This document shows positions 1 to 64,000 of a stretch of DNA of 64,000 nucleotides, piece after piece. Numbering within the stretch: the first letter of the stretch is position 1; every line of letters starts with the position of its first letter. The position numbers and the translations under genes were made by a program. Source of the stretch: a virus. The notes beneath the pieces are model-generated. The model did not search any database and had not been told where the DNA came from. It saw only the letters and a list, made by a program, of their open reading frames with translations. The DNA lies in the IMG/VR virus record IMGVR_UViG_3300031963_000048, positions 30,807 to 94,806 of that record; one strand, given 5' to 3'.

Positions 1-1102
1 GTTTCAGTCTAGCACCCCCAAGACTATTGTAGTGACGGCGCCGCGCATCCTCCTGGCAGAGCAGTTGTCTGCTGAATACCTTGAGTTTATCACTAATGCT
101 TCTGTGATGCACATTCACAGTGGTGAGACTCATCACTTCAGCAGCACTCGTCCCAATGCGATTCGCACTTGGTATGAGCAAACTCAAGGTCACAAACTGA
201 TTTTCACCACTTACAATTCTCTGCAGCAACTTGCAAAGGCAGATATTGAGGTGGATACGATTTACTTTGATGAGGCACACAATAGCGTTCAACGTCACTT
301 CTTTCCTGCTGTAGAGCATTTTGCTGCTGAAGCAAAGCGTTGCTACTTCTTTACTGCAACTCCCAAGTATTCTGCCACCGTTGCCAAACCTGGTATGAAT
401 GATGTTGCTGTCTACGGTAATATCATCGCCAAAGTTCCTGCTCCTGAATTGGTACAGGGTGGCTATATCATTCCTCCCAAAGTGATTACTGCTCCAATGC
501 GTCTGTCCGTCAAGGGTGAGGATATTGCTCAACGGGACTGTGAGTATCTGATGCAAATCATTCAGGACAATCCTGTCGATAAGATTCTGGTGTGTGCAAA
601 GGCAACTCGCCACATCATTGCTCTGCTGTCTGAATCTGACTTTGCAGACCAGATTGCCGAGCAAGGTTACTCTGTGCTGCACATTACTGCCAAGCACGGT
701 GCATTTATTGATGGGCAGAAGGTCAATCGTGAGGTGTTTTTTGACACTCTGAATGCTTGGGGCAAAGACCCTGACAAAAAGTTTGTGGTCCTGCATCACA
801 GCATTCTGGCAGAAGGCATCAACATTTCTGCTCTGGAAGCGGTCGTGTTCTTGCGCTCTATGGACGTTGTGGGCATCGGTCAGACCGTTGGTCGGACGCT
901 GCGTCTGCACCCCCAAGACGCCGCTGGAATCCGCTCTGGCGCCATTCAGGCAGGCGACCTGTCGTCCTACACTAAATCCTATGGTCTGGTGGTCTGCCCG
1001 GTCTTTGACAAGGCATCTACGGGCACTGCGAAGGCAGTCCAGAATGTGGTGGACATCATCTTCAAGCAAGGTGAGGTTGCCGTCAGCATTGTCAGGCGCT
1101 GA
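1..1102 (+). CDS. Superfamily 2 DEAH-box helicase, 5' partial
   Basis: C-terminal part of an ATP-dependent nucleic-acid helicase; the reading frame is open from base 2, so the start lies before the window and the GTG at 32 is internal (the frame upstream reads TPKTIVVTAPRILLAEQL, like motif Ia). Counting from base 32, the DEAH box is near residues 80-83, a TAT motif III near 108-110, and the motif VI string QTVGRTLRLHP follows in the second RecA-like domain. Walker A must lie upstream. T4-like phages carry UvsW in a similar role (branch migration, recombination-dependent replication), but the motif spacing visible here does not prove UvsW; a restriction-helicase-type relative is the alternative. 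Confidence 0.82.
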   Translation, partial: FQSSTPKTIVVTAPRILLAEQLSAEYLEFITNASVMHIHSGETHHFSSTRPNAIRTWYEQTQGHKLIFTTYNSLQQLAKADIEVDTIYFDEAHNSVQRHFFPAVEHFAAEAKRCYFFTATPKYSATVAKPGMNDVAVYGNIIAKVPAPELVQGGYIIPPKVITAPMRLSVKGEDIAQRDCEYLMQIIQDNPVDKILVCAKATRHIIALLSESDFADQIAEQGYSVLHITAKHGAFIDGQKVNREVFFDTLNAWGKDPDKKFVVLHHSILAEGINISALEAVVFLRSMDVVGIGQTVGRTLRLHPQDAAGIRSGAIQAGDLSSYTKSYGLVVCPVFDKASTGTAKAVQNVVDIIFKQGEVAVSIVRR

Positions 1103-1117
1103 CTTTTCTGCTATACT
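1089..1117 (+). promoter_or_regulatory. Sigma-70-type promoter for the 1142 operon
   Basis: TTGTCA at 1089-1094 and TATACT at 1112-1117 are separated by 17 nt. The -35 lies inside the helicase 3' end. A Shine-Dalgarno (AGGAGA) then precedes the ATG at 1142, unlike most later units. Confidence 0.7.
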
Positions 1118-1141
1118 ACCTACACATCAGGAGAAACTCTA

Positions 1142-1285
1142 ATGCGCTGCAAAGTCCAACTCTATGTCGCTGGCAAAGTCTTTGATGAGATTGTCGAGGC
1201 ACGTGATTATGATGATGCCAGGCGGACTGCTCTAGCACGTAATCCAAGTGCTAAAGTTATTGGTGTGACCGCTGTATTCGGATGA
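1142..1285 (+). CDS. Small conserved cyanophage protein (47 aa)
   Basis: First gene after the helicase. The 47-aa product starts MRCKVQLYVAGKVFDEIVEA and contains a DARRTALARNP segment that I associate with a family recurring in T4-like cyanophages; function unknown. It has a clear Shine-Dalgarno (AGGAGA) and overlaps the next gene by 4 nt (ATGA), so the two are probably translationally coupled. Confidence 0.75.
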   Translation: MRCKVQLYVAGKVFDEIVEARDYDDARRTALARNPSAKVIGVTAVFG

Positions 1286-1527
1286 GCGAAAACTTTCAGA
1301 AACCTTTTGTAGATCGTCCAGGAATCTTAAATCCAAAACCATCAGATCCACAAGGTTATGTCACTAAAGATGGTATGTGGGCAGCAGTGCCATTTGGTAA
1401 AAAGTTTATTATCATTCACAACGGACAGCAGGTTCATCTAGCAAACAATTACAAGTCCGCCAAAACCTACATTCAAAAGTCCGCAAAAGGCGCATCGGTC
1501 TCCAGTCTAGATCAATTTCTTGGTTAA
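1282..1527 (+). CDS. Small conserved cyanophage protein (81 aa)
   Basis: 81-aa soluble protein of unknown function. N-terminus SENFQKPFVDRPGILNPKP is proline-rich, followed by a hydrophobic beta-like core (AAVPFGKKFIIIHNG). The ATG overlaps the stop of the upstream gene (ATGA). Looks like a cyanophage core-type hypothetical; no catalytic motif seen. Confidence 0.75.
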   Translation: MSENFQKPFVDRPGILNPKPSDPQGYVTKDGMWAAVPFGKKFIIIHNGQQVHLANNYKSAKTYIQKSAKGASVSSLDQFLG

Positions 1528-1552
1528 ATAATAAAACTATGAGACCTAGATG

Positions 1553-1783
1553 ATGTCTTATTATGCTTGGTTTATCGTATTTGCAGTAGCGGCATACTTT
1601 ATCGCAACAGATGATAGTATCGCTGCTGCCTTTTATTATGTGCTTAAGTTAGCAAAGTCTAACTATGAGAAACAAAAGTGGTGGTTGTTAAACAATCCAC
1701 GTAATCCTGTGGTAAAATATTTAATGTGGCGTCGTTCTATGAAACTCGCAAAAGAGTTAATGGACGAATATAAAAATAAATAA
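1553..1783 (+). CDS. Small membrane protein (76 aa)
   Basis: N-terminal hydrophobic segment (YYAWFIVFAVAAYFIA, residues about 3-18) followed by a second weaker hydrophobic stretch and a basic, Trp-rich tail. Likely a one-pass inner-membrane protein. An in-frame ATG three bases upstream (1550) is an equally possible start. Function unknown. Confidence 0.65.
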   Translation: MSYYAWFIVFAVAAYFIATDDSIAAAFYYVLKLAKSNYEKQKWWLLNNPRNPVVKYLMWRRSMKLAKELMDEYKNK

Positions 1784-1803
1784 CACTACATCTGGTAATA
1801 CAT

Positions 1804-2121
1804 ATGCTCTCTACGCAGTACAGATTGAGACTGGAAGCAATCTGTGAGAAGATTGTACTTCATAAAGAAGTAAGTTTAGAAGATATGATCTGGGCAGAGA
1901 AACTTGCAAAGGCAAATCGCTCTGCTGGAACAATGCTCCGCCAGGCAAGACGTAAAGCGGAAAATCCCAATATGGATGAAATGGATGATTTCCTAAACTC
2001 AATGGATATTGGTGGTTTAGGGCACGAAAGATTTGGTAGAAGAGGTTTTGACAACCCAGATGAACTGCATGATTGGTTTAAACGTGATGATGACGAAACC
2101 GATTGGCGAACAAGAGATTGA
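1804..2121 (+). CDS. Conserved small protein (105 aa), unknown function
   Basis: Helical N-terminal half (residues 1-60, with EAICEKIVLHKEVSLEDM and an AEKLAKANR stretch), then an acidic, Asp/Trp-rich tail ending DDDETDWRTRD. No enzyme motif. Sits between the membrane gene at 1553 and a strong promoter at 2118 whose -35 overlaps its stop codon. Confidence 0.7.
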   Translation: MLSTQYRLRLEAICEKIVLHKEVSLEDMIWAEKLAKANRSAGTMLRQARRKAENPNMDEMDDFLNSMDIGGLGHERFGRRGFDNPDELHDWFKRDDDETDWRTRD

Positions 2122-2146
2122 CAATATCTGAAAAAACCTTTATAAT
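2118..2146 (+). promoter_or_regulatory. Consensus sigma-70 promoter
   Basis: Perfect TTGACA (2118-2123), 17-nt spacer and perfect TATAAT (2141-2146), 22 nt before the ATG at 2168. Likely read directly by host RNA polymerase as an early promoter; the -35 begins within the stop region of the 1804 gene. Confidence 0.85.
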
Positions 2147-2167
2147 ACCCGCATATACACTCTGATT

Positions 2168-2371
2168 ATGGACTACAAACCCTATAGTATGGAATGGAGT
2201 CGGCGGCGGTATCTTGCCGAAGCAATCCAACAATACTTTGATACTGATGCGTCTCTGGATGTTGTCCTGGACGATATTGTGAGTGTGCTTGAGGAGAATG
2301 TAGAGCACCACAAGAGTCGTGCCGAACGCTTTCAGGAAGTTCTGGATGGTCTGAAATCTCTTCCTTATTGA
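2168..2371 (+). CDS. Hypothetical protein (67 aa)
   Basis: 67-aa acidic, probably all-helical protein (AEAIQQYFDTDASLDVVLDD, then a helical LEENVEHHKSRAERFQEVLDG). First gene after the consensus promoter at 2118; the next gene starts 2 nt after its stop. Function unknown. Confidence 0.65.
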   Translation: MDYKPYSMEWSRRRYLAEAIQQYFDTDASLDVVLDDIVSVLEENVEHHKSRAERFQEVLDGLKSLPY

Positions 2372-2372
2372 T

Positions 2373-2558
2373 ATGAAACCTAACTTTCGTAAGGTATTGG
2401 AGATGGCACTGGAAGAAGGTGTCCGTTATGGATACAATCGTGCCCATAAACACGTAGAGAACCCACACGAAGATGCTGTGGTTGATTGTGTGGTTGATGG
2501 TGCGATGAACTCTCTGTATGAATGGTTTGACTTTGAGGAAAACAATAATGAGCAGTAA
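2373..2558 (+). CDS. Hypothetical protein (61 aa)
   Basis: 61-aa helical acidic protein (FRKVLEMALEEGVRYGYNRA) with a Glu/Asn-rich end. Follows the 2168 gene by one base and overlaps the next start by 11 nt, so it belongs to the same operon. Unknown function. Confidence 0.65.
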   Translation: MKPNFRKVLEMALEEGVRYGYNRAHKHVENPHEDAVVDCVVDGAMNSLYEWFDFEENNNEQ

Positions 2559-2721
2559 AACTTATCTACAATATGTCGCAATCCCTGCACTTGCGTTTTT
2601 TGTGTCCGCTATTGTATCATATAATCTGACACCAGAAAAAACACCACACCATACATCTACGGTCTCTGGATCTTCTGGTGACCTTAAATGCACTACATCT
2701 TGTGTTATTAAAGAGCAATGA
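2548..2721 (+). CDS. Small membrane-anchored protein (57 aa)
   Basis: Residues about 7-25 (QYVAIPALAFFVSAIVSY) form a membrane segment, followed by a polar Thr/Ser-rich tail with two cysteines (KCTTSC). The tail would face the periplasm if the anchor is type II. An upstream in-frame ATG at 2518 lies inside the previous gene; 2548 places the hydrophobic segment at the N-terminus and is preferred. Confidence 0.6.
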   Translation: MSSKTYLQYVAIPALAFFVSAIVSYNLTPEKTPHHTSTVSGSSGDLKCTTSCVIKEQ

Positions 2722-3005
2722 ATCTAATTAAATTTAAGCATCGCTATGACTTTGGACACGAAGTTTATGTTCAAGTTGTTAATATTAAACGATGGAGTTT
2801 GTTTCAGTTTTCTGTAAGTTGGAATGATTATCCTTCTTCACCTTATCTTCAGATTACAATGGGAAGTAATGGTCTTTTAGGTATTCTCTTCTGGGCATAT
2901 AAGTTTGGGTTTGATATTGATTTGCTTTCCCGCACTTGGAGATGGGACCATTTAGAGGAAGTGGATGAAAAAGAGACTGATTATCTTGGAATGGATGAGT
3001 GTTGA
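2718..3005 (+). CDS. Hypothetical protein (95 aa)
   Basis: 95-aa protein with aromatic beta-rich N-terminal half (QFSVSWNDYPSSPYLQI), a hydrophobic Gly-rich middle (GSNGLLGILFWAYKFGFDID) and an acidic end. ATGA overlap with the gene upstream and TGATG overlap with the gene downstream. I do not recognise the family. Confidence 0.65.
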   Translation: MNLIKFKHRYDFGHEVYVQVVNIKRWSLFQFSVSWNDYPSSPYLQITMGSNGLLGILFWAYKFGFDIDLLSRTWRWDHLEEVDEKETDYLGMDEC

Positions 3006-3370
3006 TGAAGAAAAAACTGAACTGGTTTGAGTATTACTTCGGACATTGTTTCCAGACTGGTTGGAGAGAGATCTGGAACAACTTTAAGATGTGGAGAGAT
3101 CTCATCAGTGGAAACTATGCTGATTATGCTCTGCTGAAAAACGACGATCCATATGAAGAATGTTATCAGTGGTTCTGGTGCAGCATTAATATGGATGAAA
3201 CATATCCCAAAGAGTTTCTAGAATATCTGATGGAGATGTGTGATAGGATTGATCGTGGTGAAGAAAAGGTCTATCCACTTGATGAAGACTTTATGAATAG
3301 ACTTAAAGACCTTACTGGCGATGAGGACACTTTGGAAACTGGCACAGAGGACGTTGAAGACGCCTCCTGA
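3005..3370 (+). CDS. Hypothetical protein (121 aa), Trp-rich
   Basis: Acidic protein with a Trp/Phe/Tyr-rich first half (NWFEYYFGHCFQTGWREIW). ATG at 3005 overlaps the upstream stop (TGATG); two codons further up a GTG is also open. Its last 45 bases contain the upstream promoter box of the next transcription unit (3325-3381), so coding and regulatory sequence overlap. Confidence 0.65.
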   Translation: MKKKLNWFEYYFGHCFQTGWREIWNNFKMWRDLISGNYADYALLKNDDPYEECYQWFWCSINMDETYPKEFLEYLMEMCDRIDRGEEKVYPLDEDFMNRLKDLTGDEDTLETGTEDVEDAS

Positions 3371-3381
3371 TGCCCTATAAT
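3325..3381 (+). promoter_or_regulatory. Phage box promoter 1 (TGGCAC box + TATAAT)
   Basis: Box with GGACAC then TTTGGAAACTGGCACAGAGG; TGGCAC starts at 3340 and TATAAT lies at 3376-3381 (36 nt apart). The box is inside the 3' coding end of the 3005 gene. The ATG follows 27 nt after the -10 start, with no Shine-Dalgarno. Confidence 0.7.
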
Positions 3382-3402
3382 ACCATTATACGAAACGCCC
3401 CT

Positions 3403-3666
3403 ATGACTCTCAAAGAGAAGAAGGCACTACTCAAACGACTTGAGCAGGCAGGCACCACTTGTATGGATTGTGGTCAAACTTATGGTGTTTATTCAGTCGG
3501 TTGTTCATCTGTCTGGAATGGTAAATGTGGTGTCTGTGGTGAAGAAAAACGGGTGACTGAATCCCGTGATTTTGCTTACTTTATTACTGGTATTCGCAAA
3601 CTGAAACTGGAGATCCAAAATGAGAAGAGTAACCGTAAGACCCAAAAGCAGCAAGGCGAAGAATAG
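3403..3666 (+). CDS. Zinc-ribbon-like small protein (87 aa)
   Basis: Two Cys pairs, CMDC and CGVC about 25 residues apart, look like a structural zinc ribbon; the rest is basic and helical (ALLKRLEQ, IRKLKLEI). The frame is open further upstream through the -10 box, but the start is placed at 3403 because the TATAAT at 3376 would otherwise lie in the coding part. May bind nucleic acid or a host protein; no direct evidence. Confidence 0.65.
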   Translation: MTLKEKKALLKRLEQAGTTCMDCGQTYGVYSVGCSSVWNGKCGVCGEEKRVTESRDFAYFITGIRKLKLEIQNEKSNRKTQKQQGEE

Positions 3667-3832
3667 ATTAGCAAATATCATGGGAAACAATCCTGTCTGT
3701 ATTGTAGAGCAGGACACTGGTGGTGAGTTATTCTTGGCATCAGAAAACCGTAAATACTTTTTTTGGGTTAGTACAAGAACTGGAACTAATCGTTTCGGTG
3801 ACAAATCTGATGCACACTGGGAGGTGCTCTAA
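3620..3832 (+). CDS. Basic N-terminal small protein (70 aa), cyanophage family
   Basis: Begins MRRVTVRPKSSKAKNRLAN, a strongly basic start that I associate with a recurring cyanophage small protein, then a beta-rich half (CIVEQDTGGELFLASENRKY). It overlaps the upstream gene by 47 nt in another frame; a shorter start at 3680 (MGNNP) would avoid most of this, but the basic N-terminus looks genuine. Unknown function. Confidence 0.7.
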   Translation: MRRVTVRPKSSKAKNRLANIMGNNPVCIVEQDTGGELFLASENRKYFFWVSTRTGTNRFGDKSDAHWEVL

Positions 3833-4008
3833 TGAATTACCTTTGTATTGTTGATGGACTCATAGAGTACGCTAGCACTTCTGAAAGTAGTTTTGCTCAC
3901 TATCAGTTAGTGTATGCCGAAGAGCACAAAGATGCTGATGTTCAGTATCTGACTCTCACTGATGAAGAGTATGATGAAATGTTCCCTTATGAAGAGGAAG
4001 AAGAATGA
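3832..4008 (+). CDS. Acidic small protein (58 aa)
   Basis: 58 aa starting MNYLCIVDGLIEYASTSE and ending in a run of Glu residues. Coupled to both neighbours: TAATG upstream, ATGA downstream. The acidic tail suggests a protein-binding rather than DNA-binding role, but function is unknown. Confidence 0.65.
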   Translation: MNYLCIVDGLIEYASTSESSFAHYQLVYAEEHKDADVQYLTLTDEEYDEMFPYEEEEE

Positions 4009-4259
4009 GATTTCGTAACATAGAGTTTCGTTGGAGTAAAGTCAACAACAAGTATGAACTCGTCAAGTGGTATACTCACGACTCTGGTGATAGTTGCTAT
4101 GTCGTTGCTTTCTTCAATAAAAGCACAGAAGGCTATGATATGAGAACCATCGGTACTAGGTTCTTTGAGGATAAAGATGCTTGGGTTGTAGGTAAATATG
4201 GTTTGGAGTTTCTAAATGCTATCTCTGCTATTCAAAAAGAGGAAGATGAACTGAAATAG
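4005..4259 (+). CDS. Hypothetical protein (84 aa)
   Basis: 84-aa mixed alpha/beta protein (RFRNIEFRWSKVNNKYELVK, then SCYVVAFFNKS). Last gene of the 3403 operon; its TAG stop overlaps the next phage promoter box (4259). No recognisable motif. Confidence 0.65.
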   Translation: MRFRNIEFRWSKVNNKYELVKWYTHDSGDSCYVVAFFNKSTEGYDMRTIGTRFFEDKDAWVVGKYGLEFLNAISAIQKEEDELK

Positions 4260-4315
4260 GACACTTGAAGAACTGGCACAGGAGCATCCCACAGGTGCTC
4301 CTTTTGCCTTATAAT
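4259..4315 (+). promoter_or_regulatory. Phage box promoter 2
   Basis: GGACAC followed by TTGAAGAACTGGCACAGG; TGGCAC starts at 4274, TATAAT at 4310-4315 (36 nt). A hairpin (4281-4301) lies between them. ATG follows at 4337, 27 nt from the -10 start. Confidence 0.75.
4281..4305 (+). terminator. Hairpin terminator inside promoter module 2
   Basis: GGAGCA (4281-4286) pairs with TGCTCC (4296-4301) around a 9-nt loop, followed by TTTT. Would end transcripts of the 3403 operon just before the next start site. Confidence 0.6.
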
Positions 4316-4336
4316 GACTTCATAAGAAACAAACCG

Positions 4337-4510
4337 ATGAACTACGAAACTGACATCATCATTCATCAGTATTCTTCTGATGGAGATTTTTATTACAAAC
4401 TCAAAGTCACAGATGTAATGAATATGGATTACTACTATGAGGGTAGTGCTCTAACTCTTGATAATGTTATGGAATGTATCCAACTTCACCTCAAACAACA
4501 CCAGAACTGA
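4337..4510 (+). CDS. Hypothetical protein (57 aa)
   Basis: 57-aa Tyr/Asp-rich protein (MNYETDIIIHQYSSDGDFYY). The frame is open upstream to 4265 across the promoter, but 4337 is the first ATG after the -10 box. Unknown function; first gene of a new operon. Confidence 0.65.
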   Translation: MNYETDIIIHQYSSDGDFYYKLKVTDVMNMDYYYEGSALTLDNVMECIQLHLKQHQN

Positions 4511-4511
4511 A

Positions 4512-4742
4512 ATGAAACGCAACAACTTTGATTTTATGGATGCTTGGACTGTTTTGATTGTTGGTACTGTTGTTTTGGTTCTTCTTGCTGCTCCCATCAC
4601 AGGAGTTATGAAAGTCATTACAACTCAACAAGCACTCAACGAACAGTGTGGGACTAACTACAACTTCTTCCAAGTTGCTACTGCGGGTGATAATCTTTCC
4701 CGTCTTTGCCAAATCAAAAATCAAACTGTGACGATTAAATGA
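4512..4742 (+). CDS. Small single-pass membrane protein (76 aa)
   Basis: Membrane segment at about residues 11-30 (WTVLIVGTVVLVLLAAPITG) after a short polar N-terminus, then a soluble tail with two Cys (CGTNYNF, LCQIKN). Starts directly after the upstream stop (TGAAATG). Function unknown. Confidence 0.65.
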   Translation: MKRNNFDFMDAWTVLIVGTVVLVLLAAPITGVMKVITTQQALNEQCGTNYNFFQVATAGDNLSRLCQIKNQTVTIK

Positions 4743-4924
4743 GATACTACGAAAGTAGAACCTACGAACACCAGTGCGACTTTGATGCTAAAAACAGAGC
4801 AGAAAAAGCATCACAAGATTACTACAAAAAGTGGATAAATCTTCGTAAAGAAGTTCGTAATCTTGTAAGAGAACAAAACCTCACCATTACTCCTGAATTT
4901 TCTAAACTGATTGGACTGAAATGA
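4739..4924 (+). CDS. Paralogue A of a duplicated 61-aa protein
   Basis: 61-aa helical protein, MRYYESRTYEHQCDFDAKNR, ending with the segment EVRNLVREQNLTITPEFSKL. A close second copy of the same length is encoded at 8813-8998; the C-terminal half is nearly invariant while the middle differs. Both copies sit in the same coupled (ATGA) arrangement. Function unknown; highly charged, probably soluble. Confidence 0.75.
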   Translation: MRYYESRTYEHQCDFDAKNRAEKASQDYYKKWINLRKEVRNLVREQNLTITPEFSKLIGLK

Positions 4925-5133
4925 CTAACCACATCATTCCCAAAGTCGCATACATTCCTCTGGAATACCATATGTCTGTTGAAGATTTCTTGGAAGTTTG
5001 GAAGGATATGGAAATGGAAGATGAACCAACCCAAGAAGATTATGATACTTTTATTCTTGATAGGGGAAAATCGTATTTTTATGATATGAGAGGTGAGATT
5101 GAAAACAACATTCGTTTGATAGAGGACAACTGA
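4921..5133 (+). CDS. Hypothetical acidic protein (70 aa)
   Basis: 70-aa acidic protein (DFLEVWKDMEMEDEPTQEDY). ATGA overlap with paralogue A. One of many genes here that begin ATGACT (Met-Thr). Unknown function. Confidence 0.65.
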   Translation: MTNHIIPKVAYIPLEYHMSVEDFLEVWKDMEMEDEPTQEDYDTFILDRGKSYFYDMRGEIENNIRLIEDN

Positions 5134-5134
5134 A

Positions 5135-5458
5135 ATGACTGCCTTCAATTACAAAGGATACGGACGCATCTACACTAATCCAGAAAACATTCAAGATGTA
5201 GAACAAATCATTCAAGAACTTGATGAGTTTGAGTGGGGTTATTATCCAGGAGGACTTGTAGCATCTTGGGATATGTATCCATATGTTGAGTATGTTGGTA
5301 AGTTTGAACTGAATGAAGACAAGTTCAAACAAATCTGTAAAGAACGAAACATTCCTGTTTTTGTCTTTAATGCTTATGATAATGACTATCCTCGTGGTTA
5401 TGTTAAAACTTTGAATAGAGAAGAAATTCAACAACTTTCTTATGGAGAACTGAAATGA
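5135..5458 (+). CDS. Hypothetical protein (107 aa)
   Basis: 107-aa protein of mixed alpha/beta character with aromatic-rich middle (FEWGYYPGGLVASWDMYPYV). The DVEQIIQELDEFEWGYYPGG segment suggests an alpha/beta sandwich. Coupled by ATGA to the next gene. Unknown function. Confidence 0.65.
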   Translation: MTAFNYKGYGRIYTNPENIQDVEQIIQELDEFEWGYYPGGLVASWDMYPYVEYVGKFELNEDKFKQICKERNIPVFVFNAYDNDYPRGYVKTLNREEIQQLSYGELK

Positions 5459-5775
5459 CTGAACGCATTCAAGTCAAAGAAACTCAACAATACTGGGGAG
5501 ATTTTGACGGAACACTTGAAAGTATTATTGCCGCACTTCAAGCAGAGTTAGATGCTGGTTGGGTGGGACTTGAATATGAATGCGAACCATATGAGGATGG
5601 TGCCTATTATCTTTACAAGCATCGTGAAGAAACCGACAAAGAATACAATAAGAGAATGAAACAACTGGAGAAAGAAAAGGCAGAGAAAGAAAAAGCAAAG
5701 GAACGAAAACTTCAACAACTGAAGAAAGACCTTGCTTCTTTGAGTGATGCCGACAAAAAACTCTTGGGTATGTAG
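5455..5775 (+). CDS. Coiled-coil small protein (106 aa)
   Basis: N-terminal globular half (TQQYWGDFDGTLESIIAALQ) followed by a long charged helix from about residue 60 (KRMKQLEKEKAEKEKAKERK) that should form a coiled coil, so the protein probably oligomerises. Last gene before promoter module 3, which begins on its final stop base. Confidence 0.65.
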   Translation: MTERIQVKETQQYWGDFDGTLESIIAALQAELDAGWVGLEYECEPYEDGAYYLYKHREETDKEYNKRMKQLEKEKAEKEKAKERKLQQLKKDLASLSDADKKLLGM

Positions 5776-5831
5776 GACACTTGAAGAACTGGCACAGGGG
5801 ATGCTCTGGATGCCTCTGGATGCCTTATAAT
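5775..5831 (+). promoter_or_regulatory. Phage box promoter 3
   Basis: GGACAC then TTGAAGAACTGGCACAGG; TGGCAC starts at 5790, TATAAT at 5826-5831 (36 nt). The segment between holds ATGCTCTGG/ATGCCTCTGG direct repeats. ATG at 5857 follows a CACACAGACACC leader without Shine-Dalgarno. Confidence 0.75.
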
Positions 5832-5856
5832 ACTCTCATACACACAGACACCTCTT

Positions 5857-6084
5857 ATGACAATTGAAATCACTAATCAAGTTCGTATTCAGGAACACAC
5901 TGATTTTTGGTACACCGTAGAAGACACTCACCTTGATGTAGGATTTGAAGGTTGTACCATTTCTTATTGGGAACTTCCTTCTGGTGTGAATACAAGTGAA
6001 AAACGAGTAAATCATATTTGTATGGAAAAAGAAGAAGCACTCGCAGTAGCAGACGCAATCTACAAACTCTTCAAAAAAGACTGA
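5857..6084 (+). CDS. Hypothetical protein (75 aa)
   Basis: 75 aa; beta-rich N-terminal part (TIEITNQVRIQEHTDFWYTV) and a C-terminal helix (KEEALAVADAIYKLFKK). Resembles small phage proteins with a beta-sheet plus helix layout; no family recognised. TGATG overlap with the next gene. Confidence 0.65.
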   Translation: MTIEITNQVRIQEHTDFWYTVEDTHLDVGFEGCTISYWELPSGVNTSEKRVNHICMEKEEALAVADAIYKLFKKD

Positions 6085-6296
6085 TGAAAATCATCGCACA
6101 CACACCTCAAGGAACTTTTGAGAGTGTTGATTTTGAGAGTGTTGATAAAGAAGGTGATGAGCAAGATTATCTTGATGCTTGTAATCTTCTATCAAAAATT
6201 GGGGATGTGACCTACTTTACCTTTGAAACTGACAAGGGTAGTGTCTATTTTCCAAAACAACTTATTCAACAATCTGTATTTGTGATTGAAAAATGA
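6084..6296 (+). CDS. Hypothetical protein (70 aa)
   Basis: 70 aa with an internal repeat FESVDFESVD near the N-terminus. The frame is open upstream inside the preceding gene, but ATG 6084 with TGATG coupling is preferred. Unknown function. Confidence 0.6.
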   Translation: MKIIAHTPQGTFESVDFESVDKEGDEQDYLDACNLLSKIGDVTYFTFETDKGSVYFPKQLIQQSVFVIEK

Positions 6297-6454
6297 CTGA
6301 CGAACAAATCCTACAACTTGTAAAAGAACATTTTGAAGAAGATTGGGATGAGAATGATGGTTGGGAGTATTCTGGAAACTTTGATGCCTTTGTGAAGTTT
6401 GCCCAAGAAATCTATGATAAGGCTTATGATGATGGTTGCTTCGACAATTATTGA
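6293..6454 (+). CDS. MTDEQIL-family small protein (53 aa)
   Basis: Starts MTDEQILQLVKEHFEED and ends with a helix containing KFAQEIYDKAYDDG. The same plan (MT-D/N-EQIL-x-LA ... KFA-x-x-I-x-x-x-Y) is seen at 9773, 9972 and 11219, so this is one member of a local paralogous family. Unknown function; coupled to the upstream gene by ATGA. Confidence 0.7.
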   Translation: MTDEQILQLVKEHFEEDWDENDGWEYSGNFDAFVKFAQEIYDKAYDDGCFDNY

Positions 6455-6511
6455 GGACACTTGAAGAACTGGCACAGGGGATGCTCTGGGTGCCTCTGGA
6501 TGCCCTATAAT
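6455..6511 (+). promoter_or_regulatory. Phage box promoter 4
   Basis: Near-identical to promoter 3: GGACAC, TTGAAGAACTGGCACAGG, TGGCAC at 6470 and TATAAT at 6506-6511 (36 nt), followed by the same CACACAGACACC leader to ATG 6537. Confidence 0.75.
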
Positions 6512-6536
6512 ACTCTTATACACACAGACACCTGAA

Positions 6537-6722
6537 ATGACTAATCTTCTTCAAAACTATACTCTTGAAGATTTCGTCAAATGTCGTAATCAAAAAGAAT
6601 GGATTTGTGATGAATGTAGAAATTGTGGTGATAGAGATTGTTGCTCTGGAAATCACATAATGTTTAGAGTTCCTAAAACTGATGATTGTCTCTGTTCTAT
6701 TTGTATGAGTAAATTGAAATGA
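6537..6722 (+). CDS. Cys-rich zinc-binding-like protein (61 aa)
   Basis: Eight cysteines in 61 aa: C-x2-C and C-x2-C type pairs in CDECRNCGDRDCC and a second cluster CLCSICMSK at the end, plus a His between. Very likely binds one or two zinc ions. Possible role as a small DNA- or protein-binding factor; no family recognised. Confidence 0.65.
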   Translation: MTNLLQNYTLEDFVKCRNQKEWICDECRNCGDRDCCSGNHIMFRVPKTDDCLCSICMSKLK

Positions 6723-6916
6723 AACTTTCATATAATCTCAAACAGTTTTGGTTGCGAAGATTGATGTGGAGATGGTGTTTTGATTGGTGGTTTAGAGTAA
6801 TGTATCCTCACATTTATTATAGTGAATATGGTAAAAGGTATGAGGAATATGTGAGTGATGATGATATGTTGTGGTTTTGGAACTATCTAAACAACTTTGA
6901 TAATGAGGTATTATGA
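6719..6916 (+). CDS. Trp/Tyr-rich small protein (65 aa)
   Basis: Exceptionally aromatic (QFWLRRLMWRWCFDWWFRVM), with basic residues interleaved in the first 30 residues and an acidic second half. The amphipathic N-terminus could lie on a membrane. ATGA overlaps at both ends. Unknown function. Confidence 0.6.
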   Translation: MKLSYNLKQFWLRRLMWRWCFDWWFRVMYPHIYYSEYGKRYEEYVSDDDMLWFWNYLNNFDNEVL

Positions 6917-7113
6917 CTTTACTTGAAACACTGAATGAAGTGAGTTGGGATTGGTCTTCAATGGAACAATCTTCCCCACAAACAATTGCTTCTGCTGTTC
7001 TTCAATATTTGATTGATGAGCATAGTGAAGTTAGAGGAACTGGACGAGTTGATAAGAAATCTCAAGTAGTATCCGTCAAAACTCTTATGAAACTTATTGA
7101 GGAACTGAAATGA
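6913..7113 (+). CDS. Hypothetical protein (66 aa)
   Basis: 66-aa helical protein starting MTLLETLNEVSWDWSSME; unrelated to its neighbours as far as I can see. Start ATGA-coupled to the gene before, stop ATGA-coupled to the gene after. Confidence 0.6.
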   Translation: MTLLETLNEVSWDWSSMEQSSPQTIASAVLQYLIDEHSEVRGTGRVDKKSQVVSVKTLMKLIEELK

Positions 7114-7442
7114 AAGTTTATTCACTCTATCACAACGACACTTATGTTGCTTCCTTTCCAAATAAGGAAGATGCTATTTTCTATGGTAAGCAGTTCTATG
7201 AGGATGGATGGTCTTGTAATATTGTAGAAGAGTATTTGAGTAAATCTCCACTCACTTATATTCCTCCTTATACTTCTCTCACTCCTCAACAAACCATTCC
7301 TTGTAATCCTGGTATTTCTCCTAATATTACAAAGTTGGTTCATACTGCTCAACCTAATGACCCAAAACCTCATTTTGATACTTATGGTGGAGTGAAAGCA
7401 GAACCTTATAAAGATGTGAGAGCAAATTGGGAGAAGAAATGA
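7110..7442 (+). CDS. Hypothetical protein (110 aa), Pro-rich middle
   Basis: N-terminal 45 residues look like a small alpha/beta domain (YSLYHNDTYVASFPNKEDA), then a proline/threonine-rich linker (LTYIPPYTSLTPQQTIPCNP) and a short polar tail. No motif recognised. Confidence 0.6.
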   Translation: MKVYSLYHNDTYVASFPNKEDAIFYGKQFYEDGWSCNIVEEYLSKSPLTYIPPYTSLTPQQTIPCNPGISPNITKLVHTAQPNDPKPHFDTYGGVKAEPYKDVRANWEKK

Positions 7443-7585
7443 CTTACGAAGTTCAAACTTGGGATGACGCAGATAAAACTGTGTATTATGAAACCGTAAA
7501 GGATGCGATTGACTATGAGGATGCTCGTGATATAATTGTAGAGAAGTATCCAAATCGTAAAGTAATTGCTGTGATTAGAAAATGA
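7439..7585 (+). CDS. Small protein (48 aa)
   Basis: 48 aa, MTYEVQTWDDADKTVYYETV, with the layout beta-beta-helix-beta (DARDIIVEKYPNRKVIAVI). Coupled by ATGA on both sides, which is the main support that it is translated. Confidence 0.6.
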   Translation: MTYEVQTWDDADKTVYYETVKDAIDYEDARDIIVEKYPNRKVIAVIRK

Positions 7586-7941
7586 ATTTACTTGAAACAC
7601 TTGAATACTTTCTCACAGAAACCGCAGCAGATATGGATGGTTTGTCTTGGGAAATCCGTGAGGAAACTAACTTTGAAGACAATAACATAGAACATTTGAC
7701 TGAATGTTATGATTTTCAAAAAGAACTTTATGATAATCTCAAACAACTCAAACTGATGATTGAAGAAAAAGACCCAGTAAAACAAATCCTCAACGACCCT
7801 GATGATGAACTGATTGAAAAGTTTGTGGAAAAGAAAAAAGAAGTTAATGATAAACTGATTGAGAATGTGCTAAAATGGTCTGATAAAGTTTTAGATGGTA
7901 TTGATTTGAATGAAAAACTACCCGATGAAGAAAATGACTGA
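7582..7941 (+). CDS. Acidic helical protein (119 aa)
   Basis: Almost entirely helical and acidic (FQKELYDNLKQLKLMIEEKD; KFVEKKKEVNDKLIENVLK), with probable coiled-coil from about residue 45. It overlaps the next gene by 8 nt. Unknown function. Confidence 0.6.
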   Translation: MNLLETLEYFLTETAADMDGLSWEIREETNFEDNNIEHLTECYDFQKELYDNLKQLKLMIEEKDPVKQILNDPDDELIEKFVEKKKEVNDKLIENVLKWSDKVLDGIDLNEKLPDEEND

Positions 7942-8110
7942 ACCAACAGACACAGAAATCCTTGAATTTCTACTCAATCAATTTCATCCACACAATCTCC
8001 AAATGAATGGTGAAAGTGATTGGAAATTTATGAGTAGTGGATTTCCTATGAATAAAGCAAAAGGTAAAAGTGCCCGTGATGCTGTGATTACTGCTATGAG
8101 GGCAAAATGA
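7934..8110 (+). CDS. Hypothetical protein (58 aa)
   Basis: 58 aa starting MTEPTDTEILEFLLNQF, ending with a short basic helix (ARDAVITAMRAK). Starts at 7910 and 7925 are also open; 7934 gives the 8-nt overlap (ATGACTGA) used repeatedly in this region. Confidence 0.6.
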   Translation: MTEPTDTEILEFLLNQFHPHNLQMNGESDWKFMSSGFPMNKAKGKSARDAVITAMRAK

Positions 8111-8649
8111 CTGAAAAAATAGGATACAAACTCAATCCAAAGAAACTTGTGGGAGCACCTCAAAGTATTCTTCCTTTTATTTGTGGTGCTTTTTATTACA
8201 CCGAAGAGTTTGAGTATTTTGATGTAATCAAACCTTATCTTGATATTCCTGAACCACGCAAGTCATTAGAAGAAATCCAACAAGAACTTGATGAGAAGAT
8301 TGAGAAACTGATTGAGAAAACTCATCTTGAATATAGGATAGGGCACAATTGGTTGTATAAGAAAAAAAGGTATGAGGAGTTCTGTAAGAAACAGGATGAG
8401 GACTTTGAGTATGCCCGTGAGAATGGATTTTTCCCACTCAAATATACATTAGATTACTCTAAAATTTCTGTTTTTGGTGATGGTAGTAATATTACTTCCA
8501 GTTTTGTAATTAAACAAGGAAATAAACACGAAGGTTATTATACGATTGGAAATGGTTATTTGAGGTTCTATATGCCTTATAAACCAAATGCTATTACTCG
8601 TTGGTTTATGGATAAATGTCTTTCTATTAGATGGGTGGATGAGAAATGA
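8107..8649 (+). CDS. Hypothetical protein (180 aa)
   Basis: One of the longer proteins of this cluster. A predicted charged helix (RKSLEEIQQELDEKIEKLIE, about residues 51-75) separates an N-terminal part from a beta-rich C-terminal part (SSFVIKQGNKHEGYYTIGNG). No active-site motif recognised. Coupled to both neighbours by ATGA. Confidence 0.65.
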   Translation: MTEKIGYKLNPKKLVGAPQSILPFICGAFYYTEEFEYFDVIKPYLDIPEPRKSLEEIQQELDEKIEKLIEKTHLEYRIGHNWLYKKKRYEEFCKKQDEDFEYARENGFFPLKYTLDYSKISVFGDGSNITSSFVIKQGNKHEGYYTIGNGYLRFYMPYKPNAITRWFMDKCLSIRWVDEK

Positions 8650-8816
8650 AATACCCCCAATCAGTAAATAAATCTATCTTCATTAGAGAAGTGTATGAAG
8701 ACACTTATGAAACCCCATATGACTATATTGTAGATACTATGATTTGGGAAAATCGTGTTGATGAACTTCATACTATTTGGTGTAAAGGTAAAACACCAAA
8801 GGTGGATGAGAAATGA
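8646..8816 (+). CDS. Hypothetical protein (56 aa)
   Basis: 56-aa protein (MKYPQSVNKSIFIREVYEDT) lying in exact ATGA register between the 8107 and 8813 genes. Unknown function; the two flanking overlaps make it likely to be real. Confidence 0.6.
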   Translation: MKYPQSVNKSIFIREVYEDTYETPYDYIVDTMIWENRVDELHTIWCKGKTPKVDEK

Positions 8817-8998
8817 GATACTACGAAACCAGAACTTACGAGCACCAAAAGGACTTTGATGAAAAGAACCGAGCACAAAAGTATCTCACAGAATACCGAG
8901 ATAAGTATCTTCATCTCCGTAAAGAAGTTCGTAATCTTGTAAGAGAACAAAACCTTACTATCACTCCTGATTTTGCTAAACTGATTGGATTGAAATGA
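8813..8998 (+). CDS. Paralogue B of a duplicated 61-aa protein
   Basis: Second copy of the protein at 4739-4924: same length, same start (MRYYETRTYEHQKDFDEKNR) and nearly identical C-terminal half (EVRNLVREQNLTITPDFAKL). The middle 15 residues have diverged. DNA over the C-terminal half is also strikingly similar, which suggests a fairly recent duplication or gene conversion. Function unknown. Confidence 0.75.
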   Translation: MRYYETRTYEHQKDFDEKNRAQKYLTEYRDKYLHLRKEVRNLVREQNLTITPDFAKLIGLK

Positions 8999-9132
8999 CT
9001 AAACCAACAGATGAAGAACTTGATGGATTTATTGAAGGTTATTTGAGTGATGGTATGGATTGGTGGTATGATGAAGAAATCGTAAGAGGACTTGCTCGTG
9101 CTTTACTTGAACATTTTGGTGATAAAGAATGA
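8995..9132 (+). CDS. Small acidic protein (45 aa)
   Basis: 45 aa (MTKPTDEELDGFIEGYLSDG) with a C-terminal helix (VRGLARALLEHFGDKE). ATGA-coupled on both sides. Confidence 0.55.
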   Translation: MTKPTDEELDGFIEGYLSDGMDWWYDEEIVRGLARALLEHFGDKE

Positions 9133-9233
9133 CCCACCCATCTTATCGTTGTCCTAAATGCGGAGATATGATAGGATATATTGGAAGGTTCTTTCAGTTT
9201 CTTCGTATTCCATTACATCGGTGTAAGAAATGA
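9129..9233 (+). CDS. Very small zinc-ribbon-like protein (34 aa)
   Basis: 34 aa with CPKC near the N-terminus and HRCKK at the end, the outline of a half zinc ribbon. Exact ATGA overlaps with both neighbours support translation despite the size. Confidence 0.5.
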   Translation: MTHPSYRCPKCGDMIGYIGRFFQFLRIPLHRCKK

Positions 9234-9418
9234 CTAACAAGAAAGACACTTGGAAGAAATGGAACATCTATACTTCAATTCATCTCTTTGAGTATTGTGT
9301 GTATTCTTGGAGTAATCATATGTGGAACCATATTCACGGATTTGAAGATGAAGAAAGAATGAGAGAATTGTTCTGGTATTATTTGAACTACGGACACGCA
9401 AACACTTATTATGACTAA
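9230..9418 (+). CDS. Aromatic-rich protein (62 aa)
   Basis: 62 aa rich in Trp, Tyr and His (WNIYTSIHLFEYCVYSWSNH), comparable in composition to the 6719 product. Overlaps the next gene by 8 nt (ATGACTAA). Unknown function. Confidence 0.55.
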   Translation: MTNKKDTWKKWNIYTSIHLFEYCVYSWSNHMWNHIHGFEDEERMRELFWYYLNYGHANTYYD

Positions 9419-9707
9419 TCCTCTCCTACAAAAATATGAAGAACTCTACGGAAAGAAAGAAGAACCAAAACCAGATTATTATAAGGGTGAAAAGTCATAC
9501 GCAGAAGAACTGGAAGAACTTCGGGATACTTCTACTATTCCAATCACAAAACTCACCTGTTATGATAATGAGAGTTTGAATGATGGTTTCTTACAAATTG
9601 CAGAAAAGTTAAAAAACAAAGAGGCACAAGTATATTCTATGAATATGAATATAGACCATTCAAGTCGCACAAGAAGAATTACCTTTGAGGTGTGGGACAA
9701 TTTTTGA
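9411..9707 (+). CDS. Hypothetical protein (98 aa)
   Basis: 98 aa, acidic N-terminal half (NPLLQKYEELYGKKEEPKPD) and a beta-rich C-terminal half (YSMNMNIDHSSRTRRITFEV). Its 3' end overlaps promoter module 5. Last gene of the 6537 operon. Confidence 0.6.
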   Translation: MTNPLLQKYEELYGKKEEPKPDYYKGEKSYAEELEELRDTSTIPITKLTCYDNESLNDGFLQIAEKLKNKEAQVYSMNMNIDHSSRTRRITFEVWDNF

Positions 9708-9751
9708 ACTGGCACAAGGACTCCCCAAAGTCCCTGAAAATGCCTTATAAT
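9695..9751 (+). promoter_or_regulatory. Phage box promoter 5
   Basis: GGACAA then TTTTTGAACTGGCACAAGG; TGGCAC at 9710, TATAAT at 9746-9751 (36 nt). GGACT/AGTCC (9718-9733) forms a small hairpin between. ATG at 9773, 27 nt from the -10. Confidence 0.72.
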
Positions 9752-9772
9752 ACTCTCATAAGCAACCAACCG

Positions 9773-9979
9773 ATGAAAGACGAAGAACTTCTAAAACTTG
9801 CTTCTCATTTTCTCGCAATTCATCCTATTGATGAAAACAAACCAGAAAACCTTTTGAAGTTTGCCCTTGCAATTCGTAAAGAAACTATTGAGGAAGTTCT
9901 TACTTCACTGAAAGATGTTCCTAATCCAGAAGCAAACAAAACAGCAATCAACCGTATTATGAGTATGAATTATGACTAA
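9773..9979 (+). CDS. MTDEQIL-family protein (68 aa)
   Basis: Starts MKDEELLKLASHFLAIHP and continues with ENLLKFALAIRKETIEEVL, matching the layout of the 6293, 9972 and 11219 products. The frame is open upstream through the promoter; the ATG at 9773 after the -10 is taken as start. Function unknown. Confidence 0.65.
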   Translation: MKDEELLKLASHFLAIHPIDENKPENLLKFALAIRKETIEEVLTSLKDVPNPEANKTAINRIMSMNYD

Positions 9980-10151
9980 CGAACAAATACTTGAACTTGC
10001 TAAAACCTGTGGATTTGATGATTTCACTGGTGAGAAAGAAAACTTCTGGGAGTGTTGGGAAGAACAACTCTTGAAGTTTGCCCTTGCAATTCATGAAGAT
10101 GGATACAATAAGGGTTATGAACAATGTTCTATTGTGAAAACTTATGACTAA
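9972..10151 (+). CDS. MTDEQIL-family protein (59 aa)
   Basis: MTNEQILELAKTCGFDDF followed by LLKFALAIHEDGYNKGYE, the clearest match to the 11219 product. Adjacent to another family member (9773), with which it overlaps by 8 nt. Probable tandem duplication; function unknown. Confidence 0.65.
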   Translation: MTNEQILELAKTCGFDDFTGEKENFWECWEEQLLKFALAIHEDGYNKGYEQCSIVKTYD

Positions 10152-10368
10152 CGAACAAAAACTCACACTTCTCCTCAAGGTTCTCAAAGAATACGCAGAG
10201 GTAAAACACTGCTATGATGTATATGGAGATGATTATACTCCAAGTGCTGGTAGTTATGATGATGCCTTTGCGGAGGGTATTGATTACGGTGAAATTCACC
10301 TTGCCCGCACTCTATTAGAACAAATCGGTGAAACTTTTGAATACCCTTGTATGAAAGAAAATGACTGA
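10144..10368 (+). CDS. Hypothetical protein (74 aa), possibly MTDEQIL-related
   Basis: Starts MTNEQKLTLLLKVLKEYAEV and ends with a helix GIDYGEIHLARTLLEQIG. The start is reminiscent of the MTDEQIL family but the remainder differs. 8-nt overlaps at both ends. Confidence 0.6.
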   Translation: MTNEQKLTLLLKVLKEYAEVKHCYDVYGDDYTPSAGSYDDAFAEGIDYGEIHLARTLLEQIGETFEYPCMKEND

Positions 10369-10720
10369 ACTTGAACTTGGGCAAATGTTATTTGGAAATC
10401 CCACAGAGGAATATAGTGTTCCTCGTGAGAAATGGATGGGTGGTCCATTCCAAATCCTGATTGATGCGATCACAGAAAAGACAGGAGAAAAAGATTATGG
10501 ATACACTCCACATTTCTCCAACGATTTCTTTATCATCCGTCCTTATTATTGGGGTGATGAAGAAGATGAAATGGATAAACCTAACTTTGAAATCCCAAGT
10601 GAAAACTTTAGACTTTATTGGTATAAGTATCCATTCAGGTCCTCAACTGCTAATGAAAAACTTACTCCAAAGAGGTGGAATGACCTGATTCAAAAATGTA
10701 TTAAGAGTTTGGAAGAATGA
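10361..10720 (+). CDS. Hypothetical protein (119 aa)
   Basis: 119 aa (MTELELGQMLFGNPTEEYSV) with an aromatic, Asp-rich centre (FFIIRPYYWGDEEDEMDKPN). No recognised family. ATGA overlap with the following gene. Confidence 0.6.
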   Translation: MTELELGQMLFGNPTEEYSVPREKWMGGPFQILIDAITEKTGEKDYGYTPHFSNDFFIIRPYYWGDEEDEMDKPNFEIPSENFRLYWYKYPFRSSTANEKLTPKRWNDLIQKCIKSLEE

Positions 10721-10902
10721 CTAACAAACTAAAATTCACACAAGTATCCAGAGTCATCTGCCCCAAGACTGGTGTTCATCATCTTGATGCGATTGATGAG
10801 AATGGAATACACTGGGTTGCTCAACAAGAAATTGGTGTGGAACGGTGGATTACTTATAAGGAAACTTGGAAAAGAGACCCCCAACAACCATTAGACCTAT
10901 GA
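10717..10902 (+). CDS. Hypothetical protein (61 aa)
   Basis: 61-aa beta-rich protein (FTQVSRVICPKTGVHHLDAI, IHWVAQQEIGVERW), possibly one small beta-barrel. ATGA-coupled at both ends. Unknown function. Confidence 0.6.
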   Translation: MTNKLKFTQVSRVICPKTGVHHLDAIDENGIHWVAQQEIGVERWITYKETWKRDPQQPLDL

Positions 10903-11147
10903 AACATCCTGCTAATGAATATCTTGACCCCCAAGAAGATGCTCAACTTTCATTTAACAAGTGGTTTTATGAAGATTTTTATGGACGATTTACATATCGG
11001 TATGAATACTTTATGGACGACATAAAAATTGAGGATGAGAACCAAAGGAAACAAATTCTTATCAGTTGGGTGGAAAGTGCATTTTTGTGTGGATACGAAT
11101 ATGCTCTTTATAAGCAACTGGAAAAAGAGGTAGAGAAGGACACTTGA
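10899..11147 (+). CDS. Hypothetical protein (82 aa)
   Basis: 82 aa, acidic and aromatic; a C-terminal helix (ESAFLCGYEYALYKQLEKEV). Start at 10899 by ATGA coupling, though the frame is open from 10866. Last gene before promoter module 6. Confidence 0.6.
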   Translation: MKHPANEYLDPQEDAQLSFNKWFYEDFYGRFTYRYEYFMDDIKIEDENQRKQILISWVESAFLCGYEYALYKQLEKEVEKDT

Positions 11148-11195
11148 AGAACTGGCACAGGGGCACTTGAAAACGGGTGCCCTTTGTCGTATAAT
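11138..11195 (+). promoter_or_regulatory. Phage box promoter 6 with hairpin and TTGAAA -35
   Basis: GGACAC then TTGAAGAACTGGCACAGG; TGGCAC at 11153, TATAAT at 11190-11195 (37 nt). GGGCAC (11161-11166)/GTGCCC (11177-11182) form a hairpin whose loop carries TTGAAA (11167-11172), a -35 with perfect 17-nt spacing. Confidence 0.75.
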
Positions 11196-11218
11196 ACTTT
11201 CATACACACAGACACCTG

Positions 11219-11410
11219 ATGACTGACGAACAAATCCTTAACCTCGCTGAAAAGCATCTTGAAGTATTGGTTGATGATTATGAGGGAATAGAGTATTTTT
11301 CTTCAACCAAAAAACAAATGGTTGAGTTTGCCCTAAAAATCCACGAAATGGGTTATAATATGGGAAGAATGGAAGGACTTGAAGTAGGACTGACGAATAA
11401 TGAAGATTGA
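11219..11410 (+). CDS. MTDEQIL-family protein (63 aa)
   Basis: MTDEQILNLAEKHLEVLVDD then MVEFALKIHEMGYNMG, closely parallel to the 9972 product; also shares its first six residues with 6293. Function unknown. First gene after promoter 6; overlaps the next gene by 11 nt. Confidence 0.65.
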   Translation: MTDEQILNLAEKHLEVLVDDYEGIEYFSSTKKQMVEFALKIHEMGYNMGRMEGLEVGLTNNED

Positions 11411-11585
11411 AATCACTATTACTTCACATCCCACAAAGGGATGCACTGCTACAATCTGGGATGGTCCAGATGGGGTGGATGAAGACAGTTTCGTTTGTCG
11501 CAATCTTGGAGAATGCTTTGAACAGATTGTAATGTGGAGAACACTCAACGCACAAAAGTATGTTGAAGGAACTGAAAATGACTGA
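11400..11585 (+). CDS. Hypothetical protein (61 aa)
   Basis: 61 aa with a beta-rich first half (MKIEITITSHPTKGCTATIW) and helical end. 8-nt overlap with the 11578 gene. Unknown function. Confidence 0.6.
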   Translation: MKIEITITSHPTKGCTATIWDGPDGVDEDSFVCRNLGECFEQIVMWRTLNAQKYVEGTEND

Positions 11586-12354
11586 ATATCAACCAAAACC
11601 ACAAACACCAGAGCAAGTTGCCGATGGATTGCGTGATGCCTTTAGACAAGCAATCAAAGATGGTGTGATGGATGCTACTCCTTATCTTAAACAAATGACT
11701 TACAAATCTGATATTGAAAAGACAGAAGCAGAAATCAAAGTGCTTCAAAAGAAACTGGAACTTCTCAAAGAGATTGAGACACATAAATCTCAACCAAGAA
11801 TGGAAGCAGAAAAATCTGGTGAAGTTCATATTGTCTCTTATAATAAGAAAACTTATTATCGTATTGAATATACTGATGAGTATGGGTATGTTGTGTGGTG
11901 GAGAAGAGAAAAAGAAGAGGATTTCTGGGATAATGCTTCAAGACTTGTGATGGTGACTGATAAAGAAACTGAACGACTTCTTGAAGGACTTTGGTTTAAT
12001 GATGTGAAGAAGGAAAAGTATGATGATGTGGTTGATGAACACAAATCACCAGTAGAAGAAGCATACAAAGATTGGGGGGGGCAATATCCTGAATTAGAAA
12101 CTGATTCCGAGTATGATGATATGAGGTGGAAGGGGTTTCAAGCAGGTTTTCAGGCAGCATATGAAGAGAAGGTAAGAGAAGATGATTATTATAAACCAAA
12201 ACCTACTACTCTTTTTGCTAATCTTGACCCCTATTCTAATGTTGATAGGGAGCATATTTGTAGTATTGTTGCCGAATGGTTGCCGAAAGAACACGATACT
12301 AACTCTTATAAATGGAACGAGTGTCTGAAACTTATGCGGGAGAAATTAAGGTAA
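11578..12354 (+). CDS. Hypothetical protein (258 aa), helical hairpin N-terminus
   Basis: Largest product of the early small-gene cluster before the endonuclease. Residues about 40-70 form a charged helix (EKTEAEIKVLQKKLELLKEI), then a small beta domain (HIVSYNKKTYYRIEYTDEYG) and a C-terminal helical part with FQAGFQAAYEEK. A run of eight G at 12074-12081 lies in frame here. Followed by a good terminator. Function unknown; ATG 11578 chosen over the in-frame 11560 ATG because it gives the usual 8-nt overlap. Confidence 0.65.
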   Translation: MTEYQPKPQTPEQVADGLRDAFRQAIKDGVMDATPYLKQMTYKSDIEKTEAEIKVLQKKLELLKEIETHKSQPRMEAEKSGEVHIVSYNKKTYYRIEYTDEYGYVVWWRREKEEDFWDNASRLVMVTDKETERLLEGLWFNDVKKEKYDDVVDEHKSPVEEAYKDWGGQYPELETDSEYDDMRWKGFQAGFQAAYEEKVREDDYYKPKPTTLFANLDPYSNVDREHICSIVAEWLPKEHDTNSYKWNECLKLMREKLR

Positions 12355-12398
12355 TAAATAAAAATGTCTGTTGAAACCGCAATCTCTACGGACGGATT

Positions 12399-12419
12399 AG
12401 GTGCTTTCGGGCACCTTTT
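12399..12419 (+). terminator. Intrinsic terminator after the 11219 operon
   Basis: AGGTGC (12399-12404) and GCACCT (12411-12416) form a perfect stem with loop TTTCGG, followed by a T run. Lies between the 12354 stop and the GIY-YIG gene, inside the larger 12371/12446 inverted repeat. Confidence 0.75.
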
Positions 12420-12423
12420 CTAT

Positions 12424-12431
12424 TATAAATA
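12424..12431 (+). promoter_or_regulatory. T4-type late promoter (TATAAATA) before GIY-YIG gene
   Basis: TATAAATA followed by CTAATG, 33 nt before the ATG at 12457. This octamer is the late promoter core of T4-like phages; here it would give the endonuclease gene late expression in an otherwise early-type region. Confidence 0.6.
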
Positions 12432-12456
12432 CTAATGCGGTTTCAATAAGATTACG

Positions 12457-13215
12457 ATGACTTCACAAAGTCCAAGAATATACTTATACAAAATTACTTT
12501 TGAAGAAGTTCCATATTATTATTATGGGGTTCATAAGGAAAAATATTACAACGAAGAATATTGGGGAACTCCTATAACTCATAAATGGTGTTGGAAATTT
12601 TATACTCCAAAGAAACAAATACTTGAAGTTTTTGATTATACTGACGAAAGTTGGTTAGAAGCACAAGAAGTTGAAAAAAGAATAATTAGACCTTTTCTTA
12701 ACGATAATTGGTGTTTGAATGAAAATTGTAATGGTATTTTATCACTAAAAATACTCAAAGCAGCAGGAAAAAAAGCAGCAGAAACTCATAAAAATAATAA
12801 TACAGGACTTTACAATGTTTCTTTGGAAAAAAGAATTGAAAATGGTAAAAAGGCATATGAACTTGGAGTGGGAGTTCATTCAAGAACAAAAGAAAAAATG
12901 AGTGAAGATGGTAGAAAAGGTGCTAAAACACAACAGGAACTTTGTATAGGAATACACGGAAAAACAAAAGAACAAATTCGTGAAGATGGTAGAAAAGGTG
13001 GAAATAAAGTAAAAGAACTCGGATTAGGAATACACGGATTTACTAAACAACAGAGAATTGAAAATGCTAGAAATGGTGGAAAAGTTAGTGGAAAAAATGT
13101 AGGAAATCAAAAATGGATGTGTATTGAAACTGGATTTATTTCTAATCCAGGAGGACTTACGAGATATCAAAAATCAAAAAATATAGACACTTCTAAAAGA
13201 GTAAGAGTATCATAA
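12457..13215 (+). CDS. GIY-YIG homing-type endonuclease (252 aa)
   Basis: N-terminal GIY-YIG nuclease domain: YLYKIT (about residues 9-14) and YYYGVHK (about 20-26) are the two signature strands, and the acidic residues of EAQEVEKR near 68-75 would supply the catalytic Glu. From about residue 120 come repeated helix-turn units (SRTKEKMSEDGRKG, GKTKEQIREDGRKG, GFTKQQRIENARNG) like the NUMOD3-type DNA-binding repeats of Seg-like free-standing homing endonucleases. It cuts DNA to spread itself between related phages. It is preceded by a terminator and its own late promoter and is visibly more A-rich than its neighbours, as expected for a mobile cassette. No intron or split host gene is seen around it. 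Confidence 0.82.
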   Translation: MTSQSPRIYLYKITFEEVPYYYYGVHKEKYYNEEYWGTPITHKWCWKFYTPKKQILEVFDYTDESWLEAQEVEKRIIRPFLNDNWCLNENCNGILSLKILKAAGKKAAETHKNNNTGLYNVSLEKRIENGKKAYELGVGVHSRTKEKMSEDGRKGAKTQQELCIGIHGKTKEQIREDGRKGGNKVKELGLGIHGFTKQQRIENARNGGKVSGKNVGNQKWMCIETGFISNPGGLTRYQKSKNIDTSKRVRVS

Positions 13216-13273
13216 GGACACTTTGCAAACTGGAACAGGGGCACTTGAAATCTGGTGCCCTTTGTTGTATAAT
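13216..13273 (+). promoter_or_regulatory. Phage box promoter 7
   Basis: GGACAC then TTTGCAAACTGGAACAGG (box variant TGGAAC at 13231), TATAAT at 13268-13273 (37 nt). Hairpin GGGCAC/GTGCCC at 13239-13260 carries TTGAAA (13245-13250), 17 nt from the -10. Begins right after the endonuclease stop. Confidence 0.72.
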
Positions 13274-13295
13274 GACTTTATGAAACAAAAATCTT

Positions 13296-14015
13296 ATGAC
13301 TGATAATCTTCCAGTTCCTGATGATTTGCCTCATTTAAATCTATCTCAAAGTGAATTGGATGAATTGAGAAAATCAAAGAAAGAATTAACGGAATACGGT
13401 AAACAGAAGTTGAGAGAACTTATGAACAAGGACTTAATCTTCTATACAAACGGTAAGGAAACATCCCGTATGCCTGCTCCAACTCTTGAAACTCTTACTA
13501 CTGGAACCAAAGCACCTGAAATTAAACTTGAAATCAAAATGACTGAACCAATTGAAGCAAAAGTATCCGAAGAAGATTACCAGAAAGTTCTAGAACTTAT
13601 GAACAATCAAGAACCATACCCGGATGAAATGTTTGAGGAGGCAGAGCGTCGTGAATCAGAACGCAAGGCACTTGATGCTCTTGATAAACATCTCTATGAA
13701 GAGAACGTCAATACTATGTTGAAACTTGCTGAAATTGAAAAAGAAGAATGGGAACGCAAAGAACGAAGTGATACTGTCCTGCGACGGTATAATGATTACT
13801 ACAATCTGGAATGTTCTGGACTTCCTCACGGCACACCAATCACTCCAGAGCAACAACAAATGATTACTCTACAATCTATGATTGATGCTATTCGTTGTGA
13901 ATATCTCAATCGTGAGTATAATGAGATTGCGATTAGTGATATTGAGAACTTGATTGAGGCACTTTATCAACAATCAATTACATTTCTTGAACGAGTGAGG
14001 AAGAGTAATGAGTAG
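13296..14015 (+). CDS. Acidic helical protein (239 aa)
   Basis: Highly charged, mostly helical protein: N-terminal LSQSELDELRKSKKELTEYG, central AEIEKEEWERKERSDTVLRR, C-terminal AISDIENLIEALYQQSITFL. Probable coiled-coil segments suggest oligomerisation or a scaffolding role. I do not recognise the family. Directly downstream of promoter 7 and coupled (8-nt overlap) to the next gene. Confidence 0.65.
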   Translation: MTDNLPVPDDLPHLNLSQSELDELRKSKKELTEYGKQKLRELMNKDLIFYTNGKETSRMPAPTLETLTTGTKAPEIKLEIKMTEPIEAKVSEEDYQKVLELMNNQEPYPDEMFEEAERRESERKALDALDKHLYEENVNTMLKLAEIEKEEWERKERSDTVLRRYNDYYNLECSGLPHGTPITPEQQQMITLQSMIDAIRCEYLNREYNEIAISDIENLIEALYQQSITFLERVRKSNE

Positions 14016-14193
14016 ATTTACTGAAAACCCAGATGAAATCGTGCTGAAAGATGTGGAGATGTTTCACCTTGAAAGTATGAATGAACGCACTCTATGGGTG
14101 GGAGTTTATACCAAAGATGGCAAAATCTACCACTTGAATATTTCTGCTTATGGTGATAAACTATCTTATTGGTGGAGTGATGAAACGCCGTGA
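14008..14193 (+). CDS. Hypothetical protein (61 aa)
   Basis: 61 aa, beta-rich (ERTLWVGVYTKDGKIYHLNI). 8-nt overlap with the upstream gene, 4-nt overlap with the downstream gene. Unknown function. Confidence 0.6.
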   Translation: MSRFTENPDEIVLKDVEMFHLESMNERTLWVGVYTKDGKIYHLNISAYGDKLSYWWSDETP

Positions 14194-14543
14194 GATTTGA
14201 AAACCCAACAAAATGGGAACTTTTCCTTGATGGATTTCGTAATGTCCTGTATATTCTTGACTGTTATGATGACGGTGATGAATGGGGTTATGGTGAGTTC
14301 TGGGAGAGTTTGAGTATTGGATGGTTTCAGGAATACATCTATCCTTATGATGACCCTTACAATCTAACCATCAGTCCAGAACGCAGGTTGAGATTGGGAC
14401 AAGAACCAGAAAGGATTATTGTATCCGCAGAAGCATATGATGAACTTGTGCGACGAATCAATGAACCACAAGACCCTGCTGTGGTGGAAAGAATTAAAGA
14501 ACTGATGAATCGTAAAGCACCTTGGGATGATAATGATGAATAA
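14190..14543 (+). CDS. Hypothetical protein (117 aa) with antitoxin-like tail
   Basis: N-terminal 60 residues are aromatic and acidic (WGYGEFWESLSIGWFQEYIY). The C-terminal 45 residues (ERIIVSAEAYDELVRRINEP and then LMNRKAPWD) resemble the C-terminal tail of DUF1778/TacA-type antitoxins, where a 'L-S-x-x-x-(F/W)-x-x-L ... PP ... L-x-x-(R)-x-PW' pattern binds the toxin. No ribbon-helix-helix domain and no adjacent toxin are visible, so this may only be an inhibitor-like segment. Speculative. Confidence 0.6.
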   Translation: MRFENPTKWELFLDGFRNVLYILDCYDDGDEWGYGEFWESLSIGWFQEYIYPYDDPYNLTISPERRLRLGQEPERIIVSAEAYDELVRRINEPQDPAVVERIKELMNRKAPWDDNDE

Positions 14544-14691
14544 GTATGCGGTGATCTTATCATCTCTTGTGGATGGTGCAACTGTAAAAATACAGTTTCT
14601 TGCAAATAGTGAGATGACTGCTCAGCAACTCACAACTTATTATAAATGTAAAAGTGCCACGATTAGTGATGTGGAGGTATTCCCATTATGA
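14536..14691 (+). CDS. Hypothetical protein (51 aa)
   Basis: 51 aa (MNKYAVILSSLVDGATVKIQ), beta-rich with one Cys. Overlaps the upstream gene by 8 nt; an ATG three bases upstream is also in frame. ATGA overlap downstream. Confidence 0.6.
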   Translation: MNKYAVILSSLVDGATVKIQFLANSEMTAQQLTTYYKCKSATISDVEVFPL

Positions 14692-14867
14692 CTGAAAAAG
14701 ACAAGATATTCTATAACGTCTGGTGCTGTGCCTATCGTCGTAGGTATGCTGCGAAACTCAAACAAGATTGGGAACTGTATAACCGTGAACACCAAACTTT
14801 GCTGATGTGCCTTAAAATGGCAAAGTGGGTAACATTTGAATCTGAAAAACCTCATTATCTGAAATGA
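14688..14867 (+). CDS. Basic helical protein (59 aa)
   Basis: 59 aa with a basic cluster (WCCAYRRRYAAKLKQDWELY); likely helical. Start and stop both in ATGA overlaps. Unknown function. Confidence 0.6.
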   Translation: MTEKDKIFYNVWCCAYRRRYAAKLKQDWELYNREHQTLLMCLKMAKWVTFESEKPHYLK

Positions 14868-15079
14868 CTCAACTTATTGACTCCTCATCACCAGAATACT
14901 TTAAACAAACATCTGATAAACCTTATGATCGCCACGATTATAAGTTAGTTTATGAAGATGGTAAAGAGGTCATCTTTGATAACTATGAGGATGTTCAACT
15001 CACCTGGTTTCAAAATGGTGGGCACTTTTTGAGTCACGTTGAAGTATTAGACAAAAAGAAAAGTAAGGGGTTCAAGTAA
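14864..15079 (+). CDS. Hypothetical protein (71 aa)
   Basis: 71 aa, beta-rich (YKLVYEDGKEVIFDNYEDVQ), ending in a lysine cluster. The 'KLVYEDGKE' type strand also occurs in the 15422 product (KLVYKDGNE), hinting at related folds. Coupled to the next gene by TAATG. Confidence 0.65.
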   Translation: MTQLIDSSSPEYFKQTSDKPYDRHDYKLVYEDGKEVIFDNYEDVQLTWFQNGGHFLSHVEVLDKKKSKGFK

Positions 15080-15264
15080 TGTTCAAGTTATTATGTGACG
15101 ACCATCATTATGGATGGGTGGTGAATAGTCATTATGACTGGGTGAATATGCTCACCAAGATGGAGAAGAAAAAACCACAACGATTTGAGGAGTTTGAGTA
15201 CTCAAAAGCAACGATCTACCACTACCTAGATAAAATACAACAGGAGCAAAATCTTTACGACTAA
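15079..15264 (+). CDS. Hypothetical protein (61 aa)
   Basis: 61 aa (MFKLLCDDHHYGWVVNSHYD), with a helical C-terminal half (SKATIYHYLDKIQQEQ). TAATG overlaps at both ends. Unknown function. Confidence 0.6.
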   Translation: MFKLLCDDHHYGWVVNSHYDWVNMLTKMEKKKPQRFEEFEYSKATIYHYLDKIQQEQNLYD

Positions 15265-15422
15265 TGAACTTTACCTCTGAACAATATAGATTGATCTACA
15301 CTGCCGTTCGTCGGTATCAAGAGTGGAGTGTATTTGATCCAAAAACCTACGATGAGTGTGGTGAGGTACTTGACGAACTGTTTGATTCCGTGTATACTCA
15401 ACGTGTTGAACAACCTACCTGA
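15264..15422 (+). CDS. Small cyanophage-type protein (52 aa)
   Basis: 52 aa, MNFTSEQYRLIYTAVRRYQE, a helical protein of a type I associate with cyanophage small ORFs; acidic second helix (EVLDELFDSVYTQRV). Coupled on both sides. Unknown function. Confidence 0.65.
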   Translation: MNFTSEQYRLIYTAVRRYQEWSVFDPKTYDECGEVLDELFDSVYTQRVEQPT

Positions 15423-15595
15423 TGGACTACTCCGAAGAATTTCCCTTTGATCAGTTTCCCTGGAAACTTGTGTATAAAGACGGAAATGAAACCCGTAAGT
15501 GCTATTTTCAATCTGAAGACCATCGTAAAAAGCATATCGATCGATATAGTTTGAAAAAGAAAGACATCAAATTGAGTTACAAATTTGAAGAATAA
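15422..15595 (+). CDS. Small cyanophage-type protein (57 aa)
   Basis: 57 aa; beta-rich start (FPWKLVYKDGNETRKCYFQS) followed by a basic helix (EDHRKKHIDRYSLKKKDIKL). Start overlaps the preceding stop. Shares the KLVY-x-DG strand with the 14864 product. Confidence 0.65.
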   Translation: MDYSEEFPFDQFPWKLVYKDGNETRKCYFQSEDHRKKHIDRYSLKKKDIKLSYKFEE

Positions 15596-15600
15596 AACAA

Positions 15601-15807
15601 ATGGAAAAGAAACTAATTGATGATGCTTTTTATGTTGATGAAAAAAAGTATGGACTCTGGTATTCGACTGACAAAGATGGTAACGGACTTATCACATCTC
15701 TCACTGAAGAGCAGTGTATCTCAGCGACCCGTTTTTATCTTAAAGGACGGCAGGAAGGTTTCTCTGAATCCAAAACTTATGAGTCGGAAGTAGGTGGAAA
15801 ACTCTGA
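15601..15807 (+). CDS. Small cyanophage-type protein (68 aa)
   Basis: 68 aa starting MEKKLIDDAFYVDEKKYGLW with a C-terminal helix (RFYLKGRQEGFSESKTYE). The layout matches a recurrent cyanophage hypothetical. Five bases separate it from the upstream stop. Confidence 0.65.
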   Translation: MEKKLIDDAFYVDEKKYGLWYSTDKDGNGLITSLTEEQCISATRFYLKGRQEGFSESKTYESEVGGKL

Positions 15808-15958
15808 TTATCCATATCACGTATTAGATCCTACCACACCTTGGTATGAGTGGTTGTGTTATTGTGAAATCTGCTATCAATTAAATGTCCAGGGGCAACC
15901 AAACTGGAATCGTTTTATGCGATATAGAAACTATTTGAAAGAGGTTGGTGTATTATGA
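15794..15958 (+). CDS. Small protein (54 aa), GTG start
   Basis: 54 aa read from GTG at 15794 (VENSDYPYHVLDPTTPWYEW), rich in Trp, Tyr and Cys (WLCYCEICYQL). It overlaps the upstream gene by 14 nt and the downstream gene by ATGA. No ATG is available early, so the GTG start is inferred. Confidence 0.55.
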   Translation: MENSDYPYHVLDPTTPWYEWLCYCEICYQLNVQGQPNWNRFMRYRNYLKEVGVL

Positions 15959-16170
15959 GTGATTCATATTGGTTTCATAAGAAGTGGGGACTTAAACCAG
16001 AAGTTCCTATGGATGAAGTATATGAAAGACTTGCTGCTCTTGAGGATAAAGTCAGCAAACTAGAGGAAGAAAACGTAGAACTAACAAATGAAATTTATCG
16101 TCTTGAGAATTCTCTTGACGCCCGTATAGATATTCTTGCCGAACACTGTAGGATTAATTACGATGTATGA
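15955..16170 (+). CDS. Coiled-coil protein (71 aa)
   Basis: Residues about 24-65 form an excellent leucine-heptad coiled coil (AALEDKVSKLEEENVELTNE, IYRLENSLDARIDILAEH), so it probably forms dimers or trimers. Short Trp-containing N-terminus. 8-nt overlap with the next gene. Confidence 0.65.
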   Translation: MSDSYWFHKKWGLKPEVPMDEVYERLAALEDKVSKLEEENVELTNEIYRLENSLDARIDILAEHCRINYDV

Positions 16171-16348
16171 TTTAGACTGTTTTGAAAAAGCACTCGCACA
16201 TTTTGGTACCCGAGTAGATATTATTGTTGCCCTTGAGTTGGGTGATAAGATTGACTCTGAAACTGCTTATAAGATGATTAAGGAAGAACTGAAACAACTT
16301 AAAAAAATTCGTAAGAAACATAAGGATACTGACTGCGATGAATGCTGA
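16163..16348 (+). CDS. Small helical cyanophage-type protein (61 aa)
   Basis: 61 aa, MYDLDCFEKALAHFGTRVDI then ALELGDKIDSETAYKMIKEE and a Lys-rich helix. I associate this with a widespread cyanomyovirus hypothetical. The frame is open 27 nt upstream, but ATG 16163 gives the normal overlap. Confidence 0.7.
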   Translation: MYDLDCFEKALAHFGTRVDIIVALELGDKIDSETAYKMIKEELKQLKKIRKKHKDTDCDEC

Positions 16349-16499
16349 TAGTCTTAAGATAACACAAAATGAAGATGGGTCTTATACAATGGGATGGGAC
16401 AAGGAAGACCCAAATTGGAAGTGGTTGAATGGGTTGACTTCCAAGGAGATTCAGGTTATTATGGAACAAGCAATCAAAGACTACCTCAATGACCTCTGA
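16338..16499 (+). CDS. Hypothetical protein (53 aa)
   Basis: 53 aa (ITQNEDGSYTMGWDKEDPNW) with a C-terminal helix (SKEIQVIMEQAIKDYLN); the 'NEDGSYTMGWDKEDP' strand pair is a familiar cyanophage hypothetical motif. Overlaps both neighbours by 11 nt. Confidence 0.6.
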   Translation: MNADSLKITQNEDGSYTMGWDKEDPNWKWLNGLTSKEIQVIMEQAIKDYLNDL

Positions 16500-17076
16500 T
16501 TACAAAAAGTATTCGCTTGAAAAACTTCAAGAGTGGGTTCACGATGCGATGAATAGTGATGCTTCACCGCACGAAATCTATTCTGCGATTCGTGAAGCAG
16601 TTCGTGAAGAGTATTATTACCATAAAGACTGTATTAGTCGTGCTTCTGGACTTCTGGAACTTCTGAGTGGTCATCGTCCCGTAGAAGATAGTTCAATTCT
16701 TCAATGTGATAAAGACGATAAATCTCCAGAGTGTCAAAAATCCTGGAATGATTTCTGGGAAGAGAATTATTACCCAGAAGAATATCAAAAATATACTACA
16801 AATAATATCAATCTTCAAAAAGAAGTTGAAGACATTCGTAAAGAGGGTGGATACGATTGGACCCCAGAAGTAAAAAAAGATAAGGTAAAGAAGTGGGTTC
16901 TTCCAGTTGAAGAAGTCCGAGATGAAGACACTGATGAAGATATTTACTGCGTAACATTTCCCGATGATCTTCTAGAAGCAGCAAATCTGAAAGAAGGTGA
17001 TATTGTTGAGTGGGTGAATCAGGGTGATGATTCTTATCTTTTGCAAAAACACACTGAAACGTTTAGATTTAAATGA
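16489..17076 (+). CDS. Two-part protein (195 aa), C-terminal AbrB-like half
   Basis: Residues 1-65 form a helical part (SLEKLQEWVHDAMNSDASPH ... EAVREEYYYHKDCISRASGL). The C-terminal 60 residues, IYCVTFPDDLLEAANLKEGD followed by IVEWVNQGDD, have the swapped-hairpin pattern of SpoVT/AbrB-type DNA-binding domains ('v-x-iP-x-x-l-x-x-x-x-l-x-x-Gd-x-v-x-w'). Could be a small transcription regulator or a fusion of two small phage proteins. AbrB assignment is inference from pattern only. Confidence 0.65.
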   Translation: MTSDYKKYSLEKLQEWVHDAMNSDASPHEIYSAIREAVREEYYYHKDCISRASGLLELLSGHRPVEDSSILQCDKDDKSPECQKSWNDFWEENYYPEEYQKYTTNNINLQKEVEDIRKEGGYDWTPEVKKDKVKKWVLPVEEVRDEDTDEDIYCVTFPDDLLEAANLKEGDIVEWVNQGDDSYLLQKHTETFRFK

Positions 17077-17312
17077 TGTATGGTCTTGAATTTATCGCTC
17101 CATTTGTTGCTGGACTTTGTTTTGATAATTTTATGAAAATGCAGGGAGAACTCTGCAACTTTAGAGATTCGCAACCACAAGCAATGAAATACTATCAACC
17201 AAGTCCAGAAGATGCCTGCTATCGTGATGGTATCTTCTATCCACGATGTAAAGACCTTGAAAATCCAGAGGTATTACGTTATCATAATTTATTGAAAGGA
17301 GAAATTAAGTAA
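17073..17312 (+). CDS. Small protein with hydrophobic N-terminus (79 aa)
   Basis: First 20 residues (MYGLEFIAPFVAGLCFDNFM) are hydrophobic and could be a membrane anchor; the rest has four Cys. Second Met (17076) is an equally good start. TAATG overlap with the next gene. Confidence 0.6.
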   Translation: MMYGLEFIAPFVAGLCFDNFMKMQGELCNFRDSQPQAMKYYQPSPEDACYRDGIFYPRCKDLENPEVLRYHNLLKGEIK

Positions 17313-17542
17313 TGGCACTATCACAATCAGTAGAAGAATCTTTGAAGGAAGCGGAACAATCTCTGCGTAATGCTCTTTCATATGCTGCGCGTCAAGAACG
17401 TCCAATGGTTTGTAGTGTGATTGCAGATCTTATTCATCGTATTGAAACACTTCAAACAACTGATTCTCTTCTTGATAAATTAGAAAACCGTAAACCAGGT
17501 GACTCTGGTTTCTTTGGAACTATCTTTGGAAAAGATGACTGA
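17312..17542 (+). CDS. Conserved helical cyanophage-type protein (76 aa)
   Basis: 76 aa: MALSQSVEESLKEAEQSLRN then ALSYAARQERPMVCSVIADL, a two-helix pattern I recognise from cyanomyovirus hypothetical proteins. Function unknown. Confidence 0.75.
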   Translation: MALSQSVEESLKEAEQSLRNALSYAARQERPMVCSVIADLIHRIETLQTTDSLLDKLENRKPGDSGFFGTIFGKDD

Positions 17543-17882
17543 AAAGAAAAACTCTTGGCAAGAATGGTGGGACTCTGATGCCTGTAAGCAACTTCAGAAA
17601 GAATCTGAAGAAGCAAAGCAACGAGCAGTAGGAAAGTATTTTATGCTTTCTGAATCAGACAAACTTGATATGGTTCAGGCAATCTGCTACATTATGTGTA
17701 AGGCAGAAAGTGAAGGAACGAGCCATCGTGGTCTTCAAGATGCTCTAGGTGTTTATCCTGCTGGTTTCTGGATTGATCACCTGATGGATGTACATAATGC
17801 TCTGTGGTCTTATTATCACGATAAGAAGAGGGAGAAGGATTTGCAAGATGATCTTGATGCACTTGACGACTTCATTAAGTAA
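17535..17882 (+). CDS. Hypothetical protein (115 aa)
   Basis: 115 aa, charged and helical at both ends (QLQKESEEAKQRAVGKYFML; DKKREKDLQDDLDALDDFIK), middle CYIMCKAESEGTSHRGLQ. The frame is open upstream, but 17535 gives the usual 8-nt overlap. End of this operon; next gene begins 85 nt later. Confidence 0.65.
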   Translation: MTEKKNSWQEWWDSDACKQLQKESEEAKQRAVGKYFMLSESDKLDMVQAICYIMCKAESEGTSHRGLQDALGVYPAGFWIDHLMDVHNALWSYYHDKKREKDLQDDLDALDDFIK

Positions 17883-17966
17883 TGTAACCCAATCCCGAAG
17901 AAAATATTAAACTTCTAGATAGTAATGTATTGAAATGCTAATATTGGGACACACCGCAAAAAACCT

Positions 17967-18143
17967 ATGACTCTAGCAAAAACTGGACCTGAAATTCTTA
18001 CAAAAGAAGAATGGAGCGAACTTATAGCACTGAAAGATGCAATTACATATGCTCCGCAGACAGTTTCTGCCGAAAAAATGGAAAAATTCACTGAATTGAT
18101 GGTTCGTTCTCTTGAAGGTAAAGAGGATAACTCACCAAAATAA
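17967..18143 (+). CDS. Small helical cyanophage-type protein (58 aa)
   Basis: 58 aa, MTLAKTGPEILTKEEWSELI then LKDAITYAPQTVSAEKMEKF; pattern recurs in cyanophage small proteins. Seven bases before the CP12-like gene, with which it is probably cotranscribed. Function unknown. Confidence 0.7.
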   Translation: MTLAKTGPEILTKEEWSELIALKDAITYAPQTVSAEKMEKFTELMVRSLEGKEDNSPK

Positions 18144-18150
18144 AATAAAT

Positions 18151-18384
18151 ATGTCATCACGTTACAAAACTATGGATAACATCGATCAACATATTCAAAA
18201 GGACGAGGACCTTTTGAGTGACCCAACTATTTCTCCACAATCAAGGAGACATACTGAAGAAGAACTAGAAGCACTTAAAACATATAAAGAACACCATCCT
18301 GAAGACTCTCACGATCCTACACCACTGGAACTTTATTGTGATGCCAATCCTGATGCATTAGAGTGTAGAGTGTATGATGACTGA
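18151..18384 (+). CDS. cp12: CP12-like Calvin-cycle inhibitor (77 aa)
   Basis: The C-terminus, LELYCDANPDALECRVYDD, is the CP12 signature: two cysteines spaced C-x8-C and the terminal (C)R-x-YDD that inserts into GAPDH; in hosts CP12 links GAPDH and phosphoribulokinase into an inactive complex and shuts the Calvin cycle. The N-terminal 50 residues (IDQHIQKDEDLLSDPTISPQ) are the helical charged part typical of cyanophage versions and lack the N-terminal cysteine pair of host CP12. The phage form is thought to divert NADPH toward nucleotide synthesis. ATG at 18151 is taken after the TAA-rich gap; ends just before promoter 8. Confidence 0.85.
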   Translation: MSSRYKTMDNIDQHIQKDEDLLSDPTISPQSRRHTEEELEALKTYKEHHPEDSHDPTPLELYCDANPDALECRVYDD

Positions 18385-18442
18385 GGACAGTTAGAAAACT
18401 GGCACAAGGGGTCTCCTGGTTCGCTGGGAGACCCCTTATAAT
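18385..18442 (+). promoter_or_regulatory. Phage box promoter 8
   Basis: GGACAG then TTAGAAAACTGGCACAAGG; TGGCAC at 18400, TATAAT at 18437-18442 (37 nt). The interval is filled by a perfect 11-bp hairpin. ATG at 18468 after leader CAGACACC. Confidence 0.75.
18406..18437 (+). terminator. Strong hairpin in promoter module 8
   Basis: AAGGGGTCTCC (18406-18416) and GGAGACCCCTT (18427-18437) are perfect complements with a 10-nt loop. It would terminate transcription from the CP12 unit; its last T is the first base of the -10 TATAAT of the next unit. Confidence 0.65.
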
Positions 18443-18467
18443 ATGTGGGTAATCGACAGACACCTCA

Positions 18468-18848
18468 ATGGCAACTCGTGGAAGAATCGGAATCGAACTT
18501 TCTGATGGAAGCATCTTGAGCAGTTATCATCATTGGGACTCGTATCCCGAATGGTTGGGTCGCATCCTGAAGACGCACTACAATAGCAAAGAACTTGCTG
18601 CCGACCTGATTGACGGTGGTGATATGAGCACGTGCTGGGCAGAAGATAAGAAACCCGAGTATTATAGTGCCCGTGGTGAAGATTGCCCCCCTCGCCTTGA
18701 TGCTAATCTGGGTGAGTTTCTTCAAAACGGTGAAGAGTATGGTTATGTTTATACTCAAGAAGAAGGTTGGTTGTGCTATGACACTTGCGACTGGCATGAA
18801 ACCTACCTTGAAGGTGTAGAGATTCCTTCTGGTGCTCTTGCTGTGTGA
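18468..18848 (+). CDS. Conserved phage protein (126 aa), MATR-GRIGIEL family
   Basis: Starts MATRGRIGIELSDGSILSSY then HHWDSYPEWLGRILKTHY, a pattern found in phage proteins of many groups including cyanophages; acidic Trp/Tyr-rich C-terminus (GWLCYDTCDWHETYLEGVEI). Function is not known to me. Only gene of its unit: a promoter precedes it and a terminator follows. Confidence 0.8.
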   Translation: MATRGRIGIELSDGSILSSYHHWDSYPEWLGRILKTHYNSKELAADLIDGGDMSTCWAEDKKPEYYSARGEDCPPRLDANLGEFLQNGEEYGYVYTQEEGWLCYDTCDWHETYLEGVEIPSGALAV

Positions 18849-18911
18849 AAATATGAATTTGTATAGATACCTTTGGTATCGTTGAACTGGAAGTTATAAG
18901 GATTCTTTAAG

Positions 18912-18934
18912 ACCCGCCCCACCAGGCGGGTTTT
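18912..18934 (+). terminator. Intrinsic terminator
   Basis: ACCCGCC (18912-18918) pairs with GGCGGGT (18925-18931), loop CCACCA, followed by TTTT. A TATAAT follows at 18939-18944 and probably starts the next unit (18970). Confidence 0.8.
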
Positions 18935-18938
18935 ATGC

Positions 18939-18944
18939 TATAAT
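18939..18944 (+). promoter_or_regulatory. -10 box of the 18970 unit
   Basis: TATAAT in the context TGCTATAATACTGAGG, directly after the 18912 terminator and 31 nt before the ATG at 18970. No TGGCAC box and no convincing -35. Confidence 0.5.
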
Positions 18945-18969
18945 ACTGAGGTAGTTGAACGCCAATCCA

Positions 18970-19095
18970 ATGGACCTGTCTGAACTGATTGATGAACTGC
19001 GGGAGATCGCTCTGTATGAGTCTGATCCACAAGATTGGATGGGTTATTTGGAGAATGATGACTATTGGGTGCCAGATCCTGAACTGGCATACTGA
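18970..19095 (+). CDS. Very small acidic protein (41 aa)
   Basis: 41 aa (MDLSELIDELREIALYESDP), acidic with a Trp/Tyr-rich end (WMGYLENDDYWVPDPE). Own -10 box upstream. The 3' end carries a degenerate form of the TGGCAC box (TGGCAT at 19085). Confidence 0.55.
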   Translation: MDLSELIDELREIALYESDPQDWMGYLENDDYWVPDPELAY

Positions 19096-19126
19096 CGCTC
19101 TGAGAGGCGCCTAGGTGCCTTATAAT
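19076..19126 (+). promoter_or_regulatory. Phage box promoter 9 (degenerate box)
   Basis: TGAACTGGCATACTG in the 3' end of the 18970 gene; TGGCAT at 19085 and TATAAT at 19121-19126 keep the 36-nt spacing of the other modules. GGCGCC palindrome lies between. ATG at 19148, 27 nt from the -10. Confidence 0.6.
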
Positions 19127-19147
19127 AAGCACATACGCAACCAGGCA

Positions 19148-19579
19148 ATGACCACCACCTTCGCTGACTACGCCGCTGCTGCTGAGGCACGGAAAGACAT
19201 CGCTGCTGCTGTTCTGGGGCACACCTATGCCCTCTGTGAGGCACTGCGTCAGAACTACATTGATTACTCTATTCGGAGTCATCAACTTCGTACATCTGAT
19301 GTAGAGTATCACGATGCTTGCATTGAGAATCTGAAGCAGGGCACTTGTGACTATGACTTCTACCCTGAGACTGGTCGTAAGTATCACAAAATCATTATGA
19401 ATGCGAATGGTTCGCGTTCTGTCCACGCTTTTGTGGACAAGAAGACTGGTCAAGTCTACAAGTCTGCATCCTGGAAAGCACCTGCCAAGGGTGTTCGCTA
19501 CGATCTTCGCATCATTGAGCAGCGTGAATGGTTGCTTCAACATGCTGACTGGGCAGGTTCCTACCTTTACGCCCGCTGA
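19148..19579 (+). CDS. Conserved cyanophage protein (143 aa)
   Basis: Starts MTTTFADYAAAAEARKDIAA then VLGHTYALCEALRQNYIDYS; a basic beta-rich C-terminal part (RKYHKIIMNANGSRSVHAFV, YDLRIIEQREWLLQHADW). Recognised as a recurrent cyanomyovirus protein without known function. Start placed at 19148, downstream of the -10 box; higher GC than the 4-17 kb genes. Confidence 0.75.
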   Translation: MTTTFADYAAAAEARKDIAAAVLGHTYALCEALRQNYIDYSIRSHQLRTSDVEYHDACIENLKQGTCDYDFYPETGRKYHKIIMNANGSRSVHAFVDKKTGQVYKSASWKAPAKGVRYDLRIIEQREWLLQHADWAGSYLYAR

Positions 19580-19608
19580 TGTTTATCCCAACTCAACAAT
19601 TCCTTAAA

Positions 19609-19842
19609 ATGACCTACGCTAACGAAATCCGTGAATTGACCATCACCAAGTCTCTGCGACTGCTGCGTGATGGTTTCAAGAGTGAGTTTGCCACATCTGT
19701 ATTTTCTGATGAGCGGACAATTGAACTCTTTGGACAACTTGCTTCCGAATTTGTTGATGATAACATTCCTGTGGTTGATGAAGACAATCGTATGGATCTT
19801 GCGATGATGCTGTTGGAATCCTTGGATGTGATCGCCCGATGA
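19609..19842 (+). CDS. Conserved cyanophage-type protein (77 aa)
   Basis: 77-aa helical acidic protein, MTYANEIRELTITKSLRLLR then ASEFVDDNIPVVDEDNRMDL. ATG at 19579 is also in frame and overlaps the upstream stop; 19609 matches the start I expect for the family. Function unknown. Confidence 0.65.
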   Translation: MTYANEIRELTITKSLRLLRDGFKSEFATSVFSDERTIELFGQLASEFVDDNIPVVDEDNRMDLAMMLLESLDVIAR

Positions 19843-19925
19843 CTTGGATACTTTTATGGATTTTACTTTCTGTTCCTGTTGCAGTAATTGTTGGAAAGTT
19901 AATTGAAACTCCCGATGACTTCTAA
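19839..19925 (+). CDS. Tiny membrane peptide (28 aa)
   Basis: MTWILLWILLSVPVAVIVGK then a short acidic tail: one membrane helix. In ATGA overlap with the 19609 gene. Size makes it uncertain, but phages commonly encode such single-helix peptides. Confidence 0.4.
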   Translation: MTWILLWILLSVPVAVIVGKLIETPDDF

Positions 19926-19976
19926 AGAAAAACTGCTTTTTGTTTCATCTTTCGTTTGGTTTTTGCACTGGGGTCA

Positions 19977-20450
19977 ATGTCTTACATCACGTATTCTGGA
20001 TACGGTTATTCTAAACTCCTCTGTGAGGACGTTACCACTTGGTTTCTGAATAAGTTTCTGCCCCGTCATAAGATTGAGGTGGAGATTCTTCATCGTGGTT
20101 TGAAACGTGAGGAAGTTTATGGATACTGTGACTATGTGGGAGAATCCTATCGTCCCCGTGAGTTTCTGATTGAACTTCAGACCCATATGGAGGAGGAGTT
20201 GTATATAAAAACTCTTTTACACGAACTGGTCCACCTGCGACAATGGGTAGTCGGTTCGCTGCGGTCCAAGCGTGGAAAAATGTATTATGGTAAAGAACCC
20301 GTTGAAAATTACGACTATTGGCATCAACCACACGAAATTGAGGCACGGGAGCAAGAAGAAACCCTATATCTTGAGTACCTATTTGAGAAGAATGGGTGGA
20401 CTAATTCGCAAGTGGCACAGTTATTCCCCAACCGCCTACTGGTGGCATAA
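19977..20450 (+). CDS. SprT-like zinc metalloprotease (157 aa)
   Basis: HELVH at about residues 82-86 is the HExxH zinc site, preceded by LYIKTLL and followed by HLRQW; HEIEAREQEE about 40 residues later can supply the third ligand, as in SprT/zincin-type proteins. The 157-aa single domain fits a small soluble phage protease of the type often annotated SprT-like. Start: ATG 19977 (MSYITYSGYGYSK); a TTG 21 nt upstream is open but unneeded. Target unknown; host DNA-protein crosslink repair proteins of the SprT family are the closest known analogues. Confidence 0.75.
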   Translation: MSYITYSGYGYSKLLCEDVTTWFLNKFLPRHKIEVEILHRGLKREEVYGYCDYVGESYRPREFLIELQTHMEEELYIKTLLHELVHLRQWVVGSLRSKRGKMYYGKEPVENYDYWHQPHEIEAREQEETLYLEYLFEKNGWTNSQVAQLFPNRLLVA

Positions 20451-20474
20451 TTACTCTTATTACACATCAGATTC

Positions 20475-20864
20475 ATGAAGTATCTTCTTTCTGCCCTTTT
20501 GTTTCTTCCCGCACCTGTTTTTGCTCAGCAGGTAAATCAATTTGCAGTTTGCACTCAAAATCAAGAGGTTTATCGCCCTGGTGGATACGATCGCTTTGGC
20601 AACTATGTTGCTGGCGGTGTGAGTGTGCAAACTTATAATGTGCCCTGTAACAATGTCAATCAAGGTTGGAGACCTACCAATCAGTATTATGGTGGGGGTG
20701 GATATGGCAGAGCAACAAATCCAAATTGCAATCCTACAAGAACTTTGTTAGGAACTGTTTTGGGTGGGGCGATTGGTCGTGCTGCTGCAAGTGCATATCC
20801 TGATAATTATGGTTGGGCAACTGCTGCAGGTGCTGCAATCGGAGGTCTTTCTTTTGCCTGTTGA
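20475..20864 (+). CDS. Exported protein with glycine zipper (129 aa)
   Basis: Signal peptide MKYLLSALLFLPAPVFAQQ, cleavage expected after VFA. The mature part has a Gly/Tyr/Asn-rich middle (NQYYGGGGYGRATNPNCNP) and a C-terminal glycine-zipper pair of small-residue helices (LLGTVLGGAIGRAAASAY, WATAAGAAIGGL) like outer-membrane-associated zipper proteins. Probably acts in the periplasm or outer membrane of the host late in infection or in superinfection exclusion; role is inference. Confidence 0.7.
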   Translation: MKYLLSALLFLPAPVFAQQVNQFAVCTQNQEVYRPGGYDRFGNYVAGGVSVQTYNVPCNNVNQGWRPTNQYYGGGGYGRATNPNCNPTRTLLGTVLGGAIGRAAASAYPDNYGWATAAGAAIGGLSFAC

Positions 20865-20868
20865 TAAG

Positions 20869-20898
20869 TTGCATTTCATGCTTACATTCTGCTATAAT
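20869..20898 (+). promoter_or_regulatory. Putative promoter of the methyltransferase gene
   Basis: TTGCAT (20869-20874) and TATAAT (20893-20898), spacer 18 nt, 18 nt before the ATG at 20916. Weak -35, strong -10. No TGGCAC box here. Confidence 0.5.
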
Positions 20899-20915
20899 AG
20901 TAGTTTCAATCTTAG

Positions 20916-21749
20916 ATGACTATGGAGACAAACCGAGTTTATAATGATAGCTGTGTTGATGGCATGAATGCCATGAATGCAGAATCTGTGGATTTGTGTG
21001 TAACCTCTCCTCCATATGATGATTTAAGAACGTATAACGATTCCTCCAAGTGGGATTTTAATGTCTTTAAAGATGTTGCACAAGCACTTGCCAGAGTATT
21101 GAAACCTGGTGGGGTTATCATGTGGAATGTTGGGGACGCAACAATTGATGGTGGCGAAACTGGAAGTAGTTTTCGCCAGGCACTTTACTTTATGGATGAG
21201 TGCGGATTGCGTCTGCATGATACCATGATTTACGAAAAGACAGGAATTGCTTTTGCTGCTGGTGAAAAGTCGCTGCGCTATTCGCAGGCATTTGAGTATT
21301 GTTTTATTCTGAGCAAAGGCAAACCCAAGACGGTGAATATTATCATGGACAAACCAAATGCCTGGGCAGGGCATAAGTCCTGGGGAAATGCACGTGCTCG
21401 GAAGAAGGATGGAAGTCTGGAGATTACAGACGAAAAGACAAAAGAAATCAAGGAGTTTGGTGCTCGTACGAATATCTGGAAAATCAAGAATAGTGGTGGA
21501 TTTGGACAATCCAATAAAAGAGCATATGAGCATCCTGCTACCATGCCAGAGCAACTTGCCTACGATCATATTATCACTTGGACCAATCCTGGTGACCTTG
21601 TTTTAGATCCATTTATGGGCAGTGGCACAACGGCAAGAATGGCAATCAAAGCAGACCGTAAGTATATTGGATTTGAGATTGACCAAACCTACTGGGAGTT
21701 GTGTCAGGACATTACACCACAAAGCACTGTCTTTGACGCCCTGAACTGA
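20916..21749 (+). CDS. DNA methyltransferase, beta-class amino-MTase (277 aa)
   Basis: Transfers a methyl group from S-adenosylmethionine to the exocyclic amine of adenine or cytosine. Catalytic motif IV TSPPY at about residues 30-34 comes before the AdoMet motif I DPFMGSGT at about 231-238 followed by YIGFEID: this order defines the beta class (N6-adenine or N4-cytosine). TSPPY rather than DPPY leans slightly to N4-cytosine but does not decide it. No HNH or restriction partner is adjacent; a PD-(D/E)xK-like protein is encoded 6.7 kb downstream. May protect phage DNA from host restriction. Start ATG 20916; second ATG 20922 possible. Confidence 0.9.
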   Translation: MTMETNRVYNDSCVDGMNAMNAESVDLCVTSPPYDDLRTYNDSSKWDFNVFKDVAQALARVLKPGGVIMWNVGDATIDGGETGSSFRQALYFMDECGLRLHDTMIYEKTGIAFAAGEKSLRYSQAFEYCFILSKGKPKTVNIIMDKPNAWAGHKSWGNARARKKDGSLEITDEKTKEIKEFGARTNIWKIKNSGGFGQSNKRAYEHPATMPEQLAYDHIITWTNPGDLVLDPFMGSGTTARMAIKADRKYIGFEIDQTYWELCQDITPQSTVFDALN

Positions 21750-21805
21750 CCAATTCAAAAACTGGCACAGGGGGCACTGCGCTGTCTCCTGTATTGCCCT
21801 ATAAT
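21748..21805 (+). promoter_or_regulatory. Phage box promoter 10
   Basis: Box CAATTCAAAAACTGGCACAG, TGGCAC at 21763, TATAAT at 21800-21805 (37 nt). GGGCA (21771-) and TGCCC just before the -10 form a weak inverted repeat. ATG at 21839 is 39 nt from the -10. Confidence 0.72.
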
Positions 21806-21838
21806 ACAAGGGTAGTCAAGGGGAAACACCCGCTTCTG

Positions 21839-22000
21839 ATGAAAAACTACCGCATTCAAGTCACCACTTTTGATGGACTTCGCACCATCTGGTATGAGAA
21901 GTCCAAAGCAAAGAAAGCAACCGATATTATCTGTAGGCGTGTGTATGAGCAACTCTGTGGTTTGAATATCAAAGAAATCGACGTTACTCTTTCTGTATGA
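21839..22000 (+). CDS. Small basic protein (53 aa)
   Basis: 53 aa: MKNYRIQVTTFDGLRTIWYE then SKAKKATDIICRRVYEQLCG. Beta-beta-helix-beta layout. The frame is open upstream into the -10 box; 21839 is the first downstream ATG. ATGA overlap with the next gene. Confidence 0.65.
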   Translation: MKNYRIQVTTFDGLRTIWYEKSKAKKATDIICRRVYEQLCGLNIKEIDVTLSV

Positions 22001-22149
22001 AACCCATTTACATCAAACAGTTTGCGAATCGTTGGTATCTGGTCTGGACTGATACTGGACGCACCATTGCATCATTTGCATCTGAATTTGAGGCTTACGC
22101 AGCACGGCGTTCTATGATAGAATATAACAAAACCGGAGGAAATCAATGA
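21997..22149 (+). CDS. Small protein (50 aa)
   Basis: 50 aa (MKPIYIKQFANRWYLVWTDT), basic, beta-rich first half, helical end (EFEAYAARRSMIEYN). ATGA-coupled on both sides; unknown function. Confidence 0.6.
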   Translation: MKPIYIKQFANRWYLVWTDTGRTIASFASEFEAYAARRSMIEYNKTGGNQ

Positions 22150-22304
22150 GTTATTATTGGACCACAAAAATGAATGAGGCGACTGCCCGCCGACTGAATA
22201 AACTGTCTGATCAAGGTGTGGAAATTGATACTTCCACTCATGCAGGAAGACAAGTGATTGGTTATAATTATTTGGAACTTGCACTTGACGAATCTGAAGA
22301 ATGA
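22146..22304 (+). CDS. Small protein (52 aa)
   Basis: 52 aa (MSYYWTTKMNEATARRLNKL), acidic C-terminal end. Preceded by a purine-rich AACCGGAGGAAATC, a good Shine-Dalgarno. ATGA overlap with the exported protein gene that follows. Confidence 0.6.
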   Translation: MSYYWTTKMNEATARRLNKLSDQGVEIDTSTHAGRQVIGYNYLELALDESEE

Positions 22305-22684
22305 AAAAACTTCTATTGCTGACTGCCCTGCTGTTTGCCTCTCCTGCATTGGCACAGACCGCACCAGCAAAACCTAAAACATATCGCCCCTTTACATATG
22401 AAACTCCTTGTGCCTTAGAATCAAGTCTTCAAACCTATCATGATGTGTGTAAAGTAGTAGAAACCCGCGAAACTGGTGGAGCACTTCGCACTCGCAATAT
22501 CTTTTCTAACAAGTTTGGTCTGACTATCAAATCTTGGTTTGATAAGGAGAAAGGTTTTATGACTTGGGACAGTCATAATAAGTTTGCTTATAAGTGGGAA
22601 TATAAAGTTGGTGGTATCAATCAGGAGGGTGCCTGGAGTATGGTGATGCCTGGTTTTCTTCTTCAAAATGTTAGTTGGGATTGA
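22301..22684 (+). CDS. Exported protein (127 aa)
   Basis: Signal peptide MKKLLLLTALLFASPALAQ with an AxA-type cleavage site. The mature part is about 108 aa with two Cys (PCALES, VCKVVE), which could form a disulphide, and an aromatic C-terminus. Probably periplasmic. No enzymatic motif recognised; second signal-peptide protein within 2 kb. Confidence 0.7.
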   Translation: MKKLLLLTALLFASPALAQTAPAKPKTYRPFTYETPCALESSLQTYHDVCKVVETRETGGALRTRNIFSNKFGLTIKSWFDKEKGFMTWDSHNKFAYKWEYKVGGINQEGAWSMVMPGFLLQNVSWD

Positions 22685-22687
22685 ATC

Positions 22688-22912
22688 ATGAAAGAAGTTG
22701 TTTTGTATCCTAGTTTTGCTTTAATCGCAATGCTTGGATTTATCACTGGTGGTGGTTTTTATTCACAATCATCACACAATGACACACTGAAAATGTGTAA
22801 TCAAAAACCATTGGAATGTAAGTTCAAATACGACATTCTGATGTACAATGAGACTGGTAGAGTTCCTTACACAACACCTAAACCTGTAGCAAAGGAGACT
22901 GAAAAGAAATGA
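22688..22912 (+). CDS. Membrane-anchored or exported small protein (74 aa)
   Basis: N-terminal hydrophobic segment (VLYPSFALIAMLGFITGGGF, residues about 4-23), then a soluble part with two Cys and a Lys/Glu end. Lies 3 nt after the exported protein gene, suggesting a shared envelope role. Confidence 0.6.
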   Translation: MKEVVLYPSFALIAMLGFITGGGFYSQSSHNDTLKMCNQKPLECKFKYDILMYNETGRVPYTTPKPVAKETEKK

Positions 22913-23112
22913 CCGAAGCAAATGTTAATCTAAATGTTCATGAAGTTGGTGTAATTCTATCCGCACTTCAGTTATTGAATCTCCGTGATGAGAATCAAAT
23001 CGCAAGAGAATATGGAAGTGTACCAGCACTGTACAACAAACTTTACACGGTCTTTGAGCAGATGGACAGTTCGCAAACTGGTCTACGCAACGACGTGGTG
23101 CCGTCCTTCTGA
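22909..23112 (+). CDS. Helical protein (67 aa)
   Basis: 67 aa (MTEANVNLNVHEVGVILSAL) with helix QLLNLRDENQIAREYG. Its 3' end contains promoter box 11 (23064-23084), so the last codons are shared with regulatory sequence. Confidence 0.65.
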   Translation: MTEANVNLNVHEVGVILSALQLLNLRDENQIAREYGSVPALYNKLYTVFEQMDSSQTGLRNDVVPSF

Positions 23113-23120
23113 CCTATAAT
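23064..23120 (+). promoter_or_regulatory. Phage box promoter 11
   Basis: GGACAG then TTCGCAAACTGGTCTACG within the 22909 coding end; TGG at 23079 and TATAAT at 23115-23120, 36 nt apart. The CAC part of the box is lost. ATG at 23145. Confidence 0.6.
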
Positions 23121-23144
23121 TACAAGGTAATCGAGGGACACTCC

Positions 23145-23408
23145 ATGACCACCTTCCCCACTCTCCAGTCTGCAGACGGCACGATGCTGGTCGGATACTA
23201 CCCTGTGAAGACCCCCTACGGTGACATCAGCCAAGAATGGTGTCTGCAGGTTCTGTCTTGGAAAGGTGTGGATCAAATCTCCAAGAAGTTTCTGAATCGT
23301 GTTGAGAAGACTCTTGCGATTCGTGAGCGTCTGGCACTGGGTTATACCGAAACTGGTGACAACTCCGATCTGCCTCAACTGGGTAATCCTTTCTATGGTG
23401 CTTGCTGA
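23145..23408 (+). CDS. Hypothetical protein (87 aa)
   Basis: 87 aa: beta-rich N-terminus (TFPTLQSADGTMLVGYYPVK), central helix (ISKKFLNRVEKTLAIRERLA), and a Gly/Pro-rich end. GC-rich compared with neighbours. TGATG overlap with the following gene. Confidence 0.65.
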   Translation: MTTFPTLQSADGTMLVGYYPVKTPYGDISQEWCLQVLSWKGVDQISKKFLNRVEKTLAIRERLALGYTETGDNSDLPQLGNPFYGAC

Positions 23409-23572
23409 TGTCTCTTTCAACGACTGAACTGGGTGCAATGTTGAATGTGTTCACGTATTATCAGGATTGGGATGACTTGTCCGAACTGATTGAGTATGAT
23501 GTTCACAAACTTCGGTCAAAACTAATGTCTGAGATGATGTCTGCTGTTTCTTACGATCTTGAATGCGAATGA
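23408..23572 (+). CDS. Small acidic protein (54 aa)
   Basis: 54 aa, MSLSTTELGAMLNVFTYYQD, helical and acidic. TGATG upstream and ATGA downstream overlaps. Unknown function. Confidence 0.6.
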   Translation: MSLSTTELGAMLNVFTYYQDWDDLSELIEYDVHKLRSKLMSEMMSAVSYDLECE

Positions 23573-23712
23573 ATCTTTCACCCAAATATGTTTTTGTTGG
23601 TGTTGTGTTTCTGATTGCTTTCTTTGGATACAATGCCTTTCTCATACAACGTGACCAAAAGTTGTATGAGTCCTATTATTGCCAAACGATTGGATGTACC
23701 AATGAACGATGA
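23569..23712 (+). CDS. Small membrane protein (47 aa)
   Basis: One membrane helix (YVFVGVVFLIAFFGYNAF, residues about 7-24) then a tail with two Cys (CQTIGC). Overlaps the next gene by 11 nt. Unknown function. Confidence 0.55.
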   Translation: MNLSPKYVFVGVVFLIAFFGYNAFLIQRDQKLYESYYCQTIGCTNER

Positions 23713-23884
23713 AGATATTCGACAATTTATGTCTGCATTTGAGGACTTTATGAAACACGCTGAGGTTGAAGAGTTTAATCATGAAGCATGGGTTTCTGCC
23801 AAACAATACACTGACAACTTCTATGAGCAAAAAGCAGCAGAACTGGAAGTCACCGTAGACTACTACATTTCGGAGTTTGTGTAA
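23702..23884 (+). CDS. Small acidic protein with DYY-x-x-EFV tail (60 aa)
   Basis: 60 aa, MNDEDIRQFMSAFEDFMKHA; the C-terminus KAAELEVTVDYYISEFV closely matches the end of the 26210 product (KAAELELPLDYYLAEFV). The shared tail points to a common partner or localisation signal. TAATG overlap with the next gene. Confidence 0.65.
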   Translation: MNDEDIRQFMSAFEDFMKHAEVEEFNHEAWVSAKQYTDNFYEQKAAELEVTVDYYISEFV

Positions 23885-24063
23885 TGGATGAAAAGACAAA
23901 ATTGATTCTGGCACAGATGCAGGTTGAGAACATTTACAATCTTCTCAAGGATGGGCAGTATGCTGGATTCTTCTCATCACATTTGTTTCCCATCAGGTTT
24001 GAGATTGAGCGACAACTTTGTAACTTGACAGGATACAGCAAATACACTAAAATAGAGGAGTAA
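23884..24063 (+). CDS. Conserved cyanophage-type protein (59 aa)
   Basis: 59 aa, MDEKTKLILAQMQVENIYNL then SSHLFPIRFEIERQLCNLTG; pattern typical of a small cyanomyovirus protein. Helical. Unknown function. Confidence 0.7.
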   Translation: MDEKTKLILAQMQVENIYNLLKDGQYAGFFSSHLFPIRFEIERQLCNLTGYSKYTKIEE

Positions 24064-24076
24064 TTTACACATAACA

Positions 24077-24307
24077 ATGAAATCTCTTTATATTGTCGAT
24101 TACTGGGTTCCTTTTCCTTCCAGTGAGTATGGCGGTCTGATTAACTTGATTGCCGAATCTGATACGGAAGCATTTGAGATTCTTGCGAATGAAGAATCCT
24201 TCGACGATCGCTATACGGATCGAATTATGGAAAGAGTTGTGAATGCTCAAAAATTCATACTTCAAGATGATTATGAATCTGGTATTCTGGAGGCATTTAC
24301 GACGTGA
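24077..24307 (+). CDS. Conserved cyanophage protein (76 aa)
   Basis: MKSLYIVDYWVPFPSSEYGG then LINLIAESDTEAFEILANEE: a highly characteristic cyanomyovirus small protein of unknown function, alpha/beta. Followed by a GTG-start gene in 4-nt overlap. Confidence 0.8.
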   Translation: MKSLYIVDYWVPFPSSEYGGLINLIAESDTEAFEILANEESFDDRYTDRIMERVVNAQKFILQDDYESGILEAFTT

Positions 24308-24468
24308 CACAACTTTATCGCATTTTAGAATTGACAACCACCGGATGGGAATTGATTGAAGAGGATGCAAGGCAATTAACAAAGGAGCAGTGTGACCTAC
24401 TCCTTAACAATTATTTGTCTGCAGGTTATCCCCCCAATCGTCTTCGTGCTGTTTATGACAACGATTGA
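24304..24468 (+). CDS. Conserved cyanophage-type protein (54 aa), GTG start
   Basis: VTQLYRILELTTTGWELIEE then ARQLTKEQCDLLLNNYLSAG; familiar cyanophage small protein. GTG at 24304 overlaps the upstream TGA (GTGA). A longer overlapping frame from 24392 in this area is judged a shadow. Confidence 0.7.
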   Translation: MTQLYRILELTTTGWELIEEDARQLTKEQCDLLLNNYLSAGYPPNRLRAVYDND

Positions 24469-24500
24469 ATTTCCACACCAAGCACCGAAAGGAATGTATT

Positions 24501-24674
24501 ATGAGCAGACAGAGTTTAAACGCAATGTTATTGCTATCTGGATTCATTACGATTGTAGGTTTGATTACAATCTGGGTGATGCCGTTCGTTGTATTTGGGG
24601 ATTCTATAATACCAAAACCAGAACCTATTACTCCCCCATCAACTCAGGAAAGATCGGGAACGCTGTTAGTATAG
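24501..24674 (+). CDS. Small membrane protein (57 aa)
   Basis: Membrane segment AMLLLSGFITIVGLITIWVM (residues about 8-28) followed by a Pro-rich tail (SIIPKPEPITPPSTQERSG). Good Shine-Dalgarno (AAAGGAA). Unknown function. Confidence 0.65.
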   Translation: MSRQSLNAMLLLSGFITIVGLITIWVMPFVVFGDSIIPKPEPITPPSTQERSGTLLV

Positions 24675-24731
24675 AACGAACATCACCTTATTCGGCAATG
24701 GTTCCCAAGCAAACTCCATTAGAAGCGGCAT

Positions 24732-25016
24732 ATGTATGAACCACAAGTTAATCATTATGTAAAGTGGAAACCTCATATTGAAGGATGGGTCTATTTCAAG
24801 GACAATGACTACATTACGATTGAGATAGGGGTCAAACCAAAAAATGAAGAGAACTATGAGGCATGTTCCATTCATCGCAATGATCGTTTGATGGTCCTGT
24901 GTTATCATAATCAATGGAAAGAACTGACTTATATCAAATCAAGAGAGTCTATCTATGAAGAAAAGAAAAACACTGTGGAGATACTGGGCAAAAGCGATTG
25001 GGGAGAAAGCAAGTAA
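24732..25016 (+). CDS. Conserved cyanophage protein (94 aa)
   Basis: VNHYVKWKPHIEGWVYFKDN then DYITIEIGVKPKNEENYEAC: beta-rich domain I recognise from cyanomyovirus genomes, function unknown. It overlaps the following gene by 62 nt in another frame. Confidence 0.75.
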   Translation: MYEPQVNHYVKWKPHIEGWVYFKDNDYITIEIGVKPKNEENYEACSIHRNDRLMVLCYHNQWKELTYIKSRESIYEEKKNTVEILGKSDWGESK

Positions 25017-25227
25017 AAATGACAGAGAATCAGACCACGTTGCTCATATACGGACTGTTATATTCGGTACTTATCTTCTTACTAATCTATTCATTATCGC
25101 AGGGGTCATAAGACATTGGAACGACGGACCAACTATTAATTTGTATTATTATGAAGTATCAAGTCATCTACCTGAAACCCAAAAAGAAAGCATTCTCAAA
25201 GCAAACCGCAGTTTTCTATACGATTGA
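24955..25227 (+). CDS. Conserved cyanophage membrane protein (90 aa)
   Basis: Basic N-terminus (KKRKTLWRYWAKAIGEKASK) and a membrane helix (VIFGTYLLTNLFIIAGVIRH, about residues 35-54). The family is familiar from cyanomyoviruses. Overlaps the upstream gene by 62 nt and the downstream one by 77 nt, so three frames are used in turn. Confidence 0.75.
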   Translation: MKKRKTLWRYWAKAIGEKASKNDRESDHVAHIRTVIFGTYLLTNLFIIAGVIRHWNDGPTINLYYYEVSSHLPETQKESILKANRSFLYD

Positions 25228-25300
25228 AGATGCTACTCATTGGGAGAAGTATGTAAAGACTCAAGGATGCCAAAATACTGAGATTATGCCAGTTTTATAG
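25151..25300 (+). CDS. Conserved cyanophage-type protein (49 aa)
   Basis: MKYQVIYLKPKKKAFSKQTA then VFYTIEDATHWEKYVKTQGC: small beta-helix-beta protein typical of cyanophages. Overlaps the membrane protein gene by 77 nt in a different frame. Last gene before the repeat island. Confidence 0.7.
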   Translation: MKYQVIYLKPKKKAFSKQTAVFYTIEDATHWEKYVKTQGCQNTEIMPVL

Positions 25301-25360
25301 TGTTTTAACTTAAATTTAATTAAAAAAGGTATTAAAAAATATAAATGTGTTTGTTGTAAC

Positions 25361-25390
25361 ATTCTCAATAAGATGAATATTATTGAGAAT
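25361..25390. repeat. Palindrome copy 1 (11/8/11)
   Basis: ATTCTCAATAA, 8-nt spacer, TTATTGAGAAT. The same arms with the same spacer length recur at 26095-26124; only the loop differs. Confidence 0.8.
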
Positions 25391-25445
25391 CAATTGAGTA
25401 TTATTGTTGAGAATAGAATAAATGTAGAGGATTATAAGTCTTATA

Positions 25446-25505
25446 AATGCCTCTGAGTCTTGTTTAATGCCTTTGAGTCTTGTTTAATGCCTCCAGGACT
25501 TGTGA
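25446..25505 (+). repeat. Three tandem copies of a 20-bp unit
   Basis: Units AATGCCTCTGAGTCTTGTTT, AATGCCTTTGAGTCTTGTTT and a diverged third beginning AATGCCTCCAGGACTTGT. Could be binding sites (iterons) or a relic of slippage. Confidence 0.75.
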
Positions 25506-25591
25506 CCTTAGCGAGCGTATCATAAGAAGAGCAGTTTGTCAACCCCCGCCCCCATAAAAATCCCCAGACCCTCACAAGAACTCGACGAGAC

Positions 25592-25620
25592 TTGACATTC
25601 TTCTAGAAGCATGATAGAAT
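25592..25620 (+). promoter_or_regulatory. Strong sigma-70 promoter flanked by operator-like sites
   Basis: TTGACA (25592-25597), 17-nt spacer, TAGAAT (25615-25620). CTCGACGAGA lies immediately upstream (25581-25590) and CTCGTCGAGA immediately downstream (25621-25630). Confidence 0.75.
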
Positions 25621-25724
25621 CTCGTCGAGACATTCTGTTACGAGATCCACATCAGAACTCGTCTAGAACGCTCTAGATTCATATATATTATCGTATGAAT
25701 CTCGTCGAGATCTGCACACACCTA

Positions 25725-25754
25725 TTGCAATCTCGACGAGCCTTATGCTACAAT
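25725..25754 (+). promoter_or_regulatory. Promoter with a CTCGACGAG site in its spacer
   Basis: TTGCAA (25725-25730), 18-nt spacer holding TCTCGACGAG (25731-25740), TACAAT (25749-25754). Drives the 25788 gene; a further site at 25775-25784 sits just before the ATG. Confidence 0.65.
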
Positions 25755-25787
25755 ATACAAGTCACATCACACAATCTCGACGAGCTC

Positions 25788-25928
25788 ATGTACGACGATT
25801 ACGATTTCGACTATACGTATACGAATGATTATGTAGATCTAGATGAGAACTATACACTAGATCTAGATGATGATTATGCACGAGATTCGCATGATTATCA
25901 AGATCTAGCATATCGTCATTATGCATAA
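25788..25928 (+). CDS. Asp/Tyr-rich small protein (46 aa)
   Basis: Roughly half of the 46 residues are Asp or Tyr (MYDDYDFDYTYTNDYVDLDE); strongly negative, so possibly a DNA mimic or a protein-binding tail. The DNA is unusual too: repeated AGATCTAGAT-type palindromes. Start at 25788 follows the promoter; the frame is open to 25695 but that would run through the promoter. Controlled by the CTCGACGAG island. No family recognised. Confidence 0.55.
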   Translation: MYDDYDFDYTYTNDYVDLDENYTLDLDDDYARDSHDYQDLAYRHYA

Positions 25929-26070
25929 TAAGCAACACGTTCGTATCATTCTAGATGTAGAGTGTTATGATGATCTAGATCTAGATGTATATGAATGGGC
26001 AGAAATATTGCAGCTCGAAGGTGATGAGACTGTGCATTCTACCATCATGCATCTCGATCCATTCAAGTAA
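25921..26070 (+). CDS. Conserved cyanophage-type protein (49 aa)
   Basis: MHNKQHVRIILDVECYDDLD then LDVYEWAEILQLEGDETVHS; the RIILDVE(C/V)Y strand is familiar from cyanophage small proteins. Overlaps the Asp/Tyr-rich gene by 8 nt, and shares its AGATCTAGAT codon runs. Confidence 0.65.
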   Translation: MHNKQHVRIILDVECYDDLDLDVYEWAEILQLEGDETVHSTIMHLDPFK

Positions 26071-26094
26071 TGTGGCAGTTTAAAGATTGGACCT

Positions 26095-26124
26095 ATTCTC
26101 AATAAGGTCCTCGTTATTGAGAAT
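26095..26124. repeat. Palindrome copy 2 (11/8/11)
   Basis: ATTCTCAATAA (26095-26105), 8-nt spacer, TTATTGAGAAT (26114-26124), identical arms to copy 1 at 25361. Lies 25 nt after the 25921 gene and directly before promoter box 12; may act as a terminator or protein site. Confidence 0.8.
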
Positions 26125-26126
26125 GA

Positions 26127-26184
26127 GGACAGTTGAGAATCTGGCACAGTAGGGGTTGATATCTGCCACGTGATGGTTTACATT
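26127..26184 (+). promoter_or_regulatory. Phage box promoter 12
   Basis: GGACAG then TTGAGAATCTGGCACAGT; TGGCAC at 26142 and TACATT at 26179-26184 (37 nt). ATG at 26210, 31 nt from the -10. Confidence 0.68.
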
Positions 26185-26209
26185 ACCTTCGTTGTCGCAA
26201 TTAATTCGA

Positions 26210-26344
26210 ATGTGTGGTCCTGTTTTTGAATATTCTCGTGAGGATTTCTTCAATGATGCTTCTCAGGAAGAATGGGATGAATGGGAATCTAAAGCAGCAG
26301 AACTTGAGTTGCCTTTAGATTACTATCTCGCGGAGTTTGTATAA
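26210..26344 (+). CDS. Small acidic protein with DYY-x-x-EFV tail (44 aa)
   Basis: 44 aa, MCGPVFEYSREDFFNDASQE, ending KAAELELPLDYYLAEFV like the 23702 product. Monocistronic between two phage box promoters. Function unknown; the shared tail suggests a binding motif. Confidence 0.65.
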   Translation: MCGPVFEYSREDFFNDASQEEWDEWESKAAELELPLDYYLAEFV

Positions 26345-26352
26345 GAAACCTT

Positions 26353-26411
26353 GTGCCAGTTGAGAGAGTGGCACACAGGGGGTTGTGGTGCGCCAGGATC
26401 CCTGATACATT
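26353..26411 (+). promoter_or_regulatory. Phage box promoter 13
   Basis: GTGCCA (26353-26358) and TGGCAC (26369-26374) make the box itself a dyad here (AGTTGAGAGAG between). TACATT at 26406-26411, 37 nt from TGGCAC. CAGGG/CCCTG inverted repeat in the interval. Confidence 0.7.
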
Positions 26412-26435
26412 ACATTCGTCCCTGAGAGACAAACC

Positions 26436-26561
26436 ATGTTTGACGAACTCTGGTCTGAGATTCAAGATGCTCCTGGTGAAATCTTTGACCTTGACATTCC
26501 CGAACTTCGTGATGAGAAGTTCGATGTGAATGAGTACCTGAACGCAAACTACGATTACTGA
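26436..26561 (+). CDS. Conserved small cyanophage protein (41 aa)
   Basis: MFDELWSEIQDAPGEIFDLD then IPELRDEKFDVNEYLNANYD: a very recognisable cyanophage small acidic protein, function unknown. First gene of a three-gene unit; ATG follows 30 nt after the -10. Confidence 0.75.
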   Translation: MFDELWSEIQDAPGEIFDLDIPELRDEKFDVNEYLNANYDY

Positions 26562-26710
26562 TGAACTATCTCACTCCCGACGATCTTAACAATCTGATTC
26601 GTTTGGTTGAAGATAACAACCAATACAATGATGATGAGGATAAAGAGTTTTGGAATGACATTCTCATTCGTCTGAATCAAACTTCCCGTCACTGTCTTGA
26701 TGAGTTCTGA
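26561..26710 (+). CDS. Small acidic protein (49 aa)
   Basis: MNYLTPDDLNNLIRLVEDNN then KEFWNDILIRLNQTSRHCLD; helical, start overlaps the preceding stop by one base (TGATG). Unknown function. Confidence 0.65.
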   Translation: MNYLTPDDLNNLIRLVEDNNQYNDDEDKEFWNDILIRLNQTSRHCLDEF

Positions 26711-26711
26711 A

Positions 26712-26927
26712 ATGACCCTTACTACCCAACAACTTGACCAACTGATTGAAAACTACGCTGAGCGTATTGTTGATGAGATGGACACCAAATGTTTGATGCA
26801 ATTTGTGTACGATACGCTTGTTGAGAGTTTGGCAGGTAAATCTGAAGAAGATGTGCTCGGTGAGATTGCCTATGTTTATGATGAGGATGTTGTCGAAGAA
26901 TTGATTGAGAGTGTGACAGTTCAGTAA
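26712..26927 (+). CDS. Acidic helical protein (71 aa)
   Basis: MTLTTQQLDQLIENYAERIV then DTLVESLAGKSEEDVLGEIA, all-helical, acidic. The frame is open 15 nt upstream inside the previous gene. Its last codons overlap promoter box 14. Confidence 0.65.
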   Translation: MTLTTQQLDQLIENYAERIVDEMDTKCLMQFVYDTLVESLAGKSEEDVLGEIAYVYDEDVVEELIESVTVQ

Positions 26928-26971
26928 GTGGCACAAGGGGGGTTGCAAGTCCCCCCGATCTGGTCCATACT
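26913..26971 (+). promoter_or_regulatory. Phage box promoter 14
   Basis: TGACAGTTCAGTAAGTGGCA at 26913-26932; TGGCAC at 26929, -10 candidate CATACT at 26966-26971 (37 nt). GGGGGG/CCCCCC hairpin between. Box lies in the 3' end of the 26712 gene. Confidence 0.65.
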
Positions 26972-26997
26972 ACATTTGTTGAGAGGGAAACCCCCAA

Positions 26998-27345
26998 ATG
27001 CGTAAGATTGAATCCCAGATGAATGCTGCCATTCGTGACTCCCGCAATTGGAAGTCTGGCAACACTGAGGTTACCTTTGACGCTGAAACTAACGAGTCGA
27101 AAGTGTTTCTTTTCGGCAATCACATTGCTACCATTGGTGACAACTTCGTGCAAATCTTTGACGGTGGATGGCAGTCTGTGACCACCAAATCCCGCCTGAA
27201 TGCGATTCTTCAAGAGCATGGAATCAAGGGTGAATGTGTGTTTCAAAAGAACTTTAAGTGGTTCGTCCACAAGTTCATCGGGCAGGCAGGAACTTCTCCT
27301 GTCTACAATGAATACGATTTCAGCAATGGTTTCATGTTTGCATAA
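26998..27345 (+). CDS. Conserved phage protein (115 aa)
   Basis: MRKIESQMNAAIRDSRNWKS then VTFDAETNESKVFLFGNHIA and FVQIFDGGWQSVTTKSRLNA. This is a widespread phage hypothetical family; a beta-sheet with a Trp-containing turn, function unknown. Single-gene unit between promoter 14 and a strong terminator. Confidence 0.8.
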   Translation: MRKIESQMNAAIRDSRNWKSGNTEVTFDAETNESKVFLFGNHIATIGDNFVQIFDGGWQSVTTKSRLNAILQEHGIKGECVFQKNFKWFVHKFIGQAGTSPVYNEYDFSNGFMFA

Positions 27346-27351
27346 AGAATC

Positions 27352-27377
27352 GGGGGGCAATATGCTCCCCTTTTTTT
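27352..27377 (+). terminator. Strong intrinsic terminator
   Basis: GGGGGGC (27352-27358) pairs with GCTCCCC (27364-27370), one G-U, loop AATAT, followed by seven T. Ends the 26998 unit. Confidence 0.85.
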
Positions 27378-27398
27378 ATACTCAAGTCGGCTGCTCGT

Positions 27399-27457
27399 GT
27401 GCCAGTTGAGAGAGTGGCACACACCCCCTTGCAATCGGCACCAATCCCTGCAATACT
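27399..27457 (+). promoter_or_regulatory. Phage box promoter 15, possibly leaderless
   Basis: GTGCCA/TGGCAC dyad (27399-27404, 27415-27420); the -10 candidate AATACT at 27452-27457 keeps the 37-nt spacing. The ATG at 27464 is only 12 nt from the -10 start, so transcription would begin at or beside the start codon. Confidence 0.6.
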
Positions 27458-27463
27458 AAAAGC

Positions 27464-28360
27464 ATGAAAAACACCCACCTTGAGCACCCCGAAGATTCTA
27501 TTCTCACGGGTGACCTTTCTGCCCTGGATTGGTTCGTGAATCCTGGCAACTTGAGCGTCAAGATTGATGGCGCCCCTGCGATTGTCTGGGGTGTGAATCC
27601 TGCCAATGGTGAGTTCTTTGTAGGAACCAAAGCAGTCTTTAACAAGAAAAAGATTCGTATTGCTCACAATCATGAAGAAATTGATTCATTCTATCAGGGT
27701 GAAGTTGCGCGTATTCTTCACGCTTGCTTTGATTATCTGCCTCGCTTCGATACTATCTACCAAGGTGATTTTATTGGGTTTGGTGGTAGTGATGAGTATA
27801 CTCCCAACACGATCACTTACAAGTTTCCTGAGGTAGTTTCTCAGCAAATTATCATTGCACCGCACACTTGCTATTATGCTGAGAGCGATCTTCGTGACGC
27901 TCAAGCATTCCCCGATCGTAGCATCTGGAATGATACTGAGACGGTGAAGTTCGTGCAACCTCAAGCATACATTCAGCACGGTCAAACGTCCTTCGCTGAT
28001 GTAGAGGAAGTCTGCAAGTTTGCCCGTCAAATGGCAACTGTTGTGACCTTTGCAACTGATAAAGAAGCGGCAAAGATTAAGCAGCAACTGAATGCTTGCA
28101 TCCGTGAGAATCGTCCTGTTGTGAATAGTGAATTCGACTGCGATCCTAACCTGCTGGGGTTGTGGGCACTGGTGAAATCTATCAAGGCAGATTGTCTCTA
28201 TCTGTGCCGCAATGATGGTCCTGCCGCTTACATCGGGCAGGAGAGAATCGACTCCGAAGGTTACGTACTCACCAATGAGTTTGGTATGTTTAAGTTGGTG
28301 AATCGTGAGGCATTCTCCTATCATAATTTCAACAGCGGTCGCTTTCAGTGTGCCAGTTGA
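27464..28360 (+). CDS. Ligase-like nucleotidyltransferase (298 aa)
   Basis: Carries the motif set of the covalent nucleotidyltransferase superfamily (DNA/RNA ligases, capping enzymes): motif I SVKIDGAPAIVWG with the candidate adenylated Lys33, an IYQGDF segment near residues 98-103 in the position of motif III, motif IV EGYV near 265-268, and motif V FKLVNR near 276-281. The length suits a single NTase domain without an OB domain, so it may seal or tag RNA or DNA ends, or be a degenerate relative. Related KxDGAPA proteins occur in T4-like phages as unknowns. The stop codon lies inside promoter box 16. Activity is inference. Confidence 0.72.
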   Translation: MKNTHLEHPEDSILTGDLSALDWFVNPGNLSVKIDGAPAIVWGVNPANGEFFVGTKAVFNKKKIRIAHNHEEIDSFYQGEVARILHACFDYLPRFDTIYQGDFIGFGGSDEYTPNTITYKFPEVVSQQIIIAPHTCYYAESDLRDAQAFPDRSIWNDTETVKFVQPQAYIQHGQTSFADVEEVCKFARQMATVVTFATDKEAAKIKQQLNACIRENRPVVNSEFDCDPNLLGLWALVKSIKADCLYLCRNDGPAAYIGQERIDSEGYVLTNEFGMFKLVNREAFSYHNFNSGRFQCAS

Positions 28361-28407
28361 ATAGGTGGCACAACCCCACCAGGGTGCCCGCACCGATACC
28401 CTATACT
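28350..28407 (+). promoter_or_regulatory. Phage box promoter 16
   Basis: GTGCCAGTTGAATAGGTGGC at 28350-28369, overlapping the last codons and TGA of the upstream gene; TGGCAC at 28366, TATACT at 28402-28407 (36 nt). ATG at 28451 is unusually far (49 nt). Confidence 0.68.
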
Positions 28408-28450
28408 AAGGGCATCGGAGGGGAAACGACCCTCCACAGCATTCCCCCTG

Positions 28451-29038
28451 ATGACTCTGACCGCCACCCTTGAGAAACTCACCGCTTTTGTGGTGACTGA
28501 AACCAACCGCTACGTTAGTGAAGAGTTCCGCCTGTATGGTAAGACTCTGCAACAGATTAAAGATAGCGGCATGGAAACTGCAGACTTTACGAAAATCTTT
28601 CAATACATTGTAAATGAGGTGATTGAGGAAGGAATCCGTCGCCTTGGGATTGATGGTCGCCGTGAGGAAGTTGCCGGGTATGATTACATCATCGAAGGTC
28701 AACCTGTTGAGTTCAAATTGATGGGCGGCGAGTCTAAATCGTCCTTTGCCACTGGTAACAAAACCTCTCACTTTGGTGGCAAAAAGACTAACCTTGTGTG
28801 GTCGATTAAGTACACCTTCAGTGATAATCAAATCGACAACTTTGGTATGGTTTTGATTGATACCAATCTCACCAAATCTAACGTTTGGAAGTCTTCCTCT
28901 GGTCGCAAAGATTCCTTCTCTCAGTTGCAACTTTCTATCGGTGAAGATAACTGCATTCTGTCGCAAATGGGCATTGTGAAACCTGCTCAAAAGTGGTTGC
29001 AGTTCCTGCCCCTGCCCACTGCCGTCCTGCTGGGGTGA
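28451..29038 (+). CDS. PD-(D/E)xK nuclease-like protein (195 aa)
   Basis: Residues about 77-90, YDYIIEGQPVEFKL, give D78 and E87-x-K89, the metal-binding spacing of the PD-(D/E)xK nuclease fold; a helix with Glu residues (NEVIEEGIRRLGI) precedes it as in many restriction enzymes. The region after it (SKSSFATGNKTSHFGGKKTN) is rich in Gly/Ser/Lys and may contact DNA. About 200 aa is normal for a small type II-like nuclease or a host-DNA-degrading enzyme. No methyltransferase is adjacent. Family not identified; activity inferred from one motif. Confidence 0.6.
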   Translation: MTLTATLEKLTAFVVTETNRYVSEEFRLYGKTLQQIKDSGMETADFTKIFQYIVNEVIEEGIRRLGIDGRREEVAGYDYIIEGQPVEFKLMGGESKSSFATGNKTSHFGGKKTNLVWSIKYTFSDNQIDNFGMVLIDTNLTKSNVWKSSSGRKDSFSQLQLSIGEDNCILSQMGIVKPAQKWLQFLPLPTAVLLG

Positions 29039-29093
29039 CAATTCACCAGGTGGCACACCCTGCCCCCTGAGACCCCACCCGACCCCTTACACT
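29035..29093 (+). promoter_or_regulatory. Phage box promoter 17
   Basis: GTGACAATTCACCAGGTGGC at 29035-29054 with TGGCAC at 29051; TACACT at 29088-29093 (37 nt). It begins at the stop codon of the nuclease-like gene. ATG at 29118. Confidence 0.65.
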
Positions 29094-29117
29094 TAACAAG
29101 TCAACCGCAAACGACCC

Positions 29118-29294
29118 ATGCGCTACAACCCCGCCACCGACCGCGCCCTCTATACCATCGATGAGATTGCTGCCCAGTGCCGCGCTGCCATCCTGAAGGC
29201 AGAGCGCCAGCACGTTGAGCAGGTCGCTGACCGTATCTATGATGAGGTGCTGAGCTTTGCCCGTTGGGAGAACGACGTTTTGGTTGCCGCCTGA
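29118..29294 (+). CDS. Helical protein (58 aa), GC-rich
   Basis: MRYNPATDRALYTIDEIAAQ then CRAAILKAERQHVEQVADRI: helical, Ala/Arg-rich. First of a series of GC-rich single-gene units with CAACCGCAA-type leaders. Unknown function. Confidence 0.65.
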   Translation: MRYNPATDRALYTIDEIAAQCRAAILKAERQHVEQVADRIYDEVLSFARWENDVLVAA

Positions 29295-29299
29295 CCTGC

Positions 29300-29305
29300 T
29301 ACAAT
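29300..29305 (+). promoter_or_regulatory. -10 box TACAAT of the 29328 unit
   Basis: CTGCTACAATACTCTCAC, 28 nt before the ATG. The same string recurs at 29676 and 30137. No good -35 or TGGCAC box. Confidence 0.55.
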
Positions 29306-29327
29306 ACTCTCACCCATCCGAGTCACG

Positions 29328-29474
29328 ATGTCCCGCCAGCAACGCCACACTCACAGTCTCCGTTGCAACAGTCACCAGATCCGCGCGGTGCTCATGCATG
29401 GACCCCGCTACTCCCCGGTAGAATATGTGCCACTCGTGAAGGTGACCCACGGCAACGCTGACCCTGACCGCTGA
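29328..29474 (+). CDS. Small basic protein (48 aa)
   Basis: MSRQQRHTHSLRCNSHQIRA then VLMHGPRYSPVEYVPLVKVT; basic His/Arg-rich N-terminus, beta-rich end. Monocistronic with its own TACAAT. Unknown function. Confidence 0.55.
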   Translation: MSRQQRHTHSLRCNSHQIRAVLMHGPRYSPVEYVPLVKVTHGNADPDR

Positions 29475-29479
29475 CCCTG

Positions 29480-29485
29480 TAGAAT
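29480..29485 (+). promoter_or_regulatory. -10 box TAGAAT of the 29509 unit
   Basis: CCTGTAGAATTCTCTCACAA, 29 nt before the ATG at 29509, followed by CAACCGCAACCGACCC leader. Confidence 0.5.
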
Positions 29486-29508
29486 TCTCTCACAACCGCA
29501 ACCGACCC

Positions 29509-29670
29509 ATGAGAATCGAAGTCCGTTACCAGACCCCCTACAACCACACCGAGTGGCGCTCGCAGTGGTTCCCCACCCTGCAGGAGGCAGAGCGTATGGT
29601 AGACTTCTACCGGTCCTGTGGGTCGCCTGCTCACGTTGCCCCCAGCAGTCTGGCGCAGTTCGCCCGCTGA
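29509..29670 (+). CDS. Small protein (53 aa)
   Basis: MRIEVRYQTPYNHTEWRSQW then FPTLQEAERMVDFYRSCGSP: a beta-hairpin followed by a helix, basic. GC-rich. Unknown function. Confidence 0.55.
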   Translation: MRIEVRYQTPYNHTEWRSQWFPTLQEAERMVDFYRSCGSPAHVAPSSLAQFAR

Positions 29671-29675
29671 CCTGC

Positions 29676-29681
29676 TACAAT
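29676..29681 (+). promoter_or_regulatory. -10 box TACAAT of the 29708 unit
   Basis: CTGCTACAATACTCTCACC, 32 nt before the ATG at 29708; identical core to the 29300 site. Confidence 0.55.
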
Positions 29682-29707
29682 ACTCTCACCCCACACCCCC
29701 CGACATC

Positions 29708-29860
29708 ATGACCGCTGACCTTGCCATCTCCCTGCTCCGCCGTGGCGCCAACGGCACCCAGATCCTGGAGATTCTGGAGACCCTGACCGCTGAGGTCGAA
29801 CAGGAGAACATCGCTGACTTTCTTGCCCATGCTGCCACGCTGCAGGAAATCCAGTTTTGA
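29708..29860 (+). CDS. Conserved small cyanophage protein (50 aa)
   Basis: MTADLAISLLRRGANGTQIL then EILETLTAEVEQENIADFLA: helical acidic protein that I recognise as recurrent in cyanophages; unknown function. The frame is open 90 nt upstream through the -10, which excludes the longer start. Confidence 0.7.
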   Translation: MTADLAISLLRRGANGTQILEILETLTAEVEQENIADFLAHAATLQEIQF

Positions 29861-29868
29861 AATCGCAC

Positions 29869-29900
29869 ACCCCCTGCCTGCTGTCGCGGGTGGGGGGTTT
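29869..29900 (+). terminator. GC-rich hairpin terminator
   Basis: ACCCCC (29869-29874) pairs with GGGGGT (29893-29898), then TTT. Large loop, so strength is uncertain. The -10 TACACT of the next unit overlaps its end. Confidence 0.5.
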
Positions 29901-29905
29901 ACACT
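29900..29905 (+). promoter_or_regulatory. -10 box TACACT of the 29937 unit
   Basis: GGTTTACACTAAGGC directly after the G-rich arm of the terminator, 37 nt before the ATG. Confidence 0.45.
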
Positions 29906-29936
29906 AAGGCATACCAAAGCAACCGACAGACGACCG

Positions 29937-30125
29937 ATGCGTTTCCCCCTTGCCATGTGCTCTGACCTGGAGACCCGCCAAATCAAATGGATCTCCCGCG
30001 CTGACCAGTTGAAGAACGGTTCCCGCCCTTCCCCCTACATTCACTGGGGAGTGCCCGCTGCCACCATCGCTGCCCAGTATGCTGAGGCACACCGTAACGA
30101 CGTTCGTCAGGCGCAGTGGGGGTGA
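29937..30125 (+). CDS. Small basic protein (62 aa)
   Basis: MRFPLAMCSDLETRQIKWIS then RPSPYIHWGVPAATIAAQYA; basic, with a C-terminal helix. GC-rich monocistron. Unknown function; longer in-frame start upstream would cross the terminator and -10. Confidence 0.6.
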   Translation: MRFPLAMCSDLETRQIKWISRADQLKNGSRPSPYIHWGVPAATIAAQYAEAHRNDVRQAQWG

Positions 30126-30136
30126 CCCCGATCTGC

Positions 30137-30142
30137 TACAAT
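30137..30142 (+). promoter_or_regulatory. -10 box TACAAT of the 30166 unit
   Basis: CTGCTACAATACTCTCAACC, 29 nt before the ATG at 30166, with a CAACCGCAACCAACCC leader. Confidence 0.55.
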
Positions 30143-30165
30143 ACTCTCAACCGCAACCAACCCCC

Positions 30166-30432
30166 ATGCTTCGCCCCAACGCCCGCCAGACCAAAGGACA
30201 AATCGCCAAAGGTGATGGCGCACTGAAAGGCACGTGCCCCGTGAATGGCAGTGCTGGTTCGGGTCGTGCCTTCACCATTACCCCCGTCGTTGGGTTGGGG
30301 CGTCAATGGGTCGGTGATAAGGACGCCAACGCCCGCCGCTTTGCAGAGCAGGCACGTGCTGACCGTATCGCTGCTGCCCGTGACCGCCTGCTGAATCGGG
30401 TGGGTCATTCGCCGCTCGCTGCCCGCTTCTGA
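30166..30432 (+). CDS. Basic Ala/Arg/Gly-rich protein (88 aa)
   Basis: Starts MLRPNARQTKGQIAKGDGAL, rich in Lys/Arg/Gly in the first half, then a helix ARRFAEQARADRIAAARDRL. The strong positive charge suggests nucleic-acid binding. Last gene of the GC-rich block. Unknown family. Confidence 0.65.
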   Translation: MLRPNARQTKGQIAKGDGALKGTCPVNGSAGSGRAFTITPVVGLGRQWVGDKDANARRFAEQARADRIAAARDRLLNRVGHSPLAARF

Positions 30433-30463
30433 GTCATTCGTGCGTCGGCAGTCATTCGTGCGT
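30433..30463 (+). repeat. Direct repeat GTCATTCGTGCGT
   Basis: Two exact copies of a 13-mer, 30433-30445 and 30451-30463, start 18 nt apart, immediately after the 30166 stop. Could be protein sites or an insertion scar. Confidence 0.65.
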
Positions 30464-30487
30464 GTTTGGCAGGGGTCCGGGATTTAT

Positions 30488-30516
30488 GCCCGCCCCGTCG
30501 GGCGGCGTGTTATAAT
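30488..30516 (+). terminator. GC hairpin followed by TATAAT
   Basis: GCCCG (30488-30492) pairs with CGGGC (30499-30503), loop CCCCGT; TATAAT follows at 30511-30516. It probably closes the GC-rich block. The 145 nt from there to 30660 hold no clear gene; an AT-rich stretch precedes the next start. Confidence 0.55.
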
Positions 30517-30660
30517 ATTATAAAGGTTAAACCCCCGTATATAAAATCGATGGGTCCCTGTAACCTACAAAGTGTTACGGAAGCAAGCTAATTATTACAT
30601 TGAAGATTAAAAATTTTTTTGCCATATATAAAAACGAAAAAGGTTGTTTGTTTTACACAT

Positions 30661-30837
30661 ATGAAAAAAAATTCCGGGGAAATTTTTGAGACCATAGAGG
30701 TTGATCCAGTTAGCGGTGATTATTACATCAAAATTCCAGGTGAGATTATGAATGAACTTTCTTGGTATGAAGATACTGAGATTTCTTTTACTTTAGATGG
30801 TAATGATATTATTCTATCTGAAAGAAAGGAAGATTGA
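30661..30837 (+). CDS. AbrB-like small protein (58 aa)
   Basis: MKKNSGEIFETIEVDPVSGD then YYIKIPGEIMNELSWYEDTE: the 'v-x-IP-x-x-x-(m/l)-x-x-l-x-(W)-y-x-x-t' hairpin pattern of AbrB/MazE-type swapped-hairpin DNA-binding proteins, of a version seen in cyanophages. Likely a small DNA-binding regulator. Start placed at 30661 rather than the upstream 30619 ATG because of the conserved MKK beginning. Confidence 0.7.
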   Translation: MKKNSGEIFETIEVDPVSGDYYIKIPGEIMNELSWYEDTEISFTLDGNDIILSERKED

Positions 30838-30862
30838 CATTGAATACATAATGTTGTATGAT
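30834..30862 (+). promoter_or_regulatory. Sigma-70 promoter of the glycosyltransferase unit
   Basis: TTGACA (30834-30839), 17-nt spacer, TATGAT (30857-30862), 23 nt before the ATG at 30885. The -35 overlaps the stop of the AbrB-like gene. Confidence 0.7.
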
Positions 30863-30884
30863 ACTGAAGTAACTACTTTCTATT

Positions 30885-31643
30885 ATGGCTAAAGGATTTA
30901 CGGTAAAAGCAAAATCGCCCGTCACTCAAACAGCAACAGAAGAATGGGATTATAATCTTGCAAGAGAAATGGTAAGAGGAAAATCTGTTGTTTTCTGTCT
31001 CCCAGGGCGGGGAGTTTCATATACATATCTTAAAAACTTTGTACAACTCTGTTTTGATTTGGTGCAGAGCGGGGCAAGCATTCAAATCTCACAAGACTAC
31101 TCTTCAATGGTCAACTTTGCCCGTTGCAAGTGTTTAGGTGCAAACGTATTACGTGGACCAGATCAGGTGCCATGGGATGGTAAACTGAATTATGATTGGC
31201 AGTTGTGGATTGATTCTGACATTGTATTCAACACTGAAAAATTCTGGCAACTGGTGCTAATGGACAAAGATATTGCTTCTGGTTGGTATGCAACAGAAGA
31301 TGGTCACACAACTTCGGTTGCTCATTGGATGGAAGAAGATGACTTTAGAAACAATGGTGGTGTGATGAATCATGAAACCGTTGAGAGCATCTCAAAGCGT
31401 CGTAAACCATTCACTGTGGATTATGCAGGTTTTGGTTGGTTGCTGATTAAGCACGGTGTCTTTGAGCACTCTGAAATGAAGTATCCTTGGTTCGCACCAA
31501 AGATGCAGGTTTTCGAATCAGGAGAAGTGCAGGATATGTGCGGTGAGGACGTATCTTTCTGTCTGGATGCAAAGGAGGCAGGATTTGAAATCTGGTGCGA
31601 TCCACGCATTCGTGTTGGGCATGAAAAAACAAGAATCATCTGA
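30885..31643 (+). CDS. GT-A-type glycosyltransferase (252 aa)
   Basis: Sugar-nucleotide transferase of the GT-A fold: the metal-binding DxD is D110-S-D112 in LWIDSDIVF, preceded by a core beta-strand (VVFCLPGRGVSY) and followed by the acceptor-side GFGWLLIKHGVFE and GEDVSFCLDAKEAGFEIWCD segments typical of family 2-like enzymes. Cyanophages carry such genes near the baseplate block, presumably to modify DNA, virion or host surface sugars. Substrate unknown. Confidence 0.8.
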   Translation: MAKGFTVKAKSPVTQTATEEWDYNLAREMVRGKSVVFCLPGRGVSYTYLKNFVQLCFDLVQSGASIQISQDYSSMVNFARCKCLGANVLRGPDQVPWDGKLNYDWQLWIDSDIVFNTEKFWQLVLMDKDIASGWYATEDGHTTSVAHWMEEDDFRNNGGVMNHETVESISKRRKPFTVDYAGFGWLLIKHGVFEHSEMKYPWFAPKMQVFESGEVQDMCGEDVSFCLDAKEAGFEIWCDPRIRVGHEKTRII

Positions 31644-31647
31644 GAAA

Positions 31648-31815
31648 ATGGCAGAGGAAACGTATAACATCATCTGCAAGGGAAGAAAGATTTATTCCTC
31701 ACTCACTGAAGAAGAATATTTCAATGTAATGGAGGATCTGTCGATTGAATATTATCAGACAGGTTCTCCACGCCCTGAAGATATTGAAACAGAAATTATT
31801 GGAGAATTAGATTAA
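31648..31815 (+). CDS. Conserved cyanophage protein (55 aa)
   Basis: MAEETYNIICKGRKIYSSLT then EEEYFNVMEDLSIEYYQTGS: small acidic helix-rich protein typical of cyanomyoviruses. Upstream in-frame ATGs (31543, 31621) lie in the glycosyltransferase; 31648 directly after its stop is preferred. TAATG overlap with the next gene. Confidence 0.75.
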   Translation: MAEETYNIICKGRKIYSSLTEEEYFNVMEDLSIEYYQTGSPRPEDIETEIIGELD

Positions 31816-31961
31816 TGGCAATTAAAAAATCACTCAGCGGCAATAAAATCATCGAGTCTCATCCAAAGAATACTCGGCAAGGATGTGGGTCTAATACCAA
31901 GTATGCAGCGTCTTCTCGTAACAAAGCTCGTAAAAAATACAGAGGGCAAGGGAAAGGATAA
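31815..31961 (+). CDS. Small basic cyanophage protein (48 aa)
   Basis: MAIKKSLSGNKIIESHPKNT then SRNKARKKYRGQGKG: strongly basic, probably unstructured and nucleic-acid or ribosome binding; a form I recognise from T4-like cyanophages. Start overlaps the stop before it. Confidence 0.75.
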   Translation: MAIKKSLSGNKIIESHPKNTRQGCGSNTKYAASSRNKARKKYRGQGKG

Positions 31962-31970
31962 TCAACCAAG

Positions 31971-32561
31971 ATGTATCATTTAGATGGAAATGATGAATGG
32001 AATCATATACATCCTGAAGATCTTTGGGTATACAATAAATTATTTTTAAGTCGGATGTTGGGGTATACATGTGGTCCTGTTGGGACTACAGTTTTCAAAC
32101 CCGACTTTTATATTGTTCGACCTTCTTTTAATTTACTTGGAATGGGGCGTTTTGCTCGTAAAGAATGGATTGAAAAACACACCGATAATATTCATCCTGC
32201 AGAATTTTGGTGTGAAATTTTTGAAGGCGAGCACATTAGTGTTGATTTTTATCATAAAAAAGCAGAATTAGTCGTAATTGGAACTCGGGATGATCATGAA
32301 CCTCTTTATAAGTGGAAAAAGTGGCAAAAAATAGATAAAGATATTTCTTTTCCGGATATTTTAAACAATTTAGTAGGCAATTACGAATGGATTAATTGTG
32401 AATTTATCGGGGAAAATCTAATAGAAGTTCATTTTCGTAGAAATCCTGATTTTCGTTATGGAAATTCTGTTGCGATTCCCGTTTGGGATGATAAAAAAAT
32501 CAAAAATATGAAATTCATTGAAGACAATGACTATCATCGTAAAGGTTTTTATATAAAATAA
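31971..32561 (+). CDS. Conserved phage protein (196 aa)
   Basis: Begins MYHLDGNDEWNHIHPEDLWV; the YIVRPSFNLLGMGRFARKEW stretch and the ending CEFIGENLIEVHFRRNPDF are characteristic of a family widespread in T4-like phages. The RPxxNxxGMG strand and the acidic EVHFRxNP end are reminiscent of ATP-grasp enzymes but I cannot confirm a complete active site. Directly upstream of speD. Confidence 0.75.
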   Translation: MYHLDGNDEWNHIHPEDLWVYNKLFLSRMLGYTCGPVGTTVFKPDFYIVRPSFNLLGMGRFARKEWIEKHTDNIHPAEFWCEIFEGEHISVDFYHKKAELVVIGTRDDHEPLYKWKKWQKIDKDISFPDILNNLVGNYEWINCEFIGENLIEVHFRRNPDFRYGNSVAIPVWDDKKIKNMKFIEDNDYHRKGFYIK

Positions 32562-32599
32562 ATAAATTTTTACCGCAAAATGAATTGAAACAGTTTTCG

Positions 32600-32926
32600 A
32601 TGGGCAGACACCTACTTTTAGAGGTGTATGATGTAAAATTTGATATCATTAATGATGTAACTTCTCTCCAAGAAGCAATGGTGAAAGGTATAAAACGTGC
32701 CAATATGACGATTTTAAATATTTTTTCACATTGTTTCATTCCACAGGGATGCACAGTGGTCATTGCCCTTGCGGAAAGTCATGTTTCCTGCCATACTTGG
32801 CCAGAGGAAGGTTGTATTGCGGTAGATGTTTATACTTGTGGGGAAGGAAATCCTAAATTAATCGCTCTAGAAATGTTAAAATACCTCAATTCTGACAATT
32901 ATTCTCTACGTGAAGTCGATCGTTAA
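32600..32926 (+). CDS. speD: S-adenosylmethionine decarboxylase (108 aa)
   Basis: Pyruvoyl enzyme of polyamine (spermidine) synthesis: it cleaves itself at E-S in LAESHVSCHTWPEEG to make a pyruvoyl group from the Ser (residue 60). The proton-transfer His lies five residues later and the catalytic Cys (VYTCGEG) twenty residues later, as in bacterial class 1B AdoMetDC, so the active site looks complete. A phage auxiliary gene frequent in cyanomyoviruses. ATG 32600 is used; an in-frame TTG at 32585 would add MKQFS. Preceded by an AAATAAATAAAT string that resembles weak late-promoter sequence. Confidence 0.88.
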   Translation: MGRHLLLEVYDVKFDIINDVTSLQEAMVKGIKRANMTILNIFSHCFIPQGCTVVIALAESHVSCHTWPEEGCIAVDVYTCGEGNPKLIALEMLKYLNSDNYSLREVDR

Positions 32927-32934
32927 ATAGAAAT

Positions 32935-32984
32935 AAGGAGATAGCAACCTCCTTTATAAAAGTTCTGTTTTATTTTTAAAACAG
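32935..32984 (+). terminator. Two small hairpins upstream of the 32993 gene
   Basis: AAGGAG/CTCCTT (32935-32940, 32949-32954) may end the speD transcript. CTGTTTT/AAAACAG (32965-32971, 32978-32984) has its 3' arm next to the ribosome site ACAGGAG, so it could mask translation of the 32993 gene. Confidence 0.45.
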
Positions 32985-32992
32985 GAGCTAAA

Positions 32993-33235
32993 ATGTCAAA
33001 TTTACCAGTCGATCGTGATTCAAATTATATGAGAGAAATGTGGGGCACTACCCGCCTGATTACAGATTATGATACCGTATCACCAAAAAGAGTCATTCAA
33101 GAGGTTATGCACGATTTGGCACCCAAGCATGACTTAAAAAAACAACAAGAATTGCATGAAAAAATTCGCAATGATGAAGATTATGATGATTGGGAATATG
33201 GCACTGAACCTGGATATGGTTCTTCCTGGAAATAA
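32993..33235 (+). CDS. Conserved cyanophage small protein (80 aa)
   Basis: MSNLPVDRDSNYMREMWGTT then VIQEVMHDLAPKHDLKKQQE; acidic end rich in Asp, Tyr and Gly. Good Shine-Dalgarno (CAGGAG). Typical cyanomyovirus protein next to the gp25 block; function unknown. Confidence 0.7.
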   Translation: MSNLPVDRDSNYMREMWGTTRLITDYDTVSPKRVIQEVMHDLAPKHDLKKQQELHEKIRNDEDYDDWEYGTEPGYGSSWK

Positions 33236-33236
33236 A

Positions 33237-33244
33237 CATAAATA
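33237..33244 (+). promoter_or_regulatory. Late-promoter-like CATAAATA before gp25
   Basis: CATAAATA, one base from the T4 late core TATAAATA, 29 nt before the gp25 start. Consistent with late transcription of the baseplate block. Confidence 0.5.
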
Positions 33245-33265
33245 ATCCAAGAAATTTCATATCCA

Positions 33266-33667
33266 ATGGCAGTCACACGAATATCTAGATCATTTAAGGA
33301 TATTAGTCTGTCTTTTGATCCACATCCAGTGACAAAAGACCTGCCAATTTTGAAAAATCAAAATGCGATTACTCGCTCTATTCGCAACCTTGTAGAAACA
33401 ATTCCAAACGAAAGATTTTTTAATCCAAATTTGGGATCTGATGTTCGTTCTAGCTTGTTTGATTTTGTTGATTTTGCAACAGCATCTGTAATTAGAGAGC
33501 AAATTATCAATACAATTTCCAATTATGAGCCTAGAGTTGATAATGTGGATATTGAAGTCAATCCAAGTCCAGATACAAATGAATTTGAAGTGACTGTAAT
33601 TTTTGATATTATTGGGCAAGAAGTACCAACACAACAGTTTTCATTCATATTAGAGGCAACAAGATAA
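33266..33667 (+). CDS. gp25: Baseplate wedge subunit gp25 (133 aa)
   Basis: gp25/GPW-family sheath-initiating baseplate protein: it joins the gp6-gp7 wedge and templates the first tail-sheath ring. The family core is clear: NQNAITRSIRNLVETIPNER then FFNPNLGSDVRSSLFD, with the FxPxxGS turn. Length matches T4 gp25 (132 aa). Followed one base later by gp6, the standard T4 order. Confidence 0.92.
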   Translation: MAVTRISRSFKDISLSFDPHPVTKDLPILKNQNAITRSIRNLVETIPNERFFNPNLGSDVRSSLFDFVDFATASVIREQIINTISNYEPRVDNVDIEVNPSPDTNEFEVTVIFDIIGQEVPTQQFSFILEATR

Positions 33668-33668
33668 A

Positions 33669-35633
33669 ATGCCTTTTACTCAATTTACAAATCTAGATTT
33701 CGATCAGATAAAAACTTCAATCAAAGATTATCTCCGTGCTAACTCTACATTTACGGACTTTGATTTTGAAGGATCTAATTTTTCTGTTTTAATTGATACG
33801 TTAGCGTATAATACCTACATTACGGCATTTAACTCTAACATGATTGTCAACGAATCCTTTTTGGATTCTGCAACTGTAAGAGAAAATGTCGTTTCTTTGT
33901 CTAGGAATATTGGATACGTTCCTTATTCAAGAAATGCTGCTAGTGCAACGGTTTCATTCAGTATAACCGTAGATCCAGATCAAATATTGCAAGACGGCAC
34001 TCCCGTTTATACTCCGTCAGTCACACTACAAGCGGGTCTTGTATGCACAGGTCTTGTGAGAGGATCTTCATATGTATTTTCAATTCCAGAAAGTATTACA
34101 GTTCCTGTTGTAAATGGTGTTGCTTCATTTAATAATATTATAATTCGAGAAGGAACATTCTTAACAAAGAAATTTACTGTAAATGCATCATTAGACCAAA
34201 AATTTATATTAGATAATTCTTTTATCGATACCTCAACAATTAGAGTATATGTGAAAGGATTGAGTGATAGCGGACTCGGTTCTTTATACTCTCTAGTAGA
34301 TAATATTTTTGAAGTAAACTCAAATTCAGAAGTCTTTTTAATCCAAGAGGTTCAAGATGAAAAATACCAACTTCTTTTTGGAGATGGTAGATTTGGTAAA
34401 AAACTTGAAAACTCTGCAGTGATTACTGCAAATTACATTGTAACAAGTGGTAAAGATGGAAATGGTGCTGATACATTTTCATTTGCGGGGTCATTTAAAG
34501 ATGCCGATGATAGAAATGTTGTTGTAACGAATACAATCACTGTTACCACAAATCAAAGTGCTCAAAATGGATCTGAGATAGAAACTATTGATTCGATTCG
34601 TTATTTTGCTCCACGACTATATTCTTCACAGTATAGAGCAGTAACTGCAAGTGATTATGAATCGATTATTAAATCTAAGATTTATAGAAATGCAGAATCA
34701 GTTTCTGTTGTGGGAGGAGAAGAGTTAAGTCCTCCAGAGTATGGATCTGTGTCAATTAGCATCAAACCAAAAAATGGCACATTCGTTTCGGATTTTGACA
34801 AAGAGCAAATACTTTCCAAATTAACTCAATATAGTGTTTCTGGAATACGCCCCAAGATAGTTGATCTTAAAATACTCTACGTTGAAGTTGAATCTTATGT
34901 TTATTATAATTACAACCAAGTTGGAAGCGTTTCCGATTTAAAAACAAGAGTAACTAATTCCCTTAACAAATACTCTCAATCTGTAGACTTAAACAAATTT
35001 GGGGGAAGATTTAAGTATAGTAAATTACTTCAGGTAATTGACAATACGGATACAGCAATTACCTCAAATATTACCAGAGTTAGAATTAGAAGAGATTTGA
35101 AAGCATTAATAAATCGTCCAGCACAGTATGAAATATGTTTTGGTAATCAATTTCACATTAATGAAAAATCCAACAAAATTGGATATAATATCAAATCCAC
35201 TGGATTTAATATCAAAGATGAACCAGATACCGTATATTTGACGGATACTCCAAATGATGATGGGATTACTGGTGTAATTTCAATTGTAAAACCAATCAAA
35301 TCTTCTGGAGTCGGTGCCGCTACAACATCATTATCTCCTTTTATTGTCGTACAGTCTGCTGGCATTGTAAATTATAAAAATGGTGAGATAACTCTCAATA
35401 CCATTACAATTAGAAATACTGATTTATCAAACGATTTAATAGAAATTCAAGCATATCCAGAGTCAAATGATGTAGTTGGTCTTAAGGACCTTTATATATC
35501 ATTTGATGTTTCAGAAAGTGAAATAAATATGGTAAAGGATACAATTGCATCTGGAGAAGATATATCTGGCGTTGTTTTCACAAAAAATTCTTATCGTTCA
35601 AGCTATTCAAACGGAAAATTAATGAGGTCGTAA
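33669..35633 (+). CDS. gp6: Baseplate wedge subunit gp6 (654 aa)
   Basis: Baseplate wedge protein (gpJ-like family in its C-terminal part) that dimerises to link neighbouring wedges. N-terminus FTQFTNLDFDQIKTSIKDYL and the helix LIDTLAYNTYITAFNSNMIV are characteristic of cyanophage gp6. Length near that of T4 gp6 (660 aa). One base after gp25 and one base before the giant gp7-like gene. Confidence 0.92.
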   Translation: MPFTQFTNLDFDQIKTSIKDYLRANSTFTDFDFEGSNFSVLIDTLAYNTYITAFNSNMIVNESFLDSATVRENVVSLSRNIGYVPYSRNAASATVSFSITVDPDQILQDGTPVYTPSVTLQAGLVCTGLVRGSSYVFSIPESITVPVVNGVASFNNIIIREGTFLTKKFTVNASLDQKFILDNSFIDTSTIRVYVKGLSDSGLGSLYSLVDNIFEVNSNSEVFLIQEVQDEKYQLLFGDGRFGKKLENSAVITANYIVTSGKDGNGADTFSFAGSFKDADDRNVVVTNTITVTTNQSAQNGSEIETIDSIRYFAPRLYSSQYRAVTASDYESIIKSKIYRNAESVSVVGGEELSPPEYGSVSISIKPKNGTFVSDFDKEQILSKLTQYSVSGIRPKIVDLKILYVEVESYVYYNYNQVGSVSDLKTRVTNSLNKYSQSVDLNKFGGRFKYSKLLQVIDNTDTAITSNITRVRIRRDLKALINRPAQYEICFGNQFHINEKSNKIGYNIKSTGFNIKDEPDTVYLTDTPNDDGITGVISIVKPIKSSGVGAATTSLSPFIVVQSAGIVNYKNGEITLNTITIRNTDLSNDLIEIQAYPESNDVVGLKDLYISFDVSESEINMVKDTIASGEDISGVVFTKNSYRSSYSNGKLMRS

Positions 35634-35634
35634 T

Positions 35635-38600
35635 ATGATACAAACGGGTTTTGAGTCTAGGGTAAAAATACAACAAATAATCGACAGTCAACTTCCAGAG
35701 TTTATCTTAGATGAAAGTCCAAAGGCTGCAGAGTTTTTAAAACAGTATTATATCTCCCAAGAATATCAGGGTGGTCCTGTAGATGTTGCTGAGAATCTGG
35801 ATCAGTATATAAACCTTGATAATCTTACTCAGGAGGTAGTTTCTGGATATACAACTCTTGTAGGAGATATTACTTCATCGTCAACATCTATTACTGTATC
35901 AAATACTAAAGGATTTCCTGCAAAATATGGTCTTTTAAAAATTGATGATGAAATTATTACATATACAGATTTGTCAGGAAATACTTTTACAGGTTGCGTA
36001 AGAGGATTTAGTGGAGTTACAAATTATCATAAAGACTTACAATACAGCGAACTAGTTTTTAGCGAGTCTTCTGCAGATTCACATACCTCAGGAGCTTCTG
36101 TACAAAATCTTAGTTCTTTATTTTTACAAGAATTTTATAAAAAGATAAAGTTTAGTCTAACTCCTGGACTAGAAGGTCTAAATTTTACAGAAGACATTAA
36201 TGCTGGGAATTTTATAAAAGAAGCAAGGACATTATACGAATCCAAAGGAACTGCAGAATCTTTTAGAATTTTATTCAATGTCCTGTATGGAGAAACTCCA
36301 AGTGTAATTGATCTTGAACAATTCTTAATTAAACCATCAGATGCCGGATATATTAGAAGAGATGTTGCAATCATAAGTAATATTTCTGGAAATCCAACTA
36401 AGTTGGTTGGTCAAACAATTTATAAATCAACGGATGAAACTGGCACTACTGCTGCCGTATCTGAAGTAGAAACCATCACTAGAAATGGTATAACTTATTA
36501 TAAACTTAATTTTTTTGTTGGATACGATGATACCTATCCTAACGTTACTGGAACATTTTCAATCACACCAAATACAAAAGTTGTTGAAGAAGTAACTGTA
36601 ACTCCGTTAGATGCTGGAACAACCGTTATCAGTGTTGATTCTACAATCGGATTTGAAAATTCCGGAAGCATCTTTTTTGGGTCTTATGAAATTGTTTATT
36701 CTGATAAAAGTGTAAATCAATTTTTGGGATGCTATGTAAAATCCACATCTTCAATAACGATACCAAAAACATCATTCTTAATTTCAAATGAAACTTACTA
36801 TGGATATGAAGATGGAGATTTATCTAAAAAGGTAGAATTTAGAATTACTGGAGTATTATCCAATCTCAACATTGAAACTACAAATTATGAATTATTGGAT
36901 AATGACATCATCTATCCAAAAAATCTTGGAGAAGTAATAGAGCAGGGCAACACAACCAAAGAGATATTTGCAAATTCTTGGATTTATAATACAAGTTCAA
37001 GATATCAGATTGATTCCTTTGTAGGAAATACTGTAACAACTAAATCTGATATAGATGCATCAAGCTTAAAAGTAGGAGATGCCGTTGAAATTTTAAGAAG
37101 AAATACAGAAATCGTAGTCACTGGATTTGAAAATGCAAATGTTAGTTTAATTTCAGCAAATACTGTTACTATTAATGTAAGTACATCTTTATTAAATCCT
37201 TTAGACAAATATGATATTAGAAGAATTCTTAATAAAGCATCATCTTCGATTGTTCCAATTGATTTTGGAAACAATAAAATAATATCTGATGTTCAAAATG
37301 TTTATGTTGAAAGACCCGATAACTTATACGTTGCATCGAATTCTTTACCATCATATGAAATACAAGTTGATGTTTTTGGATATGATGTTTTTGAATTAAC
37401 TGGATATGATGCTAGTAATGAATCATATTCAATAATTGATTTTAATACGGAAGTTTCTTTCATAACGGGAGATAGGGTTTTTTATTCTGCAGATAATCCT
37501 ATTGCTGGATTAGAGGAAGGAAGTTATTTTGTTGAAGTATTAAGCAATAAAAGACAAGTCAAATTATACTTAAGTGGTCCTGTAGTTGGAAATGGCGACT
37601 TTGTTTATTTTGGAGCGGGAGAATCATCAACACCAACAGGGACTCACAATTTTACATTGTATTCTCAAAGATCAAATAAAATTTCTGGACAAAAAACATT
37701 TAGAAAATTTAAACTAAATCCTGAGTTGGGAAGCAATGAAACTCATACCACACTTCCAGGTCCAGTTGGAATGTTAAAAAATGGTGTTGAAATATACAAC
37801 TTTAAAACAAACGATAAGATTTATTATGGTCCAATCGAAAATATTGATGTTTTAAATGGCGGTAGCGAATTTGATGTAATCAATCCCCCTCGCTTACAAT
37901 TATCTTATGGATCTGCACTCATTCAACCAGTAATAATTGGATCTGTTGAAAAAATATTTGTTGACCCGCAAGATTTTGATATTGATGTTATCGTCTCAAT
38001 TGCTCTTACCGGCGGCAATGGGTCTGGAGCTAGTTTTAAACCAATTATTGAAAAGTATGCAAGAGAATTGGAATTTGATGCAAGATCAACTTCCAACGGC
38101 GGTGGATTAGATACTATCAATGATAGAATTTCATTTGCATCGACACATAATTTATCTAATGGGCAACCAATTGTATATAATAGTAACTTTAATTCTGCCA
38201 TTGGAGTCGGCACATTTAATGGATCTAATCTAGACCAATCAAAAACTCTAATAAGTGGTGCAACATATTATACTAAGGTTGTAAATGATAGGACAATTGA
38301 ATTATATCAATCACTTTCTGATTATAATGTTGGTATCAATACAGTAGGATTTACTACTGTGGGAAATTCTGGTATTCAGAAATTTAAAACTGAACCTAAA
38401 AATAAACTTACTGGAATTTCAGTAATCGATAGTGGATCTGGATATGCAAACAGAGTTTTAAGAGTATCTCCGGTAGGAGTATCCACGTATAACAACACAA
38501 TTAGTTTTAAAAATCATGGATTTGGTGATGGTGAAATTATTTCTTATGACTATGATACCGCACCAATCTCTGGGTTATCGACATCCAACAATTATGTAGT

Positions 38601-41600
38601 TTTGAAACTGGATTCAGATACATTCAGACTCTGTAATGCAGGAGTAGGCGGCACCGATACTTCAAATTATCAAAGAAAAAACTATGTAAAATTTAATTCG
38701 ATAGGAAGCGGATATCAAATATTCAAATATCCAAATATTTCTCTGTCAGTAGAGTACTCATCTGTTGGATTAGGAAGTACTCAAGTTAGAGGAGTTATTA
38801 ACGCAACCCCAATTGTTAGAGGTAAAATTTCTGAAATTTATGTTTATGATAAGGGTTCCGATTATGGTACAACGACACTAAACGTCCACAAAAGACCCCA
38901 AGTTACCATTAAGAATGGAAAAAATGCTCAACTTAGACCGACAATTACAAATGGAAGAATAACTGACGTACAAGTTTTATATGGTGGACTAGAATATTAT
39001 TCCACACCAGATTTAGTTATTAGTGGTAGTGGAATAGGTGCTATTCTTAGACCTGTGGTTTCTGACAATAGGATAACAGATGTAATTGTTGTCAATTCTG
39101 GAGTAGGATATACTTCAACAAATACTAAGATTAAAGTCGTATCTGCAGGAAAGGATGAAGTATTGAGAGTAAATGTTAGAGCACTTACTCTCAACAATTC
39201 TTTCAAATATGGAATTCAAAATGAATTTTATAGAAATCCATCGAGCGAAGTGCTAATTGAAAATCATAGTGGGTTGCAGTATGCGGTTATTGGATATTCT
39301 CAAAATATAAAAACTAACTTTAGTGATAATGGTGATTTATCCGGGCAGCATTCGGATATTATTGGGTGGGCATATGATGGAAACCCAATTTATGGATCTT
39401 TTGGATACACCGATTCAAATAATATCAATTCTTCTATAAAACAACTACAACCTGGATATTCTTTAGTTGACTTGGAAAATAGACCATCAACCACAGATTT
39501 TCCATATGGATATTTTGTTGAAGATTACAAATATACTGGAAATGGAGACTTAGATCAATACAATGGAAGATTTGGAAAAACCAAAGATTTTCCTGATGGA
39601 GTTTATGCTTATTTTGCCACTACTGAAACCAATCTTGATGGAGAAATTGTTAGTAAGTTTCCATATTTTATTGGAAATGAATATAGATCTCCATATCTAG
39701 AAGAAAATATTGAATTAGACCAATCTTTTGATTTTAATAATTCTAAACTAATTAGAAATACTTTACCATATAAAGTAAATGATCAATATGCCGATAATGA
39801 CTTTATTACTGAATCAAATGAAATAATAGAGCAAAAAACTTTAGTAGAATCGGTGTCTTCTGGAAGTGTATCCGGACTTGAAATTGTTAAGTCAGGCTCA
39901 GATTATGCTGTGGGAGATTCAATAATTTTTGATGACACTAAGAGTGGTGGAGGAGGAATTAGTGCAGAAATATCCGAAATAACAGGAAGAGATATTGTTG
40001 ATGTCAACACTACAGTAAATTCTTATACTGACTCTCTTATTGAATGGCAAGGTGGAAATCAAGTAAAAGTCTATATTTCACCATATCATGTCTTTAAAAA
40101 CAGAGATAATATCAATATATCCGGATTATCTACTCAAGTTTCCAATTTAAATGGGTCTTATGAAATAGGTCTTACAACATACACAACAATTCTTGATAAG
40201 AATATACCAAATTTTGCTTCGACTGGAATAGTTACAGACATTTATTTAACGTCTATTCCAGAAAATATTTCAATTGGTAGTAGTATTCAAATAGAAAATG
40301 AAGTCTTTTCTATCTTAAATATCTACCCAAATTTTGGAATATTGAGAGTAGATAGATCTAGTGCCGGAGTAGCCCATTCTCAAACAACACCGGTATATTA
40401 TCTTCCGGATTCATTTATAGTAAATAAATCAACAAATTATTTTGATTCTCAGAAGAATTCGAAAATATATTTTAATCCTGCAGAATCTGTTGGTGTTGGT
40501 ACAACATCGGGGTCCGGCAAAAATATAAATTATCAAATTGGAATTACAACATATAGTGCATTTGTACCGACACAAAGTATATTTTTACCAAACCACCCAT
40601 TTAAAACTAATCAACAAGCAATCTTAAGAAAACCATCAGGCGGTGGGGCATTATCTGTTTCTAATACATCTGGAGGACTTTCATTTAACATATTGAGTGG
40701 AAATTCTGAAATCGTTTATATTGTCAATAAGTCAAAAGATTATATCGGTATTGTAACGAATGTCGGACTTACAACTACGGGTGGTCTATTCTTCCTCTCG
40801 TCTGGTACAAATGATTATCATTATTCTATAGAATCGAATTTACCTCAAGTCAGGGCAAAAATTGACAGAATAATTTCTGCTGTTTCTGTATCGACATCTC
40901 ACCAGTTAAGAGTCGGAGATAAAATATCTTTAGAGGTTAAACCAGACGTATCTGTAGGAATCGGCACATCCACAGCAATACATGTTAGATTAGACCCCTC
41001 AACTCAAAAAATAGTAATAAATCCACTGATATTTAATTCAACCGGAATCAATACACTTACAAATTCAATCTCAGTAAACTCACACAATTTAAAAACTGGA
41101 GACAAAATTTTATATGAGTCTTCGGGAACTTTACCTGTAGGTTTGACAACCGAAAACTACTTTGTTTATCGAATTGATGAAAACACTATAAAGTTGTGTG
41201 ATACATTATTAGATTCTCTCAATTCTCCTCCAACTACAGTTTCAATTGGCGGAACTGGTGCAGGAAATCAAAAAATCAGTCTTGTCAATCCCCAAATCAA
41301 GGTTATTAAGAATAACAATTTAGTCTTCAATCTTTCAGATTCTTCATTGTTAGGGTATGATTTTAAACTTTACTATGACCAAAAATTTGAAAAAGAATTT
41401 GTTTCTATAGCGTCCACTAGTTCTCTTTCTGTCATTGGAGTTGGAACTATCGGATTATCTTCAACATCTACATTAACACTAAATTACTCCAATGGGGTGC
41501 CAGAAAAACTTTATTACAATATAGAAAAATCTGGATATATTAGCACGTCTGATACTGATGTTACAAATTATTCTGAGATAGTATTTGAAAATAGTTTATA

Positions 41601-44600
41601 TAATGGAAATTATAATATTGTAGGCGTAGGAAACACAACCTTTACAATATCTCTAAGGCAAATTCCAGAAAATACACGCTATGAGAGAGGAGATTGTGAA
41701 ATTCTTGAATATTCAACATCGTCTTCGACAGAAGTTGGTGGAATTCATAAGGTAAAACTTTTATCTGGTGGTTATTCGTATTCATCTCTTCCACTATTTG
41801 ATGGGGTTGATTCCGATAATGGAAATGGAGCTTTTATCGTTCCAGTTTCAGCGACGATTGGCAAAATTAAACAAAGCAGAATTATTAATGAGGGATTTGA
41901 ATATGCATCAGACAAAACTCTTAGACCAACTGCTACTATACCAACTCTTGCTTACATATCAGCATCCAATACAATTGAAAGCGTAGATGTATTAAATGGA
42001 GGTCAAAATTATACATCTGCACCCGATTTAATTTGTGTTGATACTGATACTGGAGAGTTAATTAACTCCGGTTTACTTAGATCTAATTTATCTGGGTCTT
42101 CCATTGTATCTGTAATTGTCGAAAATAATCCAAAAGGTCTCCCAATTAAACCAGTTACAATTAGAGCAATAAACAACTCTAATGGAATTTCAATTGATAC
42201 TATTCAATCTTCTTCGGGAGTGGTTACTTGTTTCCTAACAACTCCATTGTCTGGTTTTACATCTGCACCATTTTCAACCGGAGATAAAATTTTTGTTGAG
42301 GGAATTCAAAAAAGTGGTTCTTCTGGTGATGGATTTAATTCTTCTGACTATGGATATCAATTCTTTACTATTACTAACTTCCAAAATATTAATCCAGCAA
42401 AATTAGAATTCAGTCTTTCTGGATTAACTACAAATCCCGGAGTAGCAAAAACGATTCAAGAATCTTACGCCACTATAGTTAATTTTAATAATTATCCGGA
42501 ATTTAAAGCTATACAGAAATTTTCACCTTTTCAGATTGGGGAGGGATTGTCGTCAAATACTGGTAGTGGATTTGTAGATAGAGATTTAACTGTAGTCAGT
42601 TGTGATGAAAATTTTGTGAGAGTATCTGGTAACTATAATCTTTCTAGTGGAGAAAAAATAAGAGGATTAGAGTCTTTTAATGAAGCGACCATTGACTCGG
42701 TTAAGATTACTGATGGGTATTATGATGTAGATTACTTTAATTTGCAAAAATTTGGGTGGAAATTTGAAACAGGAAAACTTAATGAAAATTATCAAGTAAC
42801 ACCAGATAATGATTACTACCAAAATTTATCTTATTCAGTAAAGAGTAGTAAAACTTGGGAAGAAATCGTAACTCCTGTTAATAACTTATTACATATTAGC
42901 GGAATGAAAAACTTTGCAGACACGCAAATTCTACAAAGTGTTCAGTCTGGAATAGGAACTACCGAATCTCCATTGACGCTATTAAATGTATTTGAAAGTG
43001 ACAATAGAGTAGATACAATTAATAATTTAGATTTAGTTATTGATGTAGATACATTAGATAGCAAATCAAAATTTATTAAGTTTAATAATCTTTCTCTCAC
43101 TGATTATATTTTGTGTAAAACCAATAGGGTTTTAAAAATCGATGATATAAGTTCAGAATTCTCAAGTGAAAATGATGAATCATCTGAAGTTTCTAATATA
43201 TTCCAAATTAATTCCGGAAATAATTACAATAAATTTTTGGTTCAAACTCGAAATATTTTTACAAATGAAACTCAATTCAATGAAATTATAACAATTAATA
43301 ATGATGAAAATATTTTTACCTTACAAAAAGCACAATTAACTTCTATAAATGATGAGGATGTAATAGTAGACATTGAGGGATATATTGATACTGAATCAAA
43401 TTTTTACTTGAAATTTAATCCGGAAGACACTTCCAATTCTGATTTTGATATTAAAATTTTACAAGATACTTTTATTTCTAAAACCGGGGTCGGAACCACA
43501 CAATCTGTCGGATTTATAGATTTGATATCGCAAAATAAAATTGTCTCTAGTGGAATAACGACATCTATCTTTAGTTTAAATTCTTCTAAGTATTCTGCAA
43601 TATATTCGAATATTCACATTCTAAATGATGATACTTCGGATATGAATTATGTTGAAATATATTTGACTCATGATGGCACCAACACTTACATAAGTGAATA
43701 CTATTTCGACGACAATCTAACAGAAACTAGCTCCGGATTTATTGGGTCTTTTGGGGCATCTATTAGTGGAGGAATCCTATCATTAAATTATACCAATACA
43801 TCGGCAGAAAACATCACAGTTAGAACAAAAAATGTTGGATTTGGTACTACTGCTGTTGGTGTAGGCACATATAGATTTAAACTTCCAGGTCAATCTGATG
43901 AGGCGGAAAGAACTGTTGTTTTCCAATCAAAATTTAATAACATCTCATCGGGATCTACTAGTATTTTAGTTTTAGATAAGTCTTTATTCACATCATCAAA
44001 ATCGACAATTAGAGTTGGACTTGGACAAACTAGCGCATTGCACCAAATAATGGCAATTAATGATGGGAATGATGCATATTCTATTCAATATCCATTCTTA
44101 TCAATTGGCAGCACCTCCGGAATAGGAACATTTGGGGCAGAGATTTCTGGAGGCAATTTTATAATTAAATTCTATGCCGATCCTTCGATATCTGGCAATT
44201 TAGAAATACTTTCTTTTAGCGAAAATTTCTACACTGACTTAGATACAGTTAATATCCCACCCACTCTCAGTTACAGTCCAGTAGAGCAAACAGTTGCGGT
44301 TGCAAAATATTTTGGTGCCAATTCTCCCAATGTAAACAAATATGATTTTGAAGCGGAATATGAAGGCGTGCCAATTTTCATGAAAACTTTCAATCCGTCA
44401 GATAGTAATGCTTTAAATTTGACAACGGGTGTATTTACAATTCCAAATCACTTCTTCAATACTGGAGAGCAGTTGATTTATACTCCAAAATCTACTTTTA
44501 TCGGGATTGGAACTCTTGCAATGGGAATTGGAGCAACCGCAAATTATGTCGGTGTTGTTACAACAATACTTCCATCTGTTGTATATGCGATAAAGGATAG

Positions 44601-47319
44601 CAATGACTCGTTTAGAATTTCTACTAGAAAAGAATATGCTATTCAAGGAATCGGAGTAACATTTACGTCTGTTGGTCTAGGAAATGCCCACCAATTAGAA
44701 ATGTATAAAAAGAATGAGAAATCAATAATCTCTATTAATGACGTTGTACAAAGTCCTCTTGCATTTTCTTACATAACTCATACACTGTCTGGAAATGGTG
44801 GTCAAATTGGATCAGCATCTACAATTTTTGCTTTGAGTGGAATTAGTTCTATTACTCCAACAGATATATTAAAAATCGACGAAGAGTATATGAGAGTAGA
44901 GAATGTTGGGTTAGGTACAACAAACACCGGTCCCATCACATTTGGTGGAAGTATTTCTCTTGTAGAAGTTACTCGTGGATTTCTTGGATCCATTGCTGGA
45001 GTGCATACTGATACTTCTATTGCTAGAATTTACAGAGGATCTTACAACATTTCTAAAAATAAAATCTTTTTCACAGAAGCTCCTAGAGGAAATTCTCTTG
45101 ATTTACTTGGTCCGAGTGAATCTAATTTGCCAAGAGAACGGGCTTCTTTCAGTGGAAGAGTCTTCTTAAGAGAAGATTATACAACTAATCAAATCTATGA
45201 TGATATTTCGAATCAATTTACTGGAATTGGGCAGACCTTTATACTAACATCTCAAGGAATAAACACAGTCGGATTAGGAACTTCTGGCGGAAATGGAATT
45301 GTATTCATTAATAATATTTTCCAATCTCCAACGACATCTAATAATTTATCAAATAACTATATAATAGCAGAAAATTCTGGTGTTACTAGAATTACTTTTA
45401 CCGGAATAACATCATCTAATAATAATATATTCACATCAGAATATGATATTAATCAGAATCAACTTCCTCGTGGAGGTGTAATCGTATCTCTTGGATCTAC
45501 TGGAGGATTAGGAATAGCTCCTCTTGTGGGTGCTTCTGTTACTGCCGTCGTTGGTGCTGGGGGAACTATAGTTGCAATTGGAATTGGAACTATGGATATC
45601 ATTGGATCTGGATATAGATACCCAGTTTCTGTTGCAGTCACAGAAAGTGGGCACATTGGTACTGGAGCTGTTATAACTGCAAATGTTGGTGCAGGTGGAA
45701 CTTTATCATTTAATGTTGTTAATCCTGGGGCAGGATATACCAATCCAACAATAAATGTTTCTTCTCCCTCGTATCAAAACTTATCTGTAACTGGAGTGTC
45801 TAGACTTGGAGTAGGGGCTACAACAGATACTGGAGTTGGTTTACTTCTAAACATTGAAGTAGGATCTAGCTCTACCACTACAGGAATTGGATCCACTTTA
45901 TTTGAAGTTAAAACCTTTGAAATTACCAGAAATGGATATTCATTTAGAGTTGGTGATGTATTCAAACCTGTAGGGTTGGTAACTGCAAAAGGTCTTTCTG
46001 CTCCAGTTAATGAATTCCAATTAACTGTTTTAGATGTTTTTACGGACTCCTTTTCTTCTTGGCAATTTGGAGAATTGGATTATATAGATTCTATTCTACC
46101 ATATCAAGACGGAGTTAGAACTAGATTCCCACTCCTCTACAATTCAGAACTACTCAGCTTCGAAATTGATGAAAATGACCCCGATTCTCAGTTGATTGAT
46201 TTAGATTCGGTTCTTCTCATTTTTATCAATGGAGTTTTACAAGAACCAGGAGTTTCATATCAATTCAGTGGTGGAACTTCATTTACATTCTCAGTTGCTC
46301 CAGAACCAGAAGATAATATATCAGTATTTTTCTATCGTGGCACAAGGGGTGAAGATACAATTCAAGTCGATGCAATAGAAACAGTTAAAGTAGGAGATAC
46401 CGTACAAATCTTTAGCAATAATTCAAATATTCAAAATACAACTACTCAGGAGAAGAGGACAATTTATGATATCTCCGGATCCGATAAAATTGAAACAAAT
46501 CTTTATGTTGGTCAGGGGATTGATGAAGTTAACAACAAACCCTTATATTGGACTAAGCAAAAAACTGATTTGATACTCAATGGTGAAAAAATTTATAAAT
46601 CAAGAGATTCTTTAGAGTCTCAAATTTATCCAACTGCAAATATTATCGGAGATTTGAGCATTACTGCAACCGAAATATTCGTTGATGATAGCAGTCTGTT
46701 TAATTACGAGAATGAATCTCCCATTAGTTTTGATGCATTTATTCTTTCGAATAATTCTGCAGAAGAGTATGAAATAATTACTGATATATCTGATGTGGAA
46801 GGATACTCGGTTTCTGTCATAGGAATTGCGACTACAAATGGAATTGGAACACCATTAGCACTTAGATTTACTCTGGATAGAAATCCATTCTCATTCCCAG
46901 ATTTGCAAGTTGGATATCCAATTTATATCTCTCAAACTTTTGTTGGGCAGGGGGTAACATCAATTAATACGACTAATACGGATATTGTTTCTATAAGTAC
47001 ATCATTCGTAAATAATGTTTATAGAATTCATGCAATTAATTCTGCGACAGGAATTGTAACTTGTAATATTGCATCAAACACATCGATTGTGGGAATTGCT
47101 ACGACAGGAACTATAAAATATCCTGTAGGAAGATTATCTTGGGGAAGACTGTCAGGATTCTCTAGATCTAACTCTCCAATCTCAATTGGAGTGACAGGAT
47201 ATACTTCGAGTGTAGGAATAACTACTCTGGGATATAATGCGGGATTATCTACATATCCAATTATTCAAAGGAGAGGATATGGATTGAGAAGCAATGGGTC
47301 TCTGAAAAAGGATCTCTAA
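35635..47319 (+). CDS. Giant gp7-like baseplate wedge / virion protein (3894 aa)
   Basis: Position between gp6 and gp8 and the N-terminus (SRVKIQQIIDSQLPEFILDE, then KAAEFLKQYYISQEYQGGPV) match the gp7 baseplate wedge initiator, but T4 gp7 is about 1030 aa; here the protein is almost four times larger. Residues about 73-130 hold a turn module (LLKIDDEIITYTDL, CVRGFSG), repeated near 3050-3140. A YHYH-like domain (GWAYDGNPIYGSFGY, then YKYTGNGDLDQYNGRF) lies near 1243-1345. Many 'DxGSGYxxxP' Gly-Tyr turns recur (about 740-800, 925, 1060-1180, 2040-2130, 3320-3380). It is continuous with no frameshift and is Asn/Ser/Thr/Ile-rich with low GC. Likely combines wedge core and long extension or fibre. 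Confidence 0.8.
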   Translation: MIQTGFESRVKIQQIIDSQLPEFILDESPKAAEFLKQYYISQEYQGGPVDVAENLDQYINLDNLTQEVVSGYTTLVGDITSSSTSITVSNTKGFPAKYGLLKIDDEIITYTDLSGNTFTGCVRGFSGVTNYHKDLQYSELVFSESSADSHTSGASVQNLSSLFLQEFYKKIKFSLTPGLEGLNFTEDINAGNFIKEARTLYESKGTAESFRILFNVLYGETPSVIDLEQFLIKPSDAGYIRRDVAIISNISGNPTKLVGQTIYKSTDETGTTAAVSEVETITRNGITYYKLNFFVGYDDTYPNVTGTFSITPNTKVVEEVTVTPLDAGTTVISVDSTIGFENSGSIFFGSYEIVYSDKSVNQFLGCYVKSTSSITIPKTSFLISNETYYGYEDGDLSKKVEFRITGVLSNLNIETTNYELLDNDIIYPKNLGEVIEQGNTTKEIFANSWIYNTSSRYQIDSFVGNTVTTKSDIDASSLKVGDAVEILRRNTEIVVTGFENANVSLISANTVTINVSTSLLNPLDKYDIRRILNKASSSIVPIDFGNNKIISDVQNVYVERPDNLYVASNSLPSYEIQVDVFGYDVFELTGYDASNESYSIIDFNTEVSFITGDRVFYSADNPIAGLEEGSYFVEVLSNKRQVKLYLSGPVVGNGDFVYFGAGESSTPTGTHNFTLYSQRSNKISGQKTFRKFKLNPELGSNETHTTLPGPVGMLKNGVEIYNFKTNDKIYYGPIENIDVLNGGSEFDVINPPRLQLSYGSALIQPVIIGSVEKIFVDPQDFDIDVIVSIALTGGNGSGASFKPIIEKYARELEFDARSTSNGGGLDTINDRISFASTHNLSNGQPIVYNSNFNSAIGVGTFNGSNLDQSKTLISGATYYTKVVNDRTIELYQSLSDYNVGINTVGFTTVGNSGIQKFKTEPKNKLTGISVIDSGSGYANRVLRVSPVGVSTYNNTISFKNHGFGDGEIISYDYDTAPISGLSTSNNYVVLKLDSDTFRLCNAGVGGTDTSNYQRKNYVKFNSIGSGYQIFKYPNISLSVEYSSVGLGSTQVRGVINATPIVRGKISEIYVYDKGSDYGTTTLNVHKRPQVTIKNGKNAQLRPTITNGRITDVQVLYGGLEYYSTPDLVISGSGIGAILRPVVSDNRITDVIVVNSGVGYTSTNTKIKVVSAGKDEVLRVNVRALTLNNSFKYGIQNEFYRNPSSEVLIENHSGLQYAVIGYSQNIKTNFSDNGDLSGQHSDIIGWAYDGNPIYGSFGYTDSNNINSSIKQLQPGYSLVDLENRPSTTDFPYGYFVEDYKYTGNGDLDQYNGRFGKTKDFPDGVYAYFATTETNLDGEIVSKFPYFIGNEYRSPYLEENIELDQSFDFNNSKLIRNTLPYKVNDQYADNDFITESNEIIEQKTLVESVSSGSVSGLEIVKSGSDYAVGDSIIFDDTKSGGGGISAEISEITGRDIVDVNTTVNSYTDSLIEWQGGNQVKVYISPYHVFKNRDNINISGLSTQVSNLNGSYEIGLTTYTTILDKNIPNFASTGIVTDIYLTSIPENISIGSSIQIENEVFSILNIYPNFGILRVDRSSAGVAHSQTTPVYYLPDSFIVNKSTNYFDSQKNSKIYFNPAESVGVGTTSGSGKNINYQIGITTYSAFVPTQSIFLPNHPFKTNQQAILRKPSGGGALSVSNTSGGLSFNILSGNSEIVYIVNKSKDYIGIVTNVGLTTTGGLFFLSSGTNDYHYSIESNLPQVRAKIDRIISAVSVSTSHQLRVGDKISLEVKPDVSVGIGTSTAIHVRLDPSTQKIVINPLIFNSTGINTLTNSISVNSHNLKTGDKILYESSGTLPVGLTTENYFVYRIDENTIKLCDTLLDSLNSPPTTVSIGGTGAGNQKISLVNPQIKVIKNNNLVFNLSDSSLLGYDFKLYYDQKFEKEFVSIASTSSLSVIGVGTIGLSSTSTLTLNYSNGVPEKLYYNIEKSGYISTSDTDVTNYSEIVFENSLYNGNYNIVGVGNTTFTISLRQIPENTRYERGDCEILEYSTSSSTEVGGIHKVKLLSGGYSYSSLPLFDGVDSDNGNGAFIVPVSATIGKIKQSRIINEGFEYASDKTLRPTATIPTLAYISASNTIESVDVLNGGQNYTSAPDLICVDTDTGELINSGLLRSNLSGSSIVSVIVENNPKGLPIKPVTIRAINNSNGISIDTIQSSSGVVTCFLTTPLSGFTSAPFSTGDKIFVEGIQKSGSSGDGFNSSDYGYQFFTITNFQNINPAKLEFSLSGLTTNPGVAKTIQESYATIVNFNNYPEFKAIQKFSPFQIGEGLSSNTGSGFVDRDLTVVSCDENFVRVSGNYNLSSGEKIRGLESFNEATIDSVKITDGYYDVDYFNLQKFGWKFETGKLNENYQVTPDNDYYQNLSYSVKSSKTWEEIVTPVNNLLHISGMKNFADTQILQSVQSGIGTTESPLTLLNVFESDNRVDTINNLDLVIDVDTLDSKSKFIKFNNLSLTDYILCKTNRVLKIDDISSEFSSENDESSEVSNIFQINSGNNYNKFLVQTRNIFTNETQFNEIITINNDENIFTLQKAQLTSINDEDVIVDIEGYIDTESNFYLKFNPEDTSNSDFDIKILQDTFISKTGVGTTQSVGFIDLISQNKIVSSGITTSIFSLNSSKYSAIYSNIHILNDDTSDMNYVEIYLTHDGTNTYISEYYFDDNLTETSSGFIGSFGASISGGILSLNYTNTSAENITVRTKNVGFGTTAVGVGTYRFKLPGQSDEAERTVVFQSKFNNISSGSTSILVLDKSLFTSSKSTIRVGLGQTSALHQIMAINDGNDAYSIQYPFLSIGSTSGIGTFGAEISGGNFIIKFYADPSISGNLEILSFSENFYTDLDTVNIPPTLSYSPVEQTVAVAKYFGANSPNVNKYDFEAEYEGVPIFMKTFNPSDSNALNLTTGVFTIPNHFFNTGEQLIYTPKSTFIGIGTLAMGIGATANYVGVVTTILPSVVYAIKDSNDSFRISTRKEYAIQGIGVTFTSVGLGNAHQLEMYKKNEKSIISINDVVQSPLAFSYITHTLSGNGGQIGSASTIFALSGISSITPTDILKIDEEYMRVENVGLGTTNTGPITFGGSISLVEVTRGFLGSIAGVHTDTSIARIYRGSYNISKNKIFFTEAPRGNSLDLLGPSESNLPRERASFSGRVFLREDYTTNQIYDDISNQFTGIGQTFILTSQGINTVGLGTSGGNGIVFINNIFQSPTTSNNLSNNYIIAENSGVTRITFTGITSSNNNIFTSEYDINQNQLPRGGVIVSLGSTGGLGIAPLVGASVTAVVGAGGTIVAIGIGTMDIIGSGYRYPVSVAVTESGHIGTGAVITANVGAGGTLSFNVVNPGAGYTNPTINVSSPSYQNLSVTGVSRLGVGATTDTGVGLLLNIEVGSSSTTTGIGSTLFEVKTFEITRNGYSFRVGDVFKPVGLVTAKGLSAPVNEFQLTVLDVFTDSFSSWQFGELDYIDSILPYQDGVRTRFPLLYNSELLSFEIDENDPDSQLIDLDSVLLIFINGVLQEPGVSYQFSGGTSFTFSVAPEPEDNISVFFYRGTRGEDTIQVDAIETVKVGDTVQIFSNNSNIQNTTTQEKRTIYDISGSDKIETNLYVGQGIDEVNNKPLYWTKQKTDLILNGEKIYKSRDSLESQIYPTANIIGDLSITATEIFVDDSSLFNYENESPISFDAFILSNNSAEEYEIITDISDVEGYSVSVIGIATTNGIGTPLALRFTLDRNPFSFPDLQVGYPIYISQTFVGQGVTSINTTNTDIVSISTSFVNNVYRIHAINSATGIVTCNIASNTSIVGIATTGTIKYPVGRLSWGRLSGFSRSNSPISIGVTGYTSSVGITTLGYNAGLSTYPIIQRRGYGLRSNGSLKKDL

Positions 47320-47324
47320 TGCAA

Positions 47325-47332
47325 TATAAATA
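47325..47332 (+). promoter_or_regulatory. Late promoter TATAAATA before gp8
   Basis: Exact TATAAATA directly after the giant gene stop, 28 nt before the gp8 ATG. Matches the T4-like late core. Confidence 0.7.
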
Positions 47333-47352
47333 TAAAAAAAAGAATTATATAG

Positions 47353-48921
47353 ATGTCTGCACTTGTAACAGATCAATTTAGAATATTAAATGCCAGTAAT
47401 TTTATAGAATCAATAGACGATTCTTCTAATTCTTATTATGTTTGGGTTGGTCTTACTAATCCAAATCTTTATACTGGTTTTGGTAGAAATATAAATTGGG
47501 ATGGTCCAGGAATAACTAACGGCGTAGTGCCAAATCCCACAGATAATTTAGATTATCTAACTCAATATGAAGATACTCTTCTTTTTGGAAAGAAAGTTAC
47601 TTCTTCAAATATAAGAAGAGTAATCAAAAGAGTTGATTGGGAAAGAGGTAAAAAATATGATATGTATAGACATGATTACAGTATAGAAAATCTTTCCCCA
47701 ATATCGAGAAGATCTAGACTTTATGATTCGGAATATTACGTATTAAATAGTGATTATAATGTTTATATTTGCATAGAAAATGGGTCCAGCGGAATTAATA
47801 CAACAGGTAATCAGTCACAATATGAACCAACTTCTACAGACTTAGAACCGACAGTAGCCGGTACCGGAGAGGACGGATATGTTTGGAAGTACTTATTTAC
47901 TGTTTCTCCCGCAGATATTGTAAAATTTGACTCCACAGAATATGTAACATTACCAAATAACTGGAATACTTCTACAGATTCTCAAATTGTTGCAGTGAGA
48001 GAGAATGGAGACTCAACACTAAATAACAACCAAATTAAAACAGTTTACATTGATAATGCAGGATCAAATTATGCATCTGGAGAAGTTGATATTTTGGGAA
48101 ATGGATCTGGTGGGAGAGTATTTGTACAAACAAATGCCAATGGAGAAATTACGGACACTACAGTAACGTCTGGAGGCACCGGATACACGTATGGAATCGT
48201 CGATTTGGGTCCTCTACAACCAGGAAGCACTATCAGTAACCCCGCAAAATTAATCCCCATTATACCTCCTTCTAGGGGGCATGGGTTTGACTTATACAAA
48301 GAGTTGGGTGCAGATAGAGTAATGATATATGCGAGATTTGATGATTCTACTAGAGATTTTCCAACAAATACAAAGTTTTGTCAGATTGGAATCTTAAAAA
48401 ATCCAACAACATTTATATCTACAGAAACTTTTAGTGGCGGAGAATTTTCTGGTTTATATGCAATGAAATTTGATTCGGTTAATTCTTTTTTACCCGAAGT
48501 TGGAGAAAAAATTAACCAAACAGTTTCTACTGGAATTGCGGTTGGATATGTTGCGTCGTATGATTCTGACACTAAAGTTTTAAAGTATTTTAGAGACAGA
48601 TCTCTATATTATGGGTCAACACACGATCAAACTGATTATGTGGGGGTTTCAACATCGGGGAATTCAAACATCAATTTTAGTTCTACCGGCGGAAATGTAA
48701 TTGGAGAAACAAGTGGTTTTTCTGGTCAAATTTCTTCCTTTTCTGGAATTACTACAACAGTAAATAATTCAATCATAAATCTTGGAGTAACATTTACAAA
48801 TGGTCTTGCAAATCCTGAAATAAATAAAAAAACAGGAGACATAATTTATATTGACAATAGACCTCTTGTATCTCGTAATGTTAGACAAAAAGAAGACATT
48901 AAAATTATCCTGGAATTCTAA
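47353..48921 (+). CDS. gp8: Baseplate wedge subunit gp8 (522 aa)
   Basis: Wedge protein on the outside of the baseplate. N-terminal signature (FRILNASNFIESIDDSSNSY, then YYVWVGLTNP) and IRRVIKRVDWERGKKYDMYR are typical of cyanophage gp8. Longer than T4 gp8 (334 aa); the extra part after about residue 230 includes Gly-Tyr turns (DNAGSNYASGEVDILGNGSG, TSGGTGYTYG) shared with other virion proteins here. Between a late promoter and the 2431-aa gene. Confidence 0.9.
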   Translation: MSALVTDQFRILNASNFIESIDDSSNSYYVWVGLTNPNLYTGFGRNINWDGPGITNGVVPNPTDNLDYLTQYEDTLLFGKKVTSSNIRRVIKRVDWERGKKYDMYRHDYSIENLSPISRRSRLYDSEYYVLNSDYNVYICIENGSSGINTTGNQSQYEPTSTDLEPTVAGTGEDGYVWKYLFTVSPADIVKFDSTEYVTLPNNWNTSTDSQIVAVRENGDSTLNNNQIKTVYIDNAGSNYASGEVDILGNGSGGRVFVQTNANGEITDTTVTSGGTGYTYGIVDLGPLQPGSTISNPAKLIPIIPPSRGHGFDLYKELGADRVMIYARFDDSTRDFPTNTKFCQIGILKNPTTFISTETFSGGEFSGLYAMKFDSVNSFLPEVGEKINQTVSTGIAVGYVASYDSDTKVLKYFRDRSLYYGSTHDQTDYVGVSTSGNSNINFSSTGGNVIGETSGFSGQISSFSGITTTVNNSIINLGVTFTNGLANPEINKKTGDIIYIDNRPLVSRNVRQKEDIKIILEF

Positions 48922-48924
48922 CCA

Positions 48925-51900
48925 ATGGCACAAAAAACAAATTTAAATGTAAGCCCCTACTTTGATGATTTTGACGCCGAAAAGAACTTTTACAAGGTTC
49001 TTTTTAATCCAGGAAGACCTGTCCAAGCAAGAGAATTAAATAATATTCAATCAATATTACAGAATCAAGTTGAATCTTTCGGTAGTCATATTTTCAAAGA
49101 AGGATCTGTAGTAATTCCTGGCAATTTAACATATGATTCGCAGTTTAATGCGATTAAGTTAAACCCAACTAATTTTGGTGTAAATATCTCACTATACATC
49201 AATCAATTTGTAGGTAAAAAAGTTACCGGACAAATTTCTGGTGTAACTGGAGTTATTCAAAAAATTGAAGTACCCGATTCGGTTAATAATTTAGAATACA
49301 TTACATTATATGTAAAATATATTGATTCTGGAGAAAGTTTTGCAATTACTCCATTCCAAGATGGTGAATCATTATTTGCTAGTGAGAATGTGGTTTATGG
49401 AAATACAACCATCGTAGCAGGAAATCCATTTGCATCTTTAATTTCTACTGATGCTACTGCTATTGGATCTGCAGTCTCCATCGATGCTGGAATCTATTTT
49501 GTAAGAGGAACTTTTGTAAACGTTTCTAAAGAAACAATTATTCTAGACTATTACACAAATACTCCATCATATAGAGTAGGTCTCAAAGTATCTGAAGAAA
49601 TCATAACAGCAAAAGAAGATGATTCTCTTTATGATAACGCAAAAGGATTTACAAACTATGCTGCTCCTGGAGCAGATAGATTTAAAATAGGTTTGTCCTT
49701 AACCAAAAAAACAATCGATAGTGTCGATACTGATGTAGATTTTATAGAACTTCTTAGAATAGATGTTGGTCAGGTTAAAAAATTAAACACAAATACTCAA
49801 TATTCATTAATTAAAGATTATTTGGCACAAAGAACTTTTGATGAATCCGGAAATTATTCGGTAACTCCTTTTAAAATTTCTTTACACGACTCTTTAAACA
49901 ATAGACTCGGAAATAATGGTCTATTTTTTAAAAATCAAAAAACTGAAAGCGGAAATACGCCATCAGATAATTTAATGTGTGTTAAATTATCTCCAGGCAA
50001 AGCATATGTTAGGGGATACGATATTGAAAAAATCTCCACCACTATTTTAGACGTATCAAAACCCAGAGAAACTCAAAATGTAGAAAATGTAAGTATCCCA
50101 TTTGAAATGGGAAATTTACTGAGAATTAATAATATAACCGGATCTCCAAAACAAAATCAATCGTTAGAACTACACTCTGTTAGAAGAAGTGCATCCGGAA
50201 ATCCAAGCTCTACAACAAAAATTGGTGATGCTAGGGTTTATAATTTCAGATTAACAGATGCCGCTTATTCCTCAGCATCTACAAACTGGGACTTATATCT
50301 TTATGATATTCAAACATATACAACATTAATTTTAAACCAAGCTCTATCTATATCTCAATTACCAGCAACATCATTCATCAAAGGAAAAAGTAGTGGCGCA
50401 AGTGGATATGCAGTTTCTGCTGGAGATGGGACAACAACTGTCAGTTTAAGACAAACTTCTGGTAATTTTATAAAGGGCGAACAAATTATCATCAATGGAC
50501 TAGAATTATATCCTAGATCGATTACTAATATTACAGTATATGACAGTCAGGATATTAAACAAGTATACCAATCTACCGCAGTTTCTGGGTTTACTACTTC
50601 ATTTATAGGAGATTCGGTTTTATCAAAACAGTTACCAATCGGTTTTAATGCCTCCGATACAATCAATATTACTTCTGGTGGTGTTGTAACTTCTCCAGGA
50701 AAATTTTTCAATTCAATCAAACCCGGAAGTATCATTAGATATCAAACATCAACAGGGTCTTTAGAAAACTTTAACAGAGTTACTAGCGTTAGTTTAACAG
50801 GATCTTCCATGACAGTTGCAAGTGTTGCAAGTGTTAGTGGAGTTTGTGATGGATCTATTGGTGTCTCCACAAATGTATCTTTCAGTATTGGAGCTCCAAC
50901 AATTAATAATCTTGAAAAAGGATTCTTGTATGCGGAAGTTCCAAATTCAAATTTATCATCTATAGATTTAAACGATTCCATCTTAACCTTTAGTGCTCAA
51001 TCGACGAGCGCCAAATCATCAAGCAGCCCCATCGTTTTATCAGTATCCGATTTCTCATTACCATCCGGTTTAACGACTGCTTTATTTCAAGGATTTGACG
51101 AAGAGCGTTACTCAGTTCATTATACCGATGGTACAACACAATCTTTAACAGCAGACGAATTTTCATTATCTAATAATCAGGTTACTTTATCAAATCTCAC
51201 ATCAGGTAAAACAACATCGTCAATCAATGCAACTTTTATTAAAAATGGAGTAGAAAGTAAAGAAAAGCAGTATAATAGAAGTCAAACAATTAATGTAATT
51301 TATTCAAAATATCTAGAGTCTGGGAGTGGAATCAGCACTTCTATTAATGATGGTCTAGAATATAATCCATATTACGGTCTGAGAGTACAGGACCAAGAAA
51401 TTTCTCTTAATTATCCAGATGTTGCGAAAGTTTTAGCAGTTTATGAATCTTTAAATACTTCCAACCCCTCTTTGGATAGTGTATCCTTCAGCAGTGTTTT
51501 GAACATTGGAGGAAATGCTATTATTGGTGAAAACATTATAGGATCGGAAAGTGGTTGTGTAGCTAGAGTGGTTACAAGATCCACAAATAGCGTCGGTATA
51601 ATCTATTTAAATTCAAATAGATTCTTAACTAATGAAAATGTTACTTTCGAAGAATCGAATATTAGTGGAGAAATTGATTTTATTACTCTGGGAAGTTATA
51701 ACGATATCACAAATAGATTCAAATTGGACAAGGGGCAAAAAGAACAATACTATGATTATTCTAGAATTGTTAAAAATGAGGGTGAGACAGAACCTTCTAG
51801 AAGGATTTTAGTCGTTTTTGATTACTTCAGTGTTCCATCTACAGATAATGGAGATGTATTTACAGTATTAAGTTACAAACAAGAGCAGTTTGCTAATGAT

Positions 51901-54900
51901 GTGCCTCTAATCGGCAATAAAAATCTAAGAGCATCAGATACACTCGATTTTAGACCAAGAGTTTCAGTATTCTCTGGAGTAGCGTCTTCTCCATTCGATT
52001 TTTCAAATAGAAACTTTAGTTCTTCTATTAAACTAAATCTAACACCAAATGAGAGCACGATTATTGGATATGATTATTATATTGGAAGAATAGATAAAAT
52101 TTATCTCAACAAAAATGGTGAGTTTATTTATATTCAAGGAAATTCATCTTCAAATCCAAAATCTCCGATTAAAATTGATGATGTAATGGAGATAGCGACC
52201 ATTAGTTTGCCACCTTACCTTTATACTCCGAATAGTGCAACATTATCACTTGTTGATAACAGAAGATATACGATGAGAGACATTGGTCTCATTGAAAACA
52301 GAGTTAAAAATCTAGAGAGAGTAACTTCGTTAACGCTTTTAGAATTAAGTACACAAACTCTTCAAATACAAGATTCTCAGGGATTTAATAGATTTAAAAC
52401 TGGATTTTTTGTAGATGATTTTAAAGACTACGAAAGAGTTAATTTAAATCTTTCACTTCTTGAGATTGACCCAGAACTGCAAGAAATGAGACCGATTATT
52501 GCTCGCAATAGTCTTAAAAATTATCTTGCACCGTCACTGAATATAACCGATGAAGAAGTAGATTTATCAACTAATTATGCTCTGATAGATTCTAATGTAC
52601 AAAAGACAGGAAGCACTGTAACTCTCAAATATACTTCCGAAAAGTGGATTAATCAACCACTTGCAACACAGGTAGAAAATGTTAATCCATTTCACGTAAT
52701 TTCATATAAAGGATCTATTAAATTATCTCCAGATAGAGATAATTGGGTTAGAACTGTACAATTACCAAATAAAACAATATCAGTAACCGACTTTGTTTTA
52801 GTTGAAAGAGACAATACTGTTTTGGGTGACAGGACAGTTAGGGTTGATAATGGTGCTAATGCAAGTAGAACTGAACTTTCAACAGAATTCTCTCAAACTG
52901 TAACTGAATCTAGCAGTTCATCTACTAGAAGCACTAGCTCTACAAGATTAGTAGAAGCGCGTGCAGAAGAGTATATGAGATCTAGAAATACTGAATTTTC
53001 AATTACTAGTCTGAAACCTTATACTAGATATTATCAATTCTTAGATGGAAATGGATCTGTAGATTTTATTCCTAAACTAATTGAAATTGCTAACAGTGAA
53101 TCATTAGAAAATTATGGAGCATCATCTGCATTTACGATTGGAGAAACGGTAATCGGTTACGATAATCAAAACAATAAGATAATTGCTTTTAGAGTGGCAA
53201 TGCCATCTCATAAAATTGGTCCTTTCAATTCTCCAACGACCAAATTTACAACAAATCCATATTTTAGAACAGAGTCAATTCCAGATGCATATAGTGCATC
53301 ATCGAAGATTTTAAACCTTGACACATATTCTATATCAGAGGAGGCACAAGGTCTTTATTCTGGATATTTGGTAAAAGGTGCTAAACTTGTTGGGCAAACA
53401 AGTGGTGCTATAGCATATGTAAAGGACCTTAGATTGATATCTGATAATTATGGCGATTTGATAGGATCTTTCTTTATTAGAGATCCTAATACTAATCCAG
53501 CACCAGATGTAAAAATTAATACCGGAAATAAAACATATAAAATTACATCTAGCCCCACAAATGAAGTTGCTGTTGCGGGAAGTACTACAGTTTCATCTGC
53601 TGAAACAAATTACATCTCAGACGGAACTCTAGAATTATATGAGACAACAATTACAAATACAACAACAGTAACAAATACCCGTTTAACTACTACAAATATA
53701 ACAAGAGTAACAACAAATTTTGAACAAACTCAGTTTCCTCAACAAGATAGAGGTGGAGGAAAAGACCCACTTGCCCAAACTTTTACAGTTGACCAAGATG
53801 GTGGATTTTTAACCGAAGTGGACTTGTATTTCTACAAAAAAGATAGTGGAAATAACCCTCTTACAGTAGAAGTAAGGACTGTTGAGTTAGGTACACCTAC
53901 AACAACAGTAGTTGGAAATCCAGTTACTCTAAGACCAGATCAAATTCAAATTTCAGACGATGCAACAGCAGTAACAAAAGCAATATTTGATTATCCAATT
54001 TATTTGGCACCTGGTTTAGAATATGCAATCGTATTGCTAGCTCCAGAAAGTATTGAATATGAAGTCTTCATTGCCGAAATGGGCAAGAAAACAATTCAAT
54101 CAAGAAATCTTCCAGATTCTGAGGCAGTTGTATATACGCAACAGTTTGCCATGGGAAGTCTGTTTAAGTCCCAAAATGGATCCATTTGGACTGCAGACCA
54201 ATATCAAGATATGAAATTTACTCTTCATAGAGCAAATTTTGTTACCAACACAGCATCTACTGCATATTTTTATAATCCTACACTTAATGAAAGTAATGGA
54301 TATATCTCAAACTTACAAAACAATCCACTTGCAGTTCTTCCCAGAAAACTGAATATTGGTATTACGACAACTACAAATTCTACCATGGTGGGAATTTTAA
54401 CCACTGGAAGAAAAGTTGGCGAAAGCACCAAGACATATAACTATGGTTATATTGTTGGCACTGGATGCTCAGCTTCTTCTGTTGGTGTTACCACTGCAGG
54501 GTCAAATTATGTGTCTGATACAAATGTTTCAACATACAATATTATTGGAAATGGTTCTGGTCTCACACTAAACATAACTGCTTCATCTGGAGCAATTACT
54601 GCGGCATCAATCGTGAGTGCCGGAAATGGATATGCAATTGGTGATGTTGTCGGAATTGTAACCTCATCGGTTTCAAGTAATAGTGGTAGAGATGCCAGAA
54701 TTACAATTACTGGAAACAACAACGGTATCGACACTCTTTATCTAAGTAACGTCCAAGGAGAATCGTTTACTTCAGATGGCACTGCAAGTCTGGTTTACTT
54801 TGATACATCTAATAATTCAGTTTCTCTGGCAGCAACATTTGTTAGAAGCTCCACGCCAGTTGGTTCCATTTACAGTGGAAATTTTGCCAAATTAAACCAT

Positions 54901-56220
54901 TTTAATCATGGAATGTATGCTACCAATAATAAAGTTTCGATTAGTGGAGTCACTCCAAATACCGAATCTACTACGCTTTCTCAGTCGATAACAGCATCTT
55001 CAACATCAATTTCTATAGCAAGCACCGCAAACTTTGTAACATTTGAAGGAAAAACCGTTAACGGCACAAATCCTGGATATGCTATTATTGAAAATGAAAT
55101 TATTAAATATGAGAGTATTGGGTCCGGCACTCTAGAAACTGTAACTAGGGGACAGTCTTCAACACTTTCTATTCCACACTCCACGAATACTCCTGTATAT
55201 AAGTATGAATTCAATGGTGTATCACTCAGAAGAATTAATACAACACATGATATTAGTGATACTGGATTAGATATTGATAGTTATTACATTGAAATTGATA
55301 GAACTTCTAATGGAGTAAATAGAAATAGCGACAATACACCAACAGGATATCCACAATTGTCATTCTCTTCAGAACTGACTTCTGGGGGGTCTAAGGTTTT
55401 TGCATCAGAAAATATACAATATGATGCAATTATTCCATTTTATGATATTGGAACTCCAGGAGCAGAAACTTCTGTATTGGCAAAAATTAGGTCAGTTAGT
55501 GGCACTAGTGTTAGCGGAAATGAAGTTTCTTTCCAAGATTTAGGGTACGAAGATATTCAGATAAATTCATTGAATACCCTTTCCTCGTCTAGAATAGTTG
55601 CATCAAAAGTAAACGAAGATACTTTCTTAACTTCTTTACCTAGAAACAAATCATTTACAACAGCAATTACACTACGCACTAGTAATAAATATGTTTCTCC
55701 GCAAATATTTTTAGATACATCATTTACTGATTTTCATAGCAATAGAATCAATTCTCCAATAAGCAATTATCAACAAGATGGTAGAGTCAATTCTATCCTT
55801 GATGACCCACATGCTGCAATATACATTTCAAATACAGTAAGGTTATCTCAACCAGCGACTTCGCTTAAGGTTATTCTTTCTGCATATAGACATTTTTCTG
55901 CAGATTTTAGAGTTCTTTATAGTTTATTGAGGGCAGATTCTAGTGAAGTCGAACAATCATTTGAATTATTCCCAGGATATGATAATCTAACAATAGACAA
56001 CAATAATGATGGATATCCAGATGTCGTAGACCCAGCAAATAATAGCGGATTACCAGACATTTTTGTACCAGCAAGCAATCAGAATCAATTCTTAGAATAT
56101 GAATTTTCTGCAAATAATCTTGACCAATTTAATGGATTCACAATTAAAATTGTAATGTCATCTACAAATCAAGCATATCCACCAAGATTTAAAGATTTGA
56201 GAGGTATTGCAATCAGATGA
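48925..56220 (+). CDS. DUF4815-type giant virion protein (2431 aa)
   Basis: N-terminal region (NLNVSPYFDDFDAEKNFYKV, then LFNPGRPVQARELNNIQSIL) is the DUF4815 signature of phage tail/baseplate proteins. The central part carries coiled Ser-rich stretches (TVTESSSSSTRSTSSTRL) and a beta-rich C-terminal third with Gly-Tyr turns (about 1840-1935) and a 'EIIKYESIGSG ... VTRGQSS' module (about 2015-2095) also seen in the giant gp7-like protein. It occupies the place of T4 gp9-gp12 and probably forms the peripheral baseplate and the fibre attachment. No frameshift seen. Confidence 0.8.
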   Translation: MAQKTNLNVSPYFDDFDAEKNFYKVLFNPGRPVQARELNNIQSILQNQVESFGSHIFKEGSVVIPGNLTYDSQFNAIKLNPTNFGVNISLYINQFVGKKVTGQISGVTGVIQKIEVPDSVNNLEYITLYVKYIDSGESFAITPFQDGESLFASENVVYGNTTIVAGNPFASLISTDATAIGSAVSIDAGIYFVRGTFVNVSKETIILDYYTNTPSYRVGLKVSEEIITAKEDDSLYDNAKGFTNYAAPGADRFKIGLSLTKKTIDSVDTDVDFIELLRIDVGQVKKLNTNTQYSLIKDYLAQRTFDESGNYSVTPFKISLHDSLNNRLGNNGLFFKNQKTESGNTPSDNLMCVKLSPGKAYVRGYDIEKISTTILDVSKPRETQNVENVSIPFEMGNLLRINNITGSPKQNQSLELHSVRRSASGNPSSTTKIGDARVYNFRLTDAAYSSASTNWDLYLYDIQTYTTLILNQALSISQLPATSFIKGKSSGASGYAVSAGDGTTTVSLRQTSGNFIKGEQIIINGLELYPRSITNITVYDSQDIKQVYQSTAVSGFTTSFIGDSVLSKQLPIGFNASDTINITSGGVVTSPGKFFNSIKPGSIIRYQTSTGSLENFNRVTSVSLTGSSMTVASVASVSGVCDGSIGVSTNVSFSIGAPTINNLEKGFLYAEVPNSNLSSIDLNDSILTFSAQSTSAKSSSSPIVLSVSDFSLPSGLTTALFQGFDEERYSVHYTDGTTQSLTADEFSLSNNQVTLSNLTSGKTTSSINATFIKNGVESKEKQYNRSQTINVIYSKYLESGSGISTSINDGLEYNPYYGLRVQDQEISLNYPDVAKVLAVYESLNTSNPSLDSVSFSSVLNIGGNAIIGENIIGSESGCVARVVTRSTNSVGIIYLNSNRFLTNENVTFEESNISGEIDFITLGSYNDITNRFKLDKGQKEQYYDYSRIVKNEGETEPSRRILVVFDYFSVPSTDNGDVFTVLSYKQEQFANDVPLIGNKNLRASDTLDFRPRVSVFSGVASSPFDFSNRNFSSSIKLNLTPNESTIIGYDYYIGRIDKIYLNKNGEFIYIQGNSSSNPKSPIKIDDVMEIATISLPPYLYTPNSATLSLVDNRRYTMRDIGLIENRVKNLERVTSLTLLELSTQTLQIQDSQGFNRFKTGFFVDDFKDYERVNLNLSLLEIDPELQEMRPIIARNSLKNYLAPSLNITDEEVDLSTNYALIDSNVQKTGSTVTLKYTSEKWINQPLATQVENVNPFHVISYKGSIKLSPDRDNWVRTVQLPNKTISVTDFVLVERDNTVLGDRTVRVDNGANASRTELSTEFSQTVTESSSSSTRSTSSTRLVEARAEEYMRSRNTEFSITSLKPYTRYYQFLDGNGSVDFIPKLIEIANSESLENYGASSAFTIGETVIGYDNQNNKIIAFRVAMPSHKIGPFNSPTTKFTTNPYFRTESIPDAYSASSKILNLDTYSISEEAQGLYSGYLVKGAKLVGQTSGAIAYVKDLRLISDNYGDLIGSFFIRDPNTNPAPDVKINTGNKTYKITSSPTNEVAVAGSTTVSSAETNYISDGTLELYETTITNTTTVTNTRLTTTNITRVTTNFEQTQFPQQDRGGGKDPLAQTFTVDQDGGFLTEVDLYFYKKDSGNNPLTVEVRTVELGTPTTTVVGNPVTLRPDQIQISDDATAVTKAIFDYPIYLAPGLEYAIVLLAPESIEYEVFIAEMGKKTIQSRNLPDSEAVVYTQQFAMGSLFKSQNGSIWTADQYQDMKFTLHRANFVTNTASTAYFYNPTLNESNGYISNLQNNPLAVLPRKLNIGITTTTNSTMVGILTTGRKVGESTKTYNYGYIVGTGCSASSVGVTTAGSNYVSDTNVSTYNIIGNGSGLTLNITASSGAITAASIVSAGNGYAIGDVVGIVTSSVSSNSGRDARITITGNNNGIDTLYLSNVQGESFTSDGTASLVYFDTSNNSVSLAATFVRSSTPVGSIYSGNFAKLNHFNHGMYATNNKVSISGVTPNTESTTLSQSITASSTSISIASTANFVTFEGKTVNGTNPGYAIIENEIIKYESIGSGTLETVTRGQSSTLSIPHSTNTPVYKYEFNGVSLRRINTTHDISDTGLDIDSYYIEIDRTSNGVNRNSDNTPTGYPQLSFSSELTSGGSKVFASENIQYDAIIPFYDIGTPGAETSVLAKIRSVSGTSVSGNEVSFQDLGYEDIQINSLNTLSSSRIVASKVNEDTFLTSLPRNKSFTTAITLRTSNKYVSPQIFLDTSFTDFHSNRINSPISNYQQDGRVNSILDDPHAAIYISNTVRLSQPATSLKVILSAYRHFSADFRVLYSLLRADSSEVEQSFELFPGYDNLTIDNNNDGYPDVVDPANNSGLPDIFVPASNQNQFLEYEFSANNLDQFNGFTIKIVMSSTNQAYPPRFKDLRGIAIR

Positions 56221-56420
56221 TGATACCAGTGAAAGGTCACCCAAATCTATATCGTGATGAAAATTCTGGAGCAATTCTAAATTGTGATAGTAATGCATAT
56301 AATCAATATGTAAATAGTTTAAACAATAGAGAATCGCAAAAAAATGAATTGAATAAAATTAAGGAAGATATTGATGAAATTAAGTCATTACTAAAGGAGA
56401 TCATTAATGGATCCAAATGA
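56220..56420 (+). CDS. Conserved cyanophage tail-region protein (66 aa)
   Basis: MIPVKGHPNLYRDENSGAIL, then a helical C-terminal half (LNKIKEDIDEIKSLLKEIIN) that should form a coiled coil. Familiar between the DUF4815 protein and gp13 in cyanomyoviruses. ATG 56217 or 56220 (MM) overlap the previous stop. Function unknown, possibly virion. Confidence 0.75.
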   Translation: MIPVKGHPNLYRDENSGAILNCDSNAYNQYVNSLNNRESQKNELNKIKEDIDEIKSLLKEIINGSK

Positions 56421-56583
56421 AATTACTCTCAATACTATAGATAAATTATTTGAGTATGAAAAACATTCACGTACTATTGATGAACTGAATCATGAGCAAC
56501 TTAAAAATTTTTCAAAATTATATTGCAAGTTGTATTTGAAGCAACAAGAAGTTATTCAATCTTTGGGAGCACTTGAAATATAA
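56407..56583 (+). CDS. Conserved cyanophage protein (58 aa)
   Basis: MDPNEITLNTIDKLFEYEKH then LKNFSKLYCKLYLKQQEVIQ: helical, typical of this cyanophage locus. Overlaps the upstream gene by 14 nt; its stop overlaps the late promoter at 56579. Confidence 0.7.
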   Translation: MDPNEITLNTIDKLFEYEKHSRTIDELNHEQLKNFSKLYCKLYLKQQEVIQSLGALEI

Positions 56584-56586
56584 ATA
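56579..56586 (+). promoter_or_regulatory. Late promoter TATAAATA
   Basis: TATAAATA overlapping the stop codon of the 56407 gene, 31 nt before the ATG at 56610. Confidence 0.65.
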
Positions 56587-56609
56587 AAAAGTAGAGCTTA
56601 AAAGAATAA

Positions 56610-56954
56610 ATGGCTGCAGTATATGTAAATAATCTAGTCGTAAATTCTGGAGCCGATTTCAGTCAATCATTTACTTTAGAAGGATCCGATACAAATTCTG
56701 CTTTTGACTTGACCGGATATACCGTAGCGGCTCAAATGAGAAAATGGGCTGGGAGCACTACTTCAACATCCTTTACCGCAAGTATTGAATCTCCTCCAAC
56801 AATCGGTCAAATTTTACTGCGTTTAACTTCGGCACAAACTACTAATTTAAAGGCAGGAAGATACATTTATGATGTTGTAATTACGGATGAATTTGGAGTC
56901 AAGAATAGAGTAATTGAAGGAATGGTTATCGTAACAGAAGGAGTTACTCGCTAA
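56610..56954 (+). CDS. Conserved virion-region protein (114 aa)
   Basis: MAAVYVNNLVVNSGADFSQS then FDLTGYTVAAQMRKWAGSTT and RYIYDVVITDEFGVKNRVIE: a compact beta-sandwich-like tail protein common in cyanomyoviruses and other phages. Overlaps the next gene by one base. Probably a minor tail or baseplate component. Confidence 0.75.
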   Translation: MAAVYVNNLVVNSGADFSQSFTLEGSDTNSAFDLTGYTVAAQMRKWAGSTTSTSFTASIESPPTIGQILLRLTSAQTTNLKAGRYIYDVVITDEFGVKNRVIEGMVIVTEGVTR

Positions 56955-57595
56955 TGTCCGATATCAAAGTTAGAGTTGGACAACAAAATGCCGTAAAAGT
57001 AATTTCTAGCATTTCCGGATCAGCTGGTGGTAGAGCCGTAACTGCAGAAAATGTAATTGGTGGCATTGGTTCTATAAGAGAACTTCATGTAAGTGGCATA
57101 TCTACTTTTGTTGGCGTAAGTACTTTTAAAAATGATGTCTTTATTGATGGAGACTTAAGAGTTGGTGATGATTTAATATTTGACGAATTTACCGCTAGAA
57201 ATGGTAGAGTAACTGGAATTACTACATTATTCAATTTAAATGTAACTGGTATTGCCACCGTCAATAACTTAAATGTAACGGGGGTTTCTACATTTGTAGG
57301 TCTGACAACATTTAAAAGTGATGTATATGTTGATGGCGACTTATATGTAAGTGATGACCTAAAGTTTGATGAATTTACTGCCAGAAACGCGATTATATCT
57401 GGAATTGCCACAGTATCTGGTGGATTATATTATGGACCATATTATACCAACGGAATGCCATATTTCAATTCCAGTGGACTAATGGTTTCTACAAATAGTC
57501 CACAGAATGGAATAGATTATACAAACTATATAATGACAACGGATAATAGCAATATTCCTACTTGGTCAAATGCAATAGATGGGGGTACTTACTAA
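56954..57595 (+). CDS. Fibre-like protein with duplicated module (213 aa)
   Basis: After a common cyanophage start (MSDIKVRVGQQNAVKVISSI) a module of about 40 aa occurs twice: near 52-92 (STFKNDVFIDGDLRVGDDLI then FDEFTARNGRV) and near 113-153 (TTFKSDVYVDGDLYVSDDLK then FDEFTARNAII). The repeats look like fibre shaft units. Similar proteins lie before gp13 in cyanomyoviruses. Stop overlaps gp13 start (TAATG). Confidence 0.8.
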   Translation: MSDIKVRVGQQNAVKVISSISGSAGGRAVTAENVIGGIGSIRELHVSGISTFVGVSTFKNDVFIDGDLRVGDDLIFDEFTARNGRVTGITTLFNLNVTGIATVNNLNVTGVSTFVGLTTFKSDVYVDGDLYVSDDLKFDEFTARNAIISGIATVSGGLYYGPYYTNGMPYFNSSGLMVSTNSPQNGIDYTNYIMTTDNSNIPTWSNAIDGGTY

Positions 57596-58437
57596 TGGCA
57601 AAACCAGCAACCAGACAACAATTAATTGATTACTGCCTAAGAAGATTAGGAGCACCTGTACTGGAAATTAACGTTGATGACGACCAGATCGATGATTTAG
57701 TTGATGATGCGCTCCAATACTTTCAAGAGAGGCATTTTGATGGTGTTGAGAGAATGTATCTCAAGTATAAAATTACACAAGAAGACTTAAATAGGGGACA
57801 AGCAGATCCTAGTGTAGGTGCTGGTATTGTTACCACAACGGGATCGGCTAATATCAGTGGAATTGGAACCACTACATTTAATTTTTATGAAAATTCCAAT
57901 TTTATTCAAGTACCAGACTCAATAATTGGAATTGAAAAAGTTTTTAAGTTTGATACTAGCACTATCTCTGCAGGAATGTTTAGTATTAAGTATCAGTTAT
58001 TTTTAAATGATTTATATTATTTTAATTCGGTTGAACTTTTACAGTATTCTATGGTTAAAACATATCTGGAAGATATTGATTTCTTACTTACACCAGATAA
58101 GCAGATACGATATAATAAAAGACAAAATAGATTGTATTTAGATATAGATTGGACTGCAAAAGCAAAAGATAATTATATTATTATTGATTGTTATAGAATT
58201 TTAGATCCTAATGAGTTTACTAAAGTTTACAATGATAGTTTTTTAAAGAGATACTTAACTGCTCTAATAAAAAGACAATGGGGTCAAAATCTAATTAAAT
58301 TCAGAGGAGTCAAACTCCCCGGTGGAATTGAATTAAATGGTAGAGAAATTTATGAAGACGCTGAAAGAGAAATTGCAGACATAATGCAAAGAATGTCTAT
58401 GGATTATGAACTTCCACCTTACGATTTTATTGGATAA
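57595..58437 (+). CDS. gp13: Neck protein gp13 (280 aa)
   Basis: Head-completion/neck protein that joins head and tail with gp14. Start MAKPATRQQLIDYCLRRLGA then PVLEINVDDDQIDDLVDDAL is the cyanophage gp13 hallmark. The ATG at 57595 (TAATG) is chosen over an in-frame ATG 33 nt upstream. Length is close to T4 gp13 (309 aa). Confidence 0.93.
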   Translation: MAKPATRQQLIDYCLRRLGAPVLEINVDDDQIDDLVDDALQYFQERHFDGVERMYLKYKITQEDLNRGQADPSVGAGIVTTTGSANISGIGTTTFNFYENSNFIQVPDSIIGIEKVFKFDTSTISAGMFSIKYQLFLNDLYYFNSVELLQYSMVKTYLEDIDFLLTPDKQIRYNKRQNRLYLDIDWTAKAKDNYIIIDCYRILDPNEFTKVYNDSFLKRYLTALIKRQWGQNLIKFRGVKLPGGIELNGREIYEDAEREIADIMQRMSMDYELPPYDFIG

Positions 58438-58439
58438 TA

Positions 58440-59831
58440 ATGGCACTTAATCCTTTCTTTTTACAAGGTTCTGCAGGAGAACAAAGGCTTGTACAAGATT
58501 TAATTAATGAACAGTTAAAAATTTATGGAGTAGATGTAATCTACATTCCTAGAAAATTTGTCAGAAAGCAAACCATAATTAGGGAAATTCAATCATCAAA
58601 ATTTGATGATAATTATGCGATTGAAGCATATATTAATAATTATGATGGATATAGTGGTCAAGGAGATATTCTTTCAAAATTTGGTGTAAATTTGAAAGAT
58701 GAATTAAGTTTAGTAATTTCAAAAGAAAGATTTGAAGATTTCATAGCGCCCTTTTTAGAAGCGTCTGATGATGATGAAATTGTTCTTGCATCTAGACCAA
58801 GGGAAGGTGATTTGGTTTATTTTCCTTTAGGGCAAAGATTATTCGAAGTTAAATTTGTTGAGCATGAGGTTAATTTTTACCAACTAGGAAAACTTTACAT
58901 GTATGAATTAAAGTGTGAGTTGTTTGAATATGAGGATGAAATTATTGATACTACCATTGAAGAAATTGATAGTCAAATTAAAGATGAAGGGTATATTACT
59001 ACTTTACAACTTATTGGAGCAGGATCTACAGCCGTTGCTAGTGCTACACTAGCAACTGGATATATTCGTAAAGTCTTTTTGAATAATGACGGATATGGTT
59101 ATACTTCTACACCTACGGTTGAATTTACATCAGCACCGGTTGGGGGAATAACTGCAAGGGCAGTGGCAATTACCACAAGTAGAGGTGGAGTTAAATCTGT
59201 AGAATCTATTGTTTTAATCTCAGCGGGAGCAGGATATACAGTTGCACCATCTATTGTGATTTCGGGCGGTGGTGGCGTTGGTGCTGCAGCTACATGCTCA
59301 ATCGAAACCACCCAGAGCGGCATTTCCACATTAACAATGGTTAATTTTGGATCTGGGTATATTGTTTCACCAACAGTAACAATAAGTGGACCAACAGGTG
59401 CCGGAGAGACTGCTGTAGCAACTGCAATTGTAGGTACCGGACAAACGGTAGCATCTTTGAGAATAGCAAACCCTGGTGCTGGTTATACAGTTGCACCAAC
59501 CGTAACAATTGCACCCCCACCAGTTCTTTCCGGAATTGGTAATTATATTTTCAATGAGGAAATATTTGGATCCATATCTGGAACTCGTGGTAGAGTCAAA
59601 TCGTGGGATCTTGATACAAGAGTTCTTAAGGTGTCTTTTGTAGATAATGCTGCAACAAAAGAATTTTATCCAGGAGAAATTCTTGTTGGATCTGCGTCAA
59701 GTGCAATTTATTCTGTCCAATCATATGATACATGGGACCAATATGATAAATATAGTGAAAATGTAGAAATTGAAAACGCAGCCGAAGGCATCGTAGATTT
59801 TTCAGAATCAAATCCATTTGGTACATTCTAA
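58440..59831 (+). CDS. gp14: Neck protein gp14 with inserted Gly-Tyr repeats (463 aa)
   Basis: N-terminal part (MALNPFFLQGSAGEQRLVQD then LINEQLKIYGVDVIYIPRKF) and DELSLVISKERFEDFIAP are typical gp14. T4 gp14 is 256 aa; here residues about 181-360 are extra and consist of a row of GxGYTxxP turns (DGYGYTSTPTVEF, AGAGYTVAPSIVISGGGG, FGSGYIVSPTVTISGPTG). The C-terminal 100 residues resume a conserved neck tail. No frameshift. Confidence 0.9.
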   Translation: MALNPFFLQGSAGEQRLVQDLINEQLKIYGVDVIYIPRKFVRKQTIIREIQSSKFDDNYAIEAYINNYDGYSGQGDILSKFGVNLKDELSLVISKERFEDFIAPFLEASDDDEIVLASRPREGDLVYFPLGQRLFEVKFVEHEVNFYQLGKLYMYELKCELFEYEDEIIDTTIEEIDSQIKDEGYITTLQLIGAGSTAVASATLATGYIRKVFLNNDGYGYTSTPTVEFTSAPVGGITARAVAITTSRGGVKSVESIVLISAGAGYTVAPSIVISGGGGVGAAATCSIETTQSGISTLTMVNFGSGYIVSPTVTISGPTGAGETAVATAIVGTGQTVASLRIANPGAGYTVAPTVTIAPPPVLSGIGNYIFNEEIFGSISGTRGRVKSWDLDTRVLKVSFVDNAATKEFYPGEILVGSASSAIYSVQSYDTWDQYDKYSENVEIENAAEGIVDFSESNPFGTF

Positions 59832-60628
59832 TGCTTGGAACATATTACTATCATGAAATTATCAGAAGAACTGTCATTGCATTTGGAACAGTTTTCAATG
59901 ATATTTACATAAGGCACAAAGATTCCACTGGTGATAGTATAAGTGAAATGAAGGTTGCTTTGGCATATGGTCCAATTCAAAAATTTCTTGCCAGAATCCA
60001 ACAGCAACCAGAATTAAATAAACCAATTGCCATTACATTACCCAGAATGGCATTTGAGATGACATCTATTCAATATGATGCGACTAGGAAAGCAAATATT
60101 ACTCAAACATTTAAAGCATCTGATGGGACAAATTTAAAAAAAGTTTATTTACCAGTTCCATATAACATTGGATTTCAATTAAATGTAATGACAAAATTGC
60201 AGGATGATGCCCTGCAAGTAGTTGAACAAATACTACCTTATTTTCAACCATCATTCAATCTAACAGTAGATTTGATTGATTCTATTGGAGAAAAAAGAGA
60301 TATTCCCATCGTTTTGGATAATGTATCATTTACTGATGATTATGAAGGAGACTTTTCAACAAGAAGAATATTAATTTATACCTTTAACTTTACAGTAAAA
60401 ACATATCTGTTTGGTCCTATTGCAGATTCTACAGATGGTCTTATTCGTAAGGTTCAGGTTGATTACTATAATTCAACAGATACTGCAATAGCAAAGAGAG
60501 AGATGAGATATACACTTACTCCAGATCCTATTGATGCAAATCCAGATGATGACTTTGGGTTTAATGAAACTTGGCAAAGTTTTGAGGACTCTAAAACTTA
60601 TAGTCCAACACAACAAAGGGATATTTAA
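59831..60628 (+). CDS. gp15: Tail sheath stabiliser / completion protein gp15 (265 aa)
   Basis: Caps the top of the tail tube and sheath and connects it to the neck. MLGTYYYHEIIRRTVIAFGT then VFNDIYIRHKD, and YGPIQKFLARIQQQPELNKP are characteristic of cyanophage gp15. Length matches T4 gp15 (272 aa). Start overlaps the gp14 stop by one base. Confidence 0.93.
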   Translation: MLGTYYYHEIIRRTVIAFGTVFNDIYIRHKDSTGDSISEMKVALAYGPIQKFLARIQQQPELNKPIAITLPRMAFEMTSIQYDATRKANITQTFKASDGTNLKKVYLPVPYNIGFQLNVMTKLQDDALQVVEQILPYFQPSFNLTVDLIDSIGEKRDIPIVLDNVSFTDDYEGDFSTRRILIYTFNFTVKTYLFGPIADSTDGLIRKVQVDYYNSTDTAIAKREMRYTLTPDPIDANPDDDFGFNETWQSFEDSKTYSPTQQRDI

Positions 60629-60634
60629 CCTAGT

Positions 60635-61057
60635 ATGAGTAATACATTTGACAGTTTAGATTCTGCTCTTAATATTGAAAGTAATATTGTTGAAGTAGAA
60701 AAGGTAAAAGATGATTTAAAGATATCTCCTTTAAAAGTGGATGATATTCAAAAAGATTATGAATACACCAGAGCAAATCTATACTCCTTAATTGAAAAGG
60801 GGCAAGAAGCAATTAATGGGATAATGGAGCTTGCAGGAGAAGGTGGAAGTCCAAGAGCGTACGAAGTTGCTGGACAGTTAATTAAAAGTGTTGGAGATGT
60901 GACAGATAAACTTATAGATTTGCAGAAAAAACTCAAAGATGTTGAAGATGAATCTGTAAAGACAACTAATAATGTGACAAATAATGCAGTTTTTGTTGGG
61001 TCAACATCCGAATTATCAAAATTACTCAAGCAAGGTTTTCTAAATAATAAGGAATAA
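60635..61057 (+). CDS. gp16: Terminase small subunit gp16 (140 aa)
   Basis: DNA-recognition component of the packaging motor. LNIESNIVEVEKVKDDLKIS then DDIQKDYEYTRANLYSLIEK, then IMELAGEGGSPRAYEVAGQL and helices ending in a coiled coil (TDKLIDLQKKLKDVEDESVK): the T4-like gp16 pattern. Six bases after gp15. The large subunit gp17 would be expected after the window. Confidence 0.9.
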   Translation: MSNTFDSLDSALNIESNIVEVEKVKDDLKISPLKVDDIQKDYEYTRANLYSLIEKGQEAINGIMELAGEGGSPRAYEVAGQLIKSVGDVTDKLIDLQKKLKDVEDESVKTTNNVTNNAVFVGSTSELSKLLKQGFLNNKE

Positions 61058-61070
61058 TTTTACTATCCTA

Positions 61071-62810
61071 ATGGGTTGGTCAGATAAATATAAAAAATCT
61101 ATTGACTGCGACAATCCAAAGGGGTTTTCACAAAGAGCTCATTGTCAAGGTCGTAAAAAGAAATTGAAAGAGCAATTGAAACCATTTAAGACTGTTGAGC
61201 AAATTGCGAAGAAGCATCGTATGGAGGTTTCTTTCATCCAAAAGCAATTGGATATGGGTGAACCTATTGAGCATGAGCATACTAAAAATCATACTCTTGC
61301 TAAAGAAATTGCTCTTCAACATCTAGACGAAATTCCTGATTATTATACTCGACTCAAGAAAATGGAAGCATCCGCCAAAAAAGAACACAAAAAATTTAAG
61401 GATGTTACTGAAGAGCGAAGTGGGTCATTGCACCAGTGGTTTAAGGGATCAAAATCAAAAGAAGGAAAACCTGGTTGGGTGCAAGCAGACGGTTCTCCAT
61501 GTGCCAATGATCCCGGAGAAACCAAAACTCCAAAGTGTTTTAGTAGTGCAAGACTCTCTTCTCTCAGAGCAAAAGGAAAAAAGGGAGAAGCAATTATTAA
61601 AGCAGCAGTGCGTAGAAAAAGACAGGAAGATCCGGGGCAACAGGCAAAAAGTGGTAGTGCAAAGCCAACGTTGGTTAAAACTTTTGCCAAAGGTAAAAAA
61701 GATCCAAATTACATTAAACCAGAACCAGGACTTAACGAAACGATGGAAATCAACGAAGCTCAAAGAGACATTAAAGGAAAGGGTAGTGGAAAAAAAGATG
61801 CCTGCTACCATAAAGTAAAGTCGAGATATGACGTTTGGCCAAGTGCATATGCATCTGGAGCACTGGTTAAATGTCGCAAAGTAGGTGCTGCAAGTTGGGG
61901 CACAAAGTCTGAAGAGACTGTTATTGATGAAGGTCAAAAGTGTTGGCCTGGGTATAAAAAGAAGGGCACAAAGAAAATGTTTGGAAAAACATACAATAAT
62001 TGTGTAAAGGCAAATGAGGAAATGGAAATGAGAAGATACTGCCCCAAATGTGAAAAAACAGAAACGAGAGCGGAATGTAAATATGGTCCAAAATATTGGG
62101 ATATGTTTTCCATACCCGAACCCCTCTCTCCAAATCAAAAGAAATATAGCATTGCTACTGTGCATCCTGGAAATTTTCCAGAGTCATATGATCATGAGTA
62201 TTCAATGGCTCGCTCAGAAATTTCCACAATTATTTCTGCTGCAAAAAGACTTCGTAAGAAAATGAAAGGTGAAGGTAATATTGAAGCGTGGGTTCAATCA
62301 AAAATTACTAAAGCGGCAGATTATCTTGATGCTGCAGCAGATTATGTAGATAGTGGTGAGATGCAAAAAGAACAGATTAGTTTTGAAATTGGTGCAGGTC
62401 ATAGACAAGCACAAAAAATGGCAAAAATTAGAAATCTTGCCACAGGAAATACTAATTCTGGTGAAAAAGCAGCAGCAGAAAGAAAGTTGCAAGGTCCAAA
62501 ACTCCCTCTTGCGGATGAGTATCATCTCAAGTCATTCTCTCAATTTATGGAAGACTGGCAATCAGTAAATCGTAAAGATAAGACTGATGGTTTAAGTCAA
62601 AAAGCAGTAGATGCTTATCGTCGTGAGAATCCTGGATCAAAACTCCAAACTGCGGTAACTGAAAAGAATCCAACAGGTAAAAGAGCAGGTCGTCGTAAAA
62701 ACTTTTGTAGTAGGATGAAAGGTCACAAAGCAAAGAATACATCAGCAGAAACAGCAAGAGACCCAGATTCAAGAATTAACAAAGCCCTTCGTCGTTGGAA
62801 CTGTAATTAA
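61071..62810 (+). CDS. Multi-module basic cyanophage protein (579 aa)
   Basis: A Lys/Arg-rich chain of small conserved modules. Residues about 3-50: CDNPKGFSQRAHCQGRKKK, then a DUF5661-like helix (FIQKQLDMGEPIEHEHTKNH). Around 120-165: GSLHQWFKGSKSKEGKPGWV then PCANDPGETKTPKCFS, a DUF5872-like Cys/Trp motif. Around 235-285: CYHKVKSRYDVWPSAYASGA with further Cys, then a C-P-K-C zinc ribbon near 320. The C-terminal end has KAVDAYRRENPGSKLQ and MKGHKAKNTSAETARDPDSR. Each unit occurs singly in many phages. Function unknown; placed between gp16 and a structural gene. The DUF names are from memory of the motif shapes. Confidence 0.75.
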   Translation: MGWSDKYKKSIDCDNPKGFSQRAHCQGRKKKLKEQLKPFKTVEQIAKKHRMEVSFIQKQLDMGEPIEHEHTKNHTLAKEIALQHLDEIPDYYTRLKKMEASAKKEHKKFKDVTEERSGSLHQWFKGSKSKEGKPGWVQADGSPCANDPGETKTPKCFSSARLSSLRAKGKKGEAIIKAAVRRKRQEDPGQQAKSGSAKPTLVKTFAKGKKDPNYIKPEPGLNETMEINEAQRDIKGKGSGKKDACYHKVKSRYDVWPSAYASGALVKCRKVGAASWGTKSEETVIDEGQKCWPGYKKKGTKKMFGKTYNNCVKANEEMEMRRYCPKCEKTETRAECKYGPKYWDMFSIPEPLSPNQKKYSIATVHPGNFPESYDHEYSMARSEISTIISAAKRLRKKMKGEGNIEAWVQSKITKAADYLDAAADYVDSGEMQKEQISFEIGAGHRQAQKMAKIRNLATGNTNSGEKAAAERKLQGPKLPLADEYHLKSFSQFMEDWQSVNRKDKTDGLSQKAVDAYRRENPGSKLQTAVTEKNPTGKRAGRRKNFCSRMKGHKAKNTSAETARDPDSRINKALRRWNCN

Positions 62811-62811
62811 A

Positions 62812-63120
62812 ATGAAATCATTTCAACAGTTTATTTCAGAGAGCATCAACATTGCCGGAGATTTCAATGGAAATCTTTACATGAATGCATCTCAACCAGA
62901 GGCGGCAAATGAATCTTTTCTTGCTGACGTAGTTTGGCAAGGAAGACTTTATCGTATGGAAGTTGAAGGTAAAATGATAGATAAAAATGAACTTGCTGAA
63001 CAACTTCAGGGAGAATATCCCGGAGCAATAGTTCATAATATTTACCCAGCAACATCAAATTCTTTAAAAATTAAAGACGCACAACGATATAGACCAGAAA
63101 GATTATCTTGGAGTGATTGA
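62812..63120 (+). CDS. Conserved cyanophage protein (102 aa)
   Basis: MKSFQQFISESINIAGDFNG then SFLADVVWQGRLYRMEVEGK and LAEQLQGEYPGAIVHNIYPA: a cyanomyovirus hypothetical found between the terminase genes and structural genes. The FxQFxSE start is shared with several cyanophage proteins. One base after the 61071 gene. Confidence 0.75.
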   Translation: MKSFQQFISESINIAGDFNGNLYMNASQPEAANESFLADVVWQGRLYRMEVEGKMIDKNELAEQLQGEYPGAIVHNIYPATSNSLKIKDAQRYRPERLSWSD

Positions 63121-63123
63121 TTT

Positions 63124-64000
63124 ATGGCACAGTGGAATAAGAGTACGCAGGACTTTCTAAATCAGGAAAGGACACTTTTTGAAGTTTTTAATATTGCAGA
63201 TCACTGGGGTAATCAGACAGATTGGAGACCTCAGTTTTCCAATAACAACAGATTAAAAGTTGCTCCGTTCCAAACAGTATTCTTTAACACCTTTCAGTAT
63301 GGTAAAGAGACTGATGTTTGGGATGAGAGAATCGTTGGAGTTGGAACTGCAACATTTAATGTAAATGCCAGTAATGTTGTTATGCAAGTTGGATCTACTG
63401 CAGGAAGTAAAGTAATTCGTCAAACCAAGAATGTGATGAGATACATTCCTGGTAGAGGTGCAACTCTTGCATTTGCAATTCGTCTTGATACACCACAGGT
63501 AGGTATTCGCAGAAGATTTGGATTGTTTGATGACAATAATGGTGTTTTCTTTGAGGATAATGGCGGAACATATTCTTATGTAATTCGCAGTAGTGTAACT
63601 GGAATTGTTACAGAAACCAGAGTATTCAGAGATGAATGGAATGGTGAAAAGTTTGATGGTAATGGGTGGACTGGAGTAACCGCAGATCCAACAAAACAAC
63701 AAATGATTTCTATCAATTATGAATGGTATGGTGCAGGTATAATTCAATTTGCTTGGTTAATGAAGAATGAGACTGTTGCATCTCATACTTTTGATAATGC
63801 AAATACCAATCCAGGAGTTTGGTGCTCTACTCCATTCCTTCCCATTCGTCTTGAGATTGAGAATGTAACTGGTGTTGCAGGAACTCATTACATCTATCAA
63901 GGTTCTAATTCTCTTATTCAGGAAGGAGAACCAGAGAAACTTGGAACTCTTTTGAGCATATCAAATCCCATCACAGGGACAACGATGCCATCCGCAAACA
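63124..64000 (+). CDS. Cyanophage virion structural protein, 3' partial
   Basis: Open to the window end (292 codons seen). MAQWNKSTQDFLNQERTLFE then VFNIADHWGNQTDWRPQFSN; beta-rich middle (NVMRYIPGRGATLAFAIRLD, RRRFGLFDDNNGVFFEDNGG). I associate this with a conserved T4-like cyanophage structural protein. True length unknown because the gene leaves the window. Confidence 0.75.
   Translation, partial: MAQWNKSTQDFLNQERTLFEVFNIADHWGNQTDWRPQFSNNNRLKVAPFQTVFFNTFQYGKETDVWDERIVGVGTATFNVNASNVVMQVGSTAGSKVIRQTKNVMRYIPGRGATLAFAIRLDTPQVGIRRRFGLFDDNNGVFFEDNGGTYSYVIRSSVTGIVTETRVFRDEWNGEKFDGNGWTGVTADPTKQQMISINYEWYGAGIIQFAWLMKNETVASHTFDNANTNPGVWCSTPFLPIRLEIENVTGVAGTHYIYQGSNSLIQEGEPEKLGTLLSISNPITGTTMPSAN

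Follow-up and report, generated by a model that had tools for sequence, protein, structure and literature searches.

Results

Layout of the sites

The window analysed here is a stretch of 64,000 nt (positions 30,807 to 94,806 of IMGVR_UViG_3300031963_000048), and all coordinates are window coordinates. Between 3 and 29 kb it contains 17 copies of an imperfect 24-bp dyad, TGTG[A/C]CA[G/C]TT-N4-AA[C/G]TG[G/T]CACA, which we scored as matches out of 16 consensus positions:

3323..3346 (+): dyad GAGGACACTTTGGAAACTGGCACA, 13/16; -10 TATAAT 3376-3381; predicted start 3388; ORF 3403-3666
4257..4280 (+): dyad; -10 TATAAT 4310-4315; predicted start about 4322; ORF 4337-4510; hairpin of -12.7 kcal/mol in the dyad/-10 spacer
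5773..5796 (+): dyad; -10 TATAAT 5826-5831; predicted start about 5838; ORF 5857-6084
6453..6476 (+): dyad; -10 TATAAT 6506-6511; predicted start about 6518; ORF 6537-6722
9693..9716 (+): dyad, 15/16; -10 TATAAT 9746-9751; predicted start about 9758; ORF 9773-9979
11136..11159 (+): dyad; -10 TATAAT 11190-11195; predicted start about 11202; ORF 11219-11410; strong spacer hairpin (-15.5)
13214..13237 (+): dyad, TGGAAC variant; -10 TATAAT 13268-13273; predicted start about 13280; ORF 13296-14015
18383..18406 (+): dyad; -10 TATAAT 18437-18442; predicted start about 18449; ORF 18468-18848; spacer hairpin (-23.4)
19068..19091 (+): dyad, TGGCAT variant; -10 TATAAT 19121-19126; predicted start about 19133; ORF 19148-19579 (DUF7717)
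21746..21769 (+): weaker dyad, 12/16; -10 TATAAT 21800-21805; predicted start about 21812
23062..23085 (+): degenerate dyad, 10/16, TGGTCT; -10 TATAAT 23115-23120; predicted start about 23127; ORF 23145-23408
26125..26148 (+): dyad; -10 TACATT 26179-26184; -35 TTGATA at 17-nt spacing
26352..26375 (+): near-perfect dyad TGTGCCAGTTGAGAGAGTGGCACA; -10 TACATT 26406-26411
26912..26935 (+): dyad, full score of 16/16; -10 CATACT 26966-26971; ORF 26998-27345 (Kyano_Gp96)
27398..27421 (+): dyad; -10 AATACT 27452-27457; predicted leaderless ORF 27464-28360 (DUF6267)
28349..28372 (+): dyad; -10 TATACT 28402-28407; ORF 28451-29038
29034..29057 (+): dyad; -10 TACACT 29088-29093; ORF 29118-29294

The contig has an 18th site outside the window, 205 nt to its left and ahead of a UvsW-like helicase gene. 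The sites at 3-23 kb and those at 26-29 kb differ in the perfection of the dyad and in the -10 hexamer, which is TATAAT in the former vs TACATT, CATACT or TACACT in the latter.

A preliminary description of this DNA had listed about 17 sites with a “TGGCAC box” beginning 36 or 37 nt before a -10 hexamer, and we found all of them, with this spacing at 17/17; its site marks fall within the box, the dyad beginning 1-8 nt before each mark. The box is the right half of the dyad, and the GGACA(C/G) said usually to precede it belongs to the other half of this one element. Exact TGGCAC occurs in 14/17 window sites; the deviating copies at 19076 (TGGCAT) and 23064 (TGGTCT) had been recognized, whereas TGGAAC at 13216 had been left unmentioned.

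At all 18 contig sites, the dyad ends exactly 29 or 30 nt before the -10 hexamer, which places it at about -65 to -42 relative to the predicted start (centre -53.5/-54.5). The contig holds 15 dyads of at least 13/16 vs 0.4 in order-2 Markov shuffles, from which we took the chance level, and TGGCAC stands 36/37 nt from a TATAAT-like hexamer 13 times vs 0.6 expected; random sequence thus does not reproduce the dyads.

Predicted core promoter features

In 18/18 contig sites, a purine stands 7 nt past the -10 with T as the next base, a feature that played no part in selecting these 18 sites. Among 881 distinct promoter-like sites pooled from cyanophages, +1 is A (0.60) or G (0.30) and +2 is T (0.75), and the -10 consensus reads TATAAT and then A/G, downstream of the dyad. 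Of these 881 sites, which were gathered with a 28-31 nt gap window, 757 have a gap of 29 or 30 nt; a scan of gaps from 0 to 49 without this restriction peaked again at 29/30, where 75 of about 150 TATAAT-like hexamers lay. In its sequence features, the -10 with a purine 7 nt downstream is therefore of the sigma-70 type, but a -35 hexamer at 16-18 nt is overall weak or absent, with just 10-20% of sites carrying TTG/TTA at 17 nt; exceptions are some of the 26-29 kb sites and ACG-2014f, with CTAGGC/TTGGCA. A T4 late promoter (gp55/gp33, TATAAATA at -10) was rejected on account of the TATAAT consensus and the upstream dyad.

The sequence between dyad and -10 varies, whereas dyad and spacing are conserved. 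Hairpins in this spacer exceed the shuffled level in the CC class (77/150 vs 30), and some sites have none.

Distribution in cyanophages and cellular genomes

A motif scan of the contig and related cyanophages recovered the dyad with the same spacing across marine and freshwater T4-like cyanophages, and 200 of the 214 viral loci bearing the dyad have their best protein matches to this group. Syn9 has examples of a -10 box downstream of a dyad at 48,558, 52,996, 127,492 and 148,742. ACG-2014f has about 30 promoter-like dyad sites, with 27 dyads of at least 15/16 vs 0 in shuffles; near-identical cassettes recur within its genome. The element precedes orthologous genes in different genera, coding for DUF6267, Kyano_Gp96, a 700-aa peptidase-like family and the UvsW-like helicase. 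It is kept at the Kyano_Gp96 gene in five genomes, at the DUF6267 gene in at least five, at DUF7717 orthologs in S-SRM01, ACG-2014f and Bellamy, and in the family of ORF 18468-18848 as a dyad promoter in four genomes. The number of dyads varies widely between phages: in some, namely S-SM2 and SynMITS9220M01, high-scoring ones are nearly missing, with degenerate dyads persisting at the peptidase-like gene, and Ma-LMM01 has zero. Our literature search found no description of the dyad, and an earlier mention in the Syn9 transcriptome (Doron 2016) or in papers on PeSLs is possible.

Cellular genomes yielded 27 dyad matches in 257 Gb. Sites at ≤1 mismatch occur in 38 of 291 cyanobacterial genomes, none of these 38 being below 3.3 Mb and none in the picocyanobacterial size range. 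Filamentous cyanobacteria hold a few dyads, with six in one genome (G002). The cyanobacterial sites inspected have no -10 at the right distance, one adjoins a recombinase gene, and sites do not recur upstream of host genes.

Candidate regulators

Three genes of the window were considered as weak candidates:

16489..17076 (+): regulator candidate, 195 aa, C-terminal AbrB/MazE-like domain (PF04014, E=0.0045, below cut-off)
17312..17542 (+): candidate partner, 76-aa helical family found in many dyad-bearing phages
30619..30837 (+): regulator candidate, second AbrB-like small protein; structure predicted at low confidence (mean pLDDT 62)

Co-occurrence was followed in 25 named T4-like cyanophage genomes, which were hand-picked and therefore give weak tests. 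The AbrB-like proteins have some appeal, with two copies in the contig and the preference of AbrB for TGGNA; as sole regulator they were rejected, being missing from the dyad-rich S-CRM01 and S-SSM7. The 76-aa family fits the first ten genomes but is missing from the dyad-rich S-CRM01 and P-RSM4, and an HTH-like 70-aa core protein is missing from S-SSM7 and DSL-LC02. A systematic search of these hand-picked genomes for a family present in dyad-rich but not in dyad-poor phages returned no clean one.

Discussion

Our data most likely describe a class of sigma-70-type promoters that depend on an activator, belong to the variable, early-type region and are read by a dimeric, probably phage-encoded regulator. 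A promoter with a fixed upstream box at -48 to -43 had been proposed before, and the proposal is supported by the spacing across genera, the retention at orthologues, the purine-T at +1 and the weak or absent -35. We infer promoter function in the cell, activation, the phage origin of the protein and the timing. Since the box is a 24-bp dyad, a dimer is to be expected, which would bind the dyad (half-site TGTG[A/C]CA[G/C]TT), whose centre is some 54 bp before the start, with the 29/30-nt gap setting its helix face. As a putative activator, it would bring the host RNA polymerase of the sigma-70 type to a -10 with a weak or missing -35 and coordinate numerous short units of transcription in the variable, early-type region, with other promoters serving the late genes. 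The freed -35 region often carries a terminator-like hairpin, so that a cassette of about 65 bp may both close one unit and open the following one.

Whether the protein belongs to phage or host had been left open by the preliminary description. That a host transcription factor reads the dyad and is exploited by the phages would fit with the lack of a phage gene family tracking the dyad, with its presence in phages of both Prochlorococcus and Synechococcus, and with the few filamentous sites. However, the site-bearing cyanobacteria all exceed the picocyanobacterial size range, and the sites inspected there have no properly spaced -10, one of them lying beside the recombinase gene, which makes this explanation unlikely. 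A regulator of host origin that serves a regulon of the host is likewise unlikely, as genomes of host size are all but free of the dyad; the regulator is probably phage-encoded.

The dyad could also be the operator of a phage repressor that later silences the early genes from the same promoters. Repressor sites are typically palindromic, a repressor bound upstream would give a similar picture, and sites with a -35 and a good -10 (ACG-2014f, the 26-29 kb sites) could fire without an activator. Nevertheless, the dyad lies clear of the -10 and the start, immediately upstream of the -35, a -35 is lacking from many sites, and occlusion does not need the strict spacing seen over hundreds of sites; we regard a repressor as unlikely. 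Even less probable is a recombination cassette of terminator and promoter on the pattern of the PeSL modules of T4-like phages, kept for the swapping of gene modules, as one might suppose from the terminator-like hairpins enriched between dyad and -10, the location between small variable ORFs and the near-identical copies in ACG-2014f. Conserved dyad and spacing around a variable spacer point to protein contacts and not to homology, and the element is retained at orthologous genes across genera.

That the dyad folds as a hairpin, in RNA or as a cruciform, and acts as terminator, antiterminator or processing site is hardly tenable: a perfect dyad could give a stem of 10 bp closed by a loop of 4 nt, but positions 5/20 pair in 44% of sites vs 46% expected if independent and positions 8/17 in 28% vs 45%, and an Rfam search gave no match. 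The halves show no covariation of the kind expected from base pairing, which argues for a protein-binding dyad. A sigma-54 (-24/-12) promoter, suggested by TTGCA 8 nt past TGGCAC at 26929 and 27415, can be dismissed, as sigma-54 promoters require GG-N10-GC and the spacing is 3 longer, at few sites only, with TGGCAC at -48 and a TATAAT-like -10 downstream; to our knowledge, cyanobacteria also lack sigma-54.

The proposed activator-dependent class resembles the T4 middle promoters (MotA/AsiA/sigma-70), in which a box specific to the phage stands ahead of a sigma-70 -10, substitutes for the -35 and serves many delayed-early or replication units. The MotA box, however, spans 9 bp with its centre at -30 and is read with AsiA; the dyad is 24 bp long and centred at about -54, in agreement with the distinct architecture claimed previously. 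Cyanomyoviruses lack motA and asiA (PMC2984593; PMC5780444).

The PeSL cassettes of T4-like phages combine, in compact form, a stem-loop terminator with an early-type promoter in variable regions, an arrangement that the dyad sites may share in part, their spacer hairpins being enriched yet absent from some sites. The upstream 24-bp dyad is a difference, as PeSLs are not known to carry one. Our definition of PeSLs is second-hand (Arbiol 2010; Comeau 2014, as cited in PMC4503421); for S-PM2, PeSLs were considered and only sparse potential stem-loops noted (PMC4503421). The sigma-70-like early promoters of S-PM2 and Syn9 (PMC2984593) and the sigma-70-like promoters of Ma-LMM01 (PMC5780444) share host-type -10 hexamers ahead of early genes, but their descriptions name no upstream dyad. 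AbrB sites follow a pseudo-consensus TGGNA-N5-TGGNA (PMC8552724, PMC11497800), which the half-site core TGGCA fits, and many dyad phages encode AbrB-like proteins; in contrast, the halves here form an inverted pair with 10 bp between them.

In marine and fresh waters, T4-like cyanophages count among the most abundant viruses, and they do without alt, modA, motA and asiA, by which T4 steers the host RNA polymerase. In a 2010 review, the mode of early/middle transcription in these phages, and its variation from phage to phage, was still unclear (PMC2984593). We see an even chance that the dyad marks a regulon-wide switch common to these phages, with a dimeric phage activator of their own taking the place of AsiA/MotA/Alt and running most host-takeover genes. 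A portable 24-bp site of fixed geometry makes the question of early/middle transcription testable, and the dyad may serve as bait for the regulator, as predictor of start sites and as marker of small unknown genes that are switched together. Standing in front of many host-takeover genes, it looks like the landing site of a switch protein.

A dyad upstream of the -10 element

The 94,806-bp viral contig, of which the window takes up bases 30,807-94,806, derives from a T4-like cyanophage of fresh water whose closest relative among the named phages found is Synechococcus phage S-SRM01. It carries 18 copies of a 24-bp imperfect palindrome (hereafter the dyad) in front of a -10 element. Seventeen of these sites had been recognised in the preliminary description and all are present where it placed them, while the 18th lies outside the window, 205 nt to its left. 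The TGGCAC box ascribed to them occurs in 14 of the 17, the remaining three having variants.

Variant boxes (window position, sequence at the site)
13216: TGGAAC
19076: TGGCAT
23064: TGGTCT

The proposed spacing of 36 or 37 nt from the start of this hexamer to the -10 holds at all 17 sites. The GGACA(C/G) motif described in front of TGGCAC and TGGCAC itself form the halves of one dyad with the consensus TGTG[A/C]CA[G/C]TT-N4-AA[C/G]TG[G/T]CACA. The palindrome is almost perfect at the 26-29 kb sites (TGTGCCAGTTGAGAGAGTGGCACA), and at the 3-23 kb sites its left half is degenerate. Scored over 16 defined positions, dyads reaching at least 13 number 15 in the contig compared to 0.4 in order-2 Markov shuffles.

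In an unrestricted scan of gaps from 0 to 49 nt in ten genomes, 29 and 30 nt were the commonest distances from the dyad end to a TATAAT-like hexamer, accounting for 75 of about 150 hexamers. A logo of 881 distinct sites, taken from named genomes and viral contigs among the matches listed, displays TATAAT, after which +1 is a purine (A 0.60, G 0.30) and +2 is T (0.75). All 18 contig sites have a purine and then T 7 nt past the -10, with the start codon of an ORF 0-37 nt past the predicted +1. With this +1 seven nt after the -10, the dyad would be located at -65 to -42, centred at -53.5 or -54.5. A -35 element (TTG/TTA at 17 nt) is found in just 10-20% of sites.

Dyad, spacer, -10 and start together make up a cassette of about 65 bp. 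A decayed copy (GTGGACTAATTCGCAAGTGGCACA) lies at window 20396-20419 with a -10-like CATAAT only 26 nt off, and an intact version with similar flanks is present in related contigs (e.g. loci L053 and L067). The dyad-promoter region also includes a gene for an adenine DNA methyltransferase-like protein with a CcrM-like C-terminal stretch (window 20916-21749).

Distribution and conservation

Scanning related cyanophages, as the preliminary description had proposed, revealed that the dyad recurs in named T4-like cyanophages and in viral contigs. In IMG/VR pattern scans, the best protein matches of 200 out of 214 carrier loci, among the matches listed, are T4-like cyanophages.

Dyads per named phage
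ACG-2014f: about 31
S-SRM01: 18
S-SSM7: 15
S-CRM01: 13
S-PM2: 10
P-SSM2: 10
P-RSM4: 8
Further named phages: fewer

The same scan of named phages yielded no dyad in Ma-LMM01, and reversed-pattern controls gave 0-1 matches. About 30 of the sites in ACG-2014f lie in one cluster of small ORFs (27-58 kb), and those of the present contig are clustered likewise. Predicted dyad promoters also precede the same genes in at least four genomes each, from different genera.

Genes with a conserved predicted dyad promoter
Window 27464-28360: DUF6267 gene
Window 26998-27345: Kyano_Gp96 gene
700-aa peptidase-like family
Left of the window: UvsW-like helicase gene

Even in the dyad-poor phages S-SM2 and SynMITS9220M01, degenerate dyads still precede the peptidase-like gene. 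The DUF6267 protein contains a KIDGAP motif that recalls nucleotidyltransferase ligases, and its transcript is predicted to be leaderless, with the ATG at the predicted +1.

A putative protein-binding site

An RNA structure formed by the dyad itself was rejected. Positions 5/20 are Watson-Crick paired in 44% of sites versus 46% expected under independence, and positions 8/17 in 28% versus 45%, and since pairing at neither exceeds expectation, the dyad is a putative protein site. At 8/17, the combinations GG (265) and CC (264) outnumber GC (183) and CG (58), which shows that the halves favour being unlike. In most cases one or both halves belong to the CAGTT type, with a significance that is inflated by related sequences.

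The putative regulator of the dyad

Of the two regulators considered in the preliminary description, phage or host, the phage one is favoured, because dyads are almost missing from cellular genomes (27 in 257 Gb) and lack a -10 where inspected in cyanobacteria. Allowing up to one mismatch, 38 of 291 cyanobacterial genomes have a dyad, none of them smaller than 3.3 Mb. The MAG of a filamentous Oscillatoriales (G002; loci L559, L562 and L563) holds six dyads versus about 0.06 expected, and those inspected have no -10 at the usual distance. Dyad-like repeats (TGTGACACTTT-N4-ATTGGCACT) in two further cyanobacterial loci, L566 and L567, the latter adjoining a tyrosine recombinase-like gene, are probably recombination sites and not promoters.

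The AbrB-like, 76-aa helical and 70-aa HTH-like families were tested on up to 25 phages as candidates for the regulator, and none of the three is present in every dyad-rich phage. A systematic search for a gene family tracking the dyad among phages gave no clean match. Two AbrB/MazE-like proteins are encoded in the window (16489-17076 and 30619-30837), and the 76-aa helical family gene (17312-17542) is placed two ORFs after the first, an order shared with S-SRM01; in S-PM2 both families adjoin.

Relation to known promoters

According to the surveyed parts of a review (PMC2984593), cyanomyoviruses are without alt, modA, motA and asiA, their early promoters are sigma-70-like and early and middle control is unclear. 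In the parts surveyed, PMC5931967 reports motifs upstream of psbA only and PMC4503421 discusses PeSL promoter-stem-loop cassettes. The dyad, its position and its family-wide use are not described in these portions of the three papers.

Activator-type phage promoters already exist as a kind. Concerning the earlier proposal of a promoter with an activator site, the dyad is very probably a real, widespread and promoter-linked element, and activation by a dimer at the dyad is the best reading, predicted with good confidence. This putative dimer is likely phage-derived. Besides, 77 of 150 CC-class sites have a terminator-like hairpin (≤-6 kcal/mol) in the spacer between dyad and -10, compared to 30 expected, and this frequency suggests that a single cassette may close one unit and open the next.

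Follow-up and report, generated by a model that had tools for sequence, protein, structure and literature searches.

What are several copies of one palindrome doing around the promoters of a T4-like phage? The window analysed here is a stretch of 64,000 nucleotides (positions 30,807 to 94,806 of IMG/VR virus record IMGVR_UViG_3300031963_000048, a 94.8-kb sequence that is probably a fragment). A sequence-only reading had described in it five copies of a near-palindromic 10-mer within 204 bp: two flanking a TTGACA-17-TAGAAT promoter, one filling the spacer of TTGCAA-18-TACAAT, and one just ahead of the ATG at 25788. It took this for the layout of repressor operators, and saw no copies elsewhere in the window. 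We recovered all five copies of CTCGWCGAG in 25581-25784 (starts 25581, 25621, 25701, 25732 and 25776), and their positions relative to promoters and ATG were as described. The unit is indeed a near-palindrome, but its length had to be corrected: the core is 9 bp (CTCG-W-CGAG), and the extended palindrome found across the family is 15 bp.

Dinucleotide shuffling of the window gave an expectation of 0.14 CTCGWCGAG, with a maximum of 1 in 100 shuffles. The absence of other copies extends to the whole 94,806-base source record, which holds no further exact site outside 25581-25784; a control pattern, the motif written backwards, had 0 matches in this record. A sequence-specific palindrome is therefore repeated here beyond chance, as is expected of an operator array. 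A sixth copy, CTCGTCTAG at 25658, in which one half-site is changed from CTCG to CTAG, was counted as part of the array because the same one-half variants recur in relatives. The features of the locus are as follows; P1, P2 and the minus-strand promoter are predictions from sequence matches.

25361..25390, no strand: AT-rich inverted repeat ATTCTCAATAA...TTATTGAGAAT, beyond the minus-strand promoter
25514..25542, minus strand: predicted divergent promoter TTGACA-17-TACGCT, upstream of the array
25581..25589, no strand: site 1, CTCGACGAG, ending 2 bp upstream of the P1 -35 hexamer
25592..25620, plus strand: predicted promoter P1, TTGACA-17-TAGAAT, 11/12 consensus match with a perfect -35
25621..25629, no strand: site 2, CTCGTCGAG, beginning directly after the P1 -10 and spanning the expected start point
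25658..25666, no strand: site 3, natural variant CTCGTCTAG with one CTAG half-site
25701..25709, no strand: site 4, CTCGTCGAG, 31 bp start-to-start upstream of site 5
25725..25754, plus strand: predicted promoter P2, TTGCAA-18-TACAAT, with TG preceding the -10 (extended -10)
25732..25740, no strand: site 5, CTCGACGAG, within the P2 spacer, centre at about -25
25776..25784, no strand: site 6, CTCGACGAG, 3 bp before the ORF1 start codon (ATG 25788)
25788..25928, plus strand: ORF1, 46 aa, MYDDYD...LAYRHYA, acidic and Tyr/Asp-rich
25921..26070, plus strand: ORF2, 49 aa, phrog_12516 (unknown function), overlapping the end of ORF1
30661..30837, plus strand: acidic AbrB/MazE-like protein, phrog_661, the binder proposed by the sequence-only reading

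The two small genes and their surroundings

ORF1 had zero Pfam or PHROG matches and is without annotation in the named phages S-SRM01 and S-T4. Its product is 25% Asp and 20% Tyr, and was predicted, at low confidence, to be largely unstructured with a C-terminal helix. It appears to be under constraint at the protein level; the median pairwise dN/dS was 0.12 (conserved ends; DNA-level constraint may bias this value). ORF2 is present also in phages that have no array. On average over 64 ORF1-family sequences, Asp, Tyr, Asn and His, the amino acids of queuosine-type tRNAs, make up 51% of the residues, and the codons CTC (Leu) and GCA (Ala) dominate; this richness and codon bias may be due to chance or to DNA-level constraint.

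The operon is flanked on both sides by inverted repeats ATTCTCAATAA...TTATTGAGAAT (25361-25390 and 26095-26124), and similar repeats adjoin the array in related phages. They could possibly be a terminator, Fur-like half-sites or another binding site. At the gathering score, no Rfam family was found in the array region, where matches below that score were at chance level. An RNA hairpin formed between sites was considered and rejected, since within an array most sites are oriented alike (A centre), which leaves a central mismatch.

Conservation of the array in cyanophages

The nearest named relative found was S-SRM01, a Synechococcus phage of the Kyanoviridae. Its 240,842 bases contain 11 exact sites, all within 85571-91005 and in three clusters, of which the first is orthologous to the array of the window and the third adjoins an HNH endonuclease gene. 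Sites beside a related small ORF were also found in S-SKS1, S-T4, marine virus AG-345-L05 and P-SSM2, with CTAG half-site variants among those of the last three. Syn9, S-PM2, S-SM1, P-HM1 and DSL-LC03 had no cluster, and DSL-LC02 had no exact site. Genomes with an array have it about 5-12 kb upstream of gp25-gp6-gp7. In the S-T4 record, as joined from its pieces, the array is seen twice, near the start and near the end (L296 2748-2925 and L239 174317-174494); the duplication may be a long terminal repeat, or else stem from overlap in the assembly or from an error in the joining.

A search of IMG/VR by ORF1 alignment, in which the motif was not used, gave at least 522 confirmed relatives. The loci kept were the best 80 of these at least 522; they are partly redundant, and fractions calculated on them describe near relatives. 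Within this best 80, the 550 bp ending at ORF1 contained at least one exact site in 80/80 loci and at least two in 79/80, and site density was 8.3 per kb beside ORF1 compared to 0.12 per kb elsewhere in the loci, about 68-fold lower. IMG/VR was also searched with a pair of motifs, which gave at least 120 matches. Among the matches listed, 80 loci were examined, and 60 of them carried the ORF1 family as recognised by a strict pattern. Loci outside this pattern included some with a variant ORF1 ending (L451, L455), some with a different small ORF in its place (L417, L432), one where ORF2 follows directly (L447), and one with a phrog_1653 gene (L476). The ORF-first and motif-first searches were concordant. 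The sites are thus kept in related phages, and they are not scattered through coding sequence; either result could have gone against the sequence-only reading.

To describe the site, we used 64 non-redundant arrays (less than half of their 10-mers shared), with 270 promoter-region sites. The consensus over these sites is the 15-bp palindrome AATCTCGWCGAGATT, in which each half-site is CTCG or, more rarely, CTAG. An array usually has 2-7 sites within about 330 bp upstream of ORF1, and in nearly all of the 64 the last site stands 2-4 bp ahead of the ORF1 ATG. Spacings range from 15 to 97 bp; those between upstream sites are most often 31-33 bp, and that from the spacer site to the ATG site is 38-44 bp. 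Helical phasing of sites is frequent in repressor-type operator arrays, though not obligatory; here a spacing of 3 and 4 helical turns was not upheld by a period scan, which had no peak at 10.5 bp (the resultant declines steadily from 9.5 to 12 bp), and only the preferred spacings remain.

Locking to promoters was pronounced. A site in the TTG...TAnnnT spacer, as in P2, was present in 52/64 arrays and in 0/5000 control windows from cyanophage genomes, with a modal distance of 13 bp between site centre and -10. The P1 layout, with a start-point site directly after TTGACA-TAnnnT, was found in 12/64 arrays (control rate 0.0002), and a divergent minus-strand TTGACA-16..18-TAnnnT in 42/64, compared to 1.1% of controls. 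The sites therefore overlap promoter elements that polymerase is predicted to bind. P2 has an off-consensus -35 (TTGCAA/T) and a -10 of the extended form TGnTAnAAT.

Other clusters and concerted change

Secondary clusters were found 1-4 kb downstream. In several loci they stand ahead of the phrog_1653 gene (S-SRM01 88259 and relatives), and in three loci ahead of a tRNA-Leu(TAA) gene (L185, L189, L195), one of which, L195, has the site-like TCTCGACGAT in the spacer of a TTGACA-17-TATAAT ahead of the tRNA; the remaining ones have no recognised gene directly after them. The same site is therefore present at more than one predicted promoter, as in a regulon. A separate observation concerns a pseudoknot-like element, GAGGAARGGGTTTGCCTC...AAAGTYACCC, of which eleven distinct copies were found by pattern (L103, L130, L151, L154, L159, L431, L444, L464, L476, L498 and L505); in several of the loci the phrog_1653 gene lies upstream of it. 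A similar element lies near 8146 in L001, and that copy had no meaningful Rfam match.

In two arrays, on which the case for concerted change rests, the centre of the site has changed. All five promoter sites of L200 are CT[CA]GSCGAG, with a G or C centre (GGGCG), whereas the copy inside ORF1 stays CTCGACGAG, with an A centre; in L149, the change to G or C is seen in 3/4 promoter sites. That short sites in unlike flanks change together is most readily explained by one binding protein exerting selection on them. The class of S-type sites appears small: a scan of IMG/VR for S-S centres had three matches, namely L149, L200 and one unrelated GC-rich contig, and the single match to S-W centres was unrelated. 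Other lineages depart further. Upstream of ORF1 in L185 the 9-mer is gone, with ACGAGAT half-sites and CTCGCGCGAG in its place. S-SKS1 has seven ACGAGATA at 150834-151017, compared to three elsewhere in its 208 kb. In S-CAM7 (L233, about 1130-1400) a different repeat, GCAGCATATA/GCAGTATATA, occupies the place homologous to the array; ORF2 is present in this phage, and ORF1 was not found.

Candidate binding proteins and the reading of the array

Every array-bearing genome in the comparison encodes the AbrB-like protein proposed as binder, in the interval from the array to gp25-gp6; it was also found in 12/20 further contigs, and most of those without it were short. Structure prediction gave this protein a low-confidence fold resembling a swapped hairpin. 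It is syntenic and conserved, yet each of its 18 distinct copies, at about 57 residues, has a net charge between -8 and -12. Such strong acidity makes it unlikely to be a sequence-specific DNA binder, and this proposal was set aside. We also asked which S-SRM01 ORFs occur in five other genomes with the array and in five without it. Many genes were shared, with no convincing repressor among them; the test is confounded by the relatedness of the array-bearing genomes to one another. Finally, a scan of 84,980 prokaryote species genomes for paired sites gave 42 scattered matches, none titled as a cyanobacterium, which makes a host regulon of paired sites unlikely.

Among known systems, the OR/OL-type arrays of lambda and other temperate phages have several copies of one palindrome placed over divergent promoters, in spacers and at start points. 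The array of the window shares these placements, but it belongs to T4-like cyanophages, which are generally regarded as lytic and in which co-occurrence gave no repressor gene; moreover, sites are found here ahead of a tRNA gene and an accessory gene. The stoperators of cluster A mycobacteriophages are many copies of the site of one regulator, dispersed in the phage genome. Here too, many copies of one site would serve one putative regulator, but they are palindromic, locked to promoters and gathered in 1-3 clusters within about 6 kb. In T4, the MotA box takes the place of the -35, at about -30, beside an extended -10. P2 similarly has a phage-specific box adjoining an extended -10, but its palindrome is centred near -25 and a -35-like hexamer is kept.

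This last comparison bears on the possibility that a phage activator, in a role like that of MotA, aids or replaces -35 recognition at P2. The off-consensus -35 and extended -10 are what such a protein would be expected to accompany; the hexamer, however, is off-consensus because it overlaps the AAT flank of the operator, P1 has a perfect -35, and a site between the hexamers, on a start point or before an ATG is in a blocking position. We regard an activator as rather unlikely. A host cyanobacterial regulator whose operator was borrowed by the phages would fit the occurrence of one motif across phages of Prochlorococcus and of marine and freshwater Synechococcus. It seems improbable in view of the genome scan, the related phages that lack the motif or, like S-CAM7, have a different repeat at the homologous place, and the concerted centre change in L200. 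As for codon use or low-complexity drift, CTCGACGAG does encode Leu-Asp-Glu in frame within ORF1 of many relatives, and these copies are probably coding and not required. Most sites, on the other hand, lie outside coding sequence and are locked to promoters, they come as both CTCGACGAG and CTCGTCGAG, and the centre change affects non-coding sites jointly but spares the coding copy; that the array is a by-product of this kind is hardly credible.

The sites might instead be iterons bound by an initiator at a replication origin, with the divergent minus-strand transcript priming synthesis as proposed for T4 oriE. The latter consists of a direct-repeat cluster, syntenic in close relatives, with an early promoter and small genes nearby (PMC3016281). 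Repeats, two small genes and a conserved divergent promoter are likewise present here, at a constant place some 5-12 kb upstream of gp25-gp6-gp7. The T4 repeats, however, are 12-nt, direct and evenly spaced (PMC3016281), while the present sites are palindromic, uneven and also found at other promoters, including that of tRNA-Leu. Cumulative GC skew had no turn at the S-SRM01 array, which is a weak test in T4-like phages. An origin is in our view unlikely.

We conclude that the array probably consists of operators of one regulator, itself probably phage-encoded and most likely a repressor, because chance is excluded and the sites cluster genome-wide, lock to promoter spacers and recur at other promoters. 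Repression is what we infer from these sequences. One sequence-specific DNA-binding protein, presumably a dimer, would recognise the palindrome, occupy several sites and block host RNA polymerase at P1 and at P2, the latter being a putative extended -10 promoter of sigma-70 type with a site in its -35/-10 spacer. The ORF1-ORF2 operon would be switched on or off during infection by the bound protein, and the phrog_1653 gene or the tRNA-Leu gene would be switched likewise in some phages. The repressor-operator layout of the sequence-only reading is strongly supported, now with overlap of the polymerase footprint, recurrence in hundreds of phages and at other promoters, and concerted change in at least one phage; this does not extend to repression itself or to the identity of the factor. 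That reading had also called the layout unusual in a lytic T4-like phage, and in the papers searched no account of it was found: CTCGACGAG and CTCGTCGAG are absent from them, and the S-SRM01 paper speaks of neither promoters nor operators nor palindromes. Among the phages of this group, however, the array is common.

T4-like cyanophages rank with the most abundant viruses of sunlit waters, and little is known of how their early genes are controlled. Putative operator types differ by lineage: CTCGWCGAG, CTCGSCGAG, the ACGAGATA half-site arrays of S-SKS1 and the GCAGTATATA-type repeat of S-CAM7. More tentatively, a large clade of T4-like cyanophages, among them the model isolate P-SSM2, may encode a regulator that has yet to be described and reads operators of its own code. 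In lytic infection it would switch the promoters of genes for tiny acidic proteins, of an accessory gene and of tRNA-Leu, and its specificity would diverge between lineages, possibly keeping the circuits of co-infecting phages apart. If so, lineage-divergent operator types would be as expected from co-evolution of regulator and site. Why lytic phages retain a repressor-like circuit is a question that this raises. An operator code conserved in hundreds of phages, together with promoters that can be predicted and two small genes that had been overlooked, offers a direct route to the regulator, with the AATCTCGACGAGATT array as bait for site affinity. It also indicates a gene-control circuit, so far undescribed, in viruses of a group that is very common in the sea and in fresh water.
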